From the NCBI RefSeq assembly GCF_003688895.1, contig NZ_REFV01000013.1, forward strand, positions 1 through 64,000: DNA of 64,000 bases, written 5' to 3'. Source of the stretch: Dokdonia sinensis (GTDB taxonomy: Bacteria; Bacteroidota; Bacteroidia; Flavobacteriales; Flavobacteriaceae). The notes beneath the pieces are model-generated. The model ran no database searches. It was not told the origin of the DNA and saw only the letters and a list, made by a program, of their open reading frames with translations. Both the position numbers and the translations under genes were made by a program. Positions 1 to 64,000 of the stretch are shown piece by piece; positions within the stretch are counted from its first letter, which is position 1, and every line of letters starts with the position of its first letter.

Positions 1-244
1 TCTTACGGGAAGAGTAGAGATTACGCAGATAGGCATAGACCAAAATCTTCAAAAGGTCACGTGGATGGTAGCTGGAAGTACCGCCACCTTTGTAGGTTCT
101 CTCGATGGAGCTGATATCGATTTGATCAATAATAATGTTCACTATACGTACCGGATGGTTCTCCGGAACAAAATCATCATAACTTGGTGGGAGAAGACTC
201 AACTGGGACTGGTTGTTGGTCTTCCAGACAGGACTGACTTTCAT
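1..244 (-). CDS. IS1182-family transposase, N-terminal part
   Basis: The minus strand is open from an ATG at 244 to the window edge, giving 81 residues with no stop. The product begins MKVSPVWKTNNQSQLSLLPP and then has PENHPVRIVN and, near residues 56-62, YKGGGTSSYHP. This order is typical of the N-terminal domain of IS1182/IS4-superfamily transposases, which cut and paste their element by DDE chemistry; the catalytic residues would lie in the missing part. An upstream ATG at 249 runs into a stop at once, so 244 is the start. Seen: the motif and open frame. Inferred: that the rest of the gene is intact outside the window. Confidence 0.85.
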   Translation of the reverse strand, partial: MKVSPVWKTNNQSQLSLLPPSYDDFVPENHPVRIVNIIIDQIDISSIERTYKGGGTSSYHPRDLLKILVYAYLRNLYSSRK

Positions 245-284
245 ACCATGAAGATACGAAATACTGAAAAGTATTCAAAAAAAA

Positions 285-308
285 GAGACTGCCTTTTAAG
301 ACAGCCTC
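285..308. repeat. Terminal inverted repeat / hairpin of the IS
   Basis: GAGACTGCC at 285-293 and GACAGCCTC at 300-308 form an imperfect hairpin with a six-base loop. It is bordered by A8 on the left and T5 on the right. Its place just outside the transposase start fits an IS terminus; it would also stop transcription entering the element. Confidence 0.55.
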
Positions 309-405
309 TTTTTATTATTTATTCTTTAAGCTCTAATTTTAATGATGAATATAATCTTGATGATTATTATTAATTTCTTATCACTTTTCTAGTATTTTAG
401 ACCCA

Positions 406-1047
406 ATGAAAGATACTACCCGCCATCAAGGAAAACGAAGACAACTCGCCAAAATCGTCGAAGAAAAAGGTGTAACAGATACCAAAGTACTCGCTGCGAT
501 TGCAAAAATACCAAGGCACTTTTTTATGGATAGTAGCTTTGAGGATCACGCATACCAAGACAAAGCATTCCCCATTGCTGCAGACCAAACCATCTCACAA
601 CCTTACACAGTAGGGTTTCAGAGTGAGTTGTTGCAAGTTAAACCTGGGGATTCTGTTCTGGAAATAGGAACTGGAAGTGGATATCAAACGGCCGTTTTGT
701 GTGAACTAGGTGCAAAAGTCTATTCCATCGAGCGCCAGCAAAAACTGTATAAAAAAACGAAACTGTTCTTAAATAAAATCGGATATCGACCTAAGTACCT
801 CAGTTTTGGCGATGGATATAAAGGACTGCCAGAATATGCACCTTTTGATAGTATTGTGGTAACCGCAGGAGCACCGTATGTGCCTAAACCATTGCTGTCA
901 CAACTTAAAATAGGAGGGAGGCTCGTAATCCCAGTGGGCGATGATCCGCAGATTATGACCCTCTTTATACGCACTACAGAGCTCCAGTTTGAGAAAAAAG
1001 AGTTTGGAGAGTTTCGGTTTGTACCGTTGCTGGAGGATAAAAACTAG
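406..1047 (+). CDS. pcm: Protein-L-isoaspartate O-methyltransferase
   Basis: This 213-residue cytoplasmic enzyme transfers a methyl group from S-adenosylmethionine to isoaspartyl residues in aged proteins, starting their repair. The SAM-binding motif VLEIGTGSGYQT lies near residues 84-95. It is preceded by the family's QTISQPYTVGFQSE segment (61-74), and the later VTAGAPYVPKPL block is also typical. Length is normal for the family. It is the first of a rightward run with recR and a glycosyltransferase; the gap to recR is 24 bases, so they may be co-transcribed. No odd features were seen. Confidence 0.95.
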   Translation: MKDTTRHQGKRRQLAKIVEEKGVTDTKVLAAIAKIPRHFFMDSSFEDHAYQDKAFPIAADQTISQPYTVGFQSELLQVKPGDSVLEIGTGSGYQTAVLCELGAKVYSIERQQKLYKKTKLFLNKIGYRPKYLSFGDGYKGLPEYAPFDSIVVTAGAPYVPKPLLSQLKIGGRLVIPVGDDPQIMTLFIRTTELQFEKKEFGEFRFVPLLEDKN

Positions 1048-1071
1048 TATACCAATCCCTATCTTTGTGCA

Positions 1072-1689
1072 ATGGAATTCTCCTCAAAACTACTTGAAAA
1101 TGCCGTCTATGAAATGTCCCAGCTCCCTGGAGTAGGAAAGCGCACGGCATTGCGACTTGTATTACATTTACTAAGACAGCCAGAATCACAAACACACCAT
1201 CTTACAGAGGCGCTCAACACGATGCGCGACACTATAAAATTTTGCAAGAAATGTCATAATATTTCAGATGTAGATTTATGTGAGATTTGTGCAAACCCTA
1301 ACCGTGATGAAAGTATCGTCTGTGTGGTGGAGGATGTACGGGATGTAATGGCAATTGAAAATACGAGCCAGTTTAGAGGATTGTACCACGTACTGGGAGG
1401 AAAAATAAGTCCGCTGGATGGTATTGGACCTCAGGATCTAAATATTTACAGCTTAATAGAAAAGGTTAAGCAAGGCGTTGTTAAGGAAGTGATTTTTGCC
1501 CTTAGCTCTACGATGGAAGGTGATACTACAAACTTCTATATCTATAGACAGCTTGAAGAAACGGAAGTTGTCACGTCAACAATCGCCCGCGGTATCGCCG
1601 TGGGGGACGAACTGGAATATGCAGATGAGGTCACGCTGGGAAGAAGTATTTTGCACAGGATTCCCTTTGAGAATTCGCTAAAGAATTAG
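1072..1689 (+). CDS. recR: Recombination mediator protein RecR
   Basis: RecR works with RecO (and RecF) to load RecA onto single-stranded DNA during gap repair. The 205-residue product has a helix-hairpin-helix region around [12 protein letters not shown] (18-29) and a zinc finger with C58, C61, C70 and C73. A Toprim domain follows, beginning near [15 protein letters not shown] (82-96). A TATCTTTG at 1060-1067 resembles a Bacteroidota -7 element five bases before the ATG. I found no good -33 partner, so its own promoter is doubtful. The length is standard. Confidence 0.95.
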
Positions 1690-1712
1690 AATACACACTT
1701 CAAAATTTTCAC

Positions 1713-2852
1713 TTGAAACAACTCTCCATCATCATCGTAAACTATAATGTAAGGCACTTTCTTGAGCTTTGCCTGAGTAGTGTTTACGAGGCTTTGCACA
1801 ATCTGGATGCCGAGGTGATTGTGGTGGATAATAATTCGCCAGATGATAGTTGTGCGATGGTGAAAGAGCGTTTTCCAGAAGTAATTCTCATTGAAAACAA
1901 AGACAATACAGGTTTTGCCACGGCAAACAATCAGGGCGTGGCCATTGCAAAGGGGGAATACCTTTGCATTCTCAATCCAGATACCATAGTTGCAGAAGAT
2001 ACTTTTGATAGATTATATGCATTTGTCACAAATACTGATGGCAGTTCGAGAAAATCAAAAAAAGAAATAGGTGCTATCGGCACGAGGCTTGTGGATGGTA
2101 CCGGGAAGTTTCTGCCCGAGTGCAAGCGCAACTTACCTACGCCACGTGTGGCGTTCAACAAGATTTTTGGTAACGGAAATGATTACTATGCCCGCCACGT
2201 AAAGTATACGGAAAACGGCGCGGTCCCAATTCTCGTGGGTGCTTTTATGTTTTTGAAAACTGAAATTTATAGAGAAGTCGGTGGCTTTGACGAGCAATAT
2301 TTTATGTACGGAGAAGATATTGATCTGTCGCATACGATTGAGCTCGCTGGATATAAGAACTATTACCTTGGTGAACTTCCTGTCATTCATTTTAAGGGAG
2401 AAAGCACGGCAAAGGACAGTAAATACAGGAAACGCTTTTATGGCGCAATGCGTATTTTTTTTAAGAAGCATTTGCGCACGAATATGTTCCAAGACCTTGT
2501 CGTGAGTATGGGATTGTTTGTGGCTACGCTTTCGCGAAAGCGGACTGAGCAACCTCCCCAAATCGCACCCTCAGCATATTTTATAGTGACTCAGAATAAA
2601 AATTTGCAAAAAGCGCTTTCTGAAACCCTAAGCACGAGCGTTGTCATAGTCGAGGATTTAGATAGTGTGCCCGCGGGAGCCGAAGTAATTTTTGATGCCA
2701 ATACAATGTCTTACAAGGCGGTCATTGAAAGGCTTATGGAGTATCAAGACAGATCACTTACATTTAAAATCATTCCAAAAAATAGTACTTTTGCTCTAGG
2801 CAGTAATAGCAGTGACGGACGTGGGTCTATGATTCAATTTATGGCTCTTTAA
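1713..2852 (+). CDS. Glycosyltransferase family 2 (rhamnosyltransferase-like)
   Basis: A 379-residue GT-A enzyme that probably adds a sugar to a cell-surface polysaccharide. The start is a TTG at 1713, giving MKQLSIIIVNYNVRHF, the usual first strand of GT2 enzymes. The nucleotide-binding VVDNNSPDDS follows near residues 37-46, and the acceptor-side FMYGEDIDLSHT near 198-209. Donor and acceptor cannot be read from sequence. A copy of the CGCTTTCGCGAAAGCG palindrome at 2527-2542 encodes LSRKR just after the catalytic domain, at the join to a C-terminal tail of about 100 residues that I do not recognise. Confidence 0.88.
   Translation: MKQLSIIIVNYNVRHFLELCLSSVYEALHNLDAEVIVVDNNSPDDSCAMVKERFPEVILIENKDNTGFATANNQGVAIAKGEYLCILNPDTIVAEDTFDRLYAFVTNTDGSSRKSKKEIGAIGTRLVDGTGKFLPECKRNLPTPRVAFNKIFGNGNDYYARHVKYTENGAVPILVGAFMFLKTEIYREVGGFDEQYFMYGEDIDLSHTIELAGYKNYYLGELPVIHFKGESTAKDSKYRKRFYGAMRIFFKKHLRTNMFQDLVVSMGLFVATLSRKRTEQPPQIAPSAYFIVTQNKNLQKALSETLSTSVVIVEDLDSVPAGAEVIFDANTMSYKAVIERLMEYQDRSLTFKIIPKNSTFALGSNSSDGRGSMIQFMAL
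2527..2542. repeat. Palindrome A copy, coding, frame LSRKR
   Basis: Perfect 16-mer CGCTTTCGCGAAAGCG within the glycosyltransferase at 1713-2852, at the domain-tail junction. One of only two coding copies read as LSRKR or FSRKR. Confidence 0.95.
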
Positions 2853-2932
2853 ATAAGTTATTGTCGCTTATGGATTGTTTTTATTGTTATTTTTGCAATC
2901 CAAATTAAAAAACACACTCTTAAATTACGAAT

Positions 2933-4249
2933 ATGGCAAAGTTTGAACTTAAGCTACCTAAAATGGGTGAAAGTGTTGCAGAGGCAACATTAACCTCTTG
3001 GCTCAAAGAAGTGGGTGACACCATTGAGGCAGATGAAGCAGTACTTGAGATTGCTACAGATAAGGTAGATAGTGAAGTGCCTAGCGAAGTAGATGGCGTT
3101 CTTGTAGAGAAATTATTTGAAGTAGACGATGTTGTTCAAGTAGGACAAACGATTGCTATAATAGAAATAGAAGGTGAAGATACTGGGGATGTAGCTGCTC
3201 CAGAAGTAGAAGTAAAAGAAGAAGCTCCGGCTCAAGCTGCCGCAGTTGCTCAAACGGTAACCGCAGCAAAAGATGCTGTGAGTACTCCAGTAGTGAGTAG
3301 CGAAGACCGTTTTTATTCTCCACTGGTTAAGAACATGGCTCGCGCCGAAGGTATTTCTCAAAGCGAACTAGACAGCATCGCTGGAACTGGTAAAGACGGC
3401 AGAGTTACTAAAAATGATATGCTCGCGTATCTTGAAAATAGAGGAAACGCAAAAGCAGCTCCAGCCGAAACGAAAACAACGCCACAACCACAATCACAGA
3501 CGGCAGTCTCAAAACCTGCGACCCCAGTAAGTGTAAACGGTGAAGATGAAATTATAGAGATGACCCGTATGGGGAAATTAATCTCTCATCATATGGTAGC
3601 CTCTGTGCAAACGAGTGCACACGTACAATCGTTTATCGAGGCAGATGTTACGAAGATTTGGAATTGGCGTAAAAAAGTAAAAGATAGTTTTGCAAAGCGT
3701 GAAGGAGAGAACTTAACCTTTACTCCCATATTTATGGAGGCTGTTGCAAAAGCGCTACGCGACTTCCCGATGATGAATATCTCATTAGATGGAGACCGTA
3801 TCATAAAACGTAAAAACGTAAATCTAGGAATGGCAGCTGCCCTGCCTGATGGAAACTTAATCGTTCCAGTTATTAAAAATGCAGACCAGCTCAACCTTGT
3901 TGGGATGACTAAGGCCGTAAATGATCTTGCAAACCGTGCTCGCAACGGAAAGTTAAAACCCGACGACACACAAGGTGGAACGTACACGGTAACAAATGTG
4001 GGGACTTTTGGTTCAATAATGGGAACGCCTATTATTAACCAACCACAAGTGGGGATTCTCGCGCTGGGAGCTATACGTAAAGTACCAGCAGTAATTGAAA
4101 CTCCAGATGGTGACTTTATTGGTATAAGAATGAAAATGTTCTTATCACACTCTTATGATCATAGGGTTGTAAACGGAGCACTAGGAGGACAGTTTGTAAA
4201 AGCTGTTGCAGATTATCTTGAGGCTTGGGATACTAACCGAGAGATTTAG
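2933..4249 (+). CDS. Dihydrolipoamide acyltransferase, E2 of a 2-oxoacid dehydrogenase complex
   Basis: E2 moves the acyl group from E1 to coenzyme A on a swinging lipoyl arm and forms the core of the complex. The 438 residues show one lipoyl domain with the modified lysine K44 in EIATDKVDSE and an Ala/Glu/Pro-rich linker (about 85-125). A peripheral subunit-binding domain (VKNMARAEGISQSELDSIAG, about 131-150) follows, then the catalytic domain ending in SHSYDHRVVNGALGG with the active-site His near 410. No E1 or E3 gene is nearby, so branched-chain, pyruvate or 2-oxoglutarate specificity is open; a branched-chain-type E2 is my preference. A TATTTTTG at 2888-2895 may be its -7 element. Confidence 0.92.
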   Translation: MAKFELKLPKMGESVAEATLTSWLKEVGDTIEADEAVLEIATDKVDSEVPSEVDGVLVEKLFEVDDVVQVGQTIAIIEIEGEDTGDVAAPEVEVKEEAPAQAAAVAQTVTAAKDAVSTPVVSSEDRFYSPLVKNMARAEGISQSELDSIAGTGKDGRVTKNDMLAYLENRGNAKAAPAETKTTPQPQSQTAVSKPATPVSVNGEDEIIEMTRMGKLISHHMVASVQTSAHVQSFIEADVTKIWNWRKKVKDSFAKREGENLTFTPIFMEAVAKALRDFPMMNISLDGDRIIKRKNVNLGMAAALPDGNLIVPVIKNADQLNLVGMTKAVNDLANRARNGKLKPDDTQGGTYTVTNVGTFGSIMGTPIINQPQVGILALGAIRKVPAVIETPDGDFIGIRMKMFLSHSYDHRVVNGALGGQFVKAVADYLEAWDTNREI

Positions 4250-4270
4250 ATTTTTTTGATTTAAAGAAGA

Positions 4271-4301
4271 AACCCGTATCATCAATTGTTACGGGTTTTT
4301 A
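4271..4301. terminator. Bidirectional terminator between E2 and the BLUF gene
   Basis: AACCCGTA (4271-4278) pairs with TACGGGTT (4290-4297), followed by T5 on the plus strand and preceded by an A-rich stretch. It lies between convergent genes. Confidence 0.8.
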
Positions 4302-4307
4302 TTATAA

Positions 4308-4742
4308 TTAAATATCGTAATTTCTAAGACTGCCCAGAAAAGATTCTAGTAAATCTATTCCAGGATGCTCAAAATTTGATAGAGGAGATTTAAAATAGTG
4401 CTGTTTGTCTAAGGTTTTGTACCCAGTAATATCAGTATATTGATTAGTCGTTAGCTCTTCATAGGCCATACTCCAGTCCCCGTAATACCTATTATCTATT
4501 TTTCCAGAAGCCAGCTTAACCACTTGATTGTGTCTGCTGTCCTTTTCTATTTTTTTATAAAGTGTATCAACTGCATCTGCGGGTCCCTCTACATACTGCG
4601 TAAATACTCCTTCAAAAAATATGAGAAGTCCGGTGATACCAACAGCCTCGTTATTTTTACGACTATGCTTTAATAATCGTTTGATGCCATCATCACTAAG
4701 ATTATGAGCCTGATGACTTACATATGATACGTACTTGTACAA
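4308..4742 (-). CDS. BLUF-domain blue-light sensor protein
   Basis: BLUF domains bind FAD and sense blue light through a hydrogen-bond switch. The 144 residues have the key positions of the family: Tyr7 in YVSYVS, Asn31 and GITGLL (35-40), Gln49 in FTQYVEG, and the Trp90/Met92 pair in WSMAYEEL. The start is a TTG at 4742 giving MYKYVSYVS; no ATG fits the fold. After the roughly 98-residue BLUF core comes a tail of about 46 residues with no output domain I recognise, so it is a short BLUF protein likely to signal through a partner. It is a single gene facing the E2 gene, with no GGDEF, EAL or regulator beside it. Confidence 0.88.
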   Translation of the reverse strand: MYKYVSYVSHQAHNLSDDGIKRLLKHSRKNNEAVGITGLLIFFEGVFTQYVEGPADAVDTLYKKIEKDSRHNQVVKLASGKIDNRYYGDWSMAYEELTTNQYTDITGYKTLDKQHYFKSPLSNFEHPGIDLLESFLGSLRNYDI

Positions 4743-4803
4743 GAAACTTTTTTTATAAAAATATTAAAAATTAACAATTTTAAAAAATAAAAAACCAAAT
4801 CAG

Positions 4804-5454
4804 TTACTTGAGACCAGACCAGTCATATTTTTTTATGAAATCCGGCATATCGTTTATACTCCAGTGTTTTCGATTTTGATACATAATTACGGGCATTCCA
4901 ACCATGCCGCTTTTGTAACCTCCTTTTTTAAGATGGTCAAACATAAATTCACGTACCTTGTAATGCGTGTGAATGTCCAACTTGCGGTACTTATAATGAT
5001 TTTCATTAAGGAAGTTCACCAGCAATTCGCACAGAGGACAATCTTCTTCTACAAAAATGGTAAGTTCTTTTGAATCGAGGGGTCTTATGTTAACATACTC
5101 CTCTTCACCCTCACCTTTGCGACGGCTTACGGTTTGTAGTGCTTCTTCTTGAAAGGTAAAAATCTTGGTGTAGGTAGGTTCGACTCCTTTTATTGGAATA
5201 AGCGTTATCATAAGCACTTTACTGCGTGGTGGCACCTTCTTTATAGTTGGTCTATCTGCACTACGACGGAACCCTTCGCCTTGTACAAGTAGGAAAGCTT
5301 CTTGCATCTCGTCTGTATTGTTTTGAGCATAGAGATTCCAGCGTTTGGGCTGTTTTTCTTCTATGAGTTCTACGGCTGGTGGGGTTTGCGCTTTCGCGAA
5401 AGCGGATACAAACAGCAATAATATCGTTATTATGATGGGTAATCTTTTAATCAT
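4804..5454 (-). CDS. Exported thioredoxin/glutaredoxin-fold protein
   Basis: 216 residues beginning with a signal peptide (hydrophobic to about residue 22, ending FAKAQ) and a middle region rich in beta strands. The C-terminal domain starts near residue 130 and is thioredoxin-like: TIFVEEDCPLCE with C139 and C142, then GMPVIM with the cis-proline at about 188. The CPLC motif and C-terminal position suggest a periplasmic or membrane-facing redox protein. The substrate is unknown. Its start overlaps the end of the upstream gene (5447-5908) by 8 bases, so the two are translationally coupled. The end of the signal peptide is encoded by a palindrome A copy. Confidence 0.8.
   Translation of the reverse strand: MIKRLPIIITILLLFVSAFAKAQTPPAVELIEEKQPKRWNLYAQNNTDEMQEAFLLVQGEGFRRSADRPTIKKVPPRSKVLMITLIPIKGVEPTYTKIFTFQEEALQTVSRRKGEGEEEYVNIRPLDSKELTIFVEEDCPLCELLVNFLNENHYKYRKLDIHTHYKVREFMFDHLKKGGYKSGMVGMPVIMYQNRKHWSINDMPDFIKKYDWSGLK
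5389..5404. repeat. Palindrome A copy, coding, frame AFAKA, signal-peptide end
   Basis: Perfect CGCTTTCGCGAAAGCG supplying the AFAKA just before the likely cleavage site (AFAKA|Q) of the exported redox protein at 4804-5454. Confidence 0.95.
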
Positions 5455-5908
5455 CTGCTCTAAATAGTTTTAAACTTTCTACCACCGAATTTTCTGATTC
5501 AAAAAAGTGAATGTAGCGTTTCTGTTTCACTTTGCGTTTACTGCGTGGCGAGGGCATAAAAAGGCGGGCTTTTGCGCCGTCAAAGTTTATCTGATATTTT
5601 TCGTTTATATCATTATCCACGTCTAAAAAAGTAACTGTTCTCCCGGAAACCTTCCAAGTCCCACCTCCGTAAAAGTTCTCTTCGTCCTGATGGGGTAGTT
5701 TCCTAAAATTATGATATTCAAAAGTCCCGTCTAATTGCAGGGTCAGTTTCCACCAATGCTCTGACCCATCTTTAAATTTGGCTTCTTCAAGCGAATATTT
5801 ATCCACGTAGATGCCTGCGACATCTTCTATTGTGGCATTGGTTTGTGCGGTAACCGCTTTCGCGAAAGCGAACCCAAAAACGATAAAAAGGAGTAGTTGT
5901 TTTTTCAT
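5447..5908 (-). CDS. Exported lipocalin-like hypothetical protein
   Basis: 153 residues with a clear signal peptide (KKQLLLFIVFGFAFAKAVTAQ) whose end is encoded by a palindrome A copy. The mature part reads as a small beta-barrel: alternating polar and hydrophobic strands with GIYVDKYS, WWKLTLQLDGTFEY and GGGTWKVSGRTVTFLD. These resemble lipocalin-like domains common in Bacteroidota exported proteins. No catalytic residues are visible. It comes first in a two-gene minus-strand unit with the redox protein, suggesting a shared envelope function. I do not recognise a named family. Confidence 0.7.
   Translation of the reverse strand: MKKQLLLFIVFGFAFAKAVTAQTNATIEDVAGIYVDKYSLEEAKFKDGSEHWWKLTLQLDGTFEYHNFRKLPHQDEENFYGGGTWKVSGRTVTFLDVDNDINEKYQINFDGAKARLFMPSPRSKRKVKQKRYIHFFESENSVVESLKLFRADD
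5855..5870. repeat. Palindrome A copy, coding, frame AFAKA, signal-peptide end
   Basis: Perfect 16-mer supplying AFAKA at the end of the signal peptide of the 5447-5908 protein, just before VTAQ. Confidence 0.95.
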
Positions 5909-5975
5909 ATCACAATAGCAATCAAAGCGTGTACCAAGATAAGGAATCTAAAAATTTTATTTGATCGCTCTGAGT

Positions 5976-6006
5976 TTGTGCATTGTGAGTGTTAACGCTA
6001 TTTTTG
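5976..6006 (+). promoter_or_regulatory. Promoter of the exonuclease operon
   Basis: TTG at 5976-5978 and TATTTTTG at 5999-6006, spaced by 20 bases, match the Bacteroidota sigma-A pattern. The ATG is 18 bases further on. Confidence 0.6.
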
Positions 6007-6024
6007 TAGCTCTAACAATATCAT

Positions 6025-6798
6025 ATGCAACTCAATATCACACGGCCTATTTGCTTTTTTGACCTGGAAACCACGGGGATAAATGTTGCCAAGGACCGTA
6101 TTGTCGAAATATCAATACTTAAAGTTTTTCCCGATGGTCGCGAAGAGGAGTTTACAGAACGTATCAACCCCACCGTCCCCATTCCCGCCGAAACTACCGC
6201 AGTACACGGGATAAGTGATGCAGATGTGGCAGACAAGCCTACCTTTGCAGAACGTGCAAAGGATATACACGATATCATTAAGGATTCTGACCTTGCGGGA
6301 TTTAATTCAAATCGTTTTGACATTCCCTTACTCGTCGAAGAATTGTTGCGGGCAGATATTGATTTTGAAATGAAAAACCGCAACGCTATCGATGTGCAGA
6401 ATATCTTTCACAAGATGGAACAGCGCACGCTGGTCGCTGCCTATAAATTTTACTGTGATAAGGATCTTACAAATGCGCACAGCGCTGCGGCAGACACTAA
6501 AGCGACCTACGAAGTATTGAAATCGCAACTCGATCGGTATGAAGATTTACCTCAGGACATGAAATCCCTGGCTGAGTTTAGCTCTCATAAGAAAAAAGCA
6601 GATTTTGCCGGATTTATAGGTTATAATAAGGAAGGAGAAGAGATTTTTACCTTTGGTAAACATAAAGGAAAAAAGGTTGAGGAGGTGCTGGATAATGAGC
6701 CTGGATATTTTGGCTGGATTCAAAATGCAGATTTCCCACTGTACACAAAGAAAGTGCTCACTGCAATTAAATTGCGTAAGTTGAATACAAAACTATAA
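6025..6798 (+). CDS. DEDDh 3'-5' exonuclease (DnaQ/ExoX-like)
   Basis: 257 residues. The exonuclease fold is clear: D13 and E15 in FDLETTG, HGISDADV (61-68), D99 in SNRFD, and H142/D147 in AHSAAADTKA. These complete the DEDDh metal-binding set for trimming DNA or RNA 3' ends. A C-terminal block near 205-240 (FTFGKHKGKKVEEVL, then YFGWI) resembles the small domain found at the end of ExoX-type enzymes. It is therefore more likely a repair exonuclease than the replicative epsilon subunit. It leads an operon running to cinA with gaps of only 0-3 bases. Confidence 0.85.
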   Translation: MQLNITRPICFFDLETTGINVAKDRIVEISILKVFPDGREEEFTERINPTVPIPAETTAVHGISDADVADKPTFAERAKDIHDIIKDSDLAGFNSNRFDIPLLVEELLRADIDFEMKNRNAIDVQNIFHKMEQRTLVAAYKFYCDKDLTNAHSAAADTKATYEVLKSQLDRYEDLPQDMKSLAEFSSHKKKADFAGFIGYNKEGEEIFTFGKHKGKKVEEVLDNEPGYFGWIQNADFPLYTKKVLTAIKLRKLNTKL

Positions 6799-6801
6799 GC
6801 A

Positions 6802-7413
6802 ATGAAACTCATTTGTATAGGTCGCAATTATGCAAAGCATATAGAAGAACTAGAGAACGAACGCCCTACAGATCCTGTCGTTTTCTTAAAACCTGACTCT
6901 TCTATCCTTTTAAAACAGCACCCATTCGTAATACCGCCATTTTCAAACGATGTCCATTATGAGGTTGAGATTTTGGTAAAAATTAAAAAGTTGGGTAAGT
7001 ATATTGATAAGAAATTTGCGCCCACATACTATGACGAAATAGGACTGGGGATAGATTTTACAGCGAGGGATTTACAGAGCAAACTAAAAGAAAAAGGACT
7101 ACCTTGGGAAAAGGCAAAGGGGTTTGATGGTGCGGCAGTAATAGGTGACTGGTTACCCAAGGCAGATTTTGATAGTGTGGACGACATTTCTTTTAAACTA
7201 GAGAAAAATGGAGAGATAGCACAACGCGGAAATACTCGTGAGATGTTATGGAAAATAGATGAATTGATAAGTTATGTATCCCAGTTTTTTACCCTTAAAA
7301 TAGGAGATATTATATTTACAGGTACACCGGCTGGAGTAGGCCCTGTGGCGATAAACGACAAATTAGTAGGGAAAATAGGAGATAAGCAACTATTTTCTAT
7401 TAATGTGAAGTAA
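6802..7413 (+). CDS. Fumarylacetoacetate hydrolase-family protein
   Basis: 203 residues covering one FAH domain, the length of acylpyruvase-like or oxaloacetate-decarboxylase-like members. Typical blocks are CIGRNYAKHIEEL (5-17), VFLKPDSSILL, the metal-binding YEVEIL segment, GLGIDFTARDLQ, KGFDGAAVIG and the closing FTGTPAGVGPV. These enzymes cleave C-C bonds in 2,4-dioxo or 2-oxo acids with a divalent metal. The exact substrate cannot be told. It lies three bases after the exonuclease gene and one base before the Hpt gene. Confidence 0.85.
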   Translation: MKLICIGRNYAKHIEELENERPTDPVVFLKPDSSILLKQHPFVIPPFSNDVHYEVEILVKIKKLGKYIDKKFAPTYYDEIGLGIDFTARDLQSKLKEKGLPWEKAKGFDGAAVIGDWLPKADFDSVDDISFKLEKNGEIAQRGNTREMLWKIDELISYVSQFFTLKIGDIIFTGTPAGVGPVAINDKLVGKIGDKQLFSINVK

Positions 7414-7414
7414 T

Positions 7415-7759
7415 ATGGAAGAAAGACATTATGACCTCGTAAAGGTAAGAGAAATTGCCGGTGGAGATGATAGTTTTGTTGAAGTTATTGTGACGACTTT
7501 TCTTGAGGAAATACCACCAGATATGGCTTCTATGCAGGAAGCCATTGAGAATGACAATCACAAGATGGCCTATCAGTTTGCACATAAAATGAAGCCTAAT
7601 CTCGATATGTTCGGTATAGACCTCTTAAAGCAAATTGCCGCTATGGAAAAATGGTCGGATTCTAATAAGACCAAGGATTTTATCCAACCGCAACTGGACG
7701 ATATCGTTAGTACGCTTACTCTCGTAATAGCCGAGCTTAAGCAGGATTTTCCTCAATAA
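7415..7759 (+). CDS. Hpt (histidine phosphotransfer) domain protein
   Basis: 114 residues forming one four-helix Hpt domain. The phospho-accepting residue is H57 in QFAHKMKPN, the usual HK(L/M)KP box. It would pass phosphate between response-regulator receiver domains of a phosphorelay. No histidine kinase or receiver gene lies nearby, so its partners are unknown. It sits between the FAH-family gene and cinA and directly abuts the cinA ATG. Confidence 0.85.
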   Translation: MEERHYDLVKVREIAGGDDSFVEVIVTTFLEEIPPDMASMQEAIENDNHKMAYQFAHKMKPNLDMFGIDLLKQIAAMEKWSDSNKTKDFIQPQLDDIVSTLTLVIAELKQDFPQ

Positions 7760-9019
7760 ATGAAAGCGGAAATTATTACCATAGGTGATGAAATTCTCAT
7801 TGGGCAGATTGTAGATACAAATTCGGCTTATATCTCTAAGGAGCTTAATAAAATAGGAATTTCTGTATATCAAATTACTTCGATACAAGATGATAGGGAG
7901 CATATTCTTGAAGCATTTGCCTTTGCAAAAGCTCATGCAGAACTAGTAATCGTAACTGGCGGATTAGGGCCTACTAAAGACGATATTACTAAACATACTT
8001 TCTGTGAATTTTTAAACGACGAGCTGGTTCTCGACCAAAATGTTTTAGACCACGTTACACATCTCTTTAAAACATATATTAAGAAACCAATGCTTGCAGC
8101 AAATAAAACACAAGCCTATGTGCCATCTACTGCTGAAGTCTTATTAAATCAATATGGAACCGCACCAGGAATGTGGATGGAAAGTGACGGAACTATTTTT
8201 ATCTCGATGCCTGGCGTTCCTTATGAAATGAGAGGGTTAATGGAAAATGAAGTTATTCCTAGACTGAGAGATCGTTTTAAATTACCTTTTATTTTACACA
8301 AAACATTCCTTACTTACGGAATGGGAGAAAGTGCTATAGCCGAAATCATAGAAGATTTTGAAAACGAGTTGCCTTCAACTATTAAGTTGGCTTATCTACC
8401 GTCATTGGGTAGAGTGCGCCTACGGCTCTCTACCTATGGTGATGATCAGGAAATAGTAAATAAGATGATACGTGAGCAGTCTGATAAGCTATTACCTCTT
8501 ATTGGAGATATATTCGTAGGTTATGAGGAGGAAGGAGAATTTGAAGAACTCATTGCAAACTTACTTATAGCGCAAGGAAAAACACTCGCGATAGCTGAAA
8601 GCTGTACTGGTGGACAAATGGTAGAGCGTTTTACATCGAAATCTGGAGCATCTCGATATCTTAAAGGAAGTCTCGTTACCTACGCTACTCAATCTAAAAT
8701 TGATATTTTAAAAGTTGATGCCTCAGTTATAGAGGAGCATTCTGTAGTTAGTGCCGCTGTAGCGGAGCAGATGGCAACAAATGCACGTAAACTGTATCAA
8801 TCTGACATTGCGATTTCAACTACTGGTAATGCGGGTCCTACAAAAGGAGATTCAGATGTTCCTATAGGAACAGTTTTTATAGGGATTGCCACAGAAGATG
8901 GTGTAAGATCTTATGAATTTATGATGGGTAATCATCGGGAACGGGTCATGGGCAAAACTGTAAATAAGGCGATGGAGTTGCTCAAGGGTACTTTAGAAGA
9001 TCATCAATTAAAAAAATAA
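7760..9019 (+). CDS. cinA: CinA-family protein (competence/damage-inducible, nicotinamide-nucleotide amidase)
   Basis: 419 residues with the two usual parts. An N-terminal MoaB/MoeA-like domain (AEIITIGDEILIGQIVDTNS, then VTGGLGPTKDD) carries pyrophosphatase-type activity. A C-terminal domain has LAIAESCTGG and TTGNAGPTKGD, typical of NMN amidase. In the family it salvages pyridine nucleotide breakdown products. Residues about 52-58 read FAFAKAH, and the DNA there (near 7917-7934) looks like a decayed palindrome A copy. It is the last gene of the 6-9 kb operon. Confidence 0.93.
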   Translation: MKAEIITIGDEILIGQIVDTNSAYISKELNKIGISVYQITSIQDDREHILEAFAFAKAHAELVIVTGGLGPTKDDITKHTFCEFLNDELVLDQNVLDHVTHLFKTYIKKPMLAANKTQAYVPSTAEVLLNQYGTAPGMWMESDGTIFISMPGVPYEMRGLMENEVIPRLRDRFKLPFILHKTFLTYGMGESAIAEIIEDFENELPSTIKLAYLPSLGRVRLRLSTYGDDQEIVNKMIREQSDKLLPLIGDIFVGYEEEGEFEELIANLLIAQGKTLAIAESCTGGQMVERFTSKSGASRYLKGSLVTYATQSKIDILKVDASVIEEHSVVSAAVAEQMATNARKLYQSDIAISTTGNAGPTKGDSDVPIGTVFIGIATEDGVRSYEFMMGNHRERVMGKTVNKAMELLKGTLEDHQLKK

Positions 9020-9127
9020 ACGTTTGGGCTTTGGCAAATGTTGCTGTCATAGGTTGTTTTCAGTGAGTTTTTTGAAAAATTTCCAAAAGCAAAAAAAAAC
9101 AGTGTAAAAAACTCTAAATAAGTTTTG

Positions 9128-9155
9128 TTGTGACCTTTAAAATTGCGTAAATTTG
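9128..9155 (+). promoter_or_regulatory. Promoter of rpmB-rpmG-DUF4295
   Basis: TTG at 9128-9130 and TAAATTTG at 9148-9155, spaced by 17 bases. This is an exact TAnnTTTG match 37 bases before rpmB. Confidence 0.75.
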
Positions 9156-9191
9156 CAGCCTGTTTGAAATAACTATTTAAAGTTTATAGAA

Positions 9192-9431
9192 ATGTCTAGA
9201 GTTTGTGAGCTTACTGGTAAGAGAGCGATGGTTGGAAACAATGTTTCCCATGCTATGAATAAGACGAAGCGTAAATTTAACGTGAATCTCGTTAAAAAAC
9301 GTTTCTATCTTCCAGAAGAGGATAAGTGGATTACTTTGAAAGTATCTACATCTGCATTAAAGAATATCAACAAGAAAGGAATCGAAGCGGTGATTAAAGA
9401 AGCGCGCGCTAAGGGTTTCTTAACTAAATAA
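9192..9431 (+). CDS. rpmB: 50S ribosomal protein L28
   Basis: 79 residues, a structural protein of the large ribosomal subunit. It starts [20 protein letters not shown] and continues with the basic [11 protein letters not shown] block, typical of L28. It has only Cys5, so it is of the type without a zinc ribbon. It leads a three-gene operon with rpmG and a DUF4295 gene under a strong-looking promoter. Confidence 0.95.
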
Positions 9432-9451
9432 TCCCAAAAAGATACACCGAG

Positions 9452-9634
9452 ATGGCAAAGAAAGGGAACAGAGTACAAGTAATCTTAGAGTGCACAGAGC
9501 ACAAAGCAACTGGTTTACCAGGAACTTCAAGATACATTACTACAAAGAATAAGAAGAACACACCGGACCGTATGGAATTAAAGAAATTTAATTCTGTGCT
9601 TAAGAAAATGACGGTTCATAAAGAAATTAAGTAA
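9452..9634 (+). CDS. rpmG: 50S ribosomal protein L33
   Basis: 60 residues beginning [18 protein letters not shown] with [19 protein letters not shown] in the middle, as in L33. The CxxC pairs of zinc-binding L33 are absent; C14 is the only cysteine. It lies 20 bases after rpmB and 3 bases before the DUF4295 gene. Confidence 0.95.
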
Positions 9635-9637
9635 GTT

Positions 9638-9790
9638 ATGGCAAAGAAATCAGTAGCATCGTTACAGACAGGATCTAAGCGTCTTACAAAGGCGATTAAA
9701 ATGGTAAAGTCTCCTAAGAGTGGAGCTTATACTTTTGTGGAGTCAGTAATGTCTCCAGAACAAGTAAACGACTTCTTAGCTAAGAAATAA
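9638..9790 (+). CDS. DUF4295-family small basic protein
   Basis: A 50-residue protein beginning MAKKSVASLQTGSKRLTKA, containing MVKSPKSGAYTF and ending NDFLAKK. It is very basic and follows rpmG by three bases, the conserved place of the DUF4295 family in Bacteroidota. The family has no proven function that I know of; the neighbourhood suggests a ribosome-linked role. It precedes the operon terminator at 9811. Confidence 0.85.
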   Translation: MAKKSVASLQTGSKRLTKAIKMVKSPKSGAYTFVESVMSPEQVNDFLAKK

Positions 9791-9810
9791 TTTACGCTTA
9801 TAAAATTTAT

Positions 9811-9845
9811 AAAACCCGCTCCTTTTTAGGAAGCGGGTTTTTTAT
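9811..9845. terminator. Terminator after the rpmB operon
   Basis: AACCCGCT...AGCGGGTT stem (arms at about 9813-9822 and 9829-9839) followed by a T run. It lies between convergent genes, so it may serve both strands. Confidence 0.85.
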
Positions 9846-9909
9846 TAGTGTTTCATCAACTAGATTATGACGTGGAGCAATAGCTTTTAAAGTATTCGGA
9901 TAAAAAAAA

Positions 9910-10401
9910 TCAATCTCTATCCCAAACCACGTAATCTCCCACTTCAAGTACCCATTCCTCAGCAAGTCCTCCATTGAGTTCTAATACGTACTGAGCAGGA
10001 ACCTGTGATGGTAAAGTCGTTTCTTTAAGAGGCTTTGCCTGTTCTACAAAACTGACAATTCTACCCTTATCATCTATGTAAATGATATCTAGCGATATCA
10101 ACGTATTTTTCATATAAAAGCCACGCTGTGCCATATCGGGAAATATAAAAAGCATCCCCTGATGTGTTTCCATTGAGGCGCGATGCATAAGCCCCGTCTC
10201 ACGCTCGTAGTCATTATCGGCAATTTCGATATCTATTGTTCTTATTTTGGTGCTATCAGATTTATAAAGAGATAACTCTCCTTCTTTTTTAAATTTAATA
10301 GCAGTAGGAATAATTTTCCTTTCCTTTTGCTCTGACTTACAAGAGCCAAAGGTCAACAGAAGCGACGTGGCGACAATAAAATTTCTGAATTTAAATAGCA
10401 T
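9910..10401 (-). CDS. DUF192-family lipoprotein
   Basis: 163 residues from the ATG at 10401, which sits inside the last codons of lgt (11-base overlap). A longer frame from 10440 would bury the signal peptide. The N-terminus is hydrophobic and ends LTFGSCKSE, a lipobox. The rest is a DUF192 domain with ETGLMHRASM, GMLFIFP, MKNTLISLDIIYID and YVLELNGGLAE. The family's role is not established. Its coupling to lgt, which lipidates such proteins, is suggestive but may be chance. Confidence 0.85.
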   Translation of the reverse strand: MLFKFRNFIVATSLLLTFGSCKSEQKERKIIPTAIKFKKEGELSLYKSDSTKIRTIDIEIADNDYERETGLMHRASMETHQGMLFIFPDMAQRGFYMKNTLISLDIIYIDDKGRIVSFVEQAKPLKETTLPSQVPAQYVLELNGGLAEEWVLEVGDYVVWDRD

Positions 10402-11326
10402 CTTCTTTCTTTTTTGCTGTAAATACAAAGTAAAGCCCAATTAGAATAAAAGGAATACTTAATAGTTGACCAGTATTCAATCCCCAATCTCCACGTTCCA
10501 TAACCTGCGGTACTTTGAAATTTTCTACAATAAACCTTACGGTCATAAGTAATAATAAGAAAAGCCCAAACAGGAACCCAGGCTTCTTACGAGCGTCTGT
10601 TTTCCAGTATAGAGTAAAGAGTATAAGAAAGACAAAGATATAACCGAAGGATTCCATTAATTGTCCCGGATAACGATAAGGAATAGCACTTATAACTTCT
10701 GCAAATTGAGGATCGTCCGTTAGAGCTTGATAAGCTTTCCCAGGATCTTTGATACCAGTAAGATTTACAGCTTGTCTTTCGGAAATTTCATCTTGCACAA
10801 ACTTTATCCCTATTGGATTGTCAGTTTTATGTCCTACCATTTCAGAATTCAGAAAATTCCCAATACGTACAAATACAGCACCAGAAGCGCAGGTAATTAC
10901 TACGCGATCAAGAATCCATAGCCACGTTTTTTTAAGTATTTTCTTATTGTATAAATACAATGCGATAGGAACGGCTATTGCCGCTCCGTGGCTTGCTAGC
11001 CCTCTGAAACCAGTAAATTCAAATTCTGGAACTGTTCGTATGGGAAGAAAAACCGCTAGGGGATCTTGCCATAATAAATCAATTTGATAAAATAAAACGT
11101 GACCAAGCCTCGCTCCTAACAAAATAGAAACCACGGCATATATAAAGAGGCTATCCAGCTTCTCTGGAGCAACTCCTTCACGTTTAAAAATATGTTTCAT
11201 AATTAGGAAGCCTATAGAAAAAGCAACCACAAACATCAAGCTGTAAAAGTGGATTGTAAGAAACCCTAGGTCAATTCCAGAAACAGGATTCCAAGTAAAT
11301 TTTAAGGGCAGAAGTACTGAATGCAT
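10391..11326 (-). CDS. lgt: Prolipoprotein diacylglyceryl transferase
   Basis: This inner-membrane enzyme moves diacylglycerol from phosphatidylglycerol to the lipobox cysteine, the first step of lipoprotein maturation. The 311 residues contain about seven membrane segments. Key motifs are present: GARLGHVLFYQ (71-81), the essential His113 in SHGAA, R154 in FVRIGNFLNSE with N157, N160 and E162, and YPGQLMESFGY. Several lipoprotein genes in the window need it. It overlaps the following DUF192 lipoprotein gene. Confidence 0.95.
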   Translation of the reverse strand: MHSVLLPLKFTWNPVSGIDLGFLTIHFYSLMFVVAFSIGFLIMKHIFKREGVAPEKLDSLFIYAVVSILLGARLGHVLFYQIDLLWQDPLAVFLPIRTVPEFEFTGFRGLASHGAAIAVPIALYLYNKKILKKTWLWILDRVVITCASGAVFVRIGNFLNSEMVGHKTDNPIGIKFVQDEISERQAVNLTGIKDPGKAYQALTDDPQFAEVISAIPYRYPGQLMESFGYIFVFLILFTLYWKTDARKKPGFLFGLFLLLLMTVRFIVENFKVPQVMERGDWGLNTGQLLSIPFILIGLYFVFTAKKKEDAI

Positions 11327-11391
11327 AAGTCCTTTTTAATATTCTGGATAAAGATAGCAAAGTCACATTGCCTACAAAAGGAATGCTATTT

Positions 11392-11640
11392 TTAAAAGTT
11401 TTCACTTTTGGGAGGCACAGGATCATAACCTTGTCTACCCCAAGGATGACAGGAGAATATTCTTTTTATGGCAAGTTTGCCACCTTTTAATAATCCGTGT
11501 GTTTCTAGTGCTTCTTTAGTGTAGTGGGAACAGGTGGGAGTAAAGCGGCAGCTGGATGGCGTCCACGAGGAAATAAACTTCTGGTAGAACCAAATCAATC
11601 CTATAAAAGGTGCAATAGCTATATTTTTTACCTTAGACAT
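11392..11640 (-). CDS. yidD: Membrane protein insertion efficiency factor YidD
   Basis: 82 residues: a short N-terminal hydrophobic or amphipathic segment, then [21 protein letters not shown] and [15 protein letters not shown], the full YidD signature with its conserved cysteines. YidD helps YidC and SecYEG insert inner-membrane proteins. It starts one base after the cysS stop, so the two are probably co-transcribed. Confidence 0.93.
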
Positions 11641-11641
11641 T

Positions 11642-13126
11642 TTAGATTACCGTAAATGTCGTTCCCTCACGCCCATCTTTCAGTTGTATGCCCAATTCTA
11701 GAAGTTCATCACGTATTTTGTCACTTGTAGCAAAGTCTTTGTTTTCACGGGCTTCTTTGCGTAATTTAATAAGCAACTCTACGGTGCCAGAAAGTTTTGA
11801 GTTGTCCGCTTTCGCGAAAGCGTCGCCATCCTCAAGACCCAGTACATCAAATACAAAAATATTTAAGGTCTCTTGCAGTGTCTTTAAGTCTGCTGCCGAA
11901 ATGTTTTCTTTTCCGTCCTTAATCAGGTGAATATACTTTACAGCTTCAAAAAGTTGCGCAATGAGCATTGGGCTATTAAAGTCATCATTCATAGTTTCGT
12001 AGCAAGAAGCTTTCCACGCAGCCACATCAAAACTAGAGGTGGTTCCTGTAGGTAAACCTTTTGCAACTTTTAGAGCTTCCATAAGTCTATAAAAGCCTTT
12101 CTCGCTCGCAACTAAAGCTGCATCGCTAAAATCCAGAATGCTGCGATAGTTTGCCTGGAGGATAAAAAATCGAGCGGCACTCGCTGCAAATCCTTTGCTC
12201 AGGTGCTTGCTATCTCCAGAGAAAATCTCGCTAGGATTAATGGAGTTTCCAGTACTCTTAGACATTTTCTGTCCATTAAGGGTAAGCATATTAGTGTGCA
12301 TCCAGTAATTTACTGGGCTTTTGCCTAGAGCAGCTTCATTCTGGGCGATTTCACACTCGTGATGGGGAAACTTTAAGTCCATACCGCCGCCGTGTATATC
12401 AAACTGTTCTCCCAGATATTTTGTGCTCATTGCAGTACATTCTAAATGCCATCCCGGAAAACCATCTCCCCAAGGGCTGGGCCAGCGCATAATATGCTGA
12501 GGTTCGGCTTTTTTCCAGAGTGCAAAGTCTTGAGGATTTTCTTTTTCGTCCTGAGCATTAAGAGCTCTAGTGTTTGCAATCATATCTTCTAGCTTTCGGC
12601 CAGAGAGTTTTCCGTACTCGTGATCTTTATTAAATTTTACAACGTCAAAATAGACAGAGCCATTTTTTTCGTAAGCATATCCCTTATCTATAATTTGCTT
12701 GATAATTTCTATTTGCTCGATGATGTGCCCCGTGGCAGTAGGCTCTATGCTAGGCGGTAGGAAGTTAAACTTGTTCAAAATATTATGAAAGTCTACCGTG
12801 TATTCTTGAACCACCTCCATAGGTTCAATTTTTTCTAGTCGTGCTTTCTTAGCAATCTTGTCTTCCCCTTGATCTCCATCATCTGTGAGGTGTCCAGCAT
12901 CTGTAATATTACGTACGTAGCGCACTTTGTAGCCTAGATGCTTGAGATATCTGAAAATCATATCAAAGCTCATAAACGTACGAACATTTCCTAAATGCAC
13001 ATTACTGTATACCGTAGGTCCACAAACATACATCCCAATATGTCCTTCGAGAATAGGAATAAATTTTTCCTTTTTTCCAGTTAGGGAATTATAAATTTTT
13101 AGTTCTTGATTTTGGTATAAAGCCAT
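11642..13126 (-). CDS. cysS: Cysteine--tRNA ligase
   Basis: 494-residue class I synthetase charging tRNA-Cys. It shows the zinc-site Cys in [16 protein letters not shown] (which also contains the HIGH-like HLGN), [14 protein letters not shown] (zinc ligands) and [10 protein letters not shown]-terminal anticodon-binding region has [17 protein letters not shown] palindrome A copy at 11807-11822 encodes AFAKA in the variable C-terminal stretch ([13 protein letters not shown]), where an insertion should be tolerated. The length is slightly long for the family, in line with such an insert. Confidence 0.96.
11807..11822. repeat. Palindrome A copy, coding, frame AFAKA
   Basis: Perfect 16-mer in cysS, in a variable stretch before the C-terminal helical domain. 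Confidence 0.95.
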
Positions 13127-13217
13127 CAGATAATGTATTTCTTAAACGAAGATATTCATAACCTCCGTAAAACTCAAAAACGGCGACACTTTGGTCACCG
13201 CTGTATTAATTGTGTTA

Positions 13218-13233
13218 CGCTTTCGCGAAAGCG
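13218..13233. repeat. Palindrome A copy, intergenic
   Basis: Perfect 16-mer extended to a 20-base perfect palindrome with TA flanks, three bases outside the folE stop codon. Confidence 0.95.
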
Positions 13234-13235
13234 TA

Positions 13236-13919
13236 CTAAAACTCGGTGTCTAGTTTTATGTAGTCTAGGAACTCGCGACGGGTTTCGGTATTTTTAAATT
13301 TCCCGCCAAACTCGCTTGTTACCGTACTGCTCTCGATATCGCGTATACCACGACTATTTACACAGAGGTGTTTTGCATCTATTACGCAGGCGACATCATC
13401 TGTCCCTAATACTTTTTGAAGTTCTTGCACGACTTGCATCGTCAGACGTTCTTGTACTTGCGGGCGTTTTGCATAGTAATCTACAATGCGGTTCATCTTA
13501 CTTAAGCCCACAACGGTGCCGTTAGAGATATATGCGACGTGCGCGCGGCCTACGATGGGTAGTAAGTGATGCTCACAAGTAGAGTATACTGTAATGTTCT
13601 TCTCTACAAGCATTTCTCCATACTTATAGTTATTCTCAAAAGTGGAGGCGCTCGGTTTTTTGGCAGGGTTTAAACCTCCAAATATTTCATTTACAAACAT
13701 TTTTGCAACACGATTAGGAGTTCCTTTAAGACTGTCGTCAGTAAGGTCCATTCCTAAAGTCTCGAGAATACTGGCAACGTCCTTCTTAATGCTGGCTATT
13801 TTCTCACTATCACTCAGTTTAAAGGCATCGTCACGCAAAGGCGTCGTTGCACTAGAGCCTATGTGGTCATCGCCCATCATTTCTATTTCTTCTATTTGTC
13901 TCTCTAAGTCTGTTTTCAT
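13236..13919 (-). CDS. folE: GTP cyclohydrolase I
   Basis: 227 residues. It converts GTP to dihydroneopterin triphosphate, the first step to tetrahydrofolate and other pterins. The zinc/active-site region CEHHLLPIVGRAHVAY is present, with the later zinc Cys in AKHLCVNSRG. The KMNRIVDYYAKRPQVQERLT and EFGGKF segments are also typical. An N-terminal extension of about 35 acidic residues is not conserved in the short bacterial enzymes. A pterin-4a-carbinolamine dehydratase gene lies at 30320, too far to be one operon. Confidence 0.95.
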   Translation of the reverse strand: MKTDLERQIEEIEMMGDDHIGSSATTPLRDDAFKLSDSEKIASIKKDVASILETLGMDLTDDSLKGTPNRVAKMFVNEIFGGLNPAKKPSASTFENNYKYGEMLVEKNITVYSTCEHHLLPIVGRAHVAYISNGTVVGLSKMNRIVDYYAKRPQVQERLTMQVVQELQKVLGTDDVACVIDAKHLCVNSRGIRDIESSTVTSEFGGKFKNTETRREFLDYIKLDTEF

Positions 13920-14018
13920 CTATACAAGCCTTTATAAATATGGCTAACTGTTCTTTAAAATATCTTAGTCGCAAGCTATTTTAAGGCTTGCAAAGATACG
14001 AATTTATTGAGGCTATTT

Positions 14019-15218
14019 TTAATCTTGATCGGTTACAGAATCTCTTATTATTTTTAATCTATGCAAAATAAAGACATATCGTATGCCTATCGCAACCAGT
14101 AGAGGTAAAAGCGCATAAGCATATTGCTGTACACCCACTATCCAATGAAAACCTAGGAGCACAATCATGATTAAAGCGAGCTTCATATAAGGGTATATCC
14201 ATCTGGGAGGATCTTTTTTTGCAACGACAAAGGCTGCCAAAATATGAAAAGGAAAGGCCCACAATAAGTTATAATTCCACTTAGTGGCCGTGTGGTCTGT
14301 GGCAAACCACAGTAGAAGCACAAAAATCCCTATAATTCCTGTTGTGAATAGTACGATGCTGTCCAGATATGAAATGACCTCTTTACGTTTGTAATCCTGA
14401 GTCGTTTTGTAAAAAAGGAGAATAGCCAGCAGCCCTAGAATCATTAGTGGACTCAAAAAGAAATTGGGGCTTCTGTCTATCGGTTCTGTTGGTGTAAACA
14501 AATCGTTTGTTTCTGCAACAAGAGGTTTTGTGGTTGTGGAGTTTTCTAATTTTGCTTTGGCAAAAGCGTTCTTAACATATTCTGGCAAAAATAGATATTC
14601 TGGAGGCGCTGCCTTTCTGTCGATTACAGAGCCTAAAGCAATATCTATTCCTAGGCTTCCCCAGGAGTTCCAATGTACAAACTGATGAATTAAATCCCGA
14701 TGTGTGAGTCCTTCGGATTGATGGTCATAGGTGAGCGCTAAATCATTTTCGGTGATTTTATAAACCGCATCTACAGGACGTGTAGCGCAGTTGTCATAAA
14801 AGAAATCGTAGAGGTAATATCTATTTTCTGGCTTGTAATTGTTTTCTAAGAAATCAAATGTGCGTTGCACTTGCTCTGGATAAAAATCAAATACTTGCTC
14901 TGTAATCTGTCTATTTTGATATTTATAATTTTCAAAAAAATCTTGAAAAGCATTACGTCCTATTTTATAACGGAGTTTTCCTTGCGCAAATTTTGTGTAA
15001 AAATTTGGGGTGTCAAAATCATAGACTCCATAGTTGTATACCACATCAATACCACGGGCTCTGTCTTTTATACGGAATGCGGTATGGCCAAAAGAGTCAT
15101 TAAGCTGCGCACCCGGACCCATTGTAAGCAAGCTTACGCTAGCATCTTCAGATAGTTTTATTTGACAGAAAAGTGTCCCAGAAATAAGAATTGTAAGCAG
15201 AAAAAGAATTTTCTTCAT
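14019..15218 (-). CDS. DUF4105-family membrane protein (Lnb-like)
   Basis: 399 residues: signal peptide, a periplasmic DUF4105 domain (about 20-190) and four to five C-terminal membrane segments from about 245. Conserved-looking residues are H45 in DSFGHTAFRI and C144 in YDNCATRP, consistent with a Cys/His acyl-transfer site. I recall that a DUF4105 protein was proposed as a lipoprotein N-acyltransferase (Lnb) in Bacteroides; applying that here is inference. A decayed palindrome A at about 14564-14579 encodes NAFAKAK. Its neighbour is the ABC exporter, read the same way. Confidence 0.75.
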   Translation of the reverse strand: MKKILFLLTILISGTLFCQIKLSEDASVSLLTMGPGAQLNDSFGHTAFRIKDRARGIDVVYNYGVYDFDTPNFYTKFAQGKLRYKIGRNAFQDFFENYKYQNRQITEQVFDFYPEQVQRTFDFLENNYKPENRYYLYDFFYDNCATRPVDAVYKITENDLALTYDHQSEGLTHRDLIHQFVHWNSWGSLGIDIALGSVIDRKAAPPEYLFLPEYVKNAFAKAKLENSTTTKPLVAETNDLFTPTEPIDRSPNFFLSPLMILGLLAILLFYKTTQDYKRKEVISYLDSIVLFTTGIIGIFVLLLWFATDHTATKWNYNLLWAFPFHILAAFVVAKKDPPRWIYPYMKLALIMIVLLGFHWIVGVQQYAYALLPLLVAIGIRYVFILHRLKIIRDSVTDQD

Positions 15219-15308
15219 AGCGGTTTTTTCAGTCTTAAGGGGTTTAAAGATATTAATGATTAATGCTTTTGAATTAGGGTTTCTTTATTTGTTAATTATC
15301 TACGATAG

Positions 15309-17132
15309 TTATTCAAAAGATTGCATCGCCACAAGTTTGTGGTAAGCTCCTTTTATCTCAAGTAATTCTTGATGTTTGCCTTGTTCTACGATTTCACCCT
15401 TCTGCATTACGATAATGTTATCTGCATTCTGAATAGTAGACAGTCTGTGAGCAATTACGATAGAGGTTCTATTCTTCATCATATTCTCTAGGGCTTGCTG
15501 TACTAAACGCTCACTTTCTGTATCGAGCGCAGAGGTTGCTTCATCCAGAATCATAATGGGTGGATTTTTGAGTACCGCTCTGGCAATAGAGAGGCGTTGT
15601 TTTTGACCGCCGCTTAACTTGTTGCCGCTATCTCCTATATTTGTGTCTAATCCTTGGGGTAGGTCTTTTACAAACTCCCAAGCATTTGCCACTTTTAAGG
15701 CTTCAATTATTTCTGTTTCTGTGGCATCTTCTTTGCCTACAATGATGTTTTCTCGAATGCTATCATTAAAAAGAATGGCATCTTGTGTGACTAGACCCAT
15801 CAGATTGCGCAAGGAACTTTTAGTAATCTTCTTAATGTCTACGCCGTCTACGCTTATGCTTCCTTCGTTTACATCGTAAAAGCGGGTAACAAGATTTGCA
15901 ATAGTACTTTTTCCCGAGCCAGATTGCCCTACAAGTGCAATTGTTTTTCCTTTAGGTACTTGTATGGAGAAATTTTTGAGAACCGTGTCTTGCTCATATT
16001 TAAAAGATACATTTTTTACAACGACACCATTTGTAAACGCTCCAACGTCTATAGCATCTGGGGCATCTTTAATTGTAGACTCCATTTCCATAATCTCCAG
16101 AATTCTAGCAGCGGCGGCATCTCCTTTTTTTAAGCTGTAAGAAGCTTTACTTATTTGTTTTGCAGGTGTTAGAATTTGATAGGAAAGACCTAAAAAGGCA
16201 ATAAACGTAGCAGCTCCCATAGATTCTTCTACAAGTACCATCTGACCTCCAAACCACAGTATGACTACTATTACAAAAATTCCCAAAAACTCACTCGTAG
16301 GTGAAGCCAGATTTTGTCTGTTTACCAGATTGTTTAAAATACTGCGCAAACGTCCAGTAGAATCTTCGAACTTGGTTTTCATGCGCTTCTCTGCATTGAA
16401 TCCTTTAATGATTTTAAGATTAGATAGTGTTTCTTCTACGATAGAAAGGAAGTTTCCATTTTCTTCCTGTGCAGCTGTAGAGCGGCGCTTTAGTGATTTA
16501 CCTATACGAGAGATTACAAATCCAGAAATAGGTAAGAACACAAAAACAAATATAGTCAGCTTAGGACTGAGCAGTATCATCGCAATGATAGTAAAAATGA
16601 TGGTAAGCGGTTCTCTAATGATAAGTTCTAAAACCGATAGAAATGAGTTTTGAACTTCATTAACATCTGCGGTAATTCTGGATATGGTGTCTCCCTTCTT
16701 CTTTTCAGAAAAATAGGAAATAGGCAATTCTAGGAGTTTGTTGTAAATATTGTCACGTACATCTTTCATAACACCATTGCGTAAAAATGTCAAAAAGAAA
16801 TTTGCGAGGTAACCGAAAAGGTTTTTAAGAAAAAATAAAATAACAACAATGATACAGATATATATAAGCGCGCCGATCTCATCTGAAGCTACACGCTCAC
16901 TCACATTATAGTAAAATGTGTTTACGGCATAGTCCTTTACGTTGCTCCATCCTTCCCAAACTGGTACTTCTGAAACACGTTTAGTTTTATCAAATAAAAT
17001 TTCTATAACCGGAATAAGTGCAAGAAAAGACAACGTGCTAAAAAGCGCATAGAAGATGTTACAAATAATACTTAGCACCCCAAAACGCTGATATGGGAGC
17101 GCAAAGCGCATAATTTTTTTAAAGTAATTCAT
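15309..17132 (-). CDS. ABC exporter, fused permease and ATPase (MsbA-like)
   Basis: 607 residues: six membrane segments (about 1-330) and a nucleotide-binding domain with Walker A GQSGSGKST, LSGGQKQR signature, Walker B IMILDEATSALD and the switch AHRLST. It works as a homodimer that pumps lipids or other hydrophobic molecules out of the inner leaflet. MsbA-like lipid A flipping is possible, but the substrate cannot be read. The C-terminus MQSFE and length are normal for the family. Confidence 0.9.
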   Translation of the reverse strand: MNYFKKIMRFALPYQRFGVLSIICNIFYALFSTLSFLALIPVIEILFDKTKRVSEVPVWEGWSNVKDYAVNTFYYNVSERVASDEIGALIYICIIVVILFFLKNLFGYLANFFLTFLRNGVMKDVRDNIYNKLLELPISYFSEKKKGDTISRITADVNEVQNSFLSVLELIIREPLTIIFTIIAMILLSPKLTIFVFVFLPISGFVISRIGKSLKRRSTAAQEENGNFLSIVEETLSNLKIIKGFNAEKRMKTKFEDSTGRLRSILNNLVNRQNLASPTSEFLGIFVIVVILWFGGQMVLVEESMGAATFIAFLGLSYQILTPAKQISKASYSLKKGDAAAARILEIMEMESTIKDAPDAIDVGAFTNGVVVKNVSFKYEQDTVLKNFSIQVPKGKTIALVGQSGSGKSTIANLVTRFYDVNEGSISVDGVDIKKITKSSLRNLMGLVTQDAILFNDSIRENIIVGKEDATETEIIEALKVANAWEFVKDLPQGLDTNIGDSGNKLSGGQKQRLSIARAVLKNPPIMILDEATSALDTESERLVQQALENMMKNRTSIVIAHRLSTIQNADNIIVMQKGEIVEQGKHQELLEIKGAYHKLVAMQSFE

Positions 17133-17167
17133 AAAGAATTTTTATGACTGTTTTGACAGCAATGATA

Positions 17168-17182
17168 GCTTTCGCGAAAGCG
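17168..17182. repeat. Palindrome A copy, intergenic
   Basis: 15 of 16 bases (left C replaced by A) in the 59-base gap between the phosphohexomutase stop and the ABC exporter start. Confidence 0.93.
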
Positions 17183-17191
17183 AAAACCTCC

Positions 17192-18919
17192 TTAAACCCC
17201 TAGCGCAGTTTTAATGCCAGCAATGCGTTCATCCAGCCTTTCGGAAATTGTGTCATAGTCCTCAATGGCATCCAGATGCGCGTGAACACTGATGTAGAAT
17301 TTTACCTTAGGTTCCGTACCGCTAGGTCTTGCAGCAATTTTACTGCCGTCTGCCGTATAGAAAATAAGCACATTAGATTTAGGAATATGGATGTCATACG
17401 TACTGCCATCTACAAGGACGCGACCCTTTGAGCTTTGATAATCTTCCATAAAAGTCACGTCACTTCCATTGATTTCCTTCATCGGGTCCTTTCTCAAATC
17501 GGCAAGCATTTGTTTGATTTCTTCGGCACCGGATTGTCCTTTTTTCACAAGCGAAATAAGAGACTCTTTATAAAAACCGTGTTTAACATAGAGTTCTTTA
17601 AGTTTTTCAAATAACGTCTGTCCTTTTGATTTTACATCTGCCGCGAGTGTGCAGGCGAGTAGGGTAGCGGTGACCGCATCTTTATCCCGCACAAAATCGC
17701 CCACCATATACCCAAAACTTTCCTCACCACCACCTATAAAATGTTGTTGCGGGTGATCTTTAATCATTTTTGCAATCCACTTAAAACCTGTGAGTGCGGT
17801 CTTACATTCAACATCATAAGACGCGGCAAGTTCGTCCATCATAGGTGTAGAAACAATGGTCGAACCTACAAATGGGGAAGCGTGTTGGTTTTCGCTTTCG
17901 CGAAAATGTGCCAGCAAGTAATCCGTCATTAGTATCATCGTCTGGTTTCCATTAAGAATGGCCAGTTTCCCATCATCACCGCGCACGGCAACTCCAAGTC
18001 TGTCACAATCTGGATCTGTTCCTATGACGATATCGGCATTGTGCTTTTCGCCCAGTTCGAGCGCCATTTTTAAAGCAGCCGGCTCTTCTGGATTAGGAGA
18101 TTTTACCGTAGGGAAATCACCGTTAGGTTCGGCTTGTTCTTCGACAATGCGCAGGTTGCTGAAGCCTGCAGCTTTTAAGGTATCAGGAACAAGTGTAATC
18201 GAAGTTCCGTGAAGTGAAGTAAAAACAATCGACAACTCCTTTTTTGCTTCTGCCGAAACTCCCATTGCTACATTCTCAACACTTGCCTTTATAAATGCTT
18301 CGTCTACATCTTTGTCAATAAGGGTGATGAGGTCTGCGCTTTCGCGAAAGCGGATATCTGAGAAGTTAAGTGATTCTATTTCTGCTACTATGGCTTCATC
18401 TTGAGGTGGCACGAGCTGTCCTCCGTCTTCCCAATATACTTTGTAACCGTTATATTCTGGTGGGTTATGGCTGGCCGTGAGTACAATCCCGCACTGGCAG
18501 TTCAGGTGTCGCACGGCAAAGCTAAGCTCTGGGGTAGGGCGCAGGTCTGAAAAGAGATATACGTGAATCCCATTTGCCGAAAATACATCTGCAACCACCT
18601 TAGCCAGTTCTTTACTGTTGTGTCTGCAATCGTAAGCTATGGCTACCTTTACTTCCTGGTCTGGGAACTGTCCTTTTAAATAATTTGAAAGTCCTTGTGT
18701 GTTCTTTCCAAGGGTGTATTTATTAATACGATTTGTCCCAGGGCCCATAATACCGCGCATTCCACCTGTTCCAAATTCTAAGTTTTTGTAAAAACTATCT
18801 GCAAGTTCTTCTGGATTGTTTGCAATTAGTTCTTTAATTGCTGTAGTTGTTTGCTCGTCAAATGTGTCTGTGAGCCAACTGTTTGCAGCGTCTAGAATTT
18901 CGGGTTTGTGGTAGACCAT
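17192..18919 (-). CDS. Phosphoglucomutase/phosphomannomutase
   Basis: 575-residue alpha-D-phosphohexomutase. The phosphoserine loop is TASHNPPEYNGYKVYW, the metal loop GTDPDCDRLGVAV, the sugar loop GGGEESFGYMVGD and the phosphate loop RPSGTEPKVKFY. It interconverts hexose 1- and 6-phosphates, which would supply glucose 1-phosphate for the glycogen genes at 60.7 kb. It carries two palindrome A copies: 18337-18352 (RFRES) and 17893-17908 (HFRES, imperfect), both at surface-like linkers. The length and order match PGM2-type bacterial enzymes. Confidence 0.93.
   Translation of the reverse strand: MVYHKPEILDAANSWLTDTFDEQTTTAIKELIANNPEELADSFYKNLEFGTGGMRGIMGPGTNRINKYTLGKNTQGLSNYLKGQFPDQEVKVAIAYDCRHNSKELAKVVADVFSANGIHVYLFSDLRPTPELSFAVRHLNCQCGIVLTASHNPPEYNGYKVYWEDGGQLVPPQDEAIVAEIESLNFSDIRFRESADLITLIDKDVDEAFIKASVENVAMGVSAEAKKELSIVFTSLHGTSITLVPDTLKAAGFSNLRIVEEQAEPNGDFPTVKSPNPEEPAALKMALELGEKHNADIVIGTDPDCDRLGVAVRGDDGKLAILNGNQTMILMTDYLLAHFRESENQHASPFVGSTIVSTPMMDELAASYDVECKTALTGFKWIAKMIKDHPQQHFIGGGEESFGYMVGDFVRDKDAVTATLLACTLAADVKSKGQTLFEKLKELYVKHGFYKESLISLVKKGQSGAEEIKQMLADLRKDPMKEINGSDVTFMEDYQSSKGRVLVDGSTYDIHIPKSNVLIFYTADGSKIAARPSGTEPKVKFYISVHAHLDAIEDYDTISERLDERIAGIKTALGV
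17893..17908. repeat. Palindrome A copy, imperfect, coding, frame HFRES
   Basis: Core TTTCGCGAAA is exact (17896-17905) but the right arm has mutated to ATG. It lies in the phosphohexomutase gene. Confidence 0.85.
18337..18352. repeat. Palindrome A copy, coding, frame RFRES
   Basis: Perfect 16-mer in the phosphohexomutase gene, between DI and ADLITLIDKD. Confidence 0.95.
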
Positions 18920-18990
18920 AGTTTTAGAGTATTTGTATAGTAAAAATACAGATTTGGAGTCGTTTCTGTATACAGCTGGGCAAAGAAAGC

Positions 18991-19938
18991 TTAGGATTGT
19001 GTTTTTTCGGCAATGCGATAGCGTTCCTTATCTCTTTGAGAGCGCAATACTAGTTCGCCTAGAAATCCAGCAATAAATAATTGGACACCCATAATCATAC
19101 TCACGAGCGCAATATAAAACTGGGGACGCTGGGTAATAAGCCTACCCGATGGGTCAAGAAATAGCTTGTCTATCCCTAAATAGATAGCAAGGCCAAAACC
19201 TATGACAAACATCAATACACCAAATGCGCCAAAAAGATGCATAGGTCGTTTCCCAAAACGGGATAAAAACCAAATCGTAAGTAGGTCTAGAAAACCATTA
19301 ATAAAACGTTCCATACCAAATTTTGTCTTTCCGTATTTACGTGCTTGATGCTGTACGACTTTCTCGCCTATATTGGAGTAGCCCGCATTTTTTGCCAGCA
19401 CTGGGATGTATCTGTGCATTTCTCCATACACATCTACATTCTTGATGACTTCCTTTTTGTAAGCTTTGAGCCCACAATTAAAATCGTGCAGTTTTAAGCC
19501 ACTGGTTTTTCTGGCGGCGGCGTTAAAGAGTTTACTGGGGATATTCTTTGCAATGACGGAGTCATATCGCTTTTTCTTCCATCCAGAAACAAGATCATAG
19601 CCTTCCTCAGTTATCATTGTATAAAGCTCAGGGATTTCCTCAGGATTATCCTGCAAGTCTGCATCCATTGTAATCACAACATCACCCATTGCGGCCGCAA
19701 ACCCAGCGTGTAGCGCTTGTGACTTTCCGTAGTTGCGATTAAAACGTATTCCTTTTGTGGTATTATGCTTACGCGAAAGCGTACGTATCACATCCCAAGA
19801 TTTATCCGTACTGCCATCGTCTATAAACAGGATTTCATACGAAAAACCATCGGCCTCCAGGGTTGCTGAAATCCAATGGTGTAATTCTGTGAGAGATTCC
19901 TCCTCATTAAGAAGTGGAATGACAACGGATAGTTGCAT
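18991..19938 (-). CDS. Polyprenyl-phosphate glycosyltransferase (GT2, DPM/GtrB-like)
   Basis: 315 residues: a GT2 domain with VVIPLLNEEESL (5-16), ILFIDDGSTDKSW, the metal-binding TMDADLQDNPEE and a KRYDS...FNAAARK region, then two C-terminal membrane segments (about 235-260 and 270-300). This is the layout of enzymes that put a sugar on undecaprenyl phosphate for surface glycosylation. A degenerate palindrome A near 19766-19781 encodes TLSRKH. It is eight bases from the DUF4199 gene and read with it. Confidence 0.88.
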   Translation of the reverse strand: MQLSVVIPLLNEEESLTELHHWISATLEADGFSYEILFIDDGSTDKSWDVIRTLSRKHNTTKGIRFNRNYGKSQALHAGFAAAMGDVVITMDADLQDNPEEIPELYTMITEEGYDLVSGWKKKRYDSVIAKNIPSKLFNAAARKTSGLKLHDFNCGLKAYKKEVIKNVDVYGEMHRYIPVLAKNAGYSNIGEKVVQHQARKYGKTKFGMERFINGFLDLLTIWFLSRFGKRPMHLFGAFGVLMFVIGFGLAIYLGIDKLFLDPSGRLITQRPQFYIALVSMIMGVQLFIAGFLGELVLRSQRDKERYRIAEKTQS

Positions 19939-19945
19939 AAAGTAT

Positions 19946-20485
19946 TTACTGATTTACTTGAGCGTAAGGATCTTCTTTTTTCATTATAAGCCCCACAACA
20001 AGTGAAATTATAAACCCAAAAAATAATGAAGCTAGCAGCCCAACAGTTGCTGTGAAAAATGGATTAGAAAACCCAGACATCATCTCCATTGTCGAGTCCA
20101 ACTGTTCATCTGTCATATTAGGTTGGGCTTCAATCATCGCGTCACGTTGAACTTGTAACATATTCTCAGCATAATTAGGATCTAGAACATTGGTCATTAT
20201 TAATTGCCAGAGAATTGAAATAACCCCAGCGATAAGTGATATTCCTAAACCTATTTTTAAAGCTTGACCGAGTGATAGTACATTGCTATTCCCTTCTTTA
20301 AATGCCTTGATGCCTAAAGTTATGACAACAATATTAATTGCAAACCCTAATACTCCTAATGACCAATGCGGTGTGTAGTGATTATTAGTGACAAAGAGAA
20401 TTACTCCTAATACCACAGAGACTACTCCGAGGACGAGTCCATAATTAATCATGATTCCCTTGGAAGAAATTGTATTTTGTATCAT
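19946..20485 (-). CDS. DUF4199-family membrane protein
   Basis: 179 residues with four predicted membrane segments (about 14-32, 40-58, 72-95 and 140-167) and a polar Met/Gln-rich loop between the third and fourth. This arrangement matches the DUF4199 family, common and uncharacterised in Bacteroidota. It precedes the glycosyltransferase by eight bases, so they share a transcript; a role in surface glycan assembly is only guilt by association. Confidence 0.8.
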   Translation of the reverse strand: MIQNTISSKGIMINYGLVLGVVSVVLGVILFVTNNHYTPHWSLGVLGFAINIVVITLGIKAFKEGNSNVLSLGQALKIGLGISLIAGVISILWQLIMTNVLDPNYAENMLQVQRDAMIEAQPNMTDEQLDSTMEMMSGFSNPFFTATVGLLASLFFGFIISLVVGLIMKKEDPYAQVNQ

Positions 20486-20608
20486 AATCTGTATTTTTTG
20501 TTACATCAAATTAGTACCCAAAGATACCATATTGTTACAAACAGAACTTTAAATCTTGCGTGTGCGCAAAAAATCTTTAATTTTAAAAATTATTTTACAA
20601 TAGAGTAG

Positions 20609-20638
20609 TTGCACAATCTAAAATTATATGTAAATTTG
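20609..20638 (+). promoter_or_regulatory. Promoter of rpmE2
   Basis: TTG at 20609-20611 and TAAATTTG at 20631-20638 with a 19-base spacer, 35 bases before the ATG. Confidence 0.75.
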
Positions 20639-20673
20639 CACCTCGAAAATTGCGACATTAAAAGCTTATTAAG

Positions 20674-20925
20674 ATGAAACAAGGTATCCACCCTGAAAAT
20701 TATAGAGTAGTAGCATTTAAGGACATGTCTAACGACGAAGTGTTCTTAACAAAGAGTGCTGCAGACACAAAAGAAACCCTTGAAGTTGATGGGACTGAGT
20801 ATCCATTAATCAAATTGGAAATTTCTAGAACTTCACACCCGTTCTACACAGGTAAAGCGAAGTTAGTAGATACAGCTGGTCGTATAGACAAGTTTAAAAA
20901 CAAATACGCTAAGTTCAAGAAGTAA
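20674..20925 (+). CDS. rpmE2: 50S ribosomal protein L31 type B
   Basis: 83 residues beginning [18 protein letters not shown] and ending with [10 protein letters not shown], with [11 protein letters not shown] in the middle. There is no cysteine, so it is the zinc-free B type. It is a single-gene unit with its own promoter and terminator. Confidence 0.95.
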
Positions 20926-20950
20926 TCTAGCGTTACTTGATATAGTAAGA

Positions 20951-20978
20951 AAGCCTTCCGATCGGGAGGCTTTTTTTT
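20951..20978. terminator. Terminator after rpmE2, shared with the convergent receptor gene
   Basis: AAGCCTTCC (20951-20959) pairs with GGGAGGCTT, then T8. It lies between convergent transcription units. Confidence 0.85.
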
Positions 20979-21028
20979 GTTTGAAATTTTAAAGGTTAAG
21001 TTTTAGGAGCCTCAAAAAGTCTGAAGGT

Positions 21029-23524
21029 CTAATTATATCTAATCTTTAAAGAAATATTGGGCGTAAATTTTAACGCTCGTTCTCTTATGGTTGTGGGCTG
21101 ACCGTCGGATAAAAGGAAATAGCTGTTTACAATATTTTCATTATTTAAAATGTTCCAAACAGATGCGCCAGCCTCTCCTCTTAGTCTTCCACCTAGATTA
21201 AATGTATAGGTTCCAGAAACGTCAAAACGGATATAACCAGAAAGGTTGCTATTATTAGGACTATTAAAGTTGAGCCCATTGTTTGCTACTTCATTACCTG
21301 TTACGAGTGTGGTAATAGGTTTACCCGAGTGCCAATTTACTCCTGTTGATAACCTTAACTTCTCACCAGTATAGGCTAATGCCGTTTTCAGGCTGTGTTG
21401 CACATCTACATTGTTTGGAAAATGAGAAGTGATGTTATTCGGAAGGTTATTAAATGTGTAATCATTGTTTGCCAGAGTATATCCTGTTCTAAAACTTAGT
21501 TTCTCCCAGCGTTTGTGTACGAGAAATTCGATACCATTTGTTTTATAACTGCCCACACCACGCACAAACTGCAATTGATTCTGAAACCCCTGTCCCTGCA
21601 CTGTAATACCATCGACCTCTTTGTAGTAGCCCTCTGCCGTTACGAGCCAACTGTTCTTTTTATACGCTAGTCCTATTGAGCCTTGAGCGCTTTTTAAAAG
21701 GGGAGCAGTAGTGCCATTTGCAAGAATCCACCGTCTGCTTTCTATACCTAGAAAGTCGCTTTGAAAATTTACAGTTTGCGATGTTGCTTGACTCTTTAGT
21801 TCACCAGAGACCGAAAGTGTGAATCCTCGCGCTAAGCGTTGTGAGAAGAAAAGCCTTGGTTCGATACGTAAAACATCCAGCTTGTCATAATATTGACCAC
21901 GCAGTCCTCCCGTCCATTGCGTTTTACCGTTTTTAGAGCTATAATCCAGCGTCCCGAAAACACCGTGAGAACGTATAACCTCTTTTATAGAAGATCTAAA
22001 AACGGGATTATTTACATCTTGTATGTTTGTCACTCCAGTCTCATTAAAATGGTACCCGAGATTATACCTTTTTCTGGACGTAGCGATAAAATCAGCTTCC
22101 AGTCGTAGTCCATTCTCCAGTACATCATTGGTTTGTAAGAGTCTCTGGTTGTTTACGAGGTCAAAATTTGTCCCTTCCAGCGTATAGTTAGACCCATAAA
22201 TTTGGATCATAGACGTCCATTTTGGATTCCAGATATGGCTGTATTTTATACTTCCCGCTAAATTATTCTGTGAGGCGCTATTTTGCTGTCGTTCATTTAT
22301 GTTGTTTATGAGTGCGCTTTCGCGAAAGCTAATAGCATTATCCACCACAAGTCCATTGAGCTGTATGATATCCCTAGCCGAAGGTTTGTAAAGTAGTCTC
22401 AAACTCGTATCGTAAAAAGAAAAAAGTTCATCATCTGTAGTGGTCATACTATTGGAACCGCTACGAATGACCTCCGTATCTTGAAATACACGGTCAAAAT
22501 ATTGTCTATAAGTAGGAGTCTCTAAAACATCGCTAAGTGACTGCCTCGCCGAAATTTGTAGCGAAGCCTGAGATCCTAGAGGTACATCTACAAATCCTCC
22601 TGCGTTTATAAGATTTACTTCTAGTGACGCTCTTAAGGAGTCATTTACTTGTTCTGAACTCTGCATTTCGATTGTTCCAGAAACACCATCGCTATATCGA
22701 GCAGGCGTCCCGTTCTTGTAAATGCGCACCTTATCCGTAAGATTAGGATTTACGGCAGAGATTAAGCCAAAAAAATGACCGCTCTGATACAGGCGTATGC
22801 CATCCCAAGCGATGAGATTTTGATCCTGTGTCCCGCCACGTATGTTGAGGTCGCTCACACGCTCATTTACACTTTGAATACCGGGTAGGGCTTGTGAGGT
22901 TAACAACACATCAGATTCGATAACCCCAGGAAGTATTTCCATTTTAGGGAAATTTATCTCTATGCCACCGTCTCTTTTTATGTCTATACCACGGGCGATA
23001 TAGTTTGTTATCACAACTTCATCTAGAGGTAAAATCGTTTTGTCCAATCTTATAGTGATACAGGGCGAGGATTTGAGACTTCCTATGGCTAGCGATTTTG
23101 ACTCATAACCGTTTGCGCTCAGCTGTATCTCGTCAGAATTACTTGCGTAGGGAATTCTGAAAAAACCATCTTCGTCAGAACGTAGGGTCTTGTTTGAAGA
23201 AGTTATTAGAACATCTTTTAGCGGATTTTGAGAAGGGTCTAAAATAATACCACATACCGTTCTTTCCTTTAGGATCGGGCTTATCGCGACCTGTCGTTTG
23301 CCGGTAAAGGTGTAGGTGAGGGGAGTGTTCTGTTTGAGGTAGGTTACGCTTTCGCGAAAGCGTAATAACGCATCAGGTGCCTCAATAAAAATATCTTTTA
23401 CCGAAGTATCTGCATAAGAAAATCGAGCATTGTATTGTTGCTCGATTTGTTTTAGAACTTGCTCTAAAGGTTGTTTTTTGACATCTTGACCATAACTCGT
23501 CCCAAGGGAGAATATCCAGAACAA
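21029..23524 (-). CDS. TonB-dependent outer-membrane receptor with STN domain
   Basis: At least 831 residues. After the signal peptide comes an STN domain (QPLEQVLKQIEQQYNARFSY), then a carboxypeptidase-like regulatory domain (VCGIILDPSQNPLKDVLITS), plug and beta-barrel. The STN domain contacts FecR, so this receptor probably signals as well as imports. No SusD gene follows, which favours a siderophore or metal chelate over a glycan. The first usual start is TTG at 23524. The frame stays open upstream into fecR and would add KQLLYLG to the signal peptide, so the true start is uncertain. Palindrome A copies encode SFRES (22315) and RFRES (23347). Confidence 0.88.
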   Translation of the reverse strand: MFWIFSLGTSYGQDVKKQPLEQVLKQIEQQYNARFSYADTSVKDIFIEAPDALLRFRESVTYLKQNTPLTYTFTGKRQVAISPILKERTVCGIILDPSQNPLKDVLITSSNKTLRSDEDGFFRIPYASNSDEIQLSANGYESKSLAIGSLKSSPCITIRLDKTILPLDEVVITNYIARGIDIKRDGGIEINFPKMEILPGVIESDVLLTSQALPGIQSVNERVSDLNIRGGTQDQNLIAWDGIRLYQSGHFFGLISAVNPNLTDKVRIYKNGTPARYSDGVSGTIEMQSSEQVNDSLRASLEVNLINAGGFVDVPLGSQASLQISARQSLSDVLETPTYRQYFDRVFQDTEVIRSGSNSMTTTDDELFSFYDTSLRLLYKPSARDIIQLNGLVVDNAISFRESALINNINERQQNSASQNNLAGSIKYSHIWNPKWTSMIQIYGSNYTLEGTNFDLVNNQRLLQTNDVLENGLRLEADFIATSRKRYNLGYHFNETGVTNIQDVNNPVFRSSIKEVIRSHGVFGTLDYSSKNGKTQWTGGLRGQYYDKLDVLRIEPRLFFSQRLARGFTLSVSGELKSQATSQTVNFQSDFLGIESRRWILANGTTAPLLKSAQGSIGLAYKKNSWLVTAEGYYKEVDGITVQGQGFQNQLQFVRGVGSYKTNGIEFLVHKRWEKLSFRTGYTLANNDYTFNNLPNNITSHFPNNVDVQHSLKTALAYTGEKLRLSTGVNWHSGKPITTLVTGNEVANNGLNFNSPNNSNLSGYIRFDVSGTYTFNLGGRLRGEAGASVWNILNNENIVNSYFLLSDGQPTTIRERALKFTPNISLKIRYN
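22315..22330. repeat. Palindrome A copy, coding, frame SFRES
   Basis: 15 of 16 bases (final G replaced by T), in the beta-barrel part of the TonB receptor. Confidence 0.93.
23347..23362. repeat. Palindrome A copy, coding, frame RFRES
   Basis: Perfect 16-mer, extended to a 22-base perfect palindrome by TTA and TAA flanks, inside the STN domain of the TonB receptor. Confidence 0.95.
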
Positions 23525-23544
23525 GCCGAGGTAGAGGAGCTGTT

Positions 23545-24438
23545 TTATTCCTGCTCTAGTTTTACAACCTTTCCTGTTACCGAAAACTTGAGTCCCATCG
23601 GGATGGTTATATTTTCCAGCGCTTGGAAAAGATCGGTATGTGTGAAACTTCCGGTGAATAATTCGTTTGTTTGAACGGTTGATGCTTTGATTGTAATATC
23701 GAACTGACGCTCCATTTCGGCGATGACTGCACTATATGGCGCACTATCAAAAGTACTGATTTTTTCTGTCCAACTGGGAGCAGTTTTTTGCAGCTCTAGT
23801 TCTCGCTTAATGGTTTTGCCATTGTAATCAAATATACCATAGCCTGCGCCGATATTCCCTGTAAAATTATCTGTCTCTACACGTACTAACCCTTCAAAGG
23901 TGGACACGCTAAACATTTTATCACGTTCTTGGACATTAAACTGAGTACCAAGAACACTCACGGTACCTTTGTCTGTCTGTACTGTAAATTTTGAACCTTT
24001 TGCAACCTTAAAATATGCTTCTCCGTCTAGCATTACAGTACGATTTTCATCCCAGGTATTTTCATTAAAGGCGAGGGATGACATTGCATTAAGAATTACC
24101 GTTGAGTTGTCTGGTAGTGTAATCGTTTCTTGTTGTGCAATGGCCGTTGTAATTTCCTTACTAGAACTAGCCTGTGTAAAAAAATAGGCGCCCGCAACTA
24201 GAAAAGCCAAAACAGCGACCATACTTAGCCAGCGTTTTGAAGAATTCTTTTTAAGATTTTTTCTGGACTCAATACTATTAAAACAAGCATTTGCATCAAA
24301 GTCAGGAGCCCTGAAAGCCTGCGCATAGTCGGATAAACGCATGTAATCCCCATATTCGGGCAATTGTTTAAATTGCTCAAGCTCTTGCGGGGACAAGGTG
24401 TTGTCCATCCATTTTGATACGAGTATCTCTTTGATCAT
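23545..24438 (-). CDS. FecR-family anti-sigma factor
   Basis: 297 residues: a cytoplasmic N-terminal helical part (about 1-75), one membrane segment (WLSMVAVLAFLVAGAYFF, about 69-86) and a periplasmic FecR domain with ITLPDNSTVILNAMSSL, GEAYFKVAKGSKFTV and VSVLGTQFNV. A C-terminal DUF4974-like part follows. It would hold the ECF sigma inactive until the receptor's STN domain signals. It sits between the sigma gene and the receptor gene, the usual order of the unit. Confidence 0.92.
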   Translation of the reverse strand: MIKEILVSKWMDNTLSPQELEQFKQLPEYGDYMRLSDYAQAFRAPDFDANACFNSIESRKNLKKNSSKRWLSMVAVLAFLVAGAYFFTQASSSKEITTAIAQQETITLPDNSTVILNAMSSLAFNENTWDENRTVMLDGEAYFKVAKGSKFTVQTDKGTVSVLGTQFNVQERDKMFSVSTFEGLVRVETDNFTGNIGAGYGIFDYNGKTIKRELELQKTAPSWTEKISTFDSAPYSAVIAEMERQFDITIKASTVQTNELFTGSFTHTDLFQALENITIPMGLKFSVTGKVVKLEQE

Positions 24439-24516
24439 TTTTTATTCCTAACTGCTCCTAGAACAATTTACTCTCAAAAGTTCCTACCTCTAGAGGGTAA
24501 AATTTCTTAAACACTA

Positions 24517-25044
24517 TCACAATTCTTTAATATCGACTCTCAACTTGTCAATTGCTAGATACAATCGTTTTTCTACCGCTTTGCGTGAGATGCCAAGCAG
24601 TTCTGCAATTTCCTTGTGCCTTTTACCTTCTATTCTGTTCATTAGGAAAACCTCGCGTTGTCCTTCGGTAAGCTTGGATAATGCCTTTTGATATTTAATG
24701 AGGTATTCTTTTTCCTCTAAAAGAAATTCAGGATTATGATGGTCTCTATCTTGTGTTGGTATTTTCTGAAAGTTCAGTTTTACCTTCTCGTGTTTGACCG
24801 CATTGAGCATCATATTATTTCCTATCGTAAAAAGGTAACTCTTTGCCTTAGGTGGAGCAACTTTTGCACAATTTTCCCAAAGCTTGATAAAGGCCTCCTG
24901 TACTTTATCACTAGGATTAAAATTACTGCCAAACTTATAGTAAAGAAAATTATGCAAATCCTGTGCATAGCGATTGTAGATTGCCTTGTACTGACTCTCC
25001 TCACAAACGTTATCTGCAATACTTTTAGGCATAGAAATACTCAA
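24517..25044 (-). CDS. ECF RNA polymerase sigma factor (FecI-like)
   Basis: 175 residues with sigma region 2 (YNRYAQDLHNFLYYKFG, then DKVQEAFIKLWE) and region 4 (LTEGQREVFLMNRIEGKRHKEIAELLGISRKAVEKRL, a helix-turn-helix). It belongs to the FecI-like group of Bacteroidota. With FecR and the TonB receptor downstream it forms a cell-surface signalling cascade. A TACATTTG at 25059-25052 on the minus strand may be its -7 element. The gene diverges from the lipoprotein gene at 25141 with 96 bases between. Confidence 0.92.
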   Translation of the reverse strand: MSISMPKSIADNVCEESQYKAIYNRYAQDLHNFLYYKFGSNFNPSDKVQEAFIKLWENCAKVAPPKAKSYLFTIGNNMMLNAVKHEKVKLNFQKIPTQDRDHHNPEFLLEEKEYLIKYQKALSKLTEGQREVFLMNRIEGKRHKEIAELLGISRKAVEKRLYLAIDKLRVDIKEL

Positions 25045-25140
25045 TTTGAGCCAAATGTAAAAAAAATAACTCCTGTAGGGTAGGAATAGTAACTCTTGAA
25101 TTGTTTTACTTTTAACAGCACATAATTAAAAGCTGTTCTT

Positions 25141-26547
25141 ATGAAGCAATACGTACCTATATATGTCCTCTTTTTTGTTCTAGCCACTCTGTTTGTAGGG
25201 TGCCAGAGTGAAAGTTCTGAACTTCTTACTACTGAGCAAGAAAGTACAGCGCTTACATCAGAGACGGAGACATTACTTGCTAAAATCTCCTTGAATGATG
25301 GTTCTCAAGATAACATTCTCGATGGAGCAAGTTGCTTAGAAATTGTATTGCCAATAACTGTAAACGTTAATAATACTCCTGTTACCATAAATAATCTGGA
25401 TGATTTACAGACGGTTGAATTACTCACAGAGGAGCACGACGACGACGAGGATGTTATTGCTATAGACTTTCCCATAGAAATCACATTAGTCGACCATACA
25501 AAGGTTAGTGTTAATAGTATTGAAGAATTAGACGCACTAGCGAGTGATTGTCACGGCGATAATGAGGAAGATGAGGATATTGAAAGTGTAGATATGCGAT
25601 ATCCACTATCCTTTCCTGTTTTTGATCCGGTTACCTCAAATACCGACGTAAGAGTTGTCACAAATGATGCTCAACTGCACGGGTTAATGCAATTAATGTC
25701 ACAGAGCAACGCGATTGTAGGACTTGAGTTTCCAGTTACATTGATTAAGGACGATGGTACTTCAATTGAAATTGTCTCTTACGATGCATTAGAAAGTACT
25801 GTTACAGCTCTCGATGCTGGATATGATGAAGATGATGATACAGATTATAATGATGATGATACGGTGATAATATCGCAAAGTGATTTTATAGATACGATTA
25901 CACAATGTGGTTATGTTATAGACGCGCTGACCATTAATGGACAGTCACTAGAGAATACTTTTAATGATTATCATTTTGAGTTTTATGATTATCAAAATAT
26001 TGTAACCGCTTGTATCGGTAACATTTTGTACTCGGGAACGTGGGAAGTAAGTACAGTAAATGGTAATATAAAATTAGCTTTAGATATTGAAGATTTACCA
26101 CATATCAATAGAAACTGGATTGTACACGAGTTTACAAATGATAATGGTATCGTAGATTTTAGTTTAAGATTGGGCGAGGATACTCTCGATTTTAATATGG
26201 ATTGTATTGATCAAACACCGGATGTCCTCGCTCTTCTTTCTAACGGTGATTGGGGTGTTTATTTATTTTATATCGGTGGGGTAGATGTAACAGTAAATTA
26301 TTCTGACTATACGATAGATTTTAATGCAGACAGTACAGCTGTTGCACTTAATACGACTACTCAGCAAACAACAGACGGAGACTGGGAAGTCGCAAACTTT
26401 GGATTGGAATTGGGGCTTGATTTTGGTCAAGTGGCTCCTTTAAATGAATTTAATAATGAACAATGGCGTATTGATTATTTTGACCAGAATGAGATACATC
26501 TTTATGATTATAATACTGGAAATTTCCTTTTGTTAGAAAAGCTTTAA
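25141..26547 (+). CDS. Asp-rich repeat lipoprotein, function unknown
   Basis: 468 residues with a lipoprotein signal (TLFVGCQSE). Residues about 60-245 hold four related units of about 45 residues, each with a hydrophobic strand pair and then acidic linker: IVLPITVNVNNTPVTI, IDFPIEITLVDHTKVSV, MRYPLSFPVF and LEFPVTLIKDDGTSIEI. The linkers are runs such as EEHDDDEDV and DEDDDTDYNDDD, which could bind calcium. Two lipocalin-like units follow (about 260-360 and 370-468). The gene diverges from the ECF sigma gene and has no other partner. I do not recognise a named family and the role is unknown; a cation-binding surface lipoprotein is my guess. Confidence 0.75.
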   Translation: MKQYVPIYVLFFVLATLFVGCQSESSELLTTEQESTALTSETETLLAKISLNDGSQDNILDGASCLEIVLPITVNVNNTPVTINNLDDLQTVELLTEEHDDDEDVIAIDFPIEITLVDHTKVSVNSIEELDALASDCHGDNEEDEDIESVDMRYPLSFPVFDPVTSNTDVRVVTNDAQLHGLMQLMSQSNAIVGLEFPVTLIKDDGTSIEIVSYDALESTVTALDAGYDEDDDTDYNDDDTVIISQSDFIDTITQCGYVIDALTINGQSLENTFNDYHFEFYDYQNIVTACIGNILYSGTWEVSTVNGNIKLALDIEDLPHINRNWIVHEFTNDNGIVDFSLRLGEDTLDFNMDCIDQTPDVLALLSNGDWGVYLFYIGGVDVTVNYSDYTIDFNADSTAVALNTTTQQTTDGDWEVANFGLELGLDFGQVAPLNEFNNEQWRIDYFDQNEIHLYDYNTGNFLLLEKL

Positions 26548-26618
26548 TCCTACTAAGAATGCTAACATTAGTAACCGATATGTAAGACACAAACTACAAC
26601 ACAATCAGTACACCCAAG

Positions 26619-26640
26619 ATAGATTTCTATCTTTTATAAT
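26619..26640 (+). terminator. Small hairpin after the Asp-rich lipoprotein gene
   Basis: AAGATAG...CTATCTT with a four-base loop and a T/A-rich tail, 72 bases after the stop. Weak. Confidence 0.4.
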
Positions 26641-26689
26641 TTGGTTGGTTATTATCCTGTACTGTTTGTGCAGTCTTGCATATCGCATT

Positions 26690-26729
26690 AAAGATCACAC
26701 TCTCCCTAAAGTGTGATCTTTTTTTTTTG
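26690..26729 (+). terminator. Strong terminator upstream of ffh
   Basis: AAGATCACACT pairs with AGTGTGATCTT over a short loop, followed by a run of ten T. It separates the lipoprotein gene from ffh. The rest of 26548-26818 shows nothing else. Confidence 0.85.
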
Positions 26730-26764
26730 TGATTATCCTGTCGGAATAACTACCACGATGCTCG

Positions 26765-26793
26765 TTAAAAACCGCTTCAAATTCTTAAATTTG
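26765..26793 (+). promoter_or_regulatory. Likely promoter of ffh
   Basis: TAAATTTG at 26786-26793 matches the -7 element and lies 25 bases before the ATG. The -33 place holds TTA instead of TTG, with an 18-base spacer. Confidence 0.45.
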
Positions 26794-26818
26794 CAATCTT
26801 CAAATTCAGATTAAAATT

Positions 26819-28147
26819 ATGTTTGATAATTTAAGTGATAAGTTAGATAAAGCACTACACGTCCTCAAAGGGCACGGAAGCATAACAGAGGTAAACGTCG
26901 CCGAAACACTCAAAGAAGTGCGTCGCGCTCTCATAGATGCCGATGTGAATTTCAAAACTGCAAAGGATTTTACAAATCGTGTAAAGGAAAAAGCGCTTGG
27001 ACAGAATGTATTGACCTCACTCCAACCGGGACAACTTATGGTAAAGCTCGTAAAGGATGAGCTTACGGAGTTAATGGGTGGCGATGCTACTGGAATAGAT
27101 TTATCTGGTTCACCATCTGTTATTTTAATGTCAGGTCTACAAGGTTCTGGTAAGACGACTTTTTCTGGAAAGTTGGCTAATTATCTCAAGACTAAAAAAA
27201 CCAAAAAACCACTTTTGGTTGCCTGTGATGTGTATCGTCCAGCAGCGATAGATCAACTTCACGTCGTTGGTGATGCAATTAAGGTTGAGGTCTATTCTGA
27301 TAGAGATGAGAAAAACCCTGTAAAAATTGCTCAAGATGGTATCGCTTTCGCGAAAGCGAACGGACATAACGTAGTTATTATAGATACAGCTGGTCGTCTC
27401 GCCGTAGATGAGGCCATGATGACCGAAATTAAAGAGGTACACAAAGCTATCCAACCACAGGAAACACTTTTTGTTGTGGATTCTATGACAGGTCAGGATG
27501 CCGTAAATACTGCTAAAGCCTTTAATGACATCCTTAATTTTGACGGAGTTATTCTCACAAAATTAGATGGAGATACCAGAGGTGGAGCGGCAATATCCAT
27601 TAAATCTGTGGTCGATAAGCCTATTAAGTTTATAGGAACTGGTGAAAAGATGGAGGCTATAGATGTTTTCTATCCATCACGTATGGCAGACCGTATTCTG
27701 GGGATGGGTGATGTAGTTTCCCTTGTGGAGCGAGCTCAAGAACAGTTTGACGAAGAAGAAGCACGTAAGTTGCAGAAGAAGATTGCAAAAGATCAATTTG
27801 GTTTTGATGATTTCTTGAAGCAAATTCAGCAAGTCAAGAAGATGGGTAACATGAAGGATCTAATGGGAATGATCCCAGGAGCCGGAAAAATGATGAAAGA
27901 TATAGACATAGATGATGATGCTTTTAAACATATTGAAGCTATTATTCACTCTATGACGCCTGGTGAACGTACGGACCCATCTAGCATCAATGCAAGTCGT
28001 AAGAAGCGTATAGGTAAAGGTTCTGGAACCTCTGTACAACAAGTAAATCAGCTCTTGAAGCAATTCAACCAAATGAGCAAGATGATGAAGATGATGCAAG
28101 GTGGTGGTGGTCGCAAGATGATGCAAATGATGAATAGAATGCGATAA
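26819..28147 (+). CDS. ffh: Signal recognition particle protein Ffh
   Basis: 442 residues: N-terminal helical bundle, GTPase domain (P-loop GLQGSGKTT about 105-113, DTAGRL about 190-195, TKLDGD) and methionine-rich M domain binding 4.5S RNA and signal sequences (MSKMMKMMQGGGGRKMMQ). It directs membrane proteins to SecYEG. Palindrome A at 27343-27358 encodes IAFAKAN inside the GTPase domain, just before the NVVIIDTAGRL strand. It appears to replace a helix segment rather than add length, which is striking in such a conserved protein. Confidence 0.96.
   Translation: MFDNLSDKLDKALHVLKGHGSITEVNVAETLKEVRRALIDADVNFKTAKDFTNRVKEKALGQNVLTSLQPGQLMVKLVKDELTELMGGDATGIDLSGSPSVILMSGLQGSGKTTFSGKLANYLKTKKTKKPLLVACDVYRPAAIDQLHVVGDAIKVEVYSDRDEKNPVKIAQDGIAFAKANGHNVVIIDTAGRLAVDEAMMTEIKEVHKAIQPQETLFVVDSMTGQDAVNTAKAFNDILNFDGVILTKLDGDTRGGAAISIKSVVDKPIKFIGTGEKMEAIDVFYPSRMADRILGMGDVVSLVERAQEQFDEEEARKLQKKIAKDQFGFDDFLKQIQQVKKMGNMKDLMGMIPGAGKMMKDIDIDDDAFKHIEAIIHSMTPGERTDPSSINASRKKRIGKGSGTSVQQVNQLLKQFNQMSKMMKMMQGGGGRKMMQMMNRMR
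27343..27358. repeat. Palindrome A copy, coding, frame AFAKA, in the SRP GTPase
   Basis: Perfect 16-mer within ffh, just 5' of the conserved DTAGRL codons. Confidence 0.95.
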
Positions 28148-28194
28148 TCTCTGAGTGTCAATAAAATTAATCCAGCAAACTAAAGACGTTTCAA

Positions 28195-29088
28195 ATGACA
28201 ATTCTCGACGGAAAAAAAACCTCAAACGATATTAAAAACGAAATCAAAGCCGAAGTTGACAAGATGAAGGCAAATGGCGAAAAGGTGCCTCACCTTGCTG
28301 CTGTAATTGTCGGGAATGACGGCGCGAGTTTGACCTACGTGGGGAGTAAAGTTAGGGCTTGTGAGCGCATTGGTTTTGAGTCTACACTTATTAAGATGTC
28401 TAGCACAACAAGTGAGATTGAACTGCTAGATAAAATTGAAGACCTCAATAATAATGATGATATCGATGGCTTCATCGTTCAATTACCATTACCACCGCAG
28501 ATTGATACTCAAAAAGTATTACTGGCTGTAGACCCAGATAAAGACGTAGACGGTTTCCACCCCACGAATTTTGGAAAGATGGCGCTGGATATGAGTACTT
28601 TTATTCCTGCCACTCCTTTTGGAATTTTGGAATTAATGGAGCGCTATCAAGTGGATACTGCAGGTAAGCACACCGTAGTTATAGGTCGTAGTCATATTGT
28701 AGGGCGTCCTATGAGTATTTTGATGGGTCGTAAAGGATTTCCTGGAAATTCTACAGTAACCCTAACACACAGTCATACTAAGAATATTACTCAGATTACT
28801 TCACAAGCAGATATAATAATTACAGCGCTCGGTGTCCCAGGATTTTTAAAAGCCGAAATGGTAAAAGACGACGCCGTAATTATTGATGTAGGAATTACAA
28901 GAGTTCCAGATGAAACGAGAGAGCGTGGTTACTATATCACGGGAGATGTAGATTTTGAAGAAGTAAGTAAGAAAGCATCTTTTATTACACCAGTTCCTGG
29001 TGGGGTAGGGCCTATGACCATCGCGATGCTACTTAAGAATACTTTACTAGCAAGAGAGCGTCACAGAGCAGCATCTAAAAAGAAATAG
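28195..29088 (+). CDS. folD: Methylenetetrahydrofolate dehydrogenase/cyclohydrolase
   Basis: 297-residue bifunctional enzyme interconverting 5,10-methylene- and 10-formyl-tetrahydrofolate with NADP. Seen motifs are the catalytic YVGSKVRACERIGF with its Lys, GFIVQLPLPPQID, DVDGFHPTNFGKM, GRSHIVGRPMSILM (NADP site) and PVPGGVGPMTIAMLL. It follows ffh by 47 bases and may be transcribed with it. Confidence 0.96.
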   Translation: MTILDGKKTSNDIKNEIKAEVDKMKANGEKVPHLAAVIVGNDGASLTYVGSKVRACERIGFESTLIKMSSTTSEIELLDKIEDLNNNDDIDGFIVQLPLPPQIDTQKVLLAVDPDKDVDGFHPTNFGKMALDMSTFIPATPFGILELMERYQVDTAGKHTVVIGRSHIVGRPMSILMGRKGFPGNSTVTLTHSHTKNITQITSQADIIITALGVPGFLKAEMVKDDAVIIDVGITRVPDETRERGYYITGDVDFEEVSKKASFITPVPGGVGPMTIAMLLKNTLLARERHRAASKKK

Positions 29089-29108
29089 AAGATTAATTTT
29101 TAAATTAA

Positions 29109-29145
29109 AAGCGGGGAGTAGATTGAAAATTTGCTCCCCGTTTTA
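29109..29145. terminator. Terminator after folD
   Basis: CGGGGAG (29112-29118) pairs with CTCCCCG (29134-29140), then T4. It lies between convergent genes. Confidence 0.8.
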
Positions 29146-29187
29146 TTATTCTTTTGTTAGAGTAAGATGTAAACTTAAAATCATAAG

Positions 29188-29454
29188 CTATTTTAAATAA
29201 AACTGTATTGAAGCATTTAATAAGAATAGGATTCCTAATAATGTTATGATCCAGTTATACTTCTTAAACAATAATCGAGATATCCCGTAGATAGCCAAAG
29301 TTATAACACCCACGATTAAAGGTATCCAGGCAATGACTAGCAAGGCCATACCGCGACCATTAGAAAAATCTCCATTTACTACGAGCATAGTGGATGCCGC
29401 TACCACAAATAGTAGGGATATAATATTCCATTTAGGCTCGTTAACGTAGGTCAT
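29188..29454 (-). CDS. Small membrane protein, unknown
   Basis: 88 residues with three hydrophobic segments (about 10-26, 36-58 and 66-85) and no charged motif of note. The start ATG at 29454 directly touches the yebC stop codon, so it is likely translated from the yebC transcript. I do not recognise the family. Confidence 0.65.
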   Translation of the reverse strand: MTYVNEPKWNIISLLFVVAASTMLVVNGDFSNGRGMALLVIAWIPLIVGVITLAIYGISRLLFKKYNWIITLLGILFLLNASIQFYLK

Positions 29455-30189
29455 CTAAGATTCGTCTGCATCTTCGGCAGAGGACTCCATTGTTGAGAAT
29501 ACGTTTTGTACATCATCATCTTCCTCTAGCCTGTCTATTAATTTATTTACGTCCTCTTCCTGTTCTGGTGTTAGTTTTTTTGTGACTTGAGGAATACGGT
29601 CAAAGCCAGATTCCAAAATTTCAATACCCTTTTCTTCTAAGGCGCTCTGAATAGCTCCAAAACTCTCAAACGGTGCATAGATATGAATGCCGTCTTCATC
29701 TTGAAAAACTTCTTCAGCTCCGTAATCTATAAACTCAAGTTCTATTTCTTCTACATCTTGCCCCTCAGCATTTACGCGAAAGGTACACGTGTGATCAAAC
29801 ATAAATACTACTGATCCAGAGGTGCCTAGGTTTCCATCACATTTATTAAAAGAGGCACGCACATTTGCCACAGTACGGGTATTATTATCTGTAGCAGTTT
29901 CTACTAAAATTGCGATTCCGTGCTGTGCATATCCTTCAAAAATCACCTCTTTGTAATCTCCCTGAGACTTATCTGATGCTCTTTTTATGGCGCGCTCTAC
30001 ATTATCTTTCGGCATGTTTACAGCCTTAGCATTTTGTATTACAGCTCTTAATCTAGAATTACTATCTGGATCTGGACCGCCTTCTTTTACAGCCATTACA
30101 ATATCCTTCCCGATACGTGTAAAAGCCTTGGACATTGCGCTCCAGCGCTTCATTTTACGTGCTTTTCTAAATTCAAATGCTCTTCCCAT
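29455..30189 (-). CDS. YebC/PmpR-family protein
   Basis: 244 residues. The start is MGRAFEFRKARKMKRWSAMS, followed by the family's DPDSNSRLRAVIQNAKAVNMP and EGYAQHGIAILVETATDNNTRT blocks. Members were described as DNA-binding regulators, and more recently linked to translation at difficult sequences as in mitochondrial TACO1; which applies here is not known. The C-terminus is acidic, as often seen. Length is normal. Confidence 0.93.
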   Translation of the reverse strand: MGRAFEFRKARKMKRWSAMSKAFTRIGKDIVMAVKEGGPDPDSNSRLRAVIQNAKAVNMPKDNVERAIKRASDKSQGDYKEVIFEGYAQHGIAILVETATDNNTRTVANVRASFNKCDGNLGTSGSVVFMFDHTCTFRVNAEGQDVEEIELEFIDYGAEEVFQDEDGIHIYAPFESFGAIQSALEEKGIEILESGFDRIPQVTKKLTPEQEEDVNKLIDRLEEDDDVQNVFSTMESSAEDADES

Positions 30190-30319
30190 AGTATGGCTAA
30201 CAGTTGCCTAATGCAACTTTATATTTAAAATTCTGTTCTTTTTTACAACAAGCTCTAAGCTAAAAACGCCCAGTCTTTGCTGAGCGTAAAAATAGGAAAA
30301 TCGATTATTTTTTAAAAGC

Positions 30320-30601
30320 CTAAGCGTTTAGGATATCTTCTATGGCGCTGGCCAGGTCAAAATCTTTTTCAGTCACCCCATTTGCATCGTGCGTACTTAA
30401 GGAAATATTAAGTTCGTTGTACGTATTACTCCATGTAGGATGATGATTGAGGCGCTCGCACTCAAAGGCGATACGCGTCATTGTAGAGAACACTTCTCTA
30501 AAATTTTCAAACTCAATGGTGGTGTGAATCGCGTTTTCATCATACTCCCAATCTGAAAATTCTTCTAAACGGTCATTTATTTGTGCTTCTGTAAGTTTCA
30601 T
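30320..30601 (-). CDS. 4a-hydroxytetrahydrobiopterin (pterin-4a-carbinolamine) dehydratase
   Basis: 93 residues. The active-site block CERLNHHPTWSNTYNELNI with its two His, followed by THDANGVTEKDFDLA, identifies the PCD/DCoH family, which recycles oxidised pterin after aromatic amino-acid hydroxylation. No phenylalanine hydroxylase gene is in the window. The gene stands alone. Upstream lies a palindrome A copy at 30642. Confidence 0.93.
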   Translation of the reverse strand: MKLTEAQINDRLEEFSDWEYDENAIHTTIEFENFREVFSTMTRIAFECERLNHHPTWSNTYNELNISLSTHDANGVTEKDFDLASAIEDILNA

Positions 30602-30641
30602 AAGATAAGGTTTTGATTAATACGTATAAGGTACATATTTC

Positions 30642-30657
30642 CGCTTTCGCGAAAGCG
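30642..30657. repeat. Palindrome A copy, intergenic
   Basis: Perfect 16-mer between the pterin dehydratase start (30601) and the SDR-like stop (30732). Confidence 0.95.
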
Positions 30658-30731
30658 TACTCCAGCAAATTTTCACAATAATTTAAGGGGTAATGAGCTT
30701 TTTACCTGTGACAGTATCTATTGCAACGAGC

Positions 30732-31586
30732 TTATAGATTTTTACTACCAGCTACAACCTCTTCGTTTGTAATAGCCAAATGTTTGGGCAGCGCATTATC
30801 CCGTGGAAGTACGGCGAGATACCGGTCAAAATTACTGGTATACACATTTTTATACACAGGTTTGCGCTTAAGATCCAGCATTGTGACTAGCTCGTGTACA
30901 AACTCTTTGTGATGAATTAAATCTTTACTCCCCAGATGAAAAATCCCGCTCAATTTTCGGTTAATAATATAATGGAGTTGCTGGCTAAATTTGGCTTGCG
31001 TCGTAGTATTGATAATAAGGTGCGGAAAAACCTCGATGGGTTCATCGAGTAGGAGTGCGGTTTTAATTTCGCGTAAGCGGGGAGATTGCATCCCAAAAAC
31101 CATAGGCAAGCGGATAATGGTATATTGTTTTTCAGGTAAATTGCGCATCAGCGCTGTCTCACATCGTATTTTTAGTTTACCATATATACTTTCAGATAGA
31201 GTTTTGTCATTTTCATAACTAGGATAGTGGGAAAATGCGTCAAAAACATTGGCACTAGAAATAAATACAAGTCGGCAACCGCTTGCAGCAGCATACTCAA
31301 CCATTAACTGGTGAGCCTCTAGCTGATCTTCAAAAGACCCACGTAATGCCGATATTACCACAGAGGGCTTCAACGCCTTCAGCAATTCAAAAATGTCGTC
31401 CTGCTCCAGACTATATTTTATAAAGTGCCTGTTATCTGAGTAAATTCTGCCCGTGTGATACGTGCCATAGGTATCATAGTAGCGATACAGTTCTTTATAC
31501 AAAGCGCCGCCCAGAAAACCGCTGGCTCCGAGAATAAGGATTTTATCTTTTGACTTTTTGTAAGCGATAACTGTCTGTATAAATTT
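30732..31586 (-). CDS. SDR-family (RmlD/epimerase-like) protein with no usual start codon
   Basis: An extended short-chain dehydrogenase-like protein with SSANVFD, YGKLKIRCE (catalytic Tyr-x3-Lys) and IIRLPMVFG. The NAD-binding KILILGASGFLGG is encoded at 31544-31506, upstream of the first usual start (TTG, 31502). The frame is open back to a TGA at 31589, but between there and the glycine motif there is no ATG, GTG or TTG. Either translation starts at a rare codon (ATA, ATC, ATT), or the start was lost when the hairpin at 31588-31634 formed next to it. The sugar or other substrate is unknown. Confidence 0.75.
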   Translation of the reverse strand, partial: KFIQTVIAYKKSKDKILILGASGFLGGALYKELYRYYDTYGTYHTGRIYSDNRHFIKYSLEQDDIFELLKALKPSVVISALRGSFEDQLEAHQLMVEYAAASGCRLVFISSANVFDAFSHYPSYENDKTLSESIYGKLKIRCETALMRNLPEKQYTIIRLPMVFGMQSPRLREIKTALLLDEPIEVFPHLIINTTTQAKFSQQLHYIINRKLSGIFHLGSKDLIHHKEFVHELVTMLDLKRKPVYKNVYTSNFDRYLAVLPRDNALPKHLAITNEEVVAGSKNL

Positions 31587-31587
31587 T

Positions 31588-31634
31588 CAAATCCCAAACT
31601 CCAAAAGGCTAACCTTTGGAATTTGGGATTTGAG
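31588..31634. repeat. Long hairpin between gcvT and the SDR gene
   Basis: CAAATCCCAAACTCCAAAAGG (31588-31608 in plus coordinates) is nearly complementary to 31613-31634 across a four-base loop. It may end the gcvT transcript. Related CAAATC/CCCAAACTCC sequence recurs at about 36164-36175 and 37683-37700, so it is also a dispersed repeat. Confidence 0.75.
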
Positions 31635-31652
31635 ATTATTGTCTCTATATCT

Positions 31653-32744
31653 TTATTTCTTGTAAAAAGGTGTCTTTACAACGGTGGCAGGAATGACTTT
31701 CTTGCGTATCTGTATGTTAATATTTGAGTCTGTTTTTGCGTAAGCGATATCTACATATCCCAGCCCAATACCTTTATCTACAGACGGACCCATTGTTCCT
31801 GAGGTCACACGACCTATTCTATTCCCCTCATCATCTACAATGTCATAACCTTGTCTAGGGATGCCGCGCTCGTTAAGCTCAAACCCTACGAGTTTTTGAA
31901 GTAAACCTGTTTCTTTTTGATATTTAAGGTGGTCGCTGTATACAAAATCTTTTGTAAACTTTGTGACCCAACCTAGTCCCGCCTCCAGAGGCGATGTCGT
32001 GTCGTCTATGTCATTACCGTACAAGCAATACCCCATCTCTAATCGCAAAGTATCTCGAGCTGCTAGACCAATGGGTTTGATATCAAAATCGGCCCCGGCC
32101 TCAAGTACTTTTTTCCAAAGTTGCTCGGCTTCCTCATTTTTACAATAAATTTCAAAACCTCCGCTTCCAGTATAACCCGTTGCACTTATAATAACGTAAT
32201 CTAGCCCCGCAAACGGTGCCACTTCAAAAGAATAGAACTTAATAGAAGCAAGGTCTACATCTGTAAGTGATTGCATTGCCTCAATAGCTTTAGGACCTTG
32301 AATTGCAAGTAAGGAATGTCCTTCAGAAATATTGCGAAGTTCTGCCTTAAAACCTTTTAATGTTTGTTGTGCGTTTATCCACGCCCAGTCCTTGTCTATA
32401 TTACTTGCATTAACTACAAGCATATATTGGTCTTCTTTAAGTCTATAAACGATCAGGTCATCTACAATTCCTCCTGTATCGTTAGGAAGGCAATTATACT
32501 GTGCGCCTCCAATATTAATTTTTGATATATCATTAGAACATACCCATTGTAATAGATTGATAGCATCCTCTCCAGATACTAAGAATTCTCCCATATGGGA
32601 AACGTCAAAAACACCAACACCTGTGCGCACCGTCTCATGTTCTGCATTTACACCTTCGTAAGAAACAGGCATATTGTAACCTGCAAAGGGAACCATTTTT
32701 GCTCCCAAAGCTTCGTGTATATGTGTAAGGGCTGTATTTTTCAT
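31653..32744 (-). CDS. gcvT: Aminomethyltransferase, T protein of the glycine cleavage system
   Basis: 363 residues. It passes the methylene group from H-protein-bound aminomethyl-lipoate to tetrahydrofolate, releasing ammonia. Seen are MVPFAGYNMPVSY, VGVFDVSHMGEF, the folate-binding NDTGGIVDDLIVYR with its Asp, ISATGYTGSGGFEIY and GRVTSGTMGPSVDKGIGLGYV. No gcvP or gcvH lies in the window, as is common where the genes are scattered. I saw no glycine riboswitch upstream. Confidence 0.95.
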   Translation of the reverse strand: MKNTALTHIHEALGAKMVPFAGYNMPVSYEGVNAEHETVRTGVGVFDVSHMGEFLVSGEDAINLLQWVCSNDISKINIGGAQYNCLPNDTGGIVDDLIVYRLKEDQYMLVVNASNIDKDWAWINAQQTLKGFKAELRNISEGHSLLAIQGPKAIEAMQSLTDVDLASIKFYSFEVAPFAGLDYVIISATGYTGSGGFEIYCKNEEAEQLWKKVLEAGADFDIKPIGLAARDTLRLEMGYCLYGNDIDDTTSPLEAGLGWVTKFTKDFVYSDHLKYQKETGLLQKLVGFELNERGIPRQGYDIVDDEGNRIGRVTSGTMGPSVDKGIGLGYVDIAYAKTDSNINIQIRKKVIPATVVKTPFYKK

Positions 32745-32837
32745 ATATAATATTGTGGTCTAGTTTAAGTCACAAATGTATGAAAAACGAAACCCTTCTT
32801 AAAGAGTGAAGGATAATTTAAGATTAGAGGATTGCGA

Positions 32838-34271
32838 CTATATTTTAGCCGATATCAGTTTTTCCATAACTAGATATCCAGCTTCCGTGCAATGAACCCC
32901 ATCGTAAGTCAAATCGCTTTGCATCCCGTTTCTTTCGTTCTTCATTGCGGTGTGATAATCTACATACGTATGATTATTTTGCGCAGCATACGTTTTAATC
33001 ATACCGTTTAAATCTATAATCTTTTGAGCGGGTTCGAGACCTGTCTCCCACGGATAGTCGTACACAGGAAGCACGGAACAAAGTACAACGCTAATATTGT
33101 GCGCTTTAGCCAAGTCTGCCATTGTAAACAAATTATGCGCAACAGTTTCTATTGAAGTCTTTCCGGTATTACCTGCAATATCATTAGTTCCAGCTAGAAT
33201 AACTACTTTTTTAGGTTTCAAGGCAATAACGTCCTGTCTAAAACGCAATAGCATTTGAGAAGTGGTTTGGCCACTCACACCACGATTAATAAATTCAGGG
33301 TGCGATTCCCAAAAGTCTGGACTAGTTTCAAGCCAACCTTCGGTAATGGAATCTCCCATAAAAACTACACTGTAATCATTATTTTGATCAACAAGTTTTT
33401 CATTTTCCTCCTTAAAGCGATTTATAAGAACTTTTTCCTCAAATTTGAGCCATTGTGGTGTACAATCGTCATTTGCATCTTCCCAGGTATGACTGTAAAT
33501 CCAAGAAAAGAAATCTGGTTCGGAAAATGCATTGTCCCAGCTATTATGTTTTACATTAGGATAAAAGGATATTTTGGGAGTTGCTTCATTGCGCATTAGT
33601 GCCTCAGTAATTAACTTAGAATATCGAGCGGGAACGACACCATCATCTTCTCCGTGAAAAATCCAAATAGGCGTTTTACTTGCCCAATTTTTAATATTTG
33701 CTAGATTACCACCACCACATATAGCTGTTGCTGCGGCAAACATATCTGGTCGTCTATGGAGCATTTCGTAAGTGCCCATACCGCCCATAGATAGGCCACC
33801 TACATAAATTCTGGACTTATCTACATAGACTTTTTTTACCATTTCATCCATAAGAGAAATAACCGCACCCATCGCCCACGTAGGTTCACTCACTTCTGGA
33901 AAGGAGAAAATATTCTCCCCCATTTGCTCATTTCGAGTAATATCAACCTGTGCCCAGTAATCGTCCTTAGGGCATTGTGGGAAAATTATAATGGCAGGAA
34001 ATTCATCGTTTTTCTGTACAAAGAGTTCGCTTCCGTGAGTAAGCTGCGCCGTGTTATCGTCTCCGCGTTCTCCAGCTCCGTGCAGAAATAGGTGTACCGG
34101 ATATGTTTTGTTGGGGTCAAAATTCTTAGGCTTGAGCATCTGGTAACCTAGTGTTTTTCCTTTGTGCTCAAAAGTTTTGGCTTCAAACCCAGTGGACTTT
34201 TTGAGTGAAGAGGATTGTGCGGTTGCCGCTTTCGCGAAAGCGCAAAAAAGTATAAAAATCATTATCCTCAT
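32838..34271 (-). CDS. Exported two-domain hydrolase: esterase fused to SGNH/GDSL hydrolase
   Basis: 477 residues. The signal peptide ends CAFAKAATAQ, encoded by a palindrome A copy. Residues about 30-255 are an alpha/beta-hydrolase of the PHB-depolymerase/feruloyl-esterase type, with LFLHGAGERGDD, nucleophile GLSMGG, HGEDDGVVPA (Asp) and VKHNSWDNAF (His). Residues about 285-477 are an SGNH hydrolase with block I MGDSITEGW, block III LAGTNDI and block V YDGVHC. Both sites look complete, so the protein may remove two kinds of ester, for example acetyl and aryl groups on a plant or algal polysaccharide. The substrate is inference. Confidence 0.9.
   Translation of the reverse strand: MRIMIFILFCAFAKAATAQSSSLKKSTGFEAKTFEHKGKTLGYQMLKPKNFDPNKTYPVHLFLHGAGERGDDNTAQLTHGSELFVQKNDEFPAIIIFPQCPKDDYWAQVDITRNEQMGENIFSFPEVSEPTWAMGAVISLMDEMVKKVYVDKSRIYVGGLSMGGMGTYEMLHRRPDMFAAATAICGGGNLANIKNWASKTPIWIFHGEDDGVVPARYSKLITEALMRNEATPKISFYPNVKHNSWDNAFSEPDFFSWIYSHTWEDANDDCTPQWLKFEEKVLINRFKEENEKLVDQNNDYSVVFMGDSITEGWLETSPDFWESHPEFINRGVSGQTTSQMLLRFRQDVIALKPKKVVILAGTNDIAGNTGKTSIETVAHNLFTMADLAKAHNISVVLCSVLPVYDYPWETGLEPAQKIIDLNGMIKTYAAQNNHTYVDYHTAMKNERNGMQSDLTYDGVHCTEAGYLVMEKLISAKI
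34227..34242. repeat. Palindrome A copy, coding, frame AFAKA, signal-peptide end
   Basis: Perfect 16-mer giving CAFAKAAT just before the cleavage site of the double hydrolase. Confidence 0.95.
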
Positions 34272-34282
34272 TATCGTTTTGT

Positions 34283-34693
34283 TTAATTCATATCCCTACG
34301 CAGTTCATCCTTTGTAGGAAATTTAAGTTCTCCACCGGAGTAGGTTGTTCCAAAAGTTTTAATCGCCGAGTAAAGTTGTGTAAAAGCATTCCTGAATTGT
34401 GACTCTGTAAGCTTCTTAAATGGATGTATGTATGCTGCGTACAACATCCCGTCACTCATCGCATATTTCACATCGAGCACGGTATGAAAATTTGCTTCCA
34501 TACAAAGATTCATGATATCCGGAGTAATAGATTCTGTTGAAGTAATAGGAGCATAAATGCGCATACGATTATGCATTTCATCTGTATAACACGTCATAGA
34601 AACCCCCTTTACGTTAAGTTCCCAGTGCCCGAAACCACCCGAAACTTCACCTAAAAGGTCTTTGAAAATAATGGCCAATTGAGAATTACGCAT
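34283..34693 (-). CDS. Conserved hypothetical protein (YbjN-like fold possible)
   Basis: 136 residues, no signal peptide or membrane segment. The sequence alternates strands and helices, with ELNVKGVSMTCYTDE, RMRIYAPIT, ITPDIMNLCMEANFHTVLDVKYAM and a C-terminal helix. The length and pattern recall YbjN or type III chaperone-like folds, but this is weak. It starts 102 bases before the thrC end and may share a transcript with the hydrolase downstream (11-base gap). Confidence 0.55.
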   Translation of the reverse strand: MRNSQLAIIFKDLLGEVSGGFGHWELNVKGVSMTCYTDEMHNRMRIYAPITSTESITPDIMNLCMEANFHTVLDVKYAMSDGMLYAAYIHPFKKLTESQFRNAFTQLYSAIKTFGTTYSGGELKFPTKDELRRDMN

Positions 34694-34795
34694 CGTTTAT
34701 GATTTGGTAGGCTAAAGTTAAACAAAAACCTAATCTACTGTACCAAAACCATATTTTTTATTGTAAAAGACTGAAGCACGCTTGCGCGAAAAACG

Positions 34796-36103
34796 TTAAC
34801 TCCTTAGCAAATAATTTTTTAAATCCGCATAGCTATTTGCGTTTATGGATTCCTTTTTAGCATCCATTAAAACAGCAATTTGTTTAGGAAGATCTGTTAT
34901 CTTTCCCACCACTGGCTCTACAGCGGGAAGAAATTTAACAGGATGAGCCGTCTCTAGAAAAACTCCATAAGCATCAGGTTCATTTTTGAGGTAATCCTTT
35001 AGTCCAAGATAACCTACCGCTCCGTGAGGATCTGCGGTGTACTCTAAATTACTATAAATGTGACGCATCGCACCTCGCGTTTGTGCGTCACAATATGAAA
35101 AAGAGGTAAATTTTTCAGAAAGTAAATTTTTATCGTTTTCAAACAACTGTAAAACTCGAATAAAATTACTCGGATCGCTTACATCCATAGCATTACTTAT
35201 GGTTGCAACCGTAGGAGCTGGTCTATATTTTCCAGACTCCATAAACCGCGGAATAGTAGTATTGCTATTTACAGCTGCAACAAATTGTTTTACTGGCATC
35301 CCCATAAGGTGCGCTACCATTCCCGCACATATATTCCCAAAATTTCCACTAGGCACAGAAAATACCAAATTGTCTGATTTTCCTTGTTCTTTGAGTTTTT
35401 TAAAAGCAAAGAGATAATACAGAGACTGCGGCAACCAGCGTGCAATATTGATGCTATTGGCAGATGTAAGCTGGCGCTTATTCGTAATGGCTTCATCTAA
35501 GAAAGCTCTTTTGACCATTGCCTGACAATCATCAAAGTTACCGTCTACCTCTAGCGCCGTGATGTTTTCTCCCAGCGTTGTGAGTTGCTTTTCTTGAACT
35601 TCAGAGACTTTTCCAGAAGGGTAGAGGATGACCACTTTTATTCCAGGAACTTTATAGAAGCCTCGAGCAACGGCACCGCCTGTGTCGCCACTTGTTGCCA
35701 CAAGTACAGTCACTTCTTCTTGTTGCTTGTTTTTCTCAAGAAAATAGCCAAGACATCTTGCCATAAAACGAGCACCCACATCCTTAAAAGCCATTGTAGG
35801 TCCGTGAAAAAGCTCTAGCGTAGCAACGTTTTTCTCTAACTCAACGAGAGGAAATTCAAAAGAAAGGACATCAGCGATAATTTCTGTTAAGGAATCGTCA
35901 TCTATGGTGTCACCTACAAAAGGTTTCATTGCTGTGTACGCAATTTCATCTTTGGATAAATGCTCTATATTCTCCCAAAATGACACTGGTAACTTAGGAA
36001 TGGATTCAGGAAAATACAATCCTTTATCTGGCGCAATCCCGCGGATTACGGCTTCGTCAAAGGTAACGGCAGGGGCTTTTTTATTTAGGCTATAGTATTT
36101 CAT
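34796..36103 (-). CDS. thrC: Threonine synthase
   Basis: 435 residues. A PLP enzyme that turns O-phosphohomoserine into threonine, the last step of the pathway. The PLP lysine is in LFHGPTMAFKDVGARF, with VATSGDTGGAVARGF and the phosphate-binding VFSVPSGNFGNICAG. I place the start at 36103 (MKYYSLNKKAP, as in homologues). An open extension to 36154 is encoded by the repeat at 36107-36152 and gives an unlikely arginine/proline tail. It is the last gene of the thr operon. Confidence 0.94.
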   Translation of the reverse strand: MKYYSLNKKAPAVTFDEAVIRGIAPDKGLYFPESIPKLPVSFWENIEHLSKDEIAYTAMKPFVGDTIDDDSLTEIIADVLSFEFPLVELEKNVATLELFHGPTMAFKDVGARFMARCLGYFLEKNKQQEEVTVLVATSGDTGGAVARGFYKVPGIKVVILYPSGKVSEVQEKQLTTLGENITALEVDGNFDDCQAMVKRAFLDEAITNKRQLTSANSINIARWLPQSLYYLFAFKKLKEQGKSDNLVFSVPSGNFGNICAGMVAHLMGMPVKQFVAAVNSNTTIPRFMESGKYRPAPTVATISNAMDVSDPSNFIRVLQLFENDKNLLSEKFTSFSYCDAQTRGAMRHIYSNLEYTADPHGAVGYLGLKDYLKNEPDAYGVFLETAHPVKFLPAVEPVVGKITDLPKQIAVLMDAKKESINANSYADLKNYLLRS

Positions 36104-36106
36104 TTT

Positions 36107-36152
36107 GTCATTTCTGCGAACCTGCCTGCCGGCAGGCAGGGGCGGAAATCTC
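36107..36152. repeat. Composite palindrome (C with B inside) upstream of thrC
   Basis: Read on the minus strand the outer repeat is GAGATTTCCGCC...TTCGCAGAAATGAC. A 20-base perfect palindrome of family B sits inside at 36121-36140, directly before TTCGC. The outer repeat recurs upstream of thrA at 40176-40227 with a different insert. Family B also splits a palindrome A copy in tilS. Confidence 0.85.
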
Positions 36153-36230
36153 ACCGAGAGAATCCCAAACTCCTTGTTTATTGTTCTACCGAAGTAGATA
36201 GATTATTAATTCAATTTTCTTATTTCAATT

Positions 36231-36275
36231 CAGACCTACTAGGAGCGCGTCGTGGCGGGAACATCTCGCAGGTCG
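36231..36275. repeat. Fragment of a further palindromic repeat between thrB and thrC
   Basis: CAGACCTACTAGG at 36231-36243 and CTCGCAGGTCG at 36265-36275 look like the two arms of a dispersed Bacteroidota repeat. A GC-rich stretch (36244-36264) lies between, possibly another insert. No gene is encoded. Confidence 0.5.
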
Positions 36276-36277
36276 AC

Positions 36278-37207
36278 TTAACCAATCACCCGACACCCTT
36301 CACCATTAATTCGGCTAGAATAACTGTCTACTTTTAGACCATTACTTATATATAATGCAACGCTTTCGGTGAGGTAGTTTTCTATGTCCGCTTCCGCGAA
36401 AGCGAGACAAAACATACTAGGCCCGCTTCCAGAAATCCCGTGTGCAATGCACGAATTTTTCTCCGAAATATGCTTCACTTCATCAAAATGGGGAATGAGC
36501 TGTTTCCTATGAGGAGTGACCAGAGCATCCTTAAGACTTTCCTGAAAAAGTTCTTTGTCCCACTCGTATAATGAAGCTACAAAACTTGCCAGCGACTGCG
36601 ACTGTGCGATCGCATCTGCCAGCGGAACCTGTTTGGGTAGTATCGCGCGTGCCTCCTTGGTTTTAATGGTAATGTGTGGATGCAAAATCCCGACATAAAC
36701 GGTGTCCATAGGAGGAAGAGCAATTATTTTAAACGGGTCATAACCTGTTACCAGTGTTGTCCCACCATAAATACAAGGCGCAACATTGTCTGCGTGTTCA
36801 TTTCCACTAGCGAGTGCTTCGCCCTTCATCGCATAACGTGTCAATTCAAGATTGTTGAGGGGATTTTCCAGAAACTGATTAATCCCAAAAACAGCTCCTG
36901 CCGCGCTCGCACTGCTGCTACCTATACCAGAGCCGGAGCGTATCTTTTTATGTATTTCTATCTCGACTCCAAAATCTGCGCTCACGGCTTCGAGCATCGC
37001 ATTCCCCGCAACGCCTGCAACATTCTCGTGGGCTTCCATCGGAAGTTTTTCTCCTGTGATTTTTGTAATGGTGACACCTTTGGTTTTGGTTTTTCGGAAA
37101 ACCATTTCGTCACCTATGCCCTCGAGTGCAAATCCCAGAGCGTCAAAACCACAGTTTACATTTGCAACCGTGGCAGGGCAGAAGATTTTAATACTTTTAG
37201 AATTCAT
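36278..37207 (-). CDS. thrB: Homoserine kinase
   Basis: 309-residue GHMP kinase phosphorylating homoserine with ATP. The N-terminal FCPATVANVNCGFDALGFAL and the ATP loop GSGIGSSSASAAGAVFG are clear, with the C-terminal GISGSGPSMFCLA. A degenerate palindrome A at 36389-36404 encodes AFAEA (one base off), between two surface segments. The gene is separated from thrA by a four-helix-bundle gene and heptamer repeats, unlike the compact thrABC of many bacteria. Confidence 0.95.
   Translation of the reverse strand: MNSKSIKIFCPATVANVNCGFDALGFALEGIGDEMVFRKTKTKGVTITKITGEKLPMEAHENVAGVAGNAMLEAVSADFGVEIEIHKKIRSGSGIGSSSASAAGAVFGINQFLENPLNNLELTRYAMKGEALASGNEHADNVAPCIYGGTTLVTGYDPFKIIALPPMDTVYVGILHPHITIKTKEARAILPKQVPLADAIAQSQSLASFVASLYEWDKELFQESLKDALVTPHRKQLIPHFDEVKHISEKNSCIAHGISGSGPSMFCLAFAEADIENYLTESVALYISNGLKVDSYSSRINGEGCRVIG
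36389..36404. repeat. Palindrome A copy, one mismatch, coding, frame AFAEA
   Basis: 15 of 16 bases, so the core TTTCGCGAAA is broken and it is not counted among the 25. It lies in thrB. Confidence 0.8.
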
Positions 37208-37223
37208 TTAAAATATTGATTTT

Positions 37224-37307
37224 AATCACAAATCACAAATCACAAATCACAAATCACGAATCACAAATCACAAATCGCAAATCACGAATCACAAATTACA
37301 AATCGCA
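37224..37307. repeat. Tandem heptamer tract AAATCAC (about 12 units)
   Basis: Seven-base units, mostly AAATCAC with variants GAATCAC, AAATCGC and AAATTAC, run between the thrB start and the four-helix-bundle stop. Matching heptamers in the opposite orientation lie on the other side of that gene at 37683-37715. The tract may vary in copy number between strains. Confidence 0.9.
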
Positions 37308-37318
37308 AAAATTTAGTT

Positions 37319-37675
37319 TTAATTCTTTCTTTTTTCGATGATTGATGAAAAAATTCGTTTTAGTTCATCTGCCTCTTTAATTAAATCACTTAGGATGTCT
37401 CTCTTATTTTCATTAAAGGGATTTCTGAGAAGTTTCAACCACAACACAGATTCCTTAGCTTCTTTACGACATATTTTTGCCCTAAAATTAAAATCTTTAT
37501 CGCTGAGGTGCTCATTGGCTTCAATATAATTTGCTGCTACGGATCCTGATGAACGTACAACCTGTTTCCCATCTTCGGTGTTCGGAATACTTTTGCCTAA
37601 ACTATAAATCAAAGTTCTCACCTCTTGAGCAAATAAAAAGGTTCTTTCTTCTAAGTCATAAGGTCTATTTTTCAT
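37319..37675 (-). CDS. Four-helix bundle protein (S23-like)
   Basis: 118 residues of the S23/four-helix-bundle family first seen inside 23S rRNA intervening sequences: LEERTFLFAQEVRTLIYSL, then VVRSSGSVAANYIEANEHLSD, FRAKICRKEAKESVLWLKLL and DELKRIFSSIIEKRK. The family has no settled biochemical role and is often seen as an extra gene between others, as if mobile. Here it sits between thrA and thrB inside a metabolic operon, flanked by inverted heptamer repeats, which supports the idea of a cassette. Length is normal. Confidence 0.9.
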   Translation of the reverse strand: MKNRPYDLEERTFLFAQEVRTLIYSLGKSIPNTEDGKQVVRSSGSVAANYIEANEHLSDKDFNFRAKICRKEAKESVLWLKLLRNPFNENKRDILSDLIKEADELKRIFSSIIEKRKN

Positions 37676-37682
37676 TTTATAA

Positions 37683-37715
37683 TTTGAGATTTGGAGTTTG
37701 TGATTTGTGATTTTT
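37683..37715. repeat. Inverted counterpart of the heptamer tract
   Basis: On the minus strand this reads AAATCACAAATCACAAACTC and then CAAATCTCAAATT, directly upstream of the four-helix-bundle ATG. It holds two heptamer units in the orientation opposite to the tract at 37224-37307, plus the CAAACTCC motif of the hairpin at 31588. Confidence 0.8.
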
Positions 37716-37720
37716 TTCTT

Positions 37721-40162
37721 TTAGTCCTGTCTCAACCTAATAATATCACTGAACAATCCGCTAGCAGTAACATCACCACCTGCGCCAGCTCCTTTAACAA
37801 TAAGTGGTTGTTCTGGATAACGTTCCGTGTAGAAAAGTACGATATTATCTGATCCTTCCAGATTATAAAACGGACTATCGGGACCCACTGATTGCAGTCC
37901 TACGCTAGATTTCCCATTATCAAGCTGCGCCACATACTTTAATCGTTCTCCTTTTGACGAAGCATCTGAGACCAGTTTTTCAAAATGAGATGCATCTTCT
38001 TTTAAAGTTTCAAAAAAGTGAGGTACGTCTGTGCTTTCAAGATTATTTTTAGTCAAGAATGGTGTATTTACGATGTCGTCCAGTTCAATGGCTTGCCCGC
38101 TCTCTCGTGCTAGGATGAGAATCTTGCGAGCGACATCCACACCGCTCAAGTCTATGCGGGGATCTGGCTCTGTGTAACCTTCATCTTTGGCTTGTTGTAC
38201 GACATCGTAAAAGCTGTCACCGCTCCTAAAATTATTAAATACAAAATTGAGACTTCCAGAAAGTACGGCCTGAATTTTTACAATGCGATCGCCAGAAGCA
38301 ATGAGATTTTGTAAGGTGTCAATAATAGGTAGACCTGCGCCTACATTAGTCTCAAACATAAACGGTGCGTTGTACTTTCGGCTCAAGCGTTTGAGGTTTG
38401 AGTAGTACGCATAGCTTCCCGCCGCCGCGATTTTATTACAGGCAACGACCGAAATGCTATTGCGCATATATTCCTCGTAGGCCATCGCCACTGGTTCGTT
38501 TGCTGTAATATCTACAAAAACGGAGTTGCGCTGATTAAGGGCGATTACGCTTTCGCGAAAGCGTAAGATGTCAGCATCTTCACCACCTGCAAGCTGTGAT
38601 TCCCAGTTATCTAAATCAATCGGTTCCTTAGAAACGAGCATTGTGCGGCTGTTTGAAAGTCCCATCACTCTTAAGTTGAGATTCAGGTTATCTCTAAGGA
38701 ATTTACGTTGTTGTTTTATCTGTGCGAGAAGGCGACCGCCCACATTTCCCACGCCCATTATGAACAGGTTAATTTGCTTTCGATTACCCTCAAAAAAGAC
38801 TTCGTGCAAGCTGTTTAATGCTTTCTTCACATCCTTCTCAGCAATTACTGCCGAAATATTTTTCTCACTCGCGCCCTGAGCAATCGCTCTGATATTCACA
38901 TTGTTCTTACCCAGTGTAGAAAACATTTTCCCAGAAATCCCCTGATGACTCTTCATAGATTCTCCCACGAGGGCGATTACGGCAAGTTCCGTCTCGACAA
39001 TGACAGGATCTATCCTGTGGAGAGAGAGTTCGTAGGCAAACTCAGTTTCTATTGCTGTTTTTGCTCGTAGCGCATCTGCCTCCATCACTCCTATGCATAT
39101 GCTGTGCTCGCTGGATGCTTGGGTGATTAATATAATATTCACTTGTTGTTGTGAGAGTACTTCAAAGAGTCGTTTTGATATTCCAGATGTGCCGACCATT
39201 CCAGCTCCTTCCAGCGTGAGCAAAGCGATATCGCTTATATGGGAGATTCCCTTAATGGGATTTCCGTTTGCTTGTTCTTGTTGTCCTATGCGCGTTCCAG
39301 CTTCTTCTGGAGCCATTGTGTTTTTAATGTAGATAGGGATATTCTTGCTTAGCGCAGGAACGATAGTAGGCGGGTAGAGGACTTTTGCGCCAAAATGCGA
39401 TAACTCCATCGCCTCGTGATAGGAAATATCGTTTATGGGTTTGGCCTGTTTTACAAGTTTAGGATTTGCAGAGAACATCCCACTTACATCGGTCCAAATT
39501 TCAAGTTGGTCTACGTTTAATGCCGCAGCAAGTATAGCGGCCGTAAAATCTGAACCACCGCGTCCTAAAGTACTGGTTTCTCCATCTCGTGTGCTTGCGA
39601 TAAAACCTCCTAGAATGGTGATTTTACTTTTACTTTCGGCAAAGTAGGAGGTAATATTTTGATTTGTTTCGGCATACAGAACACTTGCTTTTGTATGTTG
39701 CGCGTCCGTTTTTATAAGCGTCCGGCTGTCCTTGAGTTTTGCCTCGATGCCTTTGTGATTAAACGCTGCCGTGATAATCCTACTACTGGTCAATTCTCCG
39801 AAGGCCGCAAGTTTGTCTAAGGTTTTAGGAGATAGTTCATTAATAAGGAATATCCCATTCAACAAATCATCCAAGTGCGACATCAATTGACCTATGTCTG
39901 CTGTGACTAGGGTGTCTGTTGCTGTTAACGCTTTCGCGAAAGCGGTATGCTTCTGATGAATCTCTTGAAAGACATCTTTATAGGCTTCATCCTTTTGAGC
40001 GGCAAGAGTTCCAGCTTTTAGTAATAAATCTGTAATACCACCCACGGCAGAGACAACAACCGCAACTGGTTGCAGTTTGGATTGATTTGCAACAATGGCA
40101 ATGACCTTTTCTATATTTTCAACACTCCCTACAGAAGTGCCACCAAATTTTAATACGCGCAT
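37721..40162 (-). CDS. thrA: Bifunctional aspartokinase/homoserine dehydrogenase
   Basis: 813 residues: aspartokinase domain (MRVLKFGGTSVGS at the start, GRGGSDFTAAILAAAL), two ACT regulatory domains around 310-460 and homoserine dehydrogenase (IMGVGNVGGRLL, DITANEPVAMAYEEYMRN, GAGAGGDVTASGLFSDIIR). It makes aspartyl phosphate and later reduces aspartate semialdehyde to homoserine. I choose the start at 40162; the open extension to 40228 is the repeat at 40176-40227. Palindrome A copies encode RFRES (38548) and AFAKA (39929). A Thr/Ile-rich leader peptide upstream suggests attenuation control. Confidence 0.94.
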   Translation of the reverse strand: MRVLKFGGTSVGSVENIEKVIAIVANQSKLQPVAVVVSAVGGITDLLLKAGTLAAQKDEAYKDVFQEIHQKHTAFAKALTATDTLVTADIGQLMSHLDDLLNGIFLINELSPKTLDKLAAFGELTSSRIITAAFNHKGIEAKLKDSRTLIKTDAQHTKASVLYAETNQNITSYFAESKSKITILGGFIASTRDGETSTLGRGGSDFTAAILAAALNVDQLEIWTDVSGMFSANPKLVKQAKPINDISYHEAMELSHFGAKVLYPPTIVPALSKNIPIYIKNTMAPEEAGTRIGQQEQANGNPIKGISHISDIALLTLEGAGMVGTSGISKRLFEVLSQQQVNIILITQASSEHSICIGVMEADALRAKTAIETEFAYELSLHRIDPVIVETELAVIALVGESMKSHQGISGKMFSTLGKNNVNIRAIAQGASEKNISAVIAEKDVKKALNSLHEVFFEGNRKQINLFIMGVGNVGGRLLAQIKQQRKFLRDNLNLNLRVMGLSNSRTMLVSKEPIDLDNWESQLAGGEDADILRFRESVIALNQRNSVFVDITANEPVAMAYEEYMRNSISVVACNKIAAAGSYAYYSNLKRLSRKYNAPFMFETNVGAGLPIIDTLQNLIASGDRIVKIQAVLSGSLNFVFNNFRSGDSFYDVVQQAKDEGYTEPDPRIDLSGVDVARKILILARESGQAIELDDIVNTPFLTKNNLESTDVPHFFETLKEDASHFEKLVSDASSKGERLKYVAQLDNGKSSVGLQSVGPDSPFYNLEGSDNIVLFYTERYPEQPLIVKGAGAGGDVTASGLFSDIIRLRQD
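38548..38563. repeat. Palindrome A copy, coding, frame RFRES
   Basis: Perfect 16-mer extended to a 22-base perfect palindrome (TTA/TAA flanks), in the homoserine dehydrogenase part of thrA. Confidence 0.95.
39929..39944. repeat. Palindrome A copy, coding, frame AFAKA
   Basis: Perfect 16-mer in the aspartokinase part of thrA (TAFAKALTATD), in a helical insert region. Confidence 0.95.
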
Positions 40163-40175
40163 AAATACTTTTTTT

Positions 40176-40227
40176 GTCATTTCCGTCCTTCGGCTATCGC
40201 TCAGGATAAACTCTGGTGGAAATCTCA
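40176..40227. repeat. Composite palindrome (C with D inside) upstream of thrA
   Basis: On the minus strand the outer part is GAGATTTCCACC...GGAAATGACAAA, matching the repeat upstream of thrC. The insert contains ATCCTGAGCGATAGCCGAAG, a different palindrome (family D) from the one at thrC. It lies in the untranslated leader between the attenuator and the thrA start. Confidence 0.8.
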
Positions 40228-40249
40228 TAAGTAACTCAGAATAATGTGT

Positions 40250-40275
40250 TTGAAAGAAAGCTCGAAAAAACGAGC
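40250..40275 (-). terminator. Candidate attenuator hairpin of the thr operon
   Basis: On the minus strand GCTCG-TTTTTT-CGAGC (40275-40260) is followed by TTTCTTTCA. The 5' arm overlaps CGTTGCT (plus 40273-40279), which can instead pair with AGCAACG inside the leader peptide gene (plus 40336-40342). Formation of this hairpin could thus depend on leader translation. A second small hairpin, CCCCATTGGGG plus TTTT, lies at 40306-40316. Which one acts is not settled. Confidence 0.5.
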
Positions 40276-40299
40276 AACGGAATGGATGATATGTAACAC

Positions 40300-40374
40300 T
40301 TAAAACCCCAATGGGGTAATTGTAGCCGTCGTTATCGTTGCTAGTATAAAATTTATGTATGGTAATGGGTTCAT
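40300..40374 (-). CDS. thrL: Thr operon leader peptide (Thr/Ile-rich)
   Basis: A 24-codon frame from ATG at 40374 to TAA at 40300, upstream of thrA on the same strand. Codons 10-20 read ILATITTATIT, giving five threonine and four isoleucine codons in eleven; these are the amino acids that regulate the pathway. It ends PLGF at a small GC hairpin (40306-40316). The composition and place match leader peptides such as E. coli thrL, where stalling on Thr/Ile codons lets transcription continue. The symbol is by analogy. A promoter ending 9 bases upstream supports it. Confidence 0.7.
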   Translation of the reverse strand: MNPLPYINFILATITTATITPLGF

Positions 40375-40382
40375 ATCTGTGA

Positions 40383-40412
40383 CTAAAGTAGTGTTAATTC
40401 CTCACGTCGCAA
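40383..40412 (-). promoter_or_regulatory. Candidate promoter of the thr operon
   Basis: On the minus strand TTG at 40412-40410 and TACTTTAG at 40390-40383, spaced by 19 bases; the -7 box has one mismatch to TAnnTTTG. A start near 40376-40378 would leave almost no untranslated leader before the leader-peptide ATG. Confidence 0.5.
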
Positions 40413-40511
40413 GTGCGCAAGTTCATTTTTGAGAATATGGTAATCTGAGTCCTCAATATCCAGCCATTTTATGAATGATGTGGTTAGAATGTCCTTGCGT
40501 TGAAATATATA

Positions 40512-40547
40512 CAAAAAGAAAAAGCACCTGCGATTGCAGATGCTTTT
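40512..40547 (-). terminator. Terminator of icd
   Basis: On the minus strand AAGCATCTGC pairs with GCAGGTGCTT over a four-base loop, followed by TTTCTTTTTG. It starts about 25 bases after the icd stop. The rest of the 40163-40570 gap holds the thr leader described above. Confidence 0.8.
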
Positions 40548-40570
40548 CAATAGAAAATCTAATTTTTTAT

Positions 40571-42878
<2,308 letters not shown>

Positions 42879-42913
42879 CAGTAGGGGAGCATTATGGGTT
42901 TGTTAAGATAGTT

Positions 42914-42940
42914 GGGAGTTGGGAGTTGGGAGTGGGGAGG
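42914..42940 (+). other. G-tract array with G-quadruplex pattern upstream of icd
   Basis: Four G tracts of three or four bases with loops AGTT, AGTT and AGT fit the canonical intramolecular quadruplex pattern on the plus strand. It is also a short tandem repeat of GGGAGTT. It lies upstream of the icd promoter. The rest of the 42794-43140 gap holds a palindrome A copy and nothing else I recognise. Confidence 0.6.
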
Positions 42941-43029
42941 ACGCAAGCGGGCTTACTGCTAGTTTGTTGGAGTCTATTCAAGAATTCTTTGTGAAATATC
43001 ATTTTTAATCAAGGATGTTTGGGGATTAT

Positions 43030-43044
43030 GCTTTCGCGAAAGCG
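43030..43044. repeat. Palindrome A copy, intergenic, extended
   Basis: GCTTTCGCGAAAGCG within a 28-base palindrome (43023-43050) with a single mismatched pair, the longest extension in the window. Confidence 0.95.
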
Positions 43045-43140
43045 TAATCCATCCATTCTAGTCGTGAAAATATTTTAAAATCGACAAGTCTAAGCATCAG
43101 GAATATTTCTATTTTCCAATGTCATTTTTAAACCTTAAAA

Positions 43141-44769
43141 CTAGACCTGTATCACACCAAGATTAAAAGGCCTCTCAATAGGAGCGTGGTCTGCAGCTTC
43201 GATTCCCATAGAAATCCATTTCCTAGTATCTAGCGGATTTATTACACCATCTGTCCAAATTCTTGATGCAGCGTAGTATGGAGAAATCTGCTCATCATAA
43301 CGAGCCTTTATGCGGTCGTAAAGTTCTTTTTCAACTTCGGGAGTGATTTTTTCTCCCTTCTTTTTTAGGGACGCGGTTTCTATTTGCAATAACACAGTAG
43401 CGGCAGATTTTCCACTCATTACCGCAAGCTCTGCGCTAGGCCAAGCGGCGATAAGTCTTGGATCGTAAGCCTTACCGCACATCGCGTAGTTTCCGGCGCC
43501 ATAGGAATTACCAATGACAATTGTAAATTTAGGTACAACACTATTTGATACAGCATTTACCATCTTTGCCCCATCTTTTATGATTCCACCGTGCTCACTT
43601 TTACTTCCTACCATAAAACCAGTAACATCCTGAAGAAATACCAGCGGAATTTTCTTTTGGTTACAGTTGGCTATAAATCGAGTCGCTTTATCTGCACTAT
43701 CTGAATAAATGACACCACCAAACTGCATTTCTCCTTTCTTGGTCTTCACTAACTTTCGCTGATTTGCAACAATCCCCACAGCCCAGCCATCAATGCGCGC
43801 GTATCCCGTAAGGATGGTTTGCCCATACCCTTCTTTATATTCGTCAAATTCTGACCCATCTACCAGACGTTTTATGATTTCTCGCATATCATACTGGTCT
43901 GCACGAGAAGCGGGAAGGATTCCGAAAATTTCGTCGGGGTTCTCTGCTGGCTTCTCTGGTGCTTTTCGGTTGTAACCCGCTTTGTCGTAGTCGCCTATTT
44001 TATCCATTAATTTTTTAATGGTGTCCAGGGCGTCTTTATCGTCTTTAGATTTGTAGTCTGTCACACCGCTTATTTCACAGTGTGTTGTGGCGCCCCCTAA
44101 CGTTTCATTATCTATTGTTTCACCTATGGCCGCCTTTACCAGATAACTTCCTGCGAGGAAAATACTTCCTGTTTTATCTACGATGAGCGCTTCGTCGCTC
44201 ATTATTGGTAAATAAGCTCCACCCGCAACACAACTTCCCATCACGGCACTTATCTGTGTGATTCCCATACTGCTCATTACTGCGTTGTTGCGAAAGATGC
44301 GTCCAAAATGCTCCTTATCCGGAAAAATCTCATCCTGCATCGGGAGATAAACGCCTGCACTATCTACCAGATAAATTATAGGCAGCTTATTTTCTATAGA
44401 AATTTCCTGCGCTCGTAAGTTTTTCTTTCCAGTAATGGGAAACCACGCGCCGGCTTTTACCGTTGCGTCATTTGCTACGATAATACACTGCTTTCCAGAA
44501 ACGTGACCTATTTTTACCACCACGCCACCACTAGGGCAACCACCGTGCTCCTCGTACATACCCTCTCCAGCAAAAGCACCTATCTCAATACATTTTTCAG
44601 GCTTGTCTACAAGATAGTCTATGCGCTCTCGAGCGGTCATTTTTCCTTTTGCGTGATGTTTTTCGATGCGTTTCTCGCCTCCACCCAGTTGGACGCGGGC
44701 AAAGCGACTACGCAGGTCAGAAAGAAGTAATTTATTGTGGTCTTCGTTTTTGTTGAATTTTATATCCAT
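43141..44769 (-). CDS. Acyl-CoA carboxylase beta (carboxyltransferase) subunit, methylcrotonyl/propionyl type
   Basis: 542 residues, from MDIKFNKNEDHNKLLLS at 44769; the open extension to 44865 looks untranslated. Two crotonase-like halves are visible, with RVQLGGGEKRIEKHHAKGKMT at the start, GGCPSGGVVVKIGHV, VGSCVAGGAYLPIMSDEA-type acyl-CoA site and GNSYGAGNYAMCGKAYDPRL in the second half. It transfers a carboxyl group from biotin to an acyl-CoA. The Gly-rich regions look most like the 3-methylcrotonyl-CoA enzyme of leucine breakdown. No biotin-carrying alpha subunit is in the window. Confidence 0.9.
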   Translation of the reverse strand: MDIKFNKNEDHNKLLLSDLRSRFARVQLGGGEKRIEKHHAKGKMTARERIDYLVDKPEKCIEIGAFAGEGMYEEHGGCPSGGVVVKIGHVSGKQCIIVANDATVKAGAWFPITGKKNLRAQEISIENKLPIIYLVDSAGVYLPMQDEIFPDKEHFGRIFRNNAVMSSMGITQISAVMGSCVAGGAYLPIMSDEALIVDKTGSIFLAGSYLVKAAIGETIDNETLGGATTHCEISGVTDYKSKDDKDALDTIKKLMDKIGDYDKAGYNRKAPEKPAENPDEIFGILPASRADQYDMREIIKRLVDGSEFDEYKEGYGQTILTGYARIDGWAVGIVANQRKLVKTKKGEMQFGGVIYSDSADKATRFIANCNQKKIPLVFLQDVTGFMVGSKSEHGGIIKDGAKMVNAVSNSVVPKFTIVIGNSYGAGNYAMCGKAYDPRLIAAWPSAELAVMSGKSAATVLLQIETASLKKKGEKITPEVEKELYDRIKARYDEQISPYYAASRIWTDGVINPLDTRKWISMGIEAADHAPIERPFNLGVIQV

Positions 44770-45008
44770 AGGAAAATATCTAATGTCTTTTGTGCGAATC
44801 TTAAATCTTAAACGCCGTAATTTTCGGTAACAATGAGAACTAAATATGTGCAATATTTGAAGCAAATCATTACCAGCCCCGAATTTACGAAAACCTTATA
44901 GTATGCCCATCCATTCATTTCTAGAATTTACACGATATTTGTAATTGACGATATCGGTATTTGCAAGGAGATGAAGCTGGGAACGACCGATGCAAAATAT
45001 AGAATTCT

Positions 45009-45191
45009 ATGGGAATGAATAAAAATACGGTGCTCGCTTGGGCAACTACGATAATGATCATTGTTGGACTTGGACTTATTGGTCTTGGTGCTTTTAGGTA
45101 TAATGAGACTGCGGGCTGGGGCTTTGCCTCAGTAGGGATTGGGTTTCTAGCAAATGCTTGGGTTTTTAATGCCCTCAAAGGGCGCGTATAG
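45009..45191 (+). CDS. Small membrane protein (CAL67264-like family)
   Basis: 60 residues (or 58 from the second ATG at 45015) with two hydrophobic segments: VLAWATTIMIIVGLGLIGLG and, after FRYNETAGWGF, VGIGFLANAWVFNAL. The strongly conserved-looking RYNE/WGFASVG core recalls the small CAL67264-type membrane proteins of Flavobacteria; this match is from memory. It precedes tilS by 15 bases. The opposing minus-strand frame at 44921-45178 is a shadow. Confidence 0.65.
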   Translation: MGMNKNTVLAWATTIMIIVGLGLIGLGAFRYNETAGWGFASVGIGFLANAWVFNALKGRV

Positions 45192-45206
45192 CCTTAAAAC
45201 ACTCTT

Positions 45207-46565
45207 GTGAAGGCTCATTTTGAAAAACATATCAGGGAGCACTTCCCGTTTCTTTTTAAAAGCAAAATTTTACTTGCCGTAAGTGGTGGGCTAGACAGTA
45301 CGGTGCTCACACACTTGTGTCATAATCTTGGGCTAGATATAGGAATTGCACATTGTAATTTTATGCTTCGGGGAGAGGAGAGTGATGGGGATGAAGCTTT
45401 TGTGCGGGAATATGCGAGTGGGCACAACATACCTTTCTACGTTAAAAGGTTTGATACTTCCGCTCCTGCCTGCCGGACAGGCAGGTTCGCGAAAGCAAAT
45501 AAAACTTCCACCCAAATTACCGCTAGAAACTTACGATATGAATGGTTCGACCATCTCCTGGACGCCGAAGGATACGACTACTTATTAACCGCGCATCACG
45601 CAAATGACAGTCTTGAAACGATGCTCATCAATATGGGGCGTGGCACGGGAATAGACGGTCTTACAGGAATTCCAGAAGTCAATGGAAAGACGGTAAGGGT
45701 GTTGTTGCCTTTTTCGCGAAAGCGTATAAAAGACTACGCCACTTCGCATAATATAGCGTGGCGAGAAGACAGAAGTAATGCCTCTGACGATTATTTGCGC
45801 AATCACTTGCGTCATCACGCGATTCCAGCATTAGAAGATGGAATTTCTAATTTCTTGCAAGGTGCCTCAAAAACACAGGAGCATCTCAAACAGGCACAAC
45901 AATTATTATCAGTTTATACTCAGGAATTAAAGGTAAAATTTACCCAACCGTATCTTCTAAATAACGTAACCGCTGGGGTAAGTATAGATATTAAAGGAAT
46001 ACAATCTCACCCTGCTCCAGAAGCTGTACTTTATGCACTCCTTAATATGTATGGTTTTACAGCTTGGGACGACATAAGTGCATTGATGGACGGGCAAACG
46101 GGAAAGCAAGTTTTTTCGGCGACGCATCGCTTGTTGAAAGACCGAACACGTTTATTGCTACTTCCCATTCAAGAAGAAAGTACTGAAGCGTATTTTTTAT
46201 GGGAAGAAAATGAAGCGCAACAAGAATTGCCCTCGGGTGTTTTGCATAAAGAAATTACCAAAAGTGATGAGGTTGCCGGGCGCAATTCAATTATTGTTGA
46301 TGAGAGTCTTTTACATTTTCCGCTAACGGTTCGCAGGTGGAAAGAGGGAGATAGTTTTCAACCTTTTGGGATGGATGGACGCAAGAAACTGAGTAAATAT
46401 TTTAAAGATGAAAAGCTATCTTTGATTGAAAAGGAGAAAATTTGGTTATTATGTGCTGGCGACGATATCGTCTGGATTATAAACCAAAGAGCAGACGACC
46501 GATTTAAGATTACAAAAAATACAACCCAACGACTACTAATTACATATAATGATACAACGCATTAA
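45207..46565 (+). CDS. tilS: tRNA(Ile)-lysidine synthase
   Basis: 452 residues starting at GTG 45207. It adds lysine to C34 of tRNA-Ile(CAU) so that it reads AUA. The PP-loop SGGLDST (26-32) begins the adenylation domain, with AHCNFMLRGEESDGDE and LLTAHHANDSLETM after it. Residues 87-93 (PACRTGR) are a 21-bp in-frame insert (45465-45485) that splits a palindrome A copy; without it the sequence would read SAFAKAN. Another A copy at 45709-45724 encodes FSRKR. The end overlaps dsbD by 17 bases. Confidence 0.94.
   Translation: MKAHFEKHIREHFPFLFKSKILLAVSGGLDSTVLTHLCHNLGLDIGIAHCNFMLRGEESDGDEAFVREYASGHNIPFYVKRFDTSAPACRTGRFAKANKTSTQITARNLRYEWFDHLLDAEGYDYLLTAHHANDSLETMLINMGRGTGIDGLTGIPEVNGKTVRVLLPFSRKRIKDYATSHNIAWREDRSNASDDYLRNHLRHHAIPALEDGISNFLQGASKTQEHLKQAQQLLSVYTQELKVKFTQPYLLNNVTAGVSIDIKGIQSHPAPEAVLYALLNMYGFTAWDDISALMDGQTGKQVFSATHRLLKDRTRLLLLPIQEESTEAYFLWEENEAQQELPSGVLHKEITKSDEVAGRNSIIVDESLLHFPLTVRRWKEGDSFQPFGMDGRKKLSKYFKDEKLSLIEKEKIWLLCAGDDIVWIINQRADDRFKITKNTTQRLLITYNDTTH
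45461..45496. repeat. Palindrome A copy interrupted by a family B palindrome
   Basis: CGCT (45461-45464) and TTCGCGAAAGC (45486-45496) are the two parts of a palindrome A. Between them lies a 21-base palindrome-like insert (45465-45485) closely related to the perfect 20-base one at 36121-36140. The insert is in frame and encodes PACRTGR. Confidence 0.88.
45709..45724. repeat. Palindrome A copy, left arm altered, coding, frame FSRKR
   Basis: CCTTTTTCGCGAAAGCG: the left arm has TTT for CGC. It lies in tilS, second copy. Confidence 0.88.
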
Positions 46566-48567
46566 AATCCTATTCATACCTTTTTTATTGTTGCTCGTCA
46601 CGGCAAGTAACGCTCAAGTTTTCGGAGGTGGTACGCCTACTTTTGACCCGGTTTCTTGGACGGCTTCTGTTGAGAAAGTGAGTGACACAGAATTTGTATT
46701 GCACTATGAGGCTGAAATCGAAAAGGACTGGCATATCTATAGTCAGACTACTAAAGCAGGAATGCCTTTCTCCTATGAATTTCAAAATAGGGAAGAACGT
46801 TATACCCTTAAAGATTCGGTAAACGAGGGTGAGACAGAAACTGCTTACAGCGAGGTTTTTGAGGAATATGAGACTTTTTTAAAAGGATATAACCCCAAAA
46901 CAACACAGCGCATTATCCTTTTAGACCCAACGGTTTCTGTTATTAAATCTGTAATTACGTATCAAGTATGTAAAGAGGTGTGCATCCAGCAGGACTTTTA
47001 TATCGTGCACGATCTTAAGAAAAAGGCAGGTTTCGTTTTTAGAAAATATGAGCCTTTTGAGAATTATGTGAGTGAAGATGCAAATGAAAAAGATGAAGCA
47101 ACCACAACAACAGTAGATGATGATTTTGAGGAAGACGAAAACAAAGGTTTGTGGACAATATTCTTTCTTGCCTTCGGTGGTGGTCTGGTCGCTTTACTTA
47201 CGCCCTGCGTTTTCCCGATGATTCCTATGACCGTAGGATTCTTTACAAAACAAAGTAAATCAAGAGCAAAAGGAATACGCAATGCTATTTTTTATGGACT
47301 CAGTATCATTCTTATTTACGTAGTTCTGGGACTTACAGTTGTGGCGATTTTTGGGGCAGATGCGCTCAATGCACTCTCCACGAGTGTGGCGTTTAACCTT
47401 ATTTTCTTTGTGATTCTGGTGATTTTTGCCATATCCTTTTTTGGGGCTTTTGAGATTCAGTTGCCTAACTCGTGGGCAAATAAAGTAGACCGTCAGGCAG
47501 ACCGCGGGGGTCTTGTAGGTATCTTTTTTATGGCGCTTGCCTTGGCGATTGTAAGTTTTAGCTGTACTGGACCTATTGTGGGAACCACACTGGTTCAAGC
47601 TTCTTCTCAAGGTGGTATTGCTCCTATTATAGGTATGCTCGGTTTTTCTAGCGCCATTGCAATACCGTTTGCATTATTTGCAATGTTTCCAGCTTGGATG
47701 AAGTCTTTACCAAAATCAGGCGGGTGGCTCAATTCTGTAAAGGTTATTTTAGGATTTATAGAACTTGCTTTGGCTTTCAAATTCTTGTCGAATGCAGATC
47801 TTGTGCTACAAGCTCACTTCCTAGAAAGAGAGCTTTTTATCGCCATCATCATCGCAGTAATGACTGGACTTGCGATATACTTATTTGGCGGAATTAAGTT
47901 ACCACACGATAGCGAGATGCACCACATTTCGGTAGGGAGATTGTTGCTTGGACTGGTAACGTTAACCTTTGTCGTTTATCTCATTCCAGGATTGTGGGGC
48001 GCTCCTCTTAAGTTGATAAGTGGTTTCCCACCACCTATGAATTATAGCGAATCCCCTTATGGAGTAGGAGGTGGCGAGAACGGCATAATGAAGGGTGACG
48101 AAGAATTTCCAGATGATGCAGAGGTAGGACCTCACGACCTATTGTCTTTTACAGATTATGAAGCGGGAATGGAATATGCAAAAAAAGAGAACAAAGCAGT
48201 CTTCCTTGATTTTACCGGAGTTGCTTGTGTAAATTGTCGTAGGATGGAAGAGTTGGTTTGGTCTGACCCAAAAATTCTGAATATTCTGCGTAATGATGTA
48301 GTGTTAATTTCGCTCTATGCAGATAAGCGTGATGTGTTGCCTAAAGATGAGCAATACATAAGTGAGACTACTGGAAAACGTATTAAGACGGTGGGAAATA
48401 AGTGGAGTGATTTTCAGATAAAGCACTATGGTTTAAATGCTCAGCCATATTACGTACTTTTAGATCACGATGGAAAAAAACTCAATAAACCTGTAGGTTA
48501 CACGCCAGATATCAAGATATATGAGCAATGGCTCAAAGAAGGAATTACACGATTTAACAATAACTAG
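46549..48567 (+). CDS. dsbD: Thiol:disulfide interchange protein DsbD-like
   Basis: 672 residues: signal peptide, periplasmic N-terminal beta domain (about 20-170), eight or so membrane segments starting near 200 with the redox Cys in TPCVFPMIPMTVGFFTK, and a C-terminal thioredoxin domain with FTGVACVNCRR (C560, C563). It carries electrons from cytoplasmic thioredoxin to periplasmic proteins that need reducing. An acidic linker (about 180-195) joins the first two parts. The start overlaps tilS by 17 bases. Confidence 0.92.
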   Translation: MIQRIKILFIPFLLLLVTASNAQVFGGGTPTFDPVSWTASVEKVSDTEFVLHYEAEIEKDWHIYSQTTKAGMPFSYEFQNREERYTLKDSVNEGETETAYSEVFEEYETFLKGYNPKTTQRIILLDPTVSVIKSVITYQVCKEVCIQQDFYIVHDLKKKAGFVFRKYEPFENYVSEDANEKDEATTTTVDDDFEEDENKGLWTIFFLAFGGGLVALLTPCVFPMIPMTVGFFTKQSKSRAKGIRNAIFYGLSIILIYVVLGLTVVAIFGADALNALSTSVAFNLIFFVILVIFAISFFGAFEIQLPNSWANKVDRQADRGGLVGIFFMALALAIVSFSCTGPIVGTTLVQASSQGGIAPIIGMLGFSSAIAIPFALFAMFPAWMKSLPKSGGWLNSVKVILGFIELALAFKFLSNADLVLQAHFLERELFIAIIIAVMTGLAIYLFGGIKLPHDSEMHHISVGRLLLGLVTLTFVVYLIPGLWGAPLKLISGFPPPMNYSESPYGVGGGENGIMKGDEEFPDDAEVGPHDLLSFTDYEAGMEYAKKENKAVFLDFTGVACVNCRRMEELVWSDPKILNILRNDVVLISLYADKRDVLPKDEQYISETTGKRIKTVGNKWSDFQIKHYGLNAQPYYVLLDHDGKKLNKPVGYTPDIKIYEQWLKEGITRFNNN

Positions 48568-50424
48568 ATGAAGCAATTTTTTGGAGTACTCGGAATATTT
48601 TTTGTTTTTGCTTTCGCGAAAGCGGACTTAAAAGCACAAGAAGCAACCTACGAAGTTTCTGAACATTACGATAAGAAAGAGGTGCAGATCGAGATGCGTG
48701 ACGGTGTAAAACTACACACCACCATCTATATGCCGAAGGATACCACAAAAGAATATCCTATCATTATGCAACGCACGCCGTATAGTTGCAGACCGTATGG
48801 TGAGGATGAATTCCGCTCTAAAATTGGGCCTAATGAATATATGATGAAAGAGGGGTATATCGTGGTGTATCAAGACGTGCGCGGTCGCTGGATGAGTGAA
48901 GGAAAGTATGATAATATGCGCGCTTTTATACCGAATAAAACGGGCGACCAAGTGGACGAAGCGAGTGATACATACGATACAATAGACTGGCTCGTGAAGA
49001 ACGTTTCAAATAATAATGGAAACGTGGGAACGTGGGGAATATCGTATCCTGGGTTTTATGCCACCTATTCACTATTGAGCGGACATCCGGCGCTAAAAGC
49101 TTCATCGCCACAAGCGTGTATAGGGGATTTCTTTTTTGACGATTTTCATCACAATGGTGCGTACCTATTGAGTTACTGGCGCGCAACGGCAGTTTTTGGA
49201 TATCAGAAAGATGCGCCTACTAAAGAAGCTTGGTATGAGTTTCCTCAATTAGATAGTGATGACCAGTTTGATTTTTTCTTAAAAACGGGTCCGCTTTCTA
49301 ATCTGGACAAATATTATGATGAAACTAATGAATTCTGGACACAATTAAAGGAGCATCCTAATTATGATGAATTCTGGCAATCGCGAGGGCTCATCCAGCA
49401 CCTAGAAAATATCAAGCCAGCAGTAATGACGGTAGGTGGATTGTATGATGCGGAGGACTTATACGGACCTTGGGAAACATATAAAAATATTGAAGCACGT
49501 AGTGATAATTACAACACCGTTGTTTTTGGCCCGTGGAGTCACGGCGACTGGGCGCGAAATAAAGACAGACAAGCTGTGGGTAATGTATATTTTGGAGATA
49601 ATATTTCAGAGTATTTCCAGAAGGACATTGAGACGGAATTTTTTAACCACTTTCTTAAAGGAGAAGGTGATGGTGATACAGAGCTTCCAGAGGCACATAT
49701 TTTTGACTCAGGAAGTAAAGAGTGGGAGTCTTTTGACACGTGGCCACCGGCAAAGCTTAAAAATCGCACTTATTTCTTAGGCGATAATAATGACCTGACC
49801 ACGACATTACCAGAAGAAAATGGCGCAGAAACGTTTGTAAGTGATCCAGCAAACCCAGTTCCTTATGCCGAAGGCAAAAAGATGGTGTTTACCCCCAGAA
49901 AATATATGAGCGACGACCAGCGATTTGCTGGAAAGCGCGATGATGTTCTCGTTTATGAGACAGATGTGTTAGAGCGTGATGTGACACTAGCAGGAGAAAT
50001 TCTCGCAAAACTTCTGGTCGAGACCACAGGCACAAGTGCAGACTGGATTGTAAAAGTAATCGATGTCTATCCAGATGACGTTCCTAATACAGAGGAGACC
50101 GAGGAAGGAATGCAAATGGCAGGATACCAGCAGATGGTGAGAAGTGAAGTGATGCGAGGACGCTTTCGCGAAAGCTTTTCTGACCCAAAACCCTTTGTAC
50201 CTAACCAGAAAACTGCTGTAAACATTAAATTACAAGATGTCCTGCATACTTTTAAGAAAGGACACAAAATAATGATACAGGTTCAGAGCACGTGGTTCCC
50301 GCTTATAGATTTAAATCCTCAATCGTATGTGGATAACATATTTGAGGCAGAGGAAAAGGACTTTACAAAGCAAACACATAGAGTGTACCACGCGTCTGAA
50401 ATTCAAGTGGGAATTTTGGACTAA
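48568..50424 (+). CDS. CocE/NonD-family hydrolase (X-prolyl peptidase-like)
   Basis: 618 residues, exported. The signal peptide ends FAFAKADLKAQ, encoded by a palindrome A copy at 48610. An alpha/beta-hydrolase core has RDGVKLHTTIYMP, YIVVYQDVRGRWMSEG, nucleophile GTWGISYPGFYA, the acid in GGLYDAEDLYGPW and the His in FGPWSHGDW. A C-terminal jelly-roll domain starts near 440 (YETDVLERDVTLAGEILAKL). Relatives include dipeptidyl peptidases and cocaine/glutaryl acylases, so the substrate is open. A second palindrome A at 50161 encodes RFRES in the jelly roll. The ATG touches the dsbD stop. Confidence 0.9.
   Translation: MKQFFGVLGIFFVFAFAKADLKAQEATYEVSEHYDKKEVQIEMRDGVKLHTTIYMPKDTTKEYPIIMQRTPYSCRPYGEDEFRSKIGPNEYMMKEGYIVVYQDVRGRWMSEGKYDNMRAFIPNKTGDQVDEASDTYDTIDWLVKNVSNNNGNVGTWGISYPGFYATYSLLSGHPALKASSPQACIGDFFFDDFHHNGAYLLSYWRATAVFGYQKDAPTKEAWYEFPQLDSDDQFDFFLKTGPLSNLDKYYDETNEFWTQLKEHPNYDEFWQSRGLIQHLENIKPAVMTVGGLYDAEDLYGPWETYKNIEARSDNYNTVVFGPWSHGDWARNKDRQAVGNVYFGDNISEYFQKDIETEFFNHFLKGEGDGDTELPEAHIFDSGSKEWESFDTWPPAKLKNRTYFLGDNNDLTTTLPEENGAETFVSDPANPVPYAEGKKMVFTPRKYMSDDQRFAGKRDDVLVYETDVLERDVTLAGEILAKLLVETTGTSADWIVKVIDVYPDDVPNTEETEEGMQMAGYQQMVRSEVMRGRFRESFSDPKPFVPNQKTAVNIKLQDVLHTFKKGHKIMIQVQSTWFPLIDLNPQSYVDNIFEAEEKDFTKQTHRVYHASEIQVGILD
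48610..48624. repeat. Palindrome A copy, coding, frame AFAKA, signal-peptide end
   Basis: 15 of 16 bases (left C replaced by T), supplying FAFAKA before the DLKAQ cleavage region of the CocE-like hydrolase. Confidence 0.94.
50161..50176. repeat. Palindrome A copy, coding, frame RFRES
   Basis: 15 of 16 bases (final G replaced by T) in the C-terminal domain of the CocE-like hydrolase. Confidence 0.94.
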
Positions 50425-50446
50425 GATTAGTCATACTCAACAATAA

Positions 50447-50482
50447 GAGCGCATTTGAGGAAATCTCAAATGCGCTTTTTTG
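50447..50482 (+). terminator. Terminator of the CocE-like gene
   Basis: AGCGCATTTGAG (50448-50459) is perfectly complementary to CTCAAATGCGCT (50465-50476), then T6. Confidence 0.9.
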
Positions 50483-50496
50483 TTTACGATAAGCCC

Positions 50497-50550
50497 TAAA
50501 AAAGAAAAACACCCCCGCAGATGCGGAGATGCCTTTCACCCCTAAATTTA
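50497..50550 (-). ncRNA. Repeated hairpin element, copy 1 (minus strand)
   Basis: Minus strand: AATTTAGGGGTGAAAG leads to the hairpin GCATCTCCGC-ATCT-GCGGGGGTGT and a run of T and C. All ten stem positions pair if G-U is allowed. Copy 2 lies 188 bases away. No reading frame of note. It may be a small RNA end or a terminator-like element, read leftward; type ncRNA is tentative. Confidence 0.45.
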
Positions 50551-50684
50551 TGATTACAATCTTAAAACTGCAATCAAATGTCTTCTTGAAAAGACCTTGC
50601 TAAGATAATTCTTTACTTGTAATAATGAAATGCTAATTATTTAAAATTGAGCAAAATATACTGTGCGTGCATTGTAAATTTCTG

Positions 50685-50738
50685 TAAAAAAGAAAAACAC
50701 CCCCGCCTAAGCAAGGATGCCTTTCACCCCTAAATTCT
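50685..50738 (-). ncRNA. Repeated hairpin element, copy 2 (minus strand)
   Basis: Minus strand: AATTTAGGGGTGAAAG, then GCATCCTTGC-TTAG-GCGGGGGTGT and T-rich tail. The 5' arm differs from copy 1 yet all ten positions still pair through G-C, A-U and G-U. On the plus strand the same stems would contain A-C mismatches. The rest of 50425-50997 holds an AT-rich stretch with nothing else I recognise. Confidence 0.45.
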
Positions 50739-50997
50739 TAAGAAAGTCCGAAATCTAAATAGTCCCCCAACTATGATTTCTTGTTTCTGAATAAACTAAC
50801 CTAAACAAACCTTGTGATTTGATACTGTAAATGTAGGTCGTTTCTTAAATCCTCAAAAGGGGTAAATACCCCTTTTTCAATATCATTTTAGACGAATTTG
50901 ATGCAAAAACTGGGTGTTTGCCCCTTTTTTCTAGATTTCATTAATGATTCGTTTTTGGGATAGGATGTGAAATTCTATATTTAATAAAATTTTACAT

Positions 50998-52536
50998 ATG
51001 CTCACAAAAGTTTTTGGAAGTGCTGTTTTTGGGGTGGAGGCCACCACAATTACCGTTGAAGTTAATGTCGACAAAGGCGTAGGCTATCATCTCGTAGGAC
51101 TTCCAGACAATGCCATAAAGGAAAGTAGTTATCGTATTGCTGCCGCACTTCAAAATAATGGTTACAAAATTCCAGGAAAGAAAATCATCCTTAATATGTC
51201 TCCAGCAGACCTCCGCAAGGAAGGCTCTGCCTATGATATGACCCTTGCCATAGGTATCCTCATCGCAACAGGACAAATACAAGGTCCAGATGTAGACAAA
51301 TACATTATAATGGGCGAGTTGTCTTTAGACGGCGGGCTTCAGCCTATTAAAGGTGCGCTCCCTATTGCCATAAAGGCAAGGGAAGAAGGCTTTAAAGGCT
51401 TTATACTCCCAAAACAGAATGCAAAAGAGGCCGCAATTGTAAACGATATTGATGTTTACGGTATTGAAAATATTAGTGAGGTGATAGCTTTTTTTAAGGA
51501 GGGCACACCGCTTGAGCCCACCGTGATTGATACTCGAGAGGAGTTTTATAAAGGATTGGAACATCCAGAATTTGACTTTGCAGATGTAAAAGGGCAGGAG
51601 AGCATAAAGCGCTGTATGGAAATTGCAGCCGCAGGCGGTCACAATATTATCTTGATAGGCCCTCCAGGGAGTGGTAAAACAATGCTGAGTAAGCGATTGC
51701 CGTCTATCTTACCACCTATGTCCTTGCGAGAGGCTTTGGAGACCACAAAAATTCATAGCGTCGTAGGACGTGTAAAGGAAAACCAAGGTTTAATGAGTGA
51801 ACGTCCATTCCGATCGCCGCATCATACAATATCTGATGTCGCTTTGGTCGGTGGTGGGGCATACCCGCAACCTGGGGAAATTTCCTTGTCTCATAATGGT
51901 GTACTTTTTCTGGACGAATTACCAGAGTTTAAACGCTCCGTTCTGGAAGTAATGCGACAACCGCTGGAAGACCGAGAAGTGACTATCTCTCGCGCCAGAT
52001 TTACCGTTACATATCCCTCCAGTTTTATGCTCGTAGCGAGTATGAACCCGAGTCCGGGTGGTTATTTTAATGATCCAGATGCACCTGTTTCGAGTTCGCC
52101 GGCAGAGATGCAGCGGTATTTGAGTAAGATAAGTGGACCTTTATTGGACAGAATCGATATCCACATAGAAGTCACACCGGTCCCTTTTGAGAAACTGAGT
52201 GACGAGACAAAGGCAGAGTCTAGCGTCGAGATACGCAAGCGTGTGACCGCAGCGCGGGAAATACAGGTAGAACGCTTTCGCGAAAGCGAGACCATAAACT
52301 ACAATGCCCAGATGGGTGTAAAGCAAATCCGAAAGCATTGTGCCTTGGACGAAGCCTCCAAAGAACTCCTTAAAACGGCAATGGAACGTCTCAACCTAAG
52401 TGCGCGAGCGTATGACCGAATTCTAAAAGTAGCCCGTACCATTGCAGATATGGATGCTAGTGACAAAGTCACGGGAACTCACATCTCTGAAGCGATACAG
52501 TATCGCAGTCTGGATAGAGATGGCTGGTTGGGGTAA
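50998..52536 (+). CDS. YifB/ComM-family AAA+ ATPase (Mg chelatase-like)
   Basis: 512 residues. An N-terminal Lon-protease-like ChlI fold (about 1-165, without the catalytic Ser of Lon) is followed by an AAA+ domain with Walker A IGPPGSGKTMLSKRLPS (about 219-235), Walker B VLFLDELPEF and the PLEDREVTISRA sensor region. The C-terminal helical part ends YRSLDRDGWLG, the family signature. ComM is a helicase for branch migration in natural transformation of some bacteria. Function here is by family. A palindrome A at 52273 encodes RFRES between domains. Confidence 0.93.
   Translation: MLTKVFGSAVFGVEATTITVEVNVDKGVGYHLVGLPDNAIKESSYRIAAALQNNGYKIPGKKIILNMSPADLRKEGSAYDMTLAIGILIATGQIQGPDVDKYIIMGELSLDGGLQPIKGALPIAIKAREEGFKGFILPKQNAKEAAIVNDIDVYGIENISEVIAFFKEGTPLEPTVIDTREEFYKGLEHPEFDFADVKGQESIKRCMEIAAAGGHNIILIGPPGSGKTMLSKRLPSILPPMSLREALETTKIHSVVGRVKENQGLMSERPFRSPHHTISDVALVGGGAYPQPGEISLSHNGVLFLDELPEFKRSVLEVMRQPLEDREVTISRARFTVTYPSSFMLVASMNPSPGGYFNDPDAPVSSSPAEMQRYLSKISGPLLDRIDIHIEVTPVPFEKLSDETKAESSVEIRKRVTAAREIQVERFRESETINYNAQMGVKQIRKHCALDEASKELLKTAMERLNLSARAYDRILKVARTIADMDASDKVTGTHISEAIQYRSLDRDGWLG
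52273..52288. repeat. Palindrome A copy, coding, frame RFRES
   Basis: Perfect 16-mer in the yifB-like gene (EVERFRESETINY). Confidence 0.95.
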
Positions 52537-52542
52537 AATAAT

Positions 52543-52576
52543 CACCTTATGACTAAAATAGAAAGTAAATAAGGTG
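52543..52576. promoter_or_regulatory. Dyad upstream of the 5-oxoproline cluster
   Basis: CACCTTAT (52543-52550) and ATAAGGTG (52569-52576) form an inverted repeat with an 18-base centre, 16 bases before the NRAMP-like start. It may be an operator or a stem in the leader RNA; there is no T run for a terminator. Confidence 0.4.
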
Positions 52577-52592
52577 TAAGTAACATTCAAAA

Positions 52593-53807
52593 ATGAAAAA
52601 CCCATTTAAAATCTCTGGTCCTGGCGTCCTTATCGCCGCAGCATTTATAGGTCCAGGAACAGTTACGGCTTGTACTAAAGCTGGAGCGCAATATGGTTAT
52701 GTTTTATTGTGGGCAATGGTGCTTTCTATTATTGCCACGATTGTATTGCAGGAAATGGCAGCGCGCATCGGGTTAGTTACTGGAAAAGGACTTGCAGCTG
52801 TTATTAGAGAACATAGTGCGAGTAGGATAGGAAAACTGCTAGCAGTGGTGCTTATTCTCAGTGCTATTGCAATAGGTAATGCAGCTTATGAAGCTGGAAA
52901 TATAAGTGGTGGTGTTCTTGGAATCGAAGCACTTGGAATTTCTGGTTCTGTGGGTGGTAAGTTTAATTTTTGGAGTGTAGGGATAGGGGCTTTGGCGGCT
53001 GTCCTTTTATTTATTGGGAATTATAAGTTTTTAGAAAGAGTGCTCGTTGCCCTCGTCCTTGTGATGAGTGTCGCTTTTATAGTTACGGCAATTGTCACAA
53101 AACCAGATCTAGCTTTGATTTTTAAAGGAAGTCTCATTCCTTCTATTCCCAAGGATGGGATTTTATCTGTAATCGCATTGGTTGGAACTACGGTAGTTCC
53201 GTATAATTTATTCTTGCACGCATCGCTGGTAAGTGAGAAGTGGCAAGGATCAAAAGATTTGACCGCGGCACGTCGAGATACATATGTTGCAGTAATTTTA
53301 GGAGGATTTGTTTCTATGGCAATCATCATATGTGCAGCAGCAATGGAGGGAAGCGCTATTACAAATGCGGCAGATCTTGCTCAGAGTTTAGAACCACTTT
53401 TTGGCGACTATGCACGCTACTTTGTGGGACTCGGGTTGGGAGCAGCCGGGTTAACCTCTGCAATAACAGCACCACTGGCAGCAGCCTATGTTGTGCAAGG
53501 ATGTCTAGGGTGGAAGGCAGATTTGAAATCGGCGAGATTTAGGTTGGTATGGGGAATAATTCTCATCCTTGGAGTAGTCTTTTCTTCGCTAGGCTACAAG
53601 CCCGTGGCTATTATTCAATTTGCGCAAATTGCTAACGGAATTTTACTCCCGATAATAGCAGGATATTTAATTTGGATTGCAAACAAGGAAGATCTTCTGG
53701 GTCAGTATGTGAACAAAACGAGCCAAAACATCATCGGGATTATCATCTGGATTATTGTATTCGGTTTAGGCCTGCGCAGTATTCTTTCAGTATTAGGCTT
53801 GATATGA
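52593..53807 (+). CDS. NRAMP-like transporter lacking the usual metal ligands
   Basis: 404 residues with about 11 membrane segments in the LeuT-like NRAMP fold. The first segment reads FIGPGTVTACTKAGA where manganese/iron NRAMPs have DPGN, so the metal-binding Asp and Asn are replaced by Gly and Thr. The sixth has GTTVVPYNLFLH where they have MPHN, so the Met and His are replaced. It begins a four-gene cluster with pxpA, pxpB and pxpC, with a 4-base overlap into pxpA. In Bacillus subtilis an NRAMP-like gene (ycsG) has the same neighbours. I infer that it carries 5-oxoproline or another non-metal substrate. Confidence 0.85.
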   Translation: MKNPFKISGPGVLIAAAFIGPGTVTACTKAGAQYGYVLLWAMVLSIIATIVLQEMAARIGLVTGKGLAAVIREHSASRIGKLLAVVLILSAIAIGNAAYEAGNISGGVLGIEALGISGSVGGKFNFWSVGIGALAAVLLFIGNYKFLERVLVALVLVMSVAFIVTAIVTKPDLALIFKGSLIPSIPKDGILSVIALVGTTVVPYNLFLHASLVSEKWQGSKDLTAARRDTYVAVILGGFVSMAIIICAAAMEGSAITNAADLAQSLEPLFGDYARYFVGLGLGAAGLTSAITAPLAAAYVVQGCLGWKADLKSARFRLVWGIILILGVVFSSLGYKPVAIIQFAQIANGILLPIIAGYLIWIANKEDLLGQYVNKTSQNIIGIIIWIIVFGLGLRSILSVLGLI

Positions 53808-54535
53808 TTAAGGCTATAGACATAAATAGTGATGTGGGCGAAGGCATAGGCAACGAGGCGCAACTGATGCCGTATTTAACCTCCTGCAATATCGCTTGTG
53901 GCGGTCACGCAGGAGATGAAAAGACGATTGAAACTGTCATTTGTTTGGCGATGAAACATAGTGTAAAAATAGGAGCACACCCCAGTTATCCAGACCGAGC
54001 AAATTTTGGGCGTAAAGAGATAGATATTTCGGACCTGGCTTTAAAGGCTTCGATAAAGGAGCAGGTGGAGCGGGTTGCCGCTTTCGCGAAAGCGTACAAA
54101 TCCCCACTACACCACATCAAACCACACGGCGCACTTTATAATAAAGCTGCGCGAGATGAAAAGACAGCAAGGCTCATCGTCGAAACAGTGCTTGAAATAG
54201 ACGAAAATTTAGTGCTCTACGTACCTTATAAATCGGTCATAGCAACCGTGGCACAAGGAAAATTAAAAACCTTAACGGAAGGATTTGCAGACCGTGCATA
54301 TAATAAAGATTATAGCTTAGCATCTCGTACTACTGAAGGAGCGGTACTGGATGATGTTGCAGACGTCATTAAACATTGCTTCCAAATGATTTCCAATAAA
54401 CTCGTAACTATAGAAGGGCATATTTTGCCGTTTTATTTAGATACATTATGTGTGCACGGCGACAATCCTCAAGCCCTATATATTCTGGAAAAATTGACCA
54501 CAGCCTTAAAAAGGTCAAATATCAAAATCTGTTAA
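53804..54535 (+). CDS. pxpA: 5-oxoprolinase subunit A (LamB/YcsF family)
   Basis: 243 residues. With PxpB and PxpC it hydrolyses 5-oxoproline to glutamate at the cost of ATP. The start MIKAIDINSDVGEGIGNEAQ at 53804 is the conserved YcsF N-terminus and overlaps the transporter stop by 4 bases; upstream open sequence is not part of it. GGHAGDEKTI and HHIKPHGALYN are the other key blocks. A palindrome A at 54079 encodes AFAKAY in a helix. Its stop overlaps the pxpB start by 1 base. Confidence 0.93.
   Translation: MIKAIDINSDVGEGIGNEAQLMPYLTSCNIACGGHAGDEKTIETVICLAMKHSVKIGAHPSYPDRANFGRKEIDISDLALKASIKEQVERVAAFAKAYKSPLHHIKPHGALYNKAARDEKTARLIVETVLEIDENLVLYVPYKSVIATVAQGKLKTLTEGFADRAYNKDYSLASRTTEGAVLDDVADVIKHCFQMISNKLVTIEGHILPFYLDTLCVHGDNPQALYILEKLTTALKRSNIKIC
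54079..54094. repeat. Palindrome A copy, coding, frame AFAKA
   Basis: Perfect 16-mer in pxpA (VAAFAKAYKSP), just before the HHIKPHGALYN block. Confidence 0.95.
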
Positions 54536-55242
54536 TGACAGCGTCTGTACCTAAAATAAGGCCACTGGGAGATACAGGTACGCTTTTGCAATGGGAGGAA
54601 ACGCCCTCAGAACAGCTCTTACATTATATGATTGCTGTTAAGAAACATCTTTCAGAGCAGTTACAATGTGAAGTTGTCCATACTTATACTGAGTTGTTGC
54701 TCAAGAAACCATCTCCAACTGTTACAGCATCTGAAATTAAGAAATTACTAGAAACTGTTGAAGTGGAGACTACTGTCCGGCGTAAACTATTTACCATTCC
54801 TGTGTGTTATGGAAGAGGTTATGGCGAAGACCTTGAAGCACTTGCATTGATGAAACAACTATCCGTTAAGGAATTTATAGCGATGCATACGGCTCCAGAG
54901 TACCTTATTTATTTCATAGGATTTTTACCTGGATTCCTTTATCTCGATGGACTACATGAGCGATTAGTTACACCTCGTAAAGCAACACCCAGGCTTAAAG
55001 TAACCTCTGGAAGCGTAGCCATAGGGGGCAATCATACGGGAATTTATCCGCAAGAAAGCCCAGGTGGGTGGCATATTATAGGTCGTACACCAATAGATTT
55101 ATTTGATGTCCGTAGACAAGAGCCTTCTCCGTTTAAAGCAGGAGATAAGATTAGATTTGAGGCAATTAGTATCACAACTTTTCAGAAAATAAAGCGGCAA
55201 GTGGAAAACGGAATCTATAATTATAATGTAAAAGTATTTTGA
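54535..55242 (+). CDS. pxpB: 5-oxoprolinase subunit B
   Basis: 235 residues from MTASVPKIRPLGDTG, with RKLFTIPVCYGRGYGEDLE, FIGFLPGFLYLDGL and GGNHTGIYPQESPGGWHIIGRTP, the KipI/allophanate-hydrolase-subunit-1 signature. It partners PxpC. An upstream in-frame extension into pxpA would lengthen it but is not needed. The stop overlaps the pxpC start by 4 bases, so translation is coupled through the whole set. Confidence 0.93.
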   Translation: MTASVPKIRPLGDTGTLLQWEETPSEQLLHYMIAVKKHLSEQLQCEVVHTYTELLLKKPSPTVTASEIKKLLETVEVETTVRRKLFTIPVCYGRGYGEDLEALALMKQLSVKEFIAMHTAPEYLIYFIGFLPGFLYLDGLHERLVTPRKATPRLKVTSGSVAIGGNHTGIYPQESPGGWHIIGRTPIDLFDVRRQEPSPFKAGDKIRFEAISITTFQKIKRQVENGIYNYNVKVF

Positions 55243-56099
55243 GCGGAGCCATCACCATCTTACAACCTGGTATTTACACTACTGTTCAAGATGAGGGACG
55301 TAGGGGATATGCACATCTTGGCGTTCCAGAAAGCGGGGCTATAGATAAAAGGGCAATGCGTTTGGGCAACCAGCTTATGAATAACCCAGAAGGCTCTGCT
55401 GTGCTAGAGATTACGCTCGTCGGACCTACCATCCGGTTTGAGTCAGGAACACATTTTGTACTTACTGGGAGTCAGGTAACTGCGTTTCTTGATGAAGTTG
55501 CGATTGATGTGGGGGAGACCGCTTTCGCGAAAGCGAACCAAATACTCTCCATAAAAAAAATCCATCCAGGCATTCGAACGTATCTATGCATCGCTGGAGG
55601 ATTACAAACAGAAAAAGTACTAAATAGCCGAAGTTATTATGCACCCTTAACTCAGGCCACTGTTGTCAAAAACCAGCAAATAACGCTCGGAAAGTCGAAC
55701 TACGGAACCAGCAAGTTTACTAAGGTAAGAAGCCAAAAGGCTGTGACTGGGCTAAAAATTGGCGTTGCCACTATTCCTGTGTTCCGAGGTCCCGAGTATG
55801 AAGCTTTGACCACTGCACAGCGAGAAGAACTATTAAATACCATCTTTTCAATCTCTAAAAATTGGAATAGAATGGCGATACAAATTTTAGAACCACTTGA
55901 CAACAAGCTCAAAGCCATTAGAACATCGCCAGTACTTCCGGGTACCGTGCAATTAACGCCCAGCGGAACACAAATTATTTTATGTAACGACTGTCAGACT
56001 ACGGGCGGGTATCCACGTATTTTACAAGTTTCTAAAAAAGGAATGCAACTTCTGAGTCAAATGGGAGCTGGGAAAAGCTTAAAATGGGAATTAGTTTAA
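55239..56099 (+). CDS. pxpC: 5-oxoprolinase subunit C
   Basis: 286 residues of the KipA/allophanate-hydrolase-subunit-2 family: ITILQPGIYTTVQDEGRRGY, LGVPESGAIDKRAMRLGNQL and TSPVLPGTVQLTPSGTQIIL. It starts at a TTG (55239) overlapping the pxpB stop. A palindrome A at 55520 encodes ETAFAKANQ between two strands. The end overlaps the convergent hypothetical gene by 9 bases. Confidence 0.92.
   Translation: MSGAITILQPGIYTTVQDEGRRGYAHLGVPESGAIDKRAMRLGNQLMNNPEGSAVLEITLVGPTIRFESGTHFVLTGSQVTAFLDEVAIDVGETAFAKANQILSIKKIHPGIRTYLCIAGGLQTEKVLNSRSYYAPLTQATVVKNQQITLGKSNYGTSKFTKVRSQKAVTGLKIGVATIPVFRGPEYEALTTAQREELLNTIFSISKNWNRMAIQILEPLDNKLKAIRTSPVLPGTVQLTPSGTQIILCNDCQTTGGYPRILQVSKKGMQLLSQMGAGKSLKWELV
55520..55535. 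repeat. Palindrome A copy, coding, frame AFAKA
   Basis: Perfect 16-mer in pxpC, in the N-terminal half of the domain. Confidence 0.95.
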
Positions 56100-56393
56100 G
56101 ACACTTTTTCTTGACTCTGCAAAAACATCACTTAATAACTGAATCGCGTCTCCCGTACCAATGGCTTCCTCTATTTTTTGCGCTTCCGGACGGAATTCCT
56201 CATTTGTAAGCATCATATTCCACAAGGCGTGTATAAACTCGGCGTATTCTAAACCATCATTCCATACGGCGATTCCGCGAGATTTGCATTTAGAATAGAG
56301 TCTGTGAAGTGATAACTTACTGGAATTTATAGTAGAAGGAAGTACAGCTGCTCTGGCTTCCATTAATCGTTCTGAATTTCTTTTAATCCCCAT
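56091..56393 (-). CDS. Small hypothetical protein
   Basis: 100 residues, mostly helical, with no signal peptide or membrane segment. It starts MGIKRNSERLMEARAAVLP and has LHRLYSKCKSRGIAVWNDGLEYAEFIHALW and AIGTGDAIQLLSDVF. I do not recognise a family. It overlaps the pxpC end by 9 bases in the opposite direction. Confidence 0.55.
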   Translation of the reverse strand: MGIKRNSERLMEARAAVLPSTINSSKLSLHRLYSKCKSRGIAVWNDGLEYAEFIHALWNMMLTNEEFRPEAQKIEEAIGTGDAIQLLSDVFAESRKSVLN

Positions 56394-56492
56394 ATCATCA
56401 ATATTTTATCATTGCTAAAGATACGTTGTCTGTTGTATGTATATATGGGGCATTTGCCCCATATTTAAAATTTGACCGTTATTTGAAATCAT

Positions 56493-56522
56493 AGAAAGGG
56501 TAGTATCTCTTCACTAAATTTG
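56493..56522 (+). promoter_or_regulatory. Promoter of mscL
   Basis: TTG at 56493-56495 and TAAATTTG at 56515-56522 with a 19-base spacer, giving a leader of about 70 bases. Confidence 0.6.
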
Positions 56523-56600
56523 CAATTAAAAATATAAGCACCTTACTTTGTACGCTGTATAAAGTAAGATTATATCCTAATTTTAAAAGTAGTATTGTAA

Positions 56601-57029
56601 ATGGGTTTCATAAAAGAGTTTAAGGATTTTGCTATAAAAGGCAATATGATTGATATGGCGGTGGGTATCATTATCGGTACCGCCTTTAATAATGTGGTGA
56701 ACACCCTTGTTAAGAAAGTAGTGATGCCACCGCTCTCTCTGATGACAGATGGTGTAAATATGGCAGATAAAAAGTATATCCTCCGAGAGGCAGCAGGTGA
56801 TTTAAGTGAGGTGGCCATAGGTTACGGGGAGCTGTTAGAAGTCCTTATAGATTTTCTGATTATTGCGCTCACGATATTTGTAGTGATTAAATTCATAAAT
56901 CGATTTAAAACAAAGGCAGAAGACCCCAAAAACAAAGAGGTAGCTACTCCAAAAAACATCGAACTGCTCTCAAATATCGAAAAACTTATGGAAGAGCAGA
57001 ATACGTTGTTGAAAGCAAAAAAAGGGTAA
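56601..57029 (+). CDS. mscL: Large-conductance mechanosensitive channel
   Basis: 142 residues forming an inner-membrane pentamer that opens under osmotic down-shock. It has the N-terminal FIKEFKDFAIKGNMIDMAVG, first pore helix VGIIIGTAFNNVVNTLVKKVVMP, second segment VLIDFLIIALTIFVVIKFIN and a charged C-terminal helix. Length is typical. Confidence 0.95.
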   Translation: MGFIKEFKDFAIKGNMIDMAVGIIIGTAFNNVVNTLVKKVVMPPLSLMTDGVNMADKKYILREAAGDLSEVAIGYGELLEVLIDFLIIALTIFVVIKFINRFKTKAEDPKNKEVATPKNIELLSNIEKLMEEQNTLLKAKKG

Positions 57030-57042
57030 GAAATAGTCTTTA

Positions 57043-57058
57043 CGCTTTCGCGAAAACT
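57043..57058. repeat. Palindrome A copy, imperfect, intergenic
   Basis: Core TTTCGCGAAA exact (57046-57055) with the right arm altered to ACTG, after the mscL stop. Confidence 0.85.
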
Positions 57059-57152
57059 GCCGTTACTACAAAGCCCACTCTCAATAATTAACCGAATCAA
57101 ATAGAATAATTTGATTATGTTTGCGTTTAATCACGAAATAACCCAAATCCTG

Positions 57153-58538
57153 ATGAAGAAACTATCCTACTTAACCTTCTTTATAGCTGTGTTTACGGCA
57201 TCTTTTTTTACATCCTGTGAGAACGAACCTGTAACAGGGGAATTCTTTACAACGCCAGACGGGACAGATGGGACAGACGATGGAGAAGTGCAGACAGAGG
57301 AATGTGCAACAAATTTTGATTTACTGGCAACAGCACAAGCAGCTTTTGCTACTGCAGATGAAGAATCCTACACAGAAGCCTGTATCGCTTATGCAACACT
57401 ACTCGACTTTCTTATATTAGAATGTGGTGACGCAGATGGTTCTTTACAAAACACGCTTAACAGTCTTGGAGATTGTAGCGCACCAAATCTTTGCTTACAA
57501 GCCATAGCTAGAACCGAAGCTGCAAGAATTACCTTTGAAAATGCAGACGAAGAATCCCAACAAGCTGCTTGTTTTGCATATCTAGTTGCCTTAGAAGCTC
57601 AAATTGAAGTTTGTGGAGATGCTGGCGGTGTAGCACAAGCTATTATTGACGGTCTTCCTTGTGACAATGATTGTGAGAACGCCACGGCTGCCACGACTCA
57701 AGCACAAGAAGTGTTTGCAATGGTTGATCCGCTGGATGAGAATGCTTATGTTCAAGCCTGTAACACATACAAAACTTTGCTAGAAGCACAAATTGCAGCC
57801 TGCGGCGACCCAGACGGAACATTATTAGAAACAATACAGTCTCTGGGAGAGTGTACGCCACCAGAAGAGCCAGGACCATTACAGATGACCATTAATGGTG
57901 AGTTTAAAAACTTTAATACGCTTCAAGTTACTTCAACTTCTGGTACAACTCAGAATATTCTCGCTAGAGATGAGGATACAGGTGATACATTTTTCTTTAG
58001 AGCCGTAGTACTTCAAACAGGCGAAAACACAATACAGGATGAACTATTAGTTCTTGATGGTGTTGAATATACTCCAGTAGTTGAAGGAATGGCATACAGT
58101 TCAAACTTAGTATTTAATGTGGATAATCGTTTTAGAGGCTTCTTTTCTGGTCTTATGAGAGATGGAGAAGGAAATGAGATCACAATCACAAACGGACGTA
58201 TAGACAACGTGGCTCCTATAGTAGCCCTTCGTTTTAATGGAGCAATAAATGCGTTTAATGATGTGAGTGTTACAACTGTAGATACAGATAGAGAGTATGT
58301 AGCAACGGCTACAAATGGTGATACATTCGAGTTTAAGATTGCTATAGATGCAGTAGGTGACAATGTTATAGAAGAGGCAAAGCTCACAGTAGGAGGAACA
58401 GAGTATGATGCTGGAGCATCCGTTACTTCTAATATAGCCGTAAATTCTGGAACGGTTTTACTCGGAAATATAAAAGGAAGATTTGCAAACGGTGGGAGTG
58501 AAATCAATGTTGTTTTAGGATTGATTGACCTTGAATAA
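57153..58538 (+). CDS. Repeat lipoprotein with cysteine-rich units and DUF6252-like C-terminus
   Basis: 461 residues from MKKLSYLTFFIAVF (the ATG at 57111 would spoil the signal). The lipobox is FFTSCENE. Residues about 45-235 hold three units of about 60-65 residues, each with a Cys at the start, CxAYxxLLExQI, CGDxxG and a closing Leu-Gly-x-Cys. Two beta-rich units follow (about 240-350 and 355-461), starting MTINGEFKNFNTLQV and FNGAINAFNDVSV, resembling DUF6252. Similar lipoproteins are common in Flavobacteria. The role is unknown; a surface lipoprotein is likely. Confidence 0.75.
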   Translation: MKKLSYLTFFIAVFTASFFTSCENEPVTGEFFTTPDGTDGTDDGEVQTEECATNFDLLATAQAAFATADEESYTEACIAYATLLDFLILECGDADGSLQNTLNSLGDCSAPNLCLQAIARTEAARITFENADEESQQAACFAYLVALEAQIEVCGDAGGVAQAIIDGLPCDNDCENATAATTQAQEVFAMVDPLDENAYVQACNTYKTLLEAQIAACGDPDGTLLETIQSLGECTPPEEPGPLQMTINGEFKNFNTLQVTSTSGTTQNILARDEDTGDTFFFRAVVLQTGENTIQDELLVLDGVEYTPVVEGMAYSSNLVFNVDNRFRGFFSGLMRDGEGNEITITNGRIDNVAPIVALRFNGAINAFNDVSVTTVDTDREYVATATNGDTFEFKIAIDAVGDNVIEEAKLTVGGTEYDAGASVTSNIAVNSGTVLLGNIKGRFANGGSEINVVLGLIDLE

Positions 58539-58560
58539 CCGTCTGAAAAATTAATATTAA

Positions 58561-58590
58561 AACAGCCTGCAACTTGCAGGCTGTTTTCGT
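58561..58590 (+). terminator. Terminator of the repeat lipoprotein gene
   Basis: AACAGCCTGCA pairs with TGCAGGCTGTT, followed by TTCGTTT. Confidence 0.8.
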
Positions 58591-58694
58591 TTAGGACTGT
58601 ACAGCTTTTTTTTATAAATGCTCGTGTAGTTAAATTGATATTAAATATGTTATAAAATTTGAAACCCAATCTACATTTGCCTAAATTTTAGAAT

Positions 58695-59519
58695 ATGAAA
58701 AAAATAGTTTTTATAAGCCTTTTATTGGTAACTGTATCCGTATTTGGTCAACGCAAAGGGAAGATTACTGGGAATAAAGAAGTTGTTGAGACTCGAGGTG
58801 ATTTAGATGCTTTTCACGGCATTGAGGTAGGTGATGAGCTTGAAGTTTCCATAAATCAGGGAGCTACCTCAAGTTACACGTTGCTCACAGATGAGAATCT
58901 AGTGGATAGCGTAATCTTTCAAGTAAAAGATAGCATCCTATCCATTTATACTTCAAACAAAATCACGCGCAGTAAGAAGCTCGATATTCTAGTAAACACG
59001 AAGTCGCTGGACAAAATTATGCTTTCTAACAAGGCAAAACTTTCGGCGACGTCTACAATTCGTACAGATGCTCTGATGGTTGACCTTAAGGAAGGATCGG
59101 AGCTTGAGATGGATGTGAAGGCAGATAGCCTCACGATGAGTATTTCAAATAACAGTCGCGCAGATTTTCAATTTAAAGGTGACCGACTGGAAATGAATAT
59201 GGTGGATAACGCTTTCGCGAAAGCGGACATTAACACAGCAACCTTCCATTATAACGCAACGGGACGCGTAGATGCTGAGCTTAAGGGAGTCGCAATGGCA
59301 GTCATCATAAACTCTCAAGATAGCGCGGAGTTTAAAGGAAAAGGCTTAAACACAGATGTAGCAACCATCGTAGGAAGCGGAAGCACAAATATCAACATCT
59401 TTGCAGATAAGGATGTGGATGTAGACTTAAAGGATAAAGCACAACTCTACCTCTATGGAAAACCAGAGGTAAAGGTCACAAACCTATCTGATGAGGCAGA
59501 AATCTTAAAAAGAGATTGA
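58695..59519 (+). CDS. DUF2807 (head GIN domain) exported protein
   Basis: 274 residues with signal peptide (KKIVFISLLLVTVSVFGQ) and a beta-helix-like domain of the putative auto-transporter adhesin family, seen as repeating strands with Asn/Ser turns: IEVGDELEVSINQGATSSYTL, SLDKIMLSNKAKLSA, SLTMSISNNSRADFQ, AVIINSQDSAEF. The family is uncharacterised; adhesion or surface roles were suggested by name only. A palindrome A at 59210 encodes NAFAKADI at a turn. A TACATTTG at 58672-58679 may be its -7 element. Confidence 0.82.
   Translation: MKKIVFISLLLVTVSVFGQRKGKITGNKEVVETRGDLDAFHGIEVGDELEVSINQGATSSYTLLTDENLVDSVIFQVKDSILSIYTSNKITRSKKLDILVNTKSLDKIMLSNKAKLSATSTIRTDALMVDLKEGSELEMDVKADSLTMSISNNSRADFQFKGDRLEMNMVDNAFAKADINTATFHYNATGRVDAELKGVAMAVIINSQDSAEFKGKGLNTDVATIVGSGSTNINIFADKDVDVDLKDKAQLYLYGKPEVKVTNLSDEAEILKRD
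59210..59225. repeat. Palindrome A copy, coding, frame AFAKA
   Basis: Perfect 16-mer in the DUF2807 gene. Confidence 0.95.
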
Positions 59520-59535
59520 CCATTCCGTCAGTAAC

Positions 59536-59573
59536 AAAAAAAGCCCGTAAACTTAGTGTTTACGGGCTTTTTC
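59536..59573. terminator. Bidirectional terminator between the DUF2807 and msrB genes
   Basis: AAAGCCCGTAAAC pairs with GTTTACGGGCTTT over a five-base loop, with A6 before and T5 after. It serves the convergent genes. Confidence 0.9.
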
Positions 59574-59588
59574 CAATTATAGGAATTC

Positions 59589-59981
59589 TTACTTTTTAAA
59601 ATCTATACTGAGCGAATTTACACAATAGCGCTGTCCGGTATCAGTAGGCCCGTCGTCAAAAACGTGACCCAAATGTGAACCGCAATTAGCACATAAAATT
59701 TCCGTACGAACCATACCTAGAGTTCTGTCTCGCACATACTCTACAGTTCCCGGAATAGATTTGTCAAAGCTGGGCCACCCGCAACCACTATCAAACTTTG
59801 TCGTGCTTTTAAACAATTGAGCGTCACAAGCACCACAATGATAGGCGCCATCTTCCTTGTGTAAATTGTATGTTCCAGTAAAAGGACGCTCCGTACCTTT
59901 CTCTCTAAGGATGTGATACTTCTCTGGCCCTAATTCCTTGAGCCATTCTTCTTCTGTTTTTTCTACGGGGTACCTTTTCAT
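59589..59981 (-). CDS. msrB: Peptide methionine-(R)-S-oxide reductase, cytoplasmic
   Basis: 130 residues from MKRYPVEKTEEEW at 59981. It reduces methionine-R-sulfoxide in proteins. The zinc pairs CGACD and CANCG, CGWPSFDKSIPG and the catalytic Cys in RYCVNSLSIDF are present. An open extension into the upstream gene is not used. There is no signal peptide. It starts one base after the stop of the exported paralogue, so they are co-transcribed. Confidence 0.93.
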   Translation of the reverse strand: MKRYPVEKTEEEWLKELGPEKYHILREKGTERPFTGTYNLHKEDGAYHCGACDAQLFKSTTKFDSGCGWPSFDKSIPGTVEYVRDRTLGMVRTEILCANCGSHLGHVFDDGPTDTGQRYCVNSLSIDFKK

Positions 59982-59982
59982 A

Positions 59983-60465
59983 TTATTCTGATTTTTCGGG
60001 AACAAAGATGAGCGCATCCCCATTAATACAATGTCTTTTACCAGTAGTCGCTCGTGGCCCATCGTCAAAAACGTGCCCCAAATGCCCACCACAAGTCGCA
60101 CAATGCTCCTCATTGCGCGTGTAGCCTAGTTTATTGTCAGTACCGTAAGCTACGTTTCCTTCAATAGGGCGGTCAAAACTAGGCCATCCAGTACCACTAT
60201 TAAATTTGTGCTCTGTTTTAAAGAGTGGCGTGCCACATCCCGCACATTTAAAGGTGCCAGGCTCCTTTATATTGTTCAATTCGCTAGAAAATGGACGCTC
60301 TGTTCCCGCTTCTCTTAGGATATAAAATTGTTCAGCCGTGAGTTCTGCTTTCCACTCGGCTTCTGTTTTTTGAACAGGATAATCTACTTTTTCAGTTTCT
60401 TGGGCATTGCTTTTGCAACTTTGGAGAAGTCCTATAAAGGCAAATGCCAGTACTATCTTTTTCAT
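59983..60465 (-). CDS. Peptide methionine-(R)-S-oxide reductase, lipoprotein form
   Basis: 160 residues with a lipoprotein-like signal (FAFIGLLQSCKSNAQ) and an MsrB domain: CAGCGTPLF, GTGWPSFDRPI, CATCGGHLGHVFDDGP and the catalytic Cys in RHCINGDAL. It would repair oxidised envelope proteins. Together with the cytoplasmic copy it covers both compartments. The pair probably arose by duplication with gain of a signal. The electron donor for the exported form is unknown; dsbD lies elsewhere in the window. Confidence 0.9.
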   Translation of the reverse strand: MKKIVLAFAFIGLLQSCKSNAQETEKVDYPVQKTEAEWKAELTAEQFYILREAGTERPFSSELNNIKEPGTFKCAGCGTPLFKTEHKFNSGTGWPSFDRPIEGNVAYGTDNKLGYTRNEEHCATCGGHLGHVFDDGPRATTGKRHCINGDALIFVPEKSE

Positions 60466-60544
60466 AATTTGATTTTGTATAAAATTAAACGTTAATCTGG
60501 CAATAGGTCGTTAAAGTCAAGCTAAAATGACAGGATTATAGGTA

Positions 60545-60560
60545 CGCTTTCGCGAAAGCG
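60545..60560. repeat. Palindrome A copy, intergenic
   Basis: Perfect 16-mer, 20 bases with TA flanks, between the divergent msrB and glgA units. Confidence 0.95.
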
Positions 60561-60673
60561 TAACCCAAAATCACTACAACGTTATTTACGATTTAAGTGT
60601 ATTTTAAGTTTTCAAATAGGGAGATAGGCAATTTATATGTTAAATTTAACTCGTATCAAACTAAACAAACCAA

Positions 60674-62116
60674 ATGACAATTCTTCACGTAAGCGCCGAA
60701 TGTTATCCCGTTGCCAAAGTAGGTGGGCTGGCAGATGTGGTGGGCGCCCTTCCAAAATATCAAAATAGAATAGGACACAAAGCGAGTGTCGTGATGCCCT
60801 ATTATAAGACAAATTGGGTCGAACGTGCATCGGGAAAAGGTATATTTAGGCATAATCTGGTCGTTCTAGGTAAAACCTTTTTTGCCGAAGTTCTCGAAGT
60901 AGACAACGAGCTGGGCTTTCCGCTATTTTTAGTTAGAATAGCAGACCTTACAGATCGTGAGAAGGTATATGGTTATGAAGACGACAGCTTGCGGTTTATC
61001 GCTTTTCAGCGCTTGGTGTTGCAATGGTTGCTTACTTTAAAGAAGAAACCGGATGTTATAAACTGTCACGATTATCACACAGGATTGATTCCATTTATGA
61101 TGCAAAAGTGCCCAGTTTTTACAGATTTAAAGGATATTCCAACAACGCTTTCCATTCACAATGCCCAGTATCAAGGAGAATTCTCGCACAATTGGGGAGG
61201 ACTACTACCAGAATTTAATCACAGCGACTTAGGTCTGCTGGACTGGTACGGGAAGATAAATCCGCTGGCGACGGCCATAAAATGTGCTTGGAAAGTAAAT
61301 ACGGTTTCTCCATCGTATATGGTCGAGTTGCAGGAAAAAGCAAATGGGCTGGAAGGTCTCTTGCGTCAGGAAAAAGCAAAATGTGTAGGGATTTTAAACG
61401 GCATCGATACGGAGACTTGGAATCCATCTACGGACGAATACTTGGTAAAAAATTACAATATCCGCACTAGAGTTGCTGGACGTAAAAAGAATAAAGAAGC
61501 ACTTTGTAAAGAATTTGGGCTTGACCCATCTAAACCACTGTTTGGTTTTATAGGAAGATTGGTCTGGGAAAAAGGCGCAGATCTCCTTCCAGAAATAATA
61601 GATACTGCTTTACAACAACACGATGTTAATATTATCCTTTTAGGAAGTGGCGCACCAGAAGTTGAATATCAACTCGAAGCTTTAAAAGACAAATACCCAG
61701 GTCGCTATAATGCCTACATAGGCTATGAAGAAAGAATGTCACATTGGGTATATTCTGGAGCAGATTTTCTCCTGATGCCCAGCAGGGTAGAACCGTGTGG
61801 ATTGAATCAACTCTACAGTTTGCGCTACGGTTGCGTGCCCATAGTTAGAAGAACTGGCGGATTGAAAGACACCGTCATAGACGTAGGAGATGGTGGGAAT
61901 GGAATATGCCACGATCAGACTTCTGTATTTGATGTAGTATATAGTATAGGTAGAGCTTCAGTACTATATCATGAAAAAAAGTTCTTTAAAGAGAATCAGA
62001 AACAAATGATGGAGACAGATCACAGTTGGGAAAACGCAGCTGGAGAATATGTATCTTTATATGAGCAATTAGTAAAAACGGCAAACAACCGTAAAACCTC
62101 AAAAACCAAAAAGTAA
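60674..62116 (+). CDS. glgA: Glycogen synthase
   Basis: 480-residue GT5 enzyme transferring glucose from ADP-glucose to growing glycogen. The ADP-glucose site KVGGLADVVGALPKY lies at residues 14-28, with SIHNAQYQGEF, GFIGRLVWEKGADLL and MPSRVEPCGLNQLYSLRYG further on. It starts the glg operon; its stop shares a base with the glgC ATG. Promoter not identified with confidence. Confidence 0.95.
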   Translation: MTILHVSAECYPVAKVGGLADVVGALPKYQNRIGHKASVVMPYYKTNWVERASGKGIFRHNLVVLGKTFFAEVLEVDNELGFPLFLVRIADLTDREKVYGYEDDSLRFIAFQRLVLQWLLTLKKKPDVINCHDYHTGLIPFMMQKCPVFTDLKDIPTTLSIHNAQYQGEFSHNWGGLLPEFNHSDLGLLDWYGKINPLATAIKCAWKVNTVSPSYMVELQEKANGLEGLLRQEKAKCVGILNGIDTETWNPSTDEYLVKNYNIRTRVAGRKKNKEALCKEFGLDPSKPLFGFIGRLVWEKGADLLPEIIDTALQQHDVNIILLGSGAPEVEYQLEALKDKYPGRYNAYIGYEERMSHWVYSGADFLLMPSRVEPCGLNQLYSLRYGCVPIVRRTGGLKDTVIDVGDGGNGICHDQTSVFDVVYSIGRASVLYHEKKFFKENQKQMMETDHSWENAAGEYVSLYEQLVKTANNRKTSKTKK

Positions 62117-63384
62117 TGAACAAGAAAGTATTAGCTGTCATTTTAGGAGGCGGTCAGGGCACAAGATTATATCCACTTACGGCACAACGATCAAAACCAG
62201 CTGTTCCCATTGCAGGAAAATACAGACTTGTGGATATACCTATTTCTAACTGTATAAATTCTAATATTAAGAGAATGTTTGTTTTGACACAGTTCAACTC
62301 TGCTTCACTTAATAAGCATATCAAGCATACCTATCAGTTTTCTTATTTTTCAGAGGCTTTTGTAGATATTCTTGCCGCGGAGCAAACTCCAGAAAATAAA
62401 GGTTGGTTCCAAGGAACGGCAGATGCTGTGCGCCAGAGTTTACACCATTTTAAGGGTTACGAGTCTGAGTACATTATGATATTATCTGGTGACCAGTTGT
62501 ATCAAATGGATTTTAATAAAATGCTCAAAGCTCATATTCAGTCTGAAGCAAAAATTACCATTGCTTCTTTACCTGTGAATGCTAAGGATGCTACTTCTTT
62601 TGGTATTTTAAAGACAGATGACAACAACACCATAACGTCATTCATAGAAAAACCGTCGGAAGATTTACTTCCCGACTGGCAATCTGAAGTGAGCGATAAT
62701 ATGAAGGCTCAAGGTAAGAATTATCTCGCGTCTATGGGAATTTACATCTTTAATAAAGATTTATTAATAGAACTTCTCGAGGGAACAGATACAATGGATT
62801 TTGGAAAAGAAATCATCCCGCAATCCATTGAGACGCATAAAGTCCTTAGTTATCCCTATGAAGGATATTGGACAGACATTGGGAACATAGAATCATTTTT
62901 TGAGGCAAATATCGATTTGACCTCAGATATGCCCCAGTTTAATCTATTTAACAAAGGAAAGTCTGTACTTACAAGACCTCGTGTCCTGCCACCTTCTAAG
63001 ATTTCGGGCACAACCTTAGAAAAATCTATCATTGCCGAAGGTAGCATCATACACGGAAGTCGCATCGCAAATTCTGTGATAGGAATACGTTCCAGAGTAG
63101 GAAAAGGAACCGTAATAGAAAATGCCTACGTTATGGGAAGCAATCGTTTCCTTGATCTGGAAGAAATTAATAATGCACGAGCTACAGGCGTTCCTCACGT
63201 GGGAATAGGCGACCGTTGCTTTATAACAAACTGTATCATTGATAAAAATGCAAAAATAGGTGACGATGTGCGCATTACAGGAGGAAAGCATCTAGATGAT
63301 GTTGAGACAGAAACGTATGTCGTACGCGATGGTATAGTAGTCGTAAAGAACGGAGCAACTATCGAATCCGGAACCATCATTTAA
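62116..63384 (+). CDS. glgC: Glucose-1-phosphate adenylyltransferase
   Basis: 422 residues making ADP-glucose from glucose 1-phosphate and ATP, the committed step of glycogen synthesis. It has the nucleotide-binding LGGGQGTRLYPLTAQRSKPA (11-30), the YIMILSGDQLYQMDF region, IEKPSE and a C-terminal left-handed beta-helix. Translationally coupled to glgA and glgB by one-base TAATG overlaps on both sides. Confidence 0.95.
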   Translation: MNKKVLAVILGGGQGTRLYPLTAQRSKPAVPIAGKYRLVDIPISNCINSNIKRMFVLTQFNSASLNKHIKHTYQFSYFSEAFVDILAAEQTPENKGWFQGTADAVRQSLHHFKGYESEYIMILSGDQLYQMDFNKMLKAHIQSEAKITIASLPVNAKDATSFGILKTDDNNTITSFIEKPSEDLLPDWQSEVSDNMKAQGKNYLASMGIYIFNKDLLIELLEGTDTMDFGKEIIPQSIETHKVLSYPYEGYWTDIGNIESFFEANIDLTSDMPQFNLFNKGKSVLTRPRVLPPSKISGTTLEKSIIAEGSIIHGSRIANSVIGIRSRVGKGTVIENAYVMGSNRFLDLEEINNARATGVPHVGIGDRCFITNCIIDKNAKIGDDVRITGGKHLDDVETETYVVRDGIVVVKNGATIESGTII

Positions 63385-64000
63385 TGGGACACGTACAGAC
63401 ACATAGTTTATTTACAGATTTTGATATCAGCCTTTTTAAGGCTGGAAAACATTTTCGTCTACACGATAAAATGGGAAGCCATATATGTGAGGTGAACGGA
63501 GTAAAAGGAACCTATTTTGCAGTTTGGGCACCTAGCGCAAACCAAGTTTCGGTCGTGGGAGATTTTAATTTCTGGAAAGACGGAGAATATAAACTCAATG
63601 TACGTTGGGATTCTAGCGGTATTTGGGAAGGATTCATTCCAGAAATAGGTCACGGCGAAGTCTACAAATACAAAATTCACTCAAATCATAACGGAGTCAT
63701 AACCGAAAAAGCTGACCCTTACGCTCGCAGAGCAGAACACCCACCACAAACGGCTTCTATAGTCTACGAAACTAGCCATAAGTGGAAGGACAAAAAGTGG
63801 ATGAAAAAACGCCACAAACACAACAGTCTCAACGCTCCATATTCTGTTTATGAGGTGCATTTGGGTTCCTGGCGACGTAAGATTGAGGAAGGAAACCGTA
63901 GTTTAAGTTACTCTGAGCTCGCAACAGAACTTGTAAGCTATGTAAAGGAAATGAACTTTACACACGTAGAGTTTATGCCCATTATGGAATATCCCTACGA
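63384..64000 (+). CDS. glgB: 1,4-alpha-glucan branching enzyme, N-terminal part
   Basis: Open from ATG 63384 to the window end, 205 residues. It shows the N-terminal carbohydrate-binding module 48 (GTYFAVWAPSANQVSVVGDF, then GEVYKYKI) and the start of the GH13 barrel (YSVYEVHLGSWRR, FTHVEFMPIMEYP). It adds alpha-1,6 branches to glycogen and completes the glgACB operon. The catalytic Asp/Glu lie outside the window. Confidence 0.94.
   Translation, partial: MGHVQTHSLFTDFDISLFKAGKHFRLHDKMGSHICEVNGVKGTYFAVWAPSANQVSVVGDFNFWKDGEYKLNVRWDSSGIWEGFIPEIGHGEVYKYKIHSNHNGVITEKADPYARRAEHPPQTASIVYETSHKWKDKKWMKKRHKHNSLNAPYSVYEVHLGSWRRKIEEGNRSLSYSELATELVSYVKEMNFTHVEFMPIMEYPY

Follow-up and report, generated by a model that had tools for sequence, protein, structure and literature searches.

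An evenly spaced palindrome with patterned arms in Dokdonia resembles an undescribed self-DNA signal

Genomes of the marine bacterial genus Dokdonia carry a dispersed palindrome that resembles a 'self' mark on DNA of a kind not yet described. It is almost certainly a selected DNA site, because its core is kept at a ThrA locus where the codons around it vary, because most aligned cores are kept and because its spacing is very even. The centre of the site is a perfect 16-bp palindrome, CGCTTTCGCGAAAGCG, which is flanked on each side by an arm of about 25 nt; one example of the full composite site spans positions 27318..27383. The flank pattern is a mean over copies and has no fixed sequence, and individual flanks are unlike one another. 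Comparison with known systems suggests that the site may act in uptake and/or recombination as a self-DNA signal, similar to USS in Pasteurellaceae (Haemophilus) and DUS in Neisseriaceae (Neisseria). We give this reading a probability of a little over one in three.

By direct scan, the window (the whole 64-kb stretch of Dokdonia DNA analysed) contains 25 copies of the 10-mer core TTTCGCGAAA, for which an order-3 Markov model expects 0.10. A preliminary description had reported these cores, and all 25 were found again where it had placed them. As it had also counted, 22 of the 25 cores lie within the 14-mer GCTTTCGCGAAAGC; the 16-mer surrounds 17. Its statement that many copies extend to TTACGCTTTCGCGAAAGCGTAA was too strong, as only two of the 25 (cores at 23350 and 38551) are exact. 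Across the genome, the exact 14-mer occurs 857 times in 3,647,482 bases, far above the Markov expectation, and the reversed control word is absent. In a 400-kb sample, TTTCGCGAAA ranks first among all 10-mers, with 117 copies.

Nineteen window copies lie in ORFs and six are intergenic, and the coding copies divide into 10 AFAKA, 7 RFRES-frame and 2 LSRKR-frame copies, all as previously described. AFAKA is encoded at 5389..5404 (codon 20 of 216; ORF 4804-5454, minus strand), 5855..5870 (codon 16 of 153; ORF 5447-5908, minus), 34227..34242 (codon 13 of 477; lipase/hydrolase ORF 32838-34271, minus) and 48609..48624, which has one outer base changed (codon 17 of 618; X-Pro peptidase-like ORF 48568-50424, plus). 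The same peptide is encoded at 11807..11822 in the cysteinyl-tRNA synthetase ORF (11642-13126, minus), at 27343..27358 in ffh (26819-28147, plus), at 39929..39944 in the aspartokinase-homoserine dehydrogenase (ThrA) ORF (37721-40228, minus), at 54079..54094 in a LamB/YcsF ORF (53672-54535, plus), at 55520..55535 in an ORF with a CT_A_B carboxyltransferase domain (55239-56099, plus) and at 59210..59225 in a DUF2807 ORF (58695-59519, plus).

ThrA also carries an RFRES copy at 38548..38563, one of the two exact 22-mers; the other, 23347..23362, is in a TonB-dependent receptor-like ORF (21029-23524, minus), together with 22315..22330, in the RFRES frame with one outer base changed. A phosphoglucomutase/phosphomannomutase ORF (17192-18919, minus) likewise holds two RFRES-frame copies, 17893..17908, whose right half is altered, and 18337..18352. 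The remaining RFRES copies are at 50161..50176 in the X-Pro peptidase-like ORF (one outer base changed) and at 52273..52288 in a Mg-chelatase-family ORF (50998-52536, plus), which we take to be ComM-like. The LSRKR frame is used at 2527..2542 in a glycosyltransferase ORF (1713-2852, plus) and at 45709..45724, where the left half is altered, in TilS (45207-46565, plus). The intergenic copies are 13218..13233, which adjoins ORF 13236-13919, 17167..17182 and 43029..43044 (one outer base changed in each), 30642..30657, 57043..57058 (right half altered) and 60545..60560.

In a wider set of copies, 179 of 299 lie inside ORFs, where all three frames are used. Per kilobase, the intergenic density is 0.40-1.68 in 10 of 12 genome-and-orientation classes and zero in the other two, both small G306 classes, compared with 0.10-0.23 in ORFs. 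This density, and the capacity of the palindrome to form a hairpin, would fit a role at the RNA level as a bidirectional terminator or processing hairpin. However, such a role is very improbable given the 179 copies in ORFs. Moreover, copies show no preference for convergent gene ends or convergent gaps, Rfam returned no match in the 64-kb window, and even spacing would be left unexplained.

Outgroup alignments are gap-free at ThrA 558 and in Ffh, with no change of length at either site. Since the outgroup proteins align without a gap, the comparison of aligned sequences shows that the copies at these two sites arose by base substitution and not by insertion. Other genera align without RFRES or AFAKA at those codons, and many have AHAKA in Ffh; the preliminary description had asked whether protein conservation in distant genera could account for the peptides, and these orthologues do not point that way. 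At the RFRES site of ThrA, all 10 Dokdonia rows have an identical core while adjacent codons vary; at the AFAKA site of the same gene, none of the 16 aligned Dokdonia loci has the core. In total, 100 of 148 comparisons of aligned cores were perfectly kept, compared with 8% of 11,908 control words.

Of the two alternatives offered in the preliminary description, a selected site therefore gains from the conserved cores and even spacing, and a self-spreading micro-element loses from the lack of a gap at ThrA and Ffh. Rickettsia palindromic elements, REP and MITEs are dispersed palindromes within and between genes, and the Dokdonia copies resemble them in being dispersed over genes and gaps and in using three frames. 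They differ in having differing flanks, in avoiding short gaps between copies and in lacking any insertion at the two sites compared. Self-spreading insertion is contradicted at both of these sites, and we consider it exceedingly improbable.

Site-rich genomes form only three separate lineages among 397 genomes of the family Flavobacteriaceae: besides Dokdonia, two distant genera bear the palindrome, and rich genomes occupy three distinct clades of the Ffh tree. One explanation for a genome-wide palindrome is methylation of the kind linked to the iterated cyanobacterial palindrome HIP1 (GCGATCGC), the other parallel drawn in the preliminary description. Among single-mismatch copies, the outermost base differs in 46 of 62, and the same bias is reported for HIP1 in the excerpt consulted (PMC4390886). 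Matches to PF00145 occur in G000, G303, G311, G312, G321 and G681, and PF01555 exceeds the cut-off in G321. However, none of 12 Dokdonia genomes has PF01555 over the cut-off, and PF00145 is missing from 7 of 11 Dokdonia genomes and from G533 and G484. Orphan methyltransferases of these two families are thus absent from many rich genomes. The HIP1 octamer is also unrelated in sequence, the Dokdonia site is twice as long, and methylation leaves its arms unexplained. We regard this explanation as quite improbable; like the Rickettsia parallel, it fails a test here.

The arms are characterized by rarity of G on the 3' side and of C on the 5' side, extending to about ±26 and weakly to about 36. Both coding and intergenic copies show this pattern, and it recurs in four genomes. 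Among copies without open frames of 60 codons, A+C follows a 3-nt rhythm in Dokdonia (P = 0.0086) and, with similar phase, in G321 (P = 0.0004). In intergenic copies, the observed rhythm was reached by none of 5,000 shuffles. In a first test, neither C alone nor G alone was significant. The two arms are not complementary to one another (0.350 observed, 0.351 expected). A rhythm of 10-11 bp is nil in Dokdonia and not nil in G321 (power 0.55, compared with 2.20 for period 3); such a rhythm is what a double-stranded surface receptor should produce. The 3-nt rhythm was not found in LSRKR-frame copies (P = 0.21) and is shifted in phase in RFRES-frame copies, and G484 has weaker arms and less regular spacing (CV 0.76). 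These observations count against the self-DNA reading.

Spacing proved far more even than chance when tested as the preliminary description had proposed, with a CV of 0.43-0.60 in G000, G321, G298 and G306 compared with about 0.99 at random. When copies were placed at random with their coding or intergenic class preserved, using a single stretch of contig from each of G000, G321 and G298, the observed evenness was never matched in 2,000 draws. The 20-kb dispersion ratio is 0.08-0.42 in five genomes. The mean gap is 2.8-5.8 kb in the genomes sampled; few gaps are shorter than 1 kb, and gaps of more than twice the mean are rare. A complete chromosome was sampled at 20 places all the way round, and each had 4-10 cores per 20 kb.

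Such regularity, at every place sampled and with no preference for convergent gene ends, is what a horizontally acquired nucleoid or loop-anchor protein might produce if it bound the palindrome and needed an anchor every few kilobases. The sites of the ParB family, parS and Noc-binding sites, are also palindromes of the 16-bp class with TTTC...GAAA halves. However, the centre of the Dokdonia site is 2 bp shorter, and its sites are evenly spread in the hundreds. This most obvious family does not supply a candidate. Among the 13 rich genomes tested, 11 show just one ParB_N match; G306 and G310 have a second (616 aa), but poor genomes hold counterparts of it. A second ParB is therefore not supported as the reader. 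Because an anchor would also leave the strand-biased 3-nt arms and the phage copies unexplained, we consider it rather unlikely.

Some phage contigs carry copies as well. Among viral 14-mer sites examined, 25 of 133 have arms with at most 9% G, and phage proteins adjoin them; a copper-resistance island also bears copies with G-poor arms. In phage contigs that are related to one another, the core is shared at homologous positions in 21 of 30 pair comparisons, many of them reciprocal and all between contigs chosen because they bear the motif, compared with 29% of 2,989 control words. This sharing is not predicted by an uptake signal alone and counts against one.

If the site were a Chi-like mark of self and non-self, where degradation by a nuclease or recombination machine ends or RecA is loaded, resident phages and islands should carry it, as the copies above do show. 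RecA filaments bind 3 nt per subunit and prefer T/G, and triplets rich in T/G mark the 5' side of the arms. AddAB-like nuclease matches were present in 32 of 32 genomes, but alike in rich and poor ones, and the trees lack clear transfer between rich lineages: AddB forces two changes, and AddA does not resolve, its grouping of G484, G446 and Dokdonia lacking firm support. RecC was found in 0 of 36 genomes. Chi itself is a short, non-palindromic, single-strand motif, unlike a 16-bp palindrome. Chi sites likewise have a T/G-rich strand beside them, and E. coli Chi has a similar density in the sample (mean gap 5.1 kb), but over 300 kb it is unevenly spaced (CV 1.17-1.30). Ordinary Chi is not supported on these grounds, namely the long palindrome with arms, the even spacing and an AddAB whose presence does not track the motif. 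A Chi-like mark is unlikely.

The self-DNA reading draws on closer likenesses. USS and DUS also occur in hundreds to thousands of coding and intergenic copies, are over-represented genome-wide, originate by substitution and are highly conserved at tolerant places. In the portions of the literature consulted, USS are evenly spaced, as noted by Karlin et al. (PMC1939737), evolve through point mutation and show gaps at a genomic island (PMC7811141), and DUS are strongly kept where the core genome is permissive (PMC2397512). The USS flanking motif is extended too. In contrast to USS and DUS, which are non-palindromic, the Dokdonia site is a perfect palindrome, its flanks show strand bias and a 3-nt rhythm in place of AT-rich tracts, it is less dense, and copies occur also in phage contigs and islands. 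USS and DUS are scarce in recently acquired DNA; here, GH109, curli repeats and an MmeI-like RM protein are among the ten proteins scanned in long motif gaps, but phage contigs and islands do bear copies. Preference for short motifs in uptake is described for two families, the Pasteurellaceae and the Neisseriaceae (PMC7811141, in part), and no uptake signal for Bacteroidota was found in the literature searched on this site.

Under the self-DNA reading, a putative trans-acting factor would read palindrome and patterned arms as one composite recognition site, and every DNA piece of several kilobases would carry at least one. More tentatively, the palindrome may be bound first, after which a RecA-type filament would load on the T/G-rich arm strand. 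The reader was probably moved horizontally among Flavobacteriaceae lineages. Searches with ParB_N, PF01555, PF00145, RecC and AddAB-like proteins did not find it. A broader version is doubtful: a mobile reader, present in three or more unconnected lineages of Flavobacteriaceae, would amount to a genome-formatting system in which chromosome, phages and islands gain, by point mutation, a landmark about 66 bp long every few kilobases, and a two-step code, of duplex palindrome and triplet-phased single-strand arms with a RecA-like filament, tells self from foreign DNA.

The Dokdonia site exceeds known uptake signals in length, is palindromic and highly regular, and has a three-base pattern. These features point to a reading mechanism undescribed for USS or DUS in the excerpts consulted. 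The three separate lineages permit a clean gene-content search for the reader. DNA that has been resident in such hosts also bears the site as a tag, so that islands and phages could be followed from genus to genus.

The element is a 16-bp palindrome flanked by two arms of about 25 nt. A preliminary description had reported 25 cores (the inner 10-mer) in the window, and all 25 were found where it placed them, with 22 confirmed within the 14-mer and 17 extending to the full 16-mer. An order-3 Markov model predicts 0.10 cores in the window, bearing out the claimed excess, and the split of 19 copies in ORFs and 6 in gaps also held. Housekeeping genes are among those carrying window copies, including CysS, Ffh, ThrA, TilS, PGM/PMM and the Mg-chelatase family. 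Across the whole genome (3.65 Mb, 43 contigs), where the description had called for a count, we found 857 exact 14-mers and no copies of a control word. With ORFs called mechanically at 80 codons or more, so that they cover 87-91% of sequence, 120 of 299 copies lay outside them; of 179 coding copies, 33 were 100 nt or less from the start of their ORF and 13 equally close to its end. A terminator role was rejected, as there was no bias to convergent gene ends. Rfam gave no match in the window. Literature searches aimed at such a site in Dokdonia or Flavobacteria showed no description of it. Text searches of the literature found no occurrence of the 14-mer string, and 10 listed papers contain the 10-mer string.

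If the palindrome were a self-spreading micro-element, as had been proposed, orthologues should differ in length. At ThrA 558 the core is letter-perfect in all 10 Dokdonia rows, two of which differ at an outer palindrome base; in all 14 outgroup rows the alignment is gap-free and the core is absent. At the Ffh site the core is present in 8 of 11 Dokdonia; many other genera encode IAHAKA where most Dokdonia encode IAFAKA, with length unchanged, and G321, a genome of another genus rich in 14-mer copies elsewhere, lacks the core here. Because the ThrA 558 and Ffh orthologues align without length change, insertion is not supported. At ThrA 98 the window's genome was the only one found with the core, which none of 16 aligned loci shares, and a relative (L185) encodes AFAKA by different codons.

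We also compared named Dokdonia loci with each other. Of their aligned cores, 100 of 148 were perfect, versus 8% of 11,908 control words, in comparisons that reuse sites over five references and are not independent. Only three window sites were compared with these loci because synteny between them is poor, and in that comparison some loci are the same genome twice. The core is present in all 10 Dokdonia-labelled loci, at 3-9 copies each, and in none of the 16 other loci (8 Leeuwenhoekiella, 4 Algibacter and 4 less defined). The nearest relatives of the window's ThrA are also from Dokdonia, in keeping with a window from this genus. Selection on the element at the DNA level is well supported.

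The copies are spaced evenly. The coefficient of variation (CV) of gaps was 0.60 in the window's genome (G000), 0.43 in G321, 0.52 in the same-genus genome G298 and 0.54 in G306, against about 0.99 for random placement; it was 0.50 in G301 and 0.76 in G484, another rich genome. Variance/mean ratios in 20-kb bins were, in the order of these six genomes, 0.42, 0.14, 0.42, 0.08, 0.39 and 0.64, and gaps below 1 kb made up 4% in G000 against 26% expected. When copies were placed at random with their coding or intergenic class kept, in one stretch each of G000, G321 and G298, the observed evenness was never matched in 2,000 draws each. E. coli Chi over 300 kb gave a CV of 1.30 for both strands and 1.17 for the commoner strand. 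The element may nonetheless be a Chi-like mark of self DNA. Two stretches of G301 (C1, near 2.38 Mb and 2.55 Mb) have the usual number of cores, and the 14-mer extension occurs in 2 of 6 and 1 of 5 copies only, small numbers that perhaps reflect a locally relaxed or different site.

The element may mark DNA as self for uptake or recombination. Among functions, this reading fits the spacing, the origin by substitution and the tolerance of place, as in the uptake signals of Pasteurellaceae and Neisseriaceae (USS/DUS).

The signal extends into the arms. In the window's genome (141 copies, 282 arms), G falls to about 3-13% at 3' arm positions 10-26 from the centre versus a 20% background, and the depletion fades by about 36 nt from the centre. 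The same depletion is seen in G321, G298 and G306, and in intergenic copies too. Pairing between arms is no higher than composition predicts, and a hairpin extension was rejected. A+C peaks at every third arm base (11, 14, 17 and onward). By shuffling of 24 positions, the source of all P values here, this rhythm was significant in 75 strictly intergenic copies for A+C (P = 0.0004), T (P = 0.0006) and A (P = 0.014), and not for C alone or G alone. Once open frames of at least 60 codons in any of the six frames had been removed, it persisted in Dokdonia (79 copies, P = 0.0086) and in G321 (23 copies, P = 0.0004) in similar phase. When five genomes were pooled, intergenic copies (104) and copies read in the AFAKA frame (127) were each matched by 0 of 5,000 shuffles, RFRES-frame copies (46) kept the rhythm with shifted phase (P = 0.009), and LSRKR-frame copies (60) had none (P = 0.21). 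The rhythm is therefore not simply codon structure; coding may contribute to it. The 3-nt period suggests that a RecA-type filament would read the arms. The sequence preference of RecA and the DnaA-trio are parallels considered here.

All 17 other same-genus genomes are rich (369-905 copies). A 296-genome draw of the order held no further rich genome, with a maximum of 6 copies. In a family draw of 397 genomes (237 genera by tally), rich genomes were Dokdonia, represented by two genomes (857 and 903), g100 (578, 664 and 609) and g263 (408); all others had 0-19. G384 and G578 (g163; 16 and 19) and G359 (g138; 17) stand above the family background, perhaps because the site is at an early stage of gain or a late stage of decay there. 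When 46 genomes were placed on an Ffh tree, the rich genomes required three changes, forced by well-supported branches, in a single-gene tree whose bootstrap is not settled. The simplest inference is that a reader, a trans-acting factor recognising the element, spread horizontally; a single gain of the site followed by losses may instead explain the pattern.

Among the genomes tested, none of ParB_N, RecC, PF01555, PDDEXK_1/AddAB and PF00145 tracks the motif. RecC was found in 0 of 36, and the occurrence of PF01555 and PF00145 methyltransferases is inconsistent with it. The element may instead be a chromosome organiser. A second ParB/Noc-like protein was rejected: 11 of 13 rich genomes have one ParB_N match, G306 and G310 have two, and five poor genomes also have two or three. 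Searches for canonical parS (up to 3 mismatches, ACGT centre required) found none in samples of G000, G321 and G306 and one match, with 3 mismatches, in G298. The 400-kb stretch containing the ParB gene of the window's genome (C1:241624-242523) has no such site, and the Dokdonia centromere site may be different or elsewhere. Trees gave no clear sign of AddAB transfer between rich lineages. In the AddB tree rich rows need two changes, forced, and G484 groups with the poor G446; the AddA tree does not resolve the rich rows and contains one doubtful long-branch row (G681b). Unlike other genera fetched, G321 (L359) and G533 (L362) have no AddA-sized frame in their AddB neighbourhoods, and their AddA may lie elsewhere or be lost. 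An MmeI-like restriction-modification protein (G000:C1:230098-232833; L020:10098-12833) sits in a low-G+C gap of 8 kb without copies of the element.

Viral contigs also carry the site. Among the matches listed, 25 of 133 viral 14-mer sites, several of them sharing a contig or lying on related ones, have an arm G content of 9% or less, and 108 lie above that; 2 viral stretches fit a stricter pattern of the full site. Ten ORFs beside low-G viral sites comprised two of a phage transposase family, which we read as Mu-like, two portal, one baseplate, one primase, three of unknown families and one without a match. That phages carry copies, and that the motif is palindromic, both speak against a plain uptake signal. 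The site also occurs in a copper-resistance island, which was typed in G102 and can be aligned in G507, G394, G386, G408, G626 and G323. Its homologous sites were perfect in 11 of 16 cases versus 25% of 3,187 control words, in stretches chosen for holding the motif. Phage and island copies look like either a donor signature or selection on any resident DNA. A 20-kb copper-resistance stretch encoding CusA/CusC-like efflux, a multicopper oxidase, a P-type ATPase and a CusB-like protein is 99.97% identical between G102 (L212) and G507 (L312), across two genera, and on that sequence identity is a very recent transfer.
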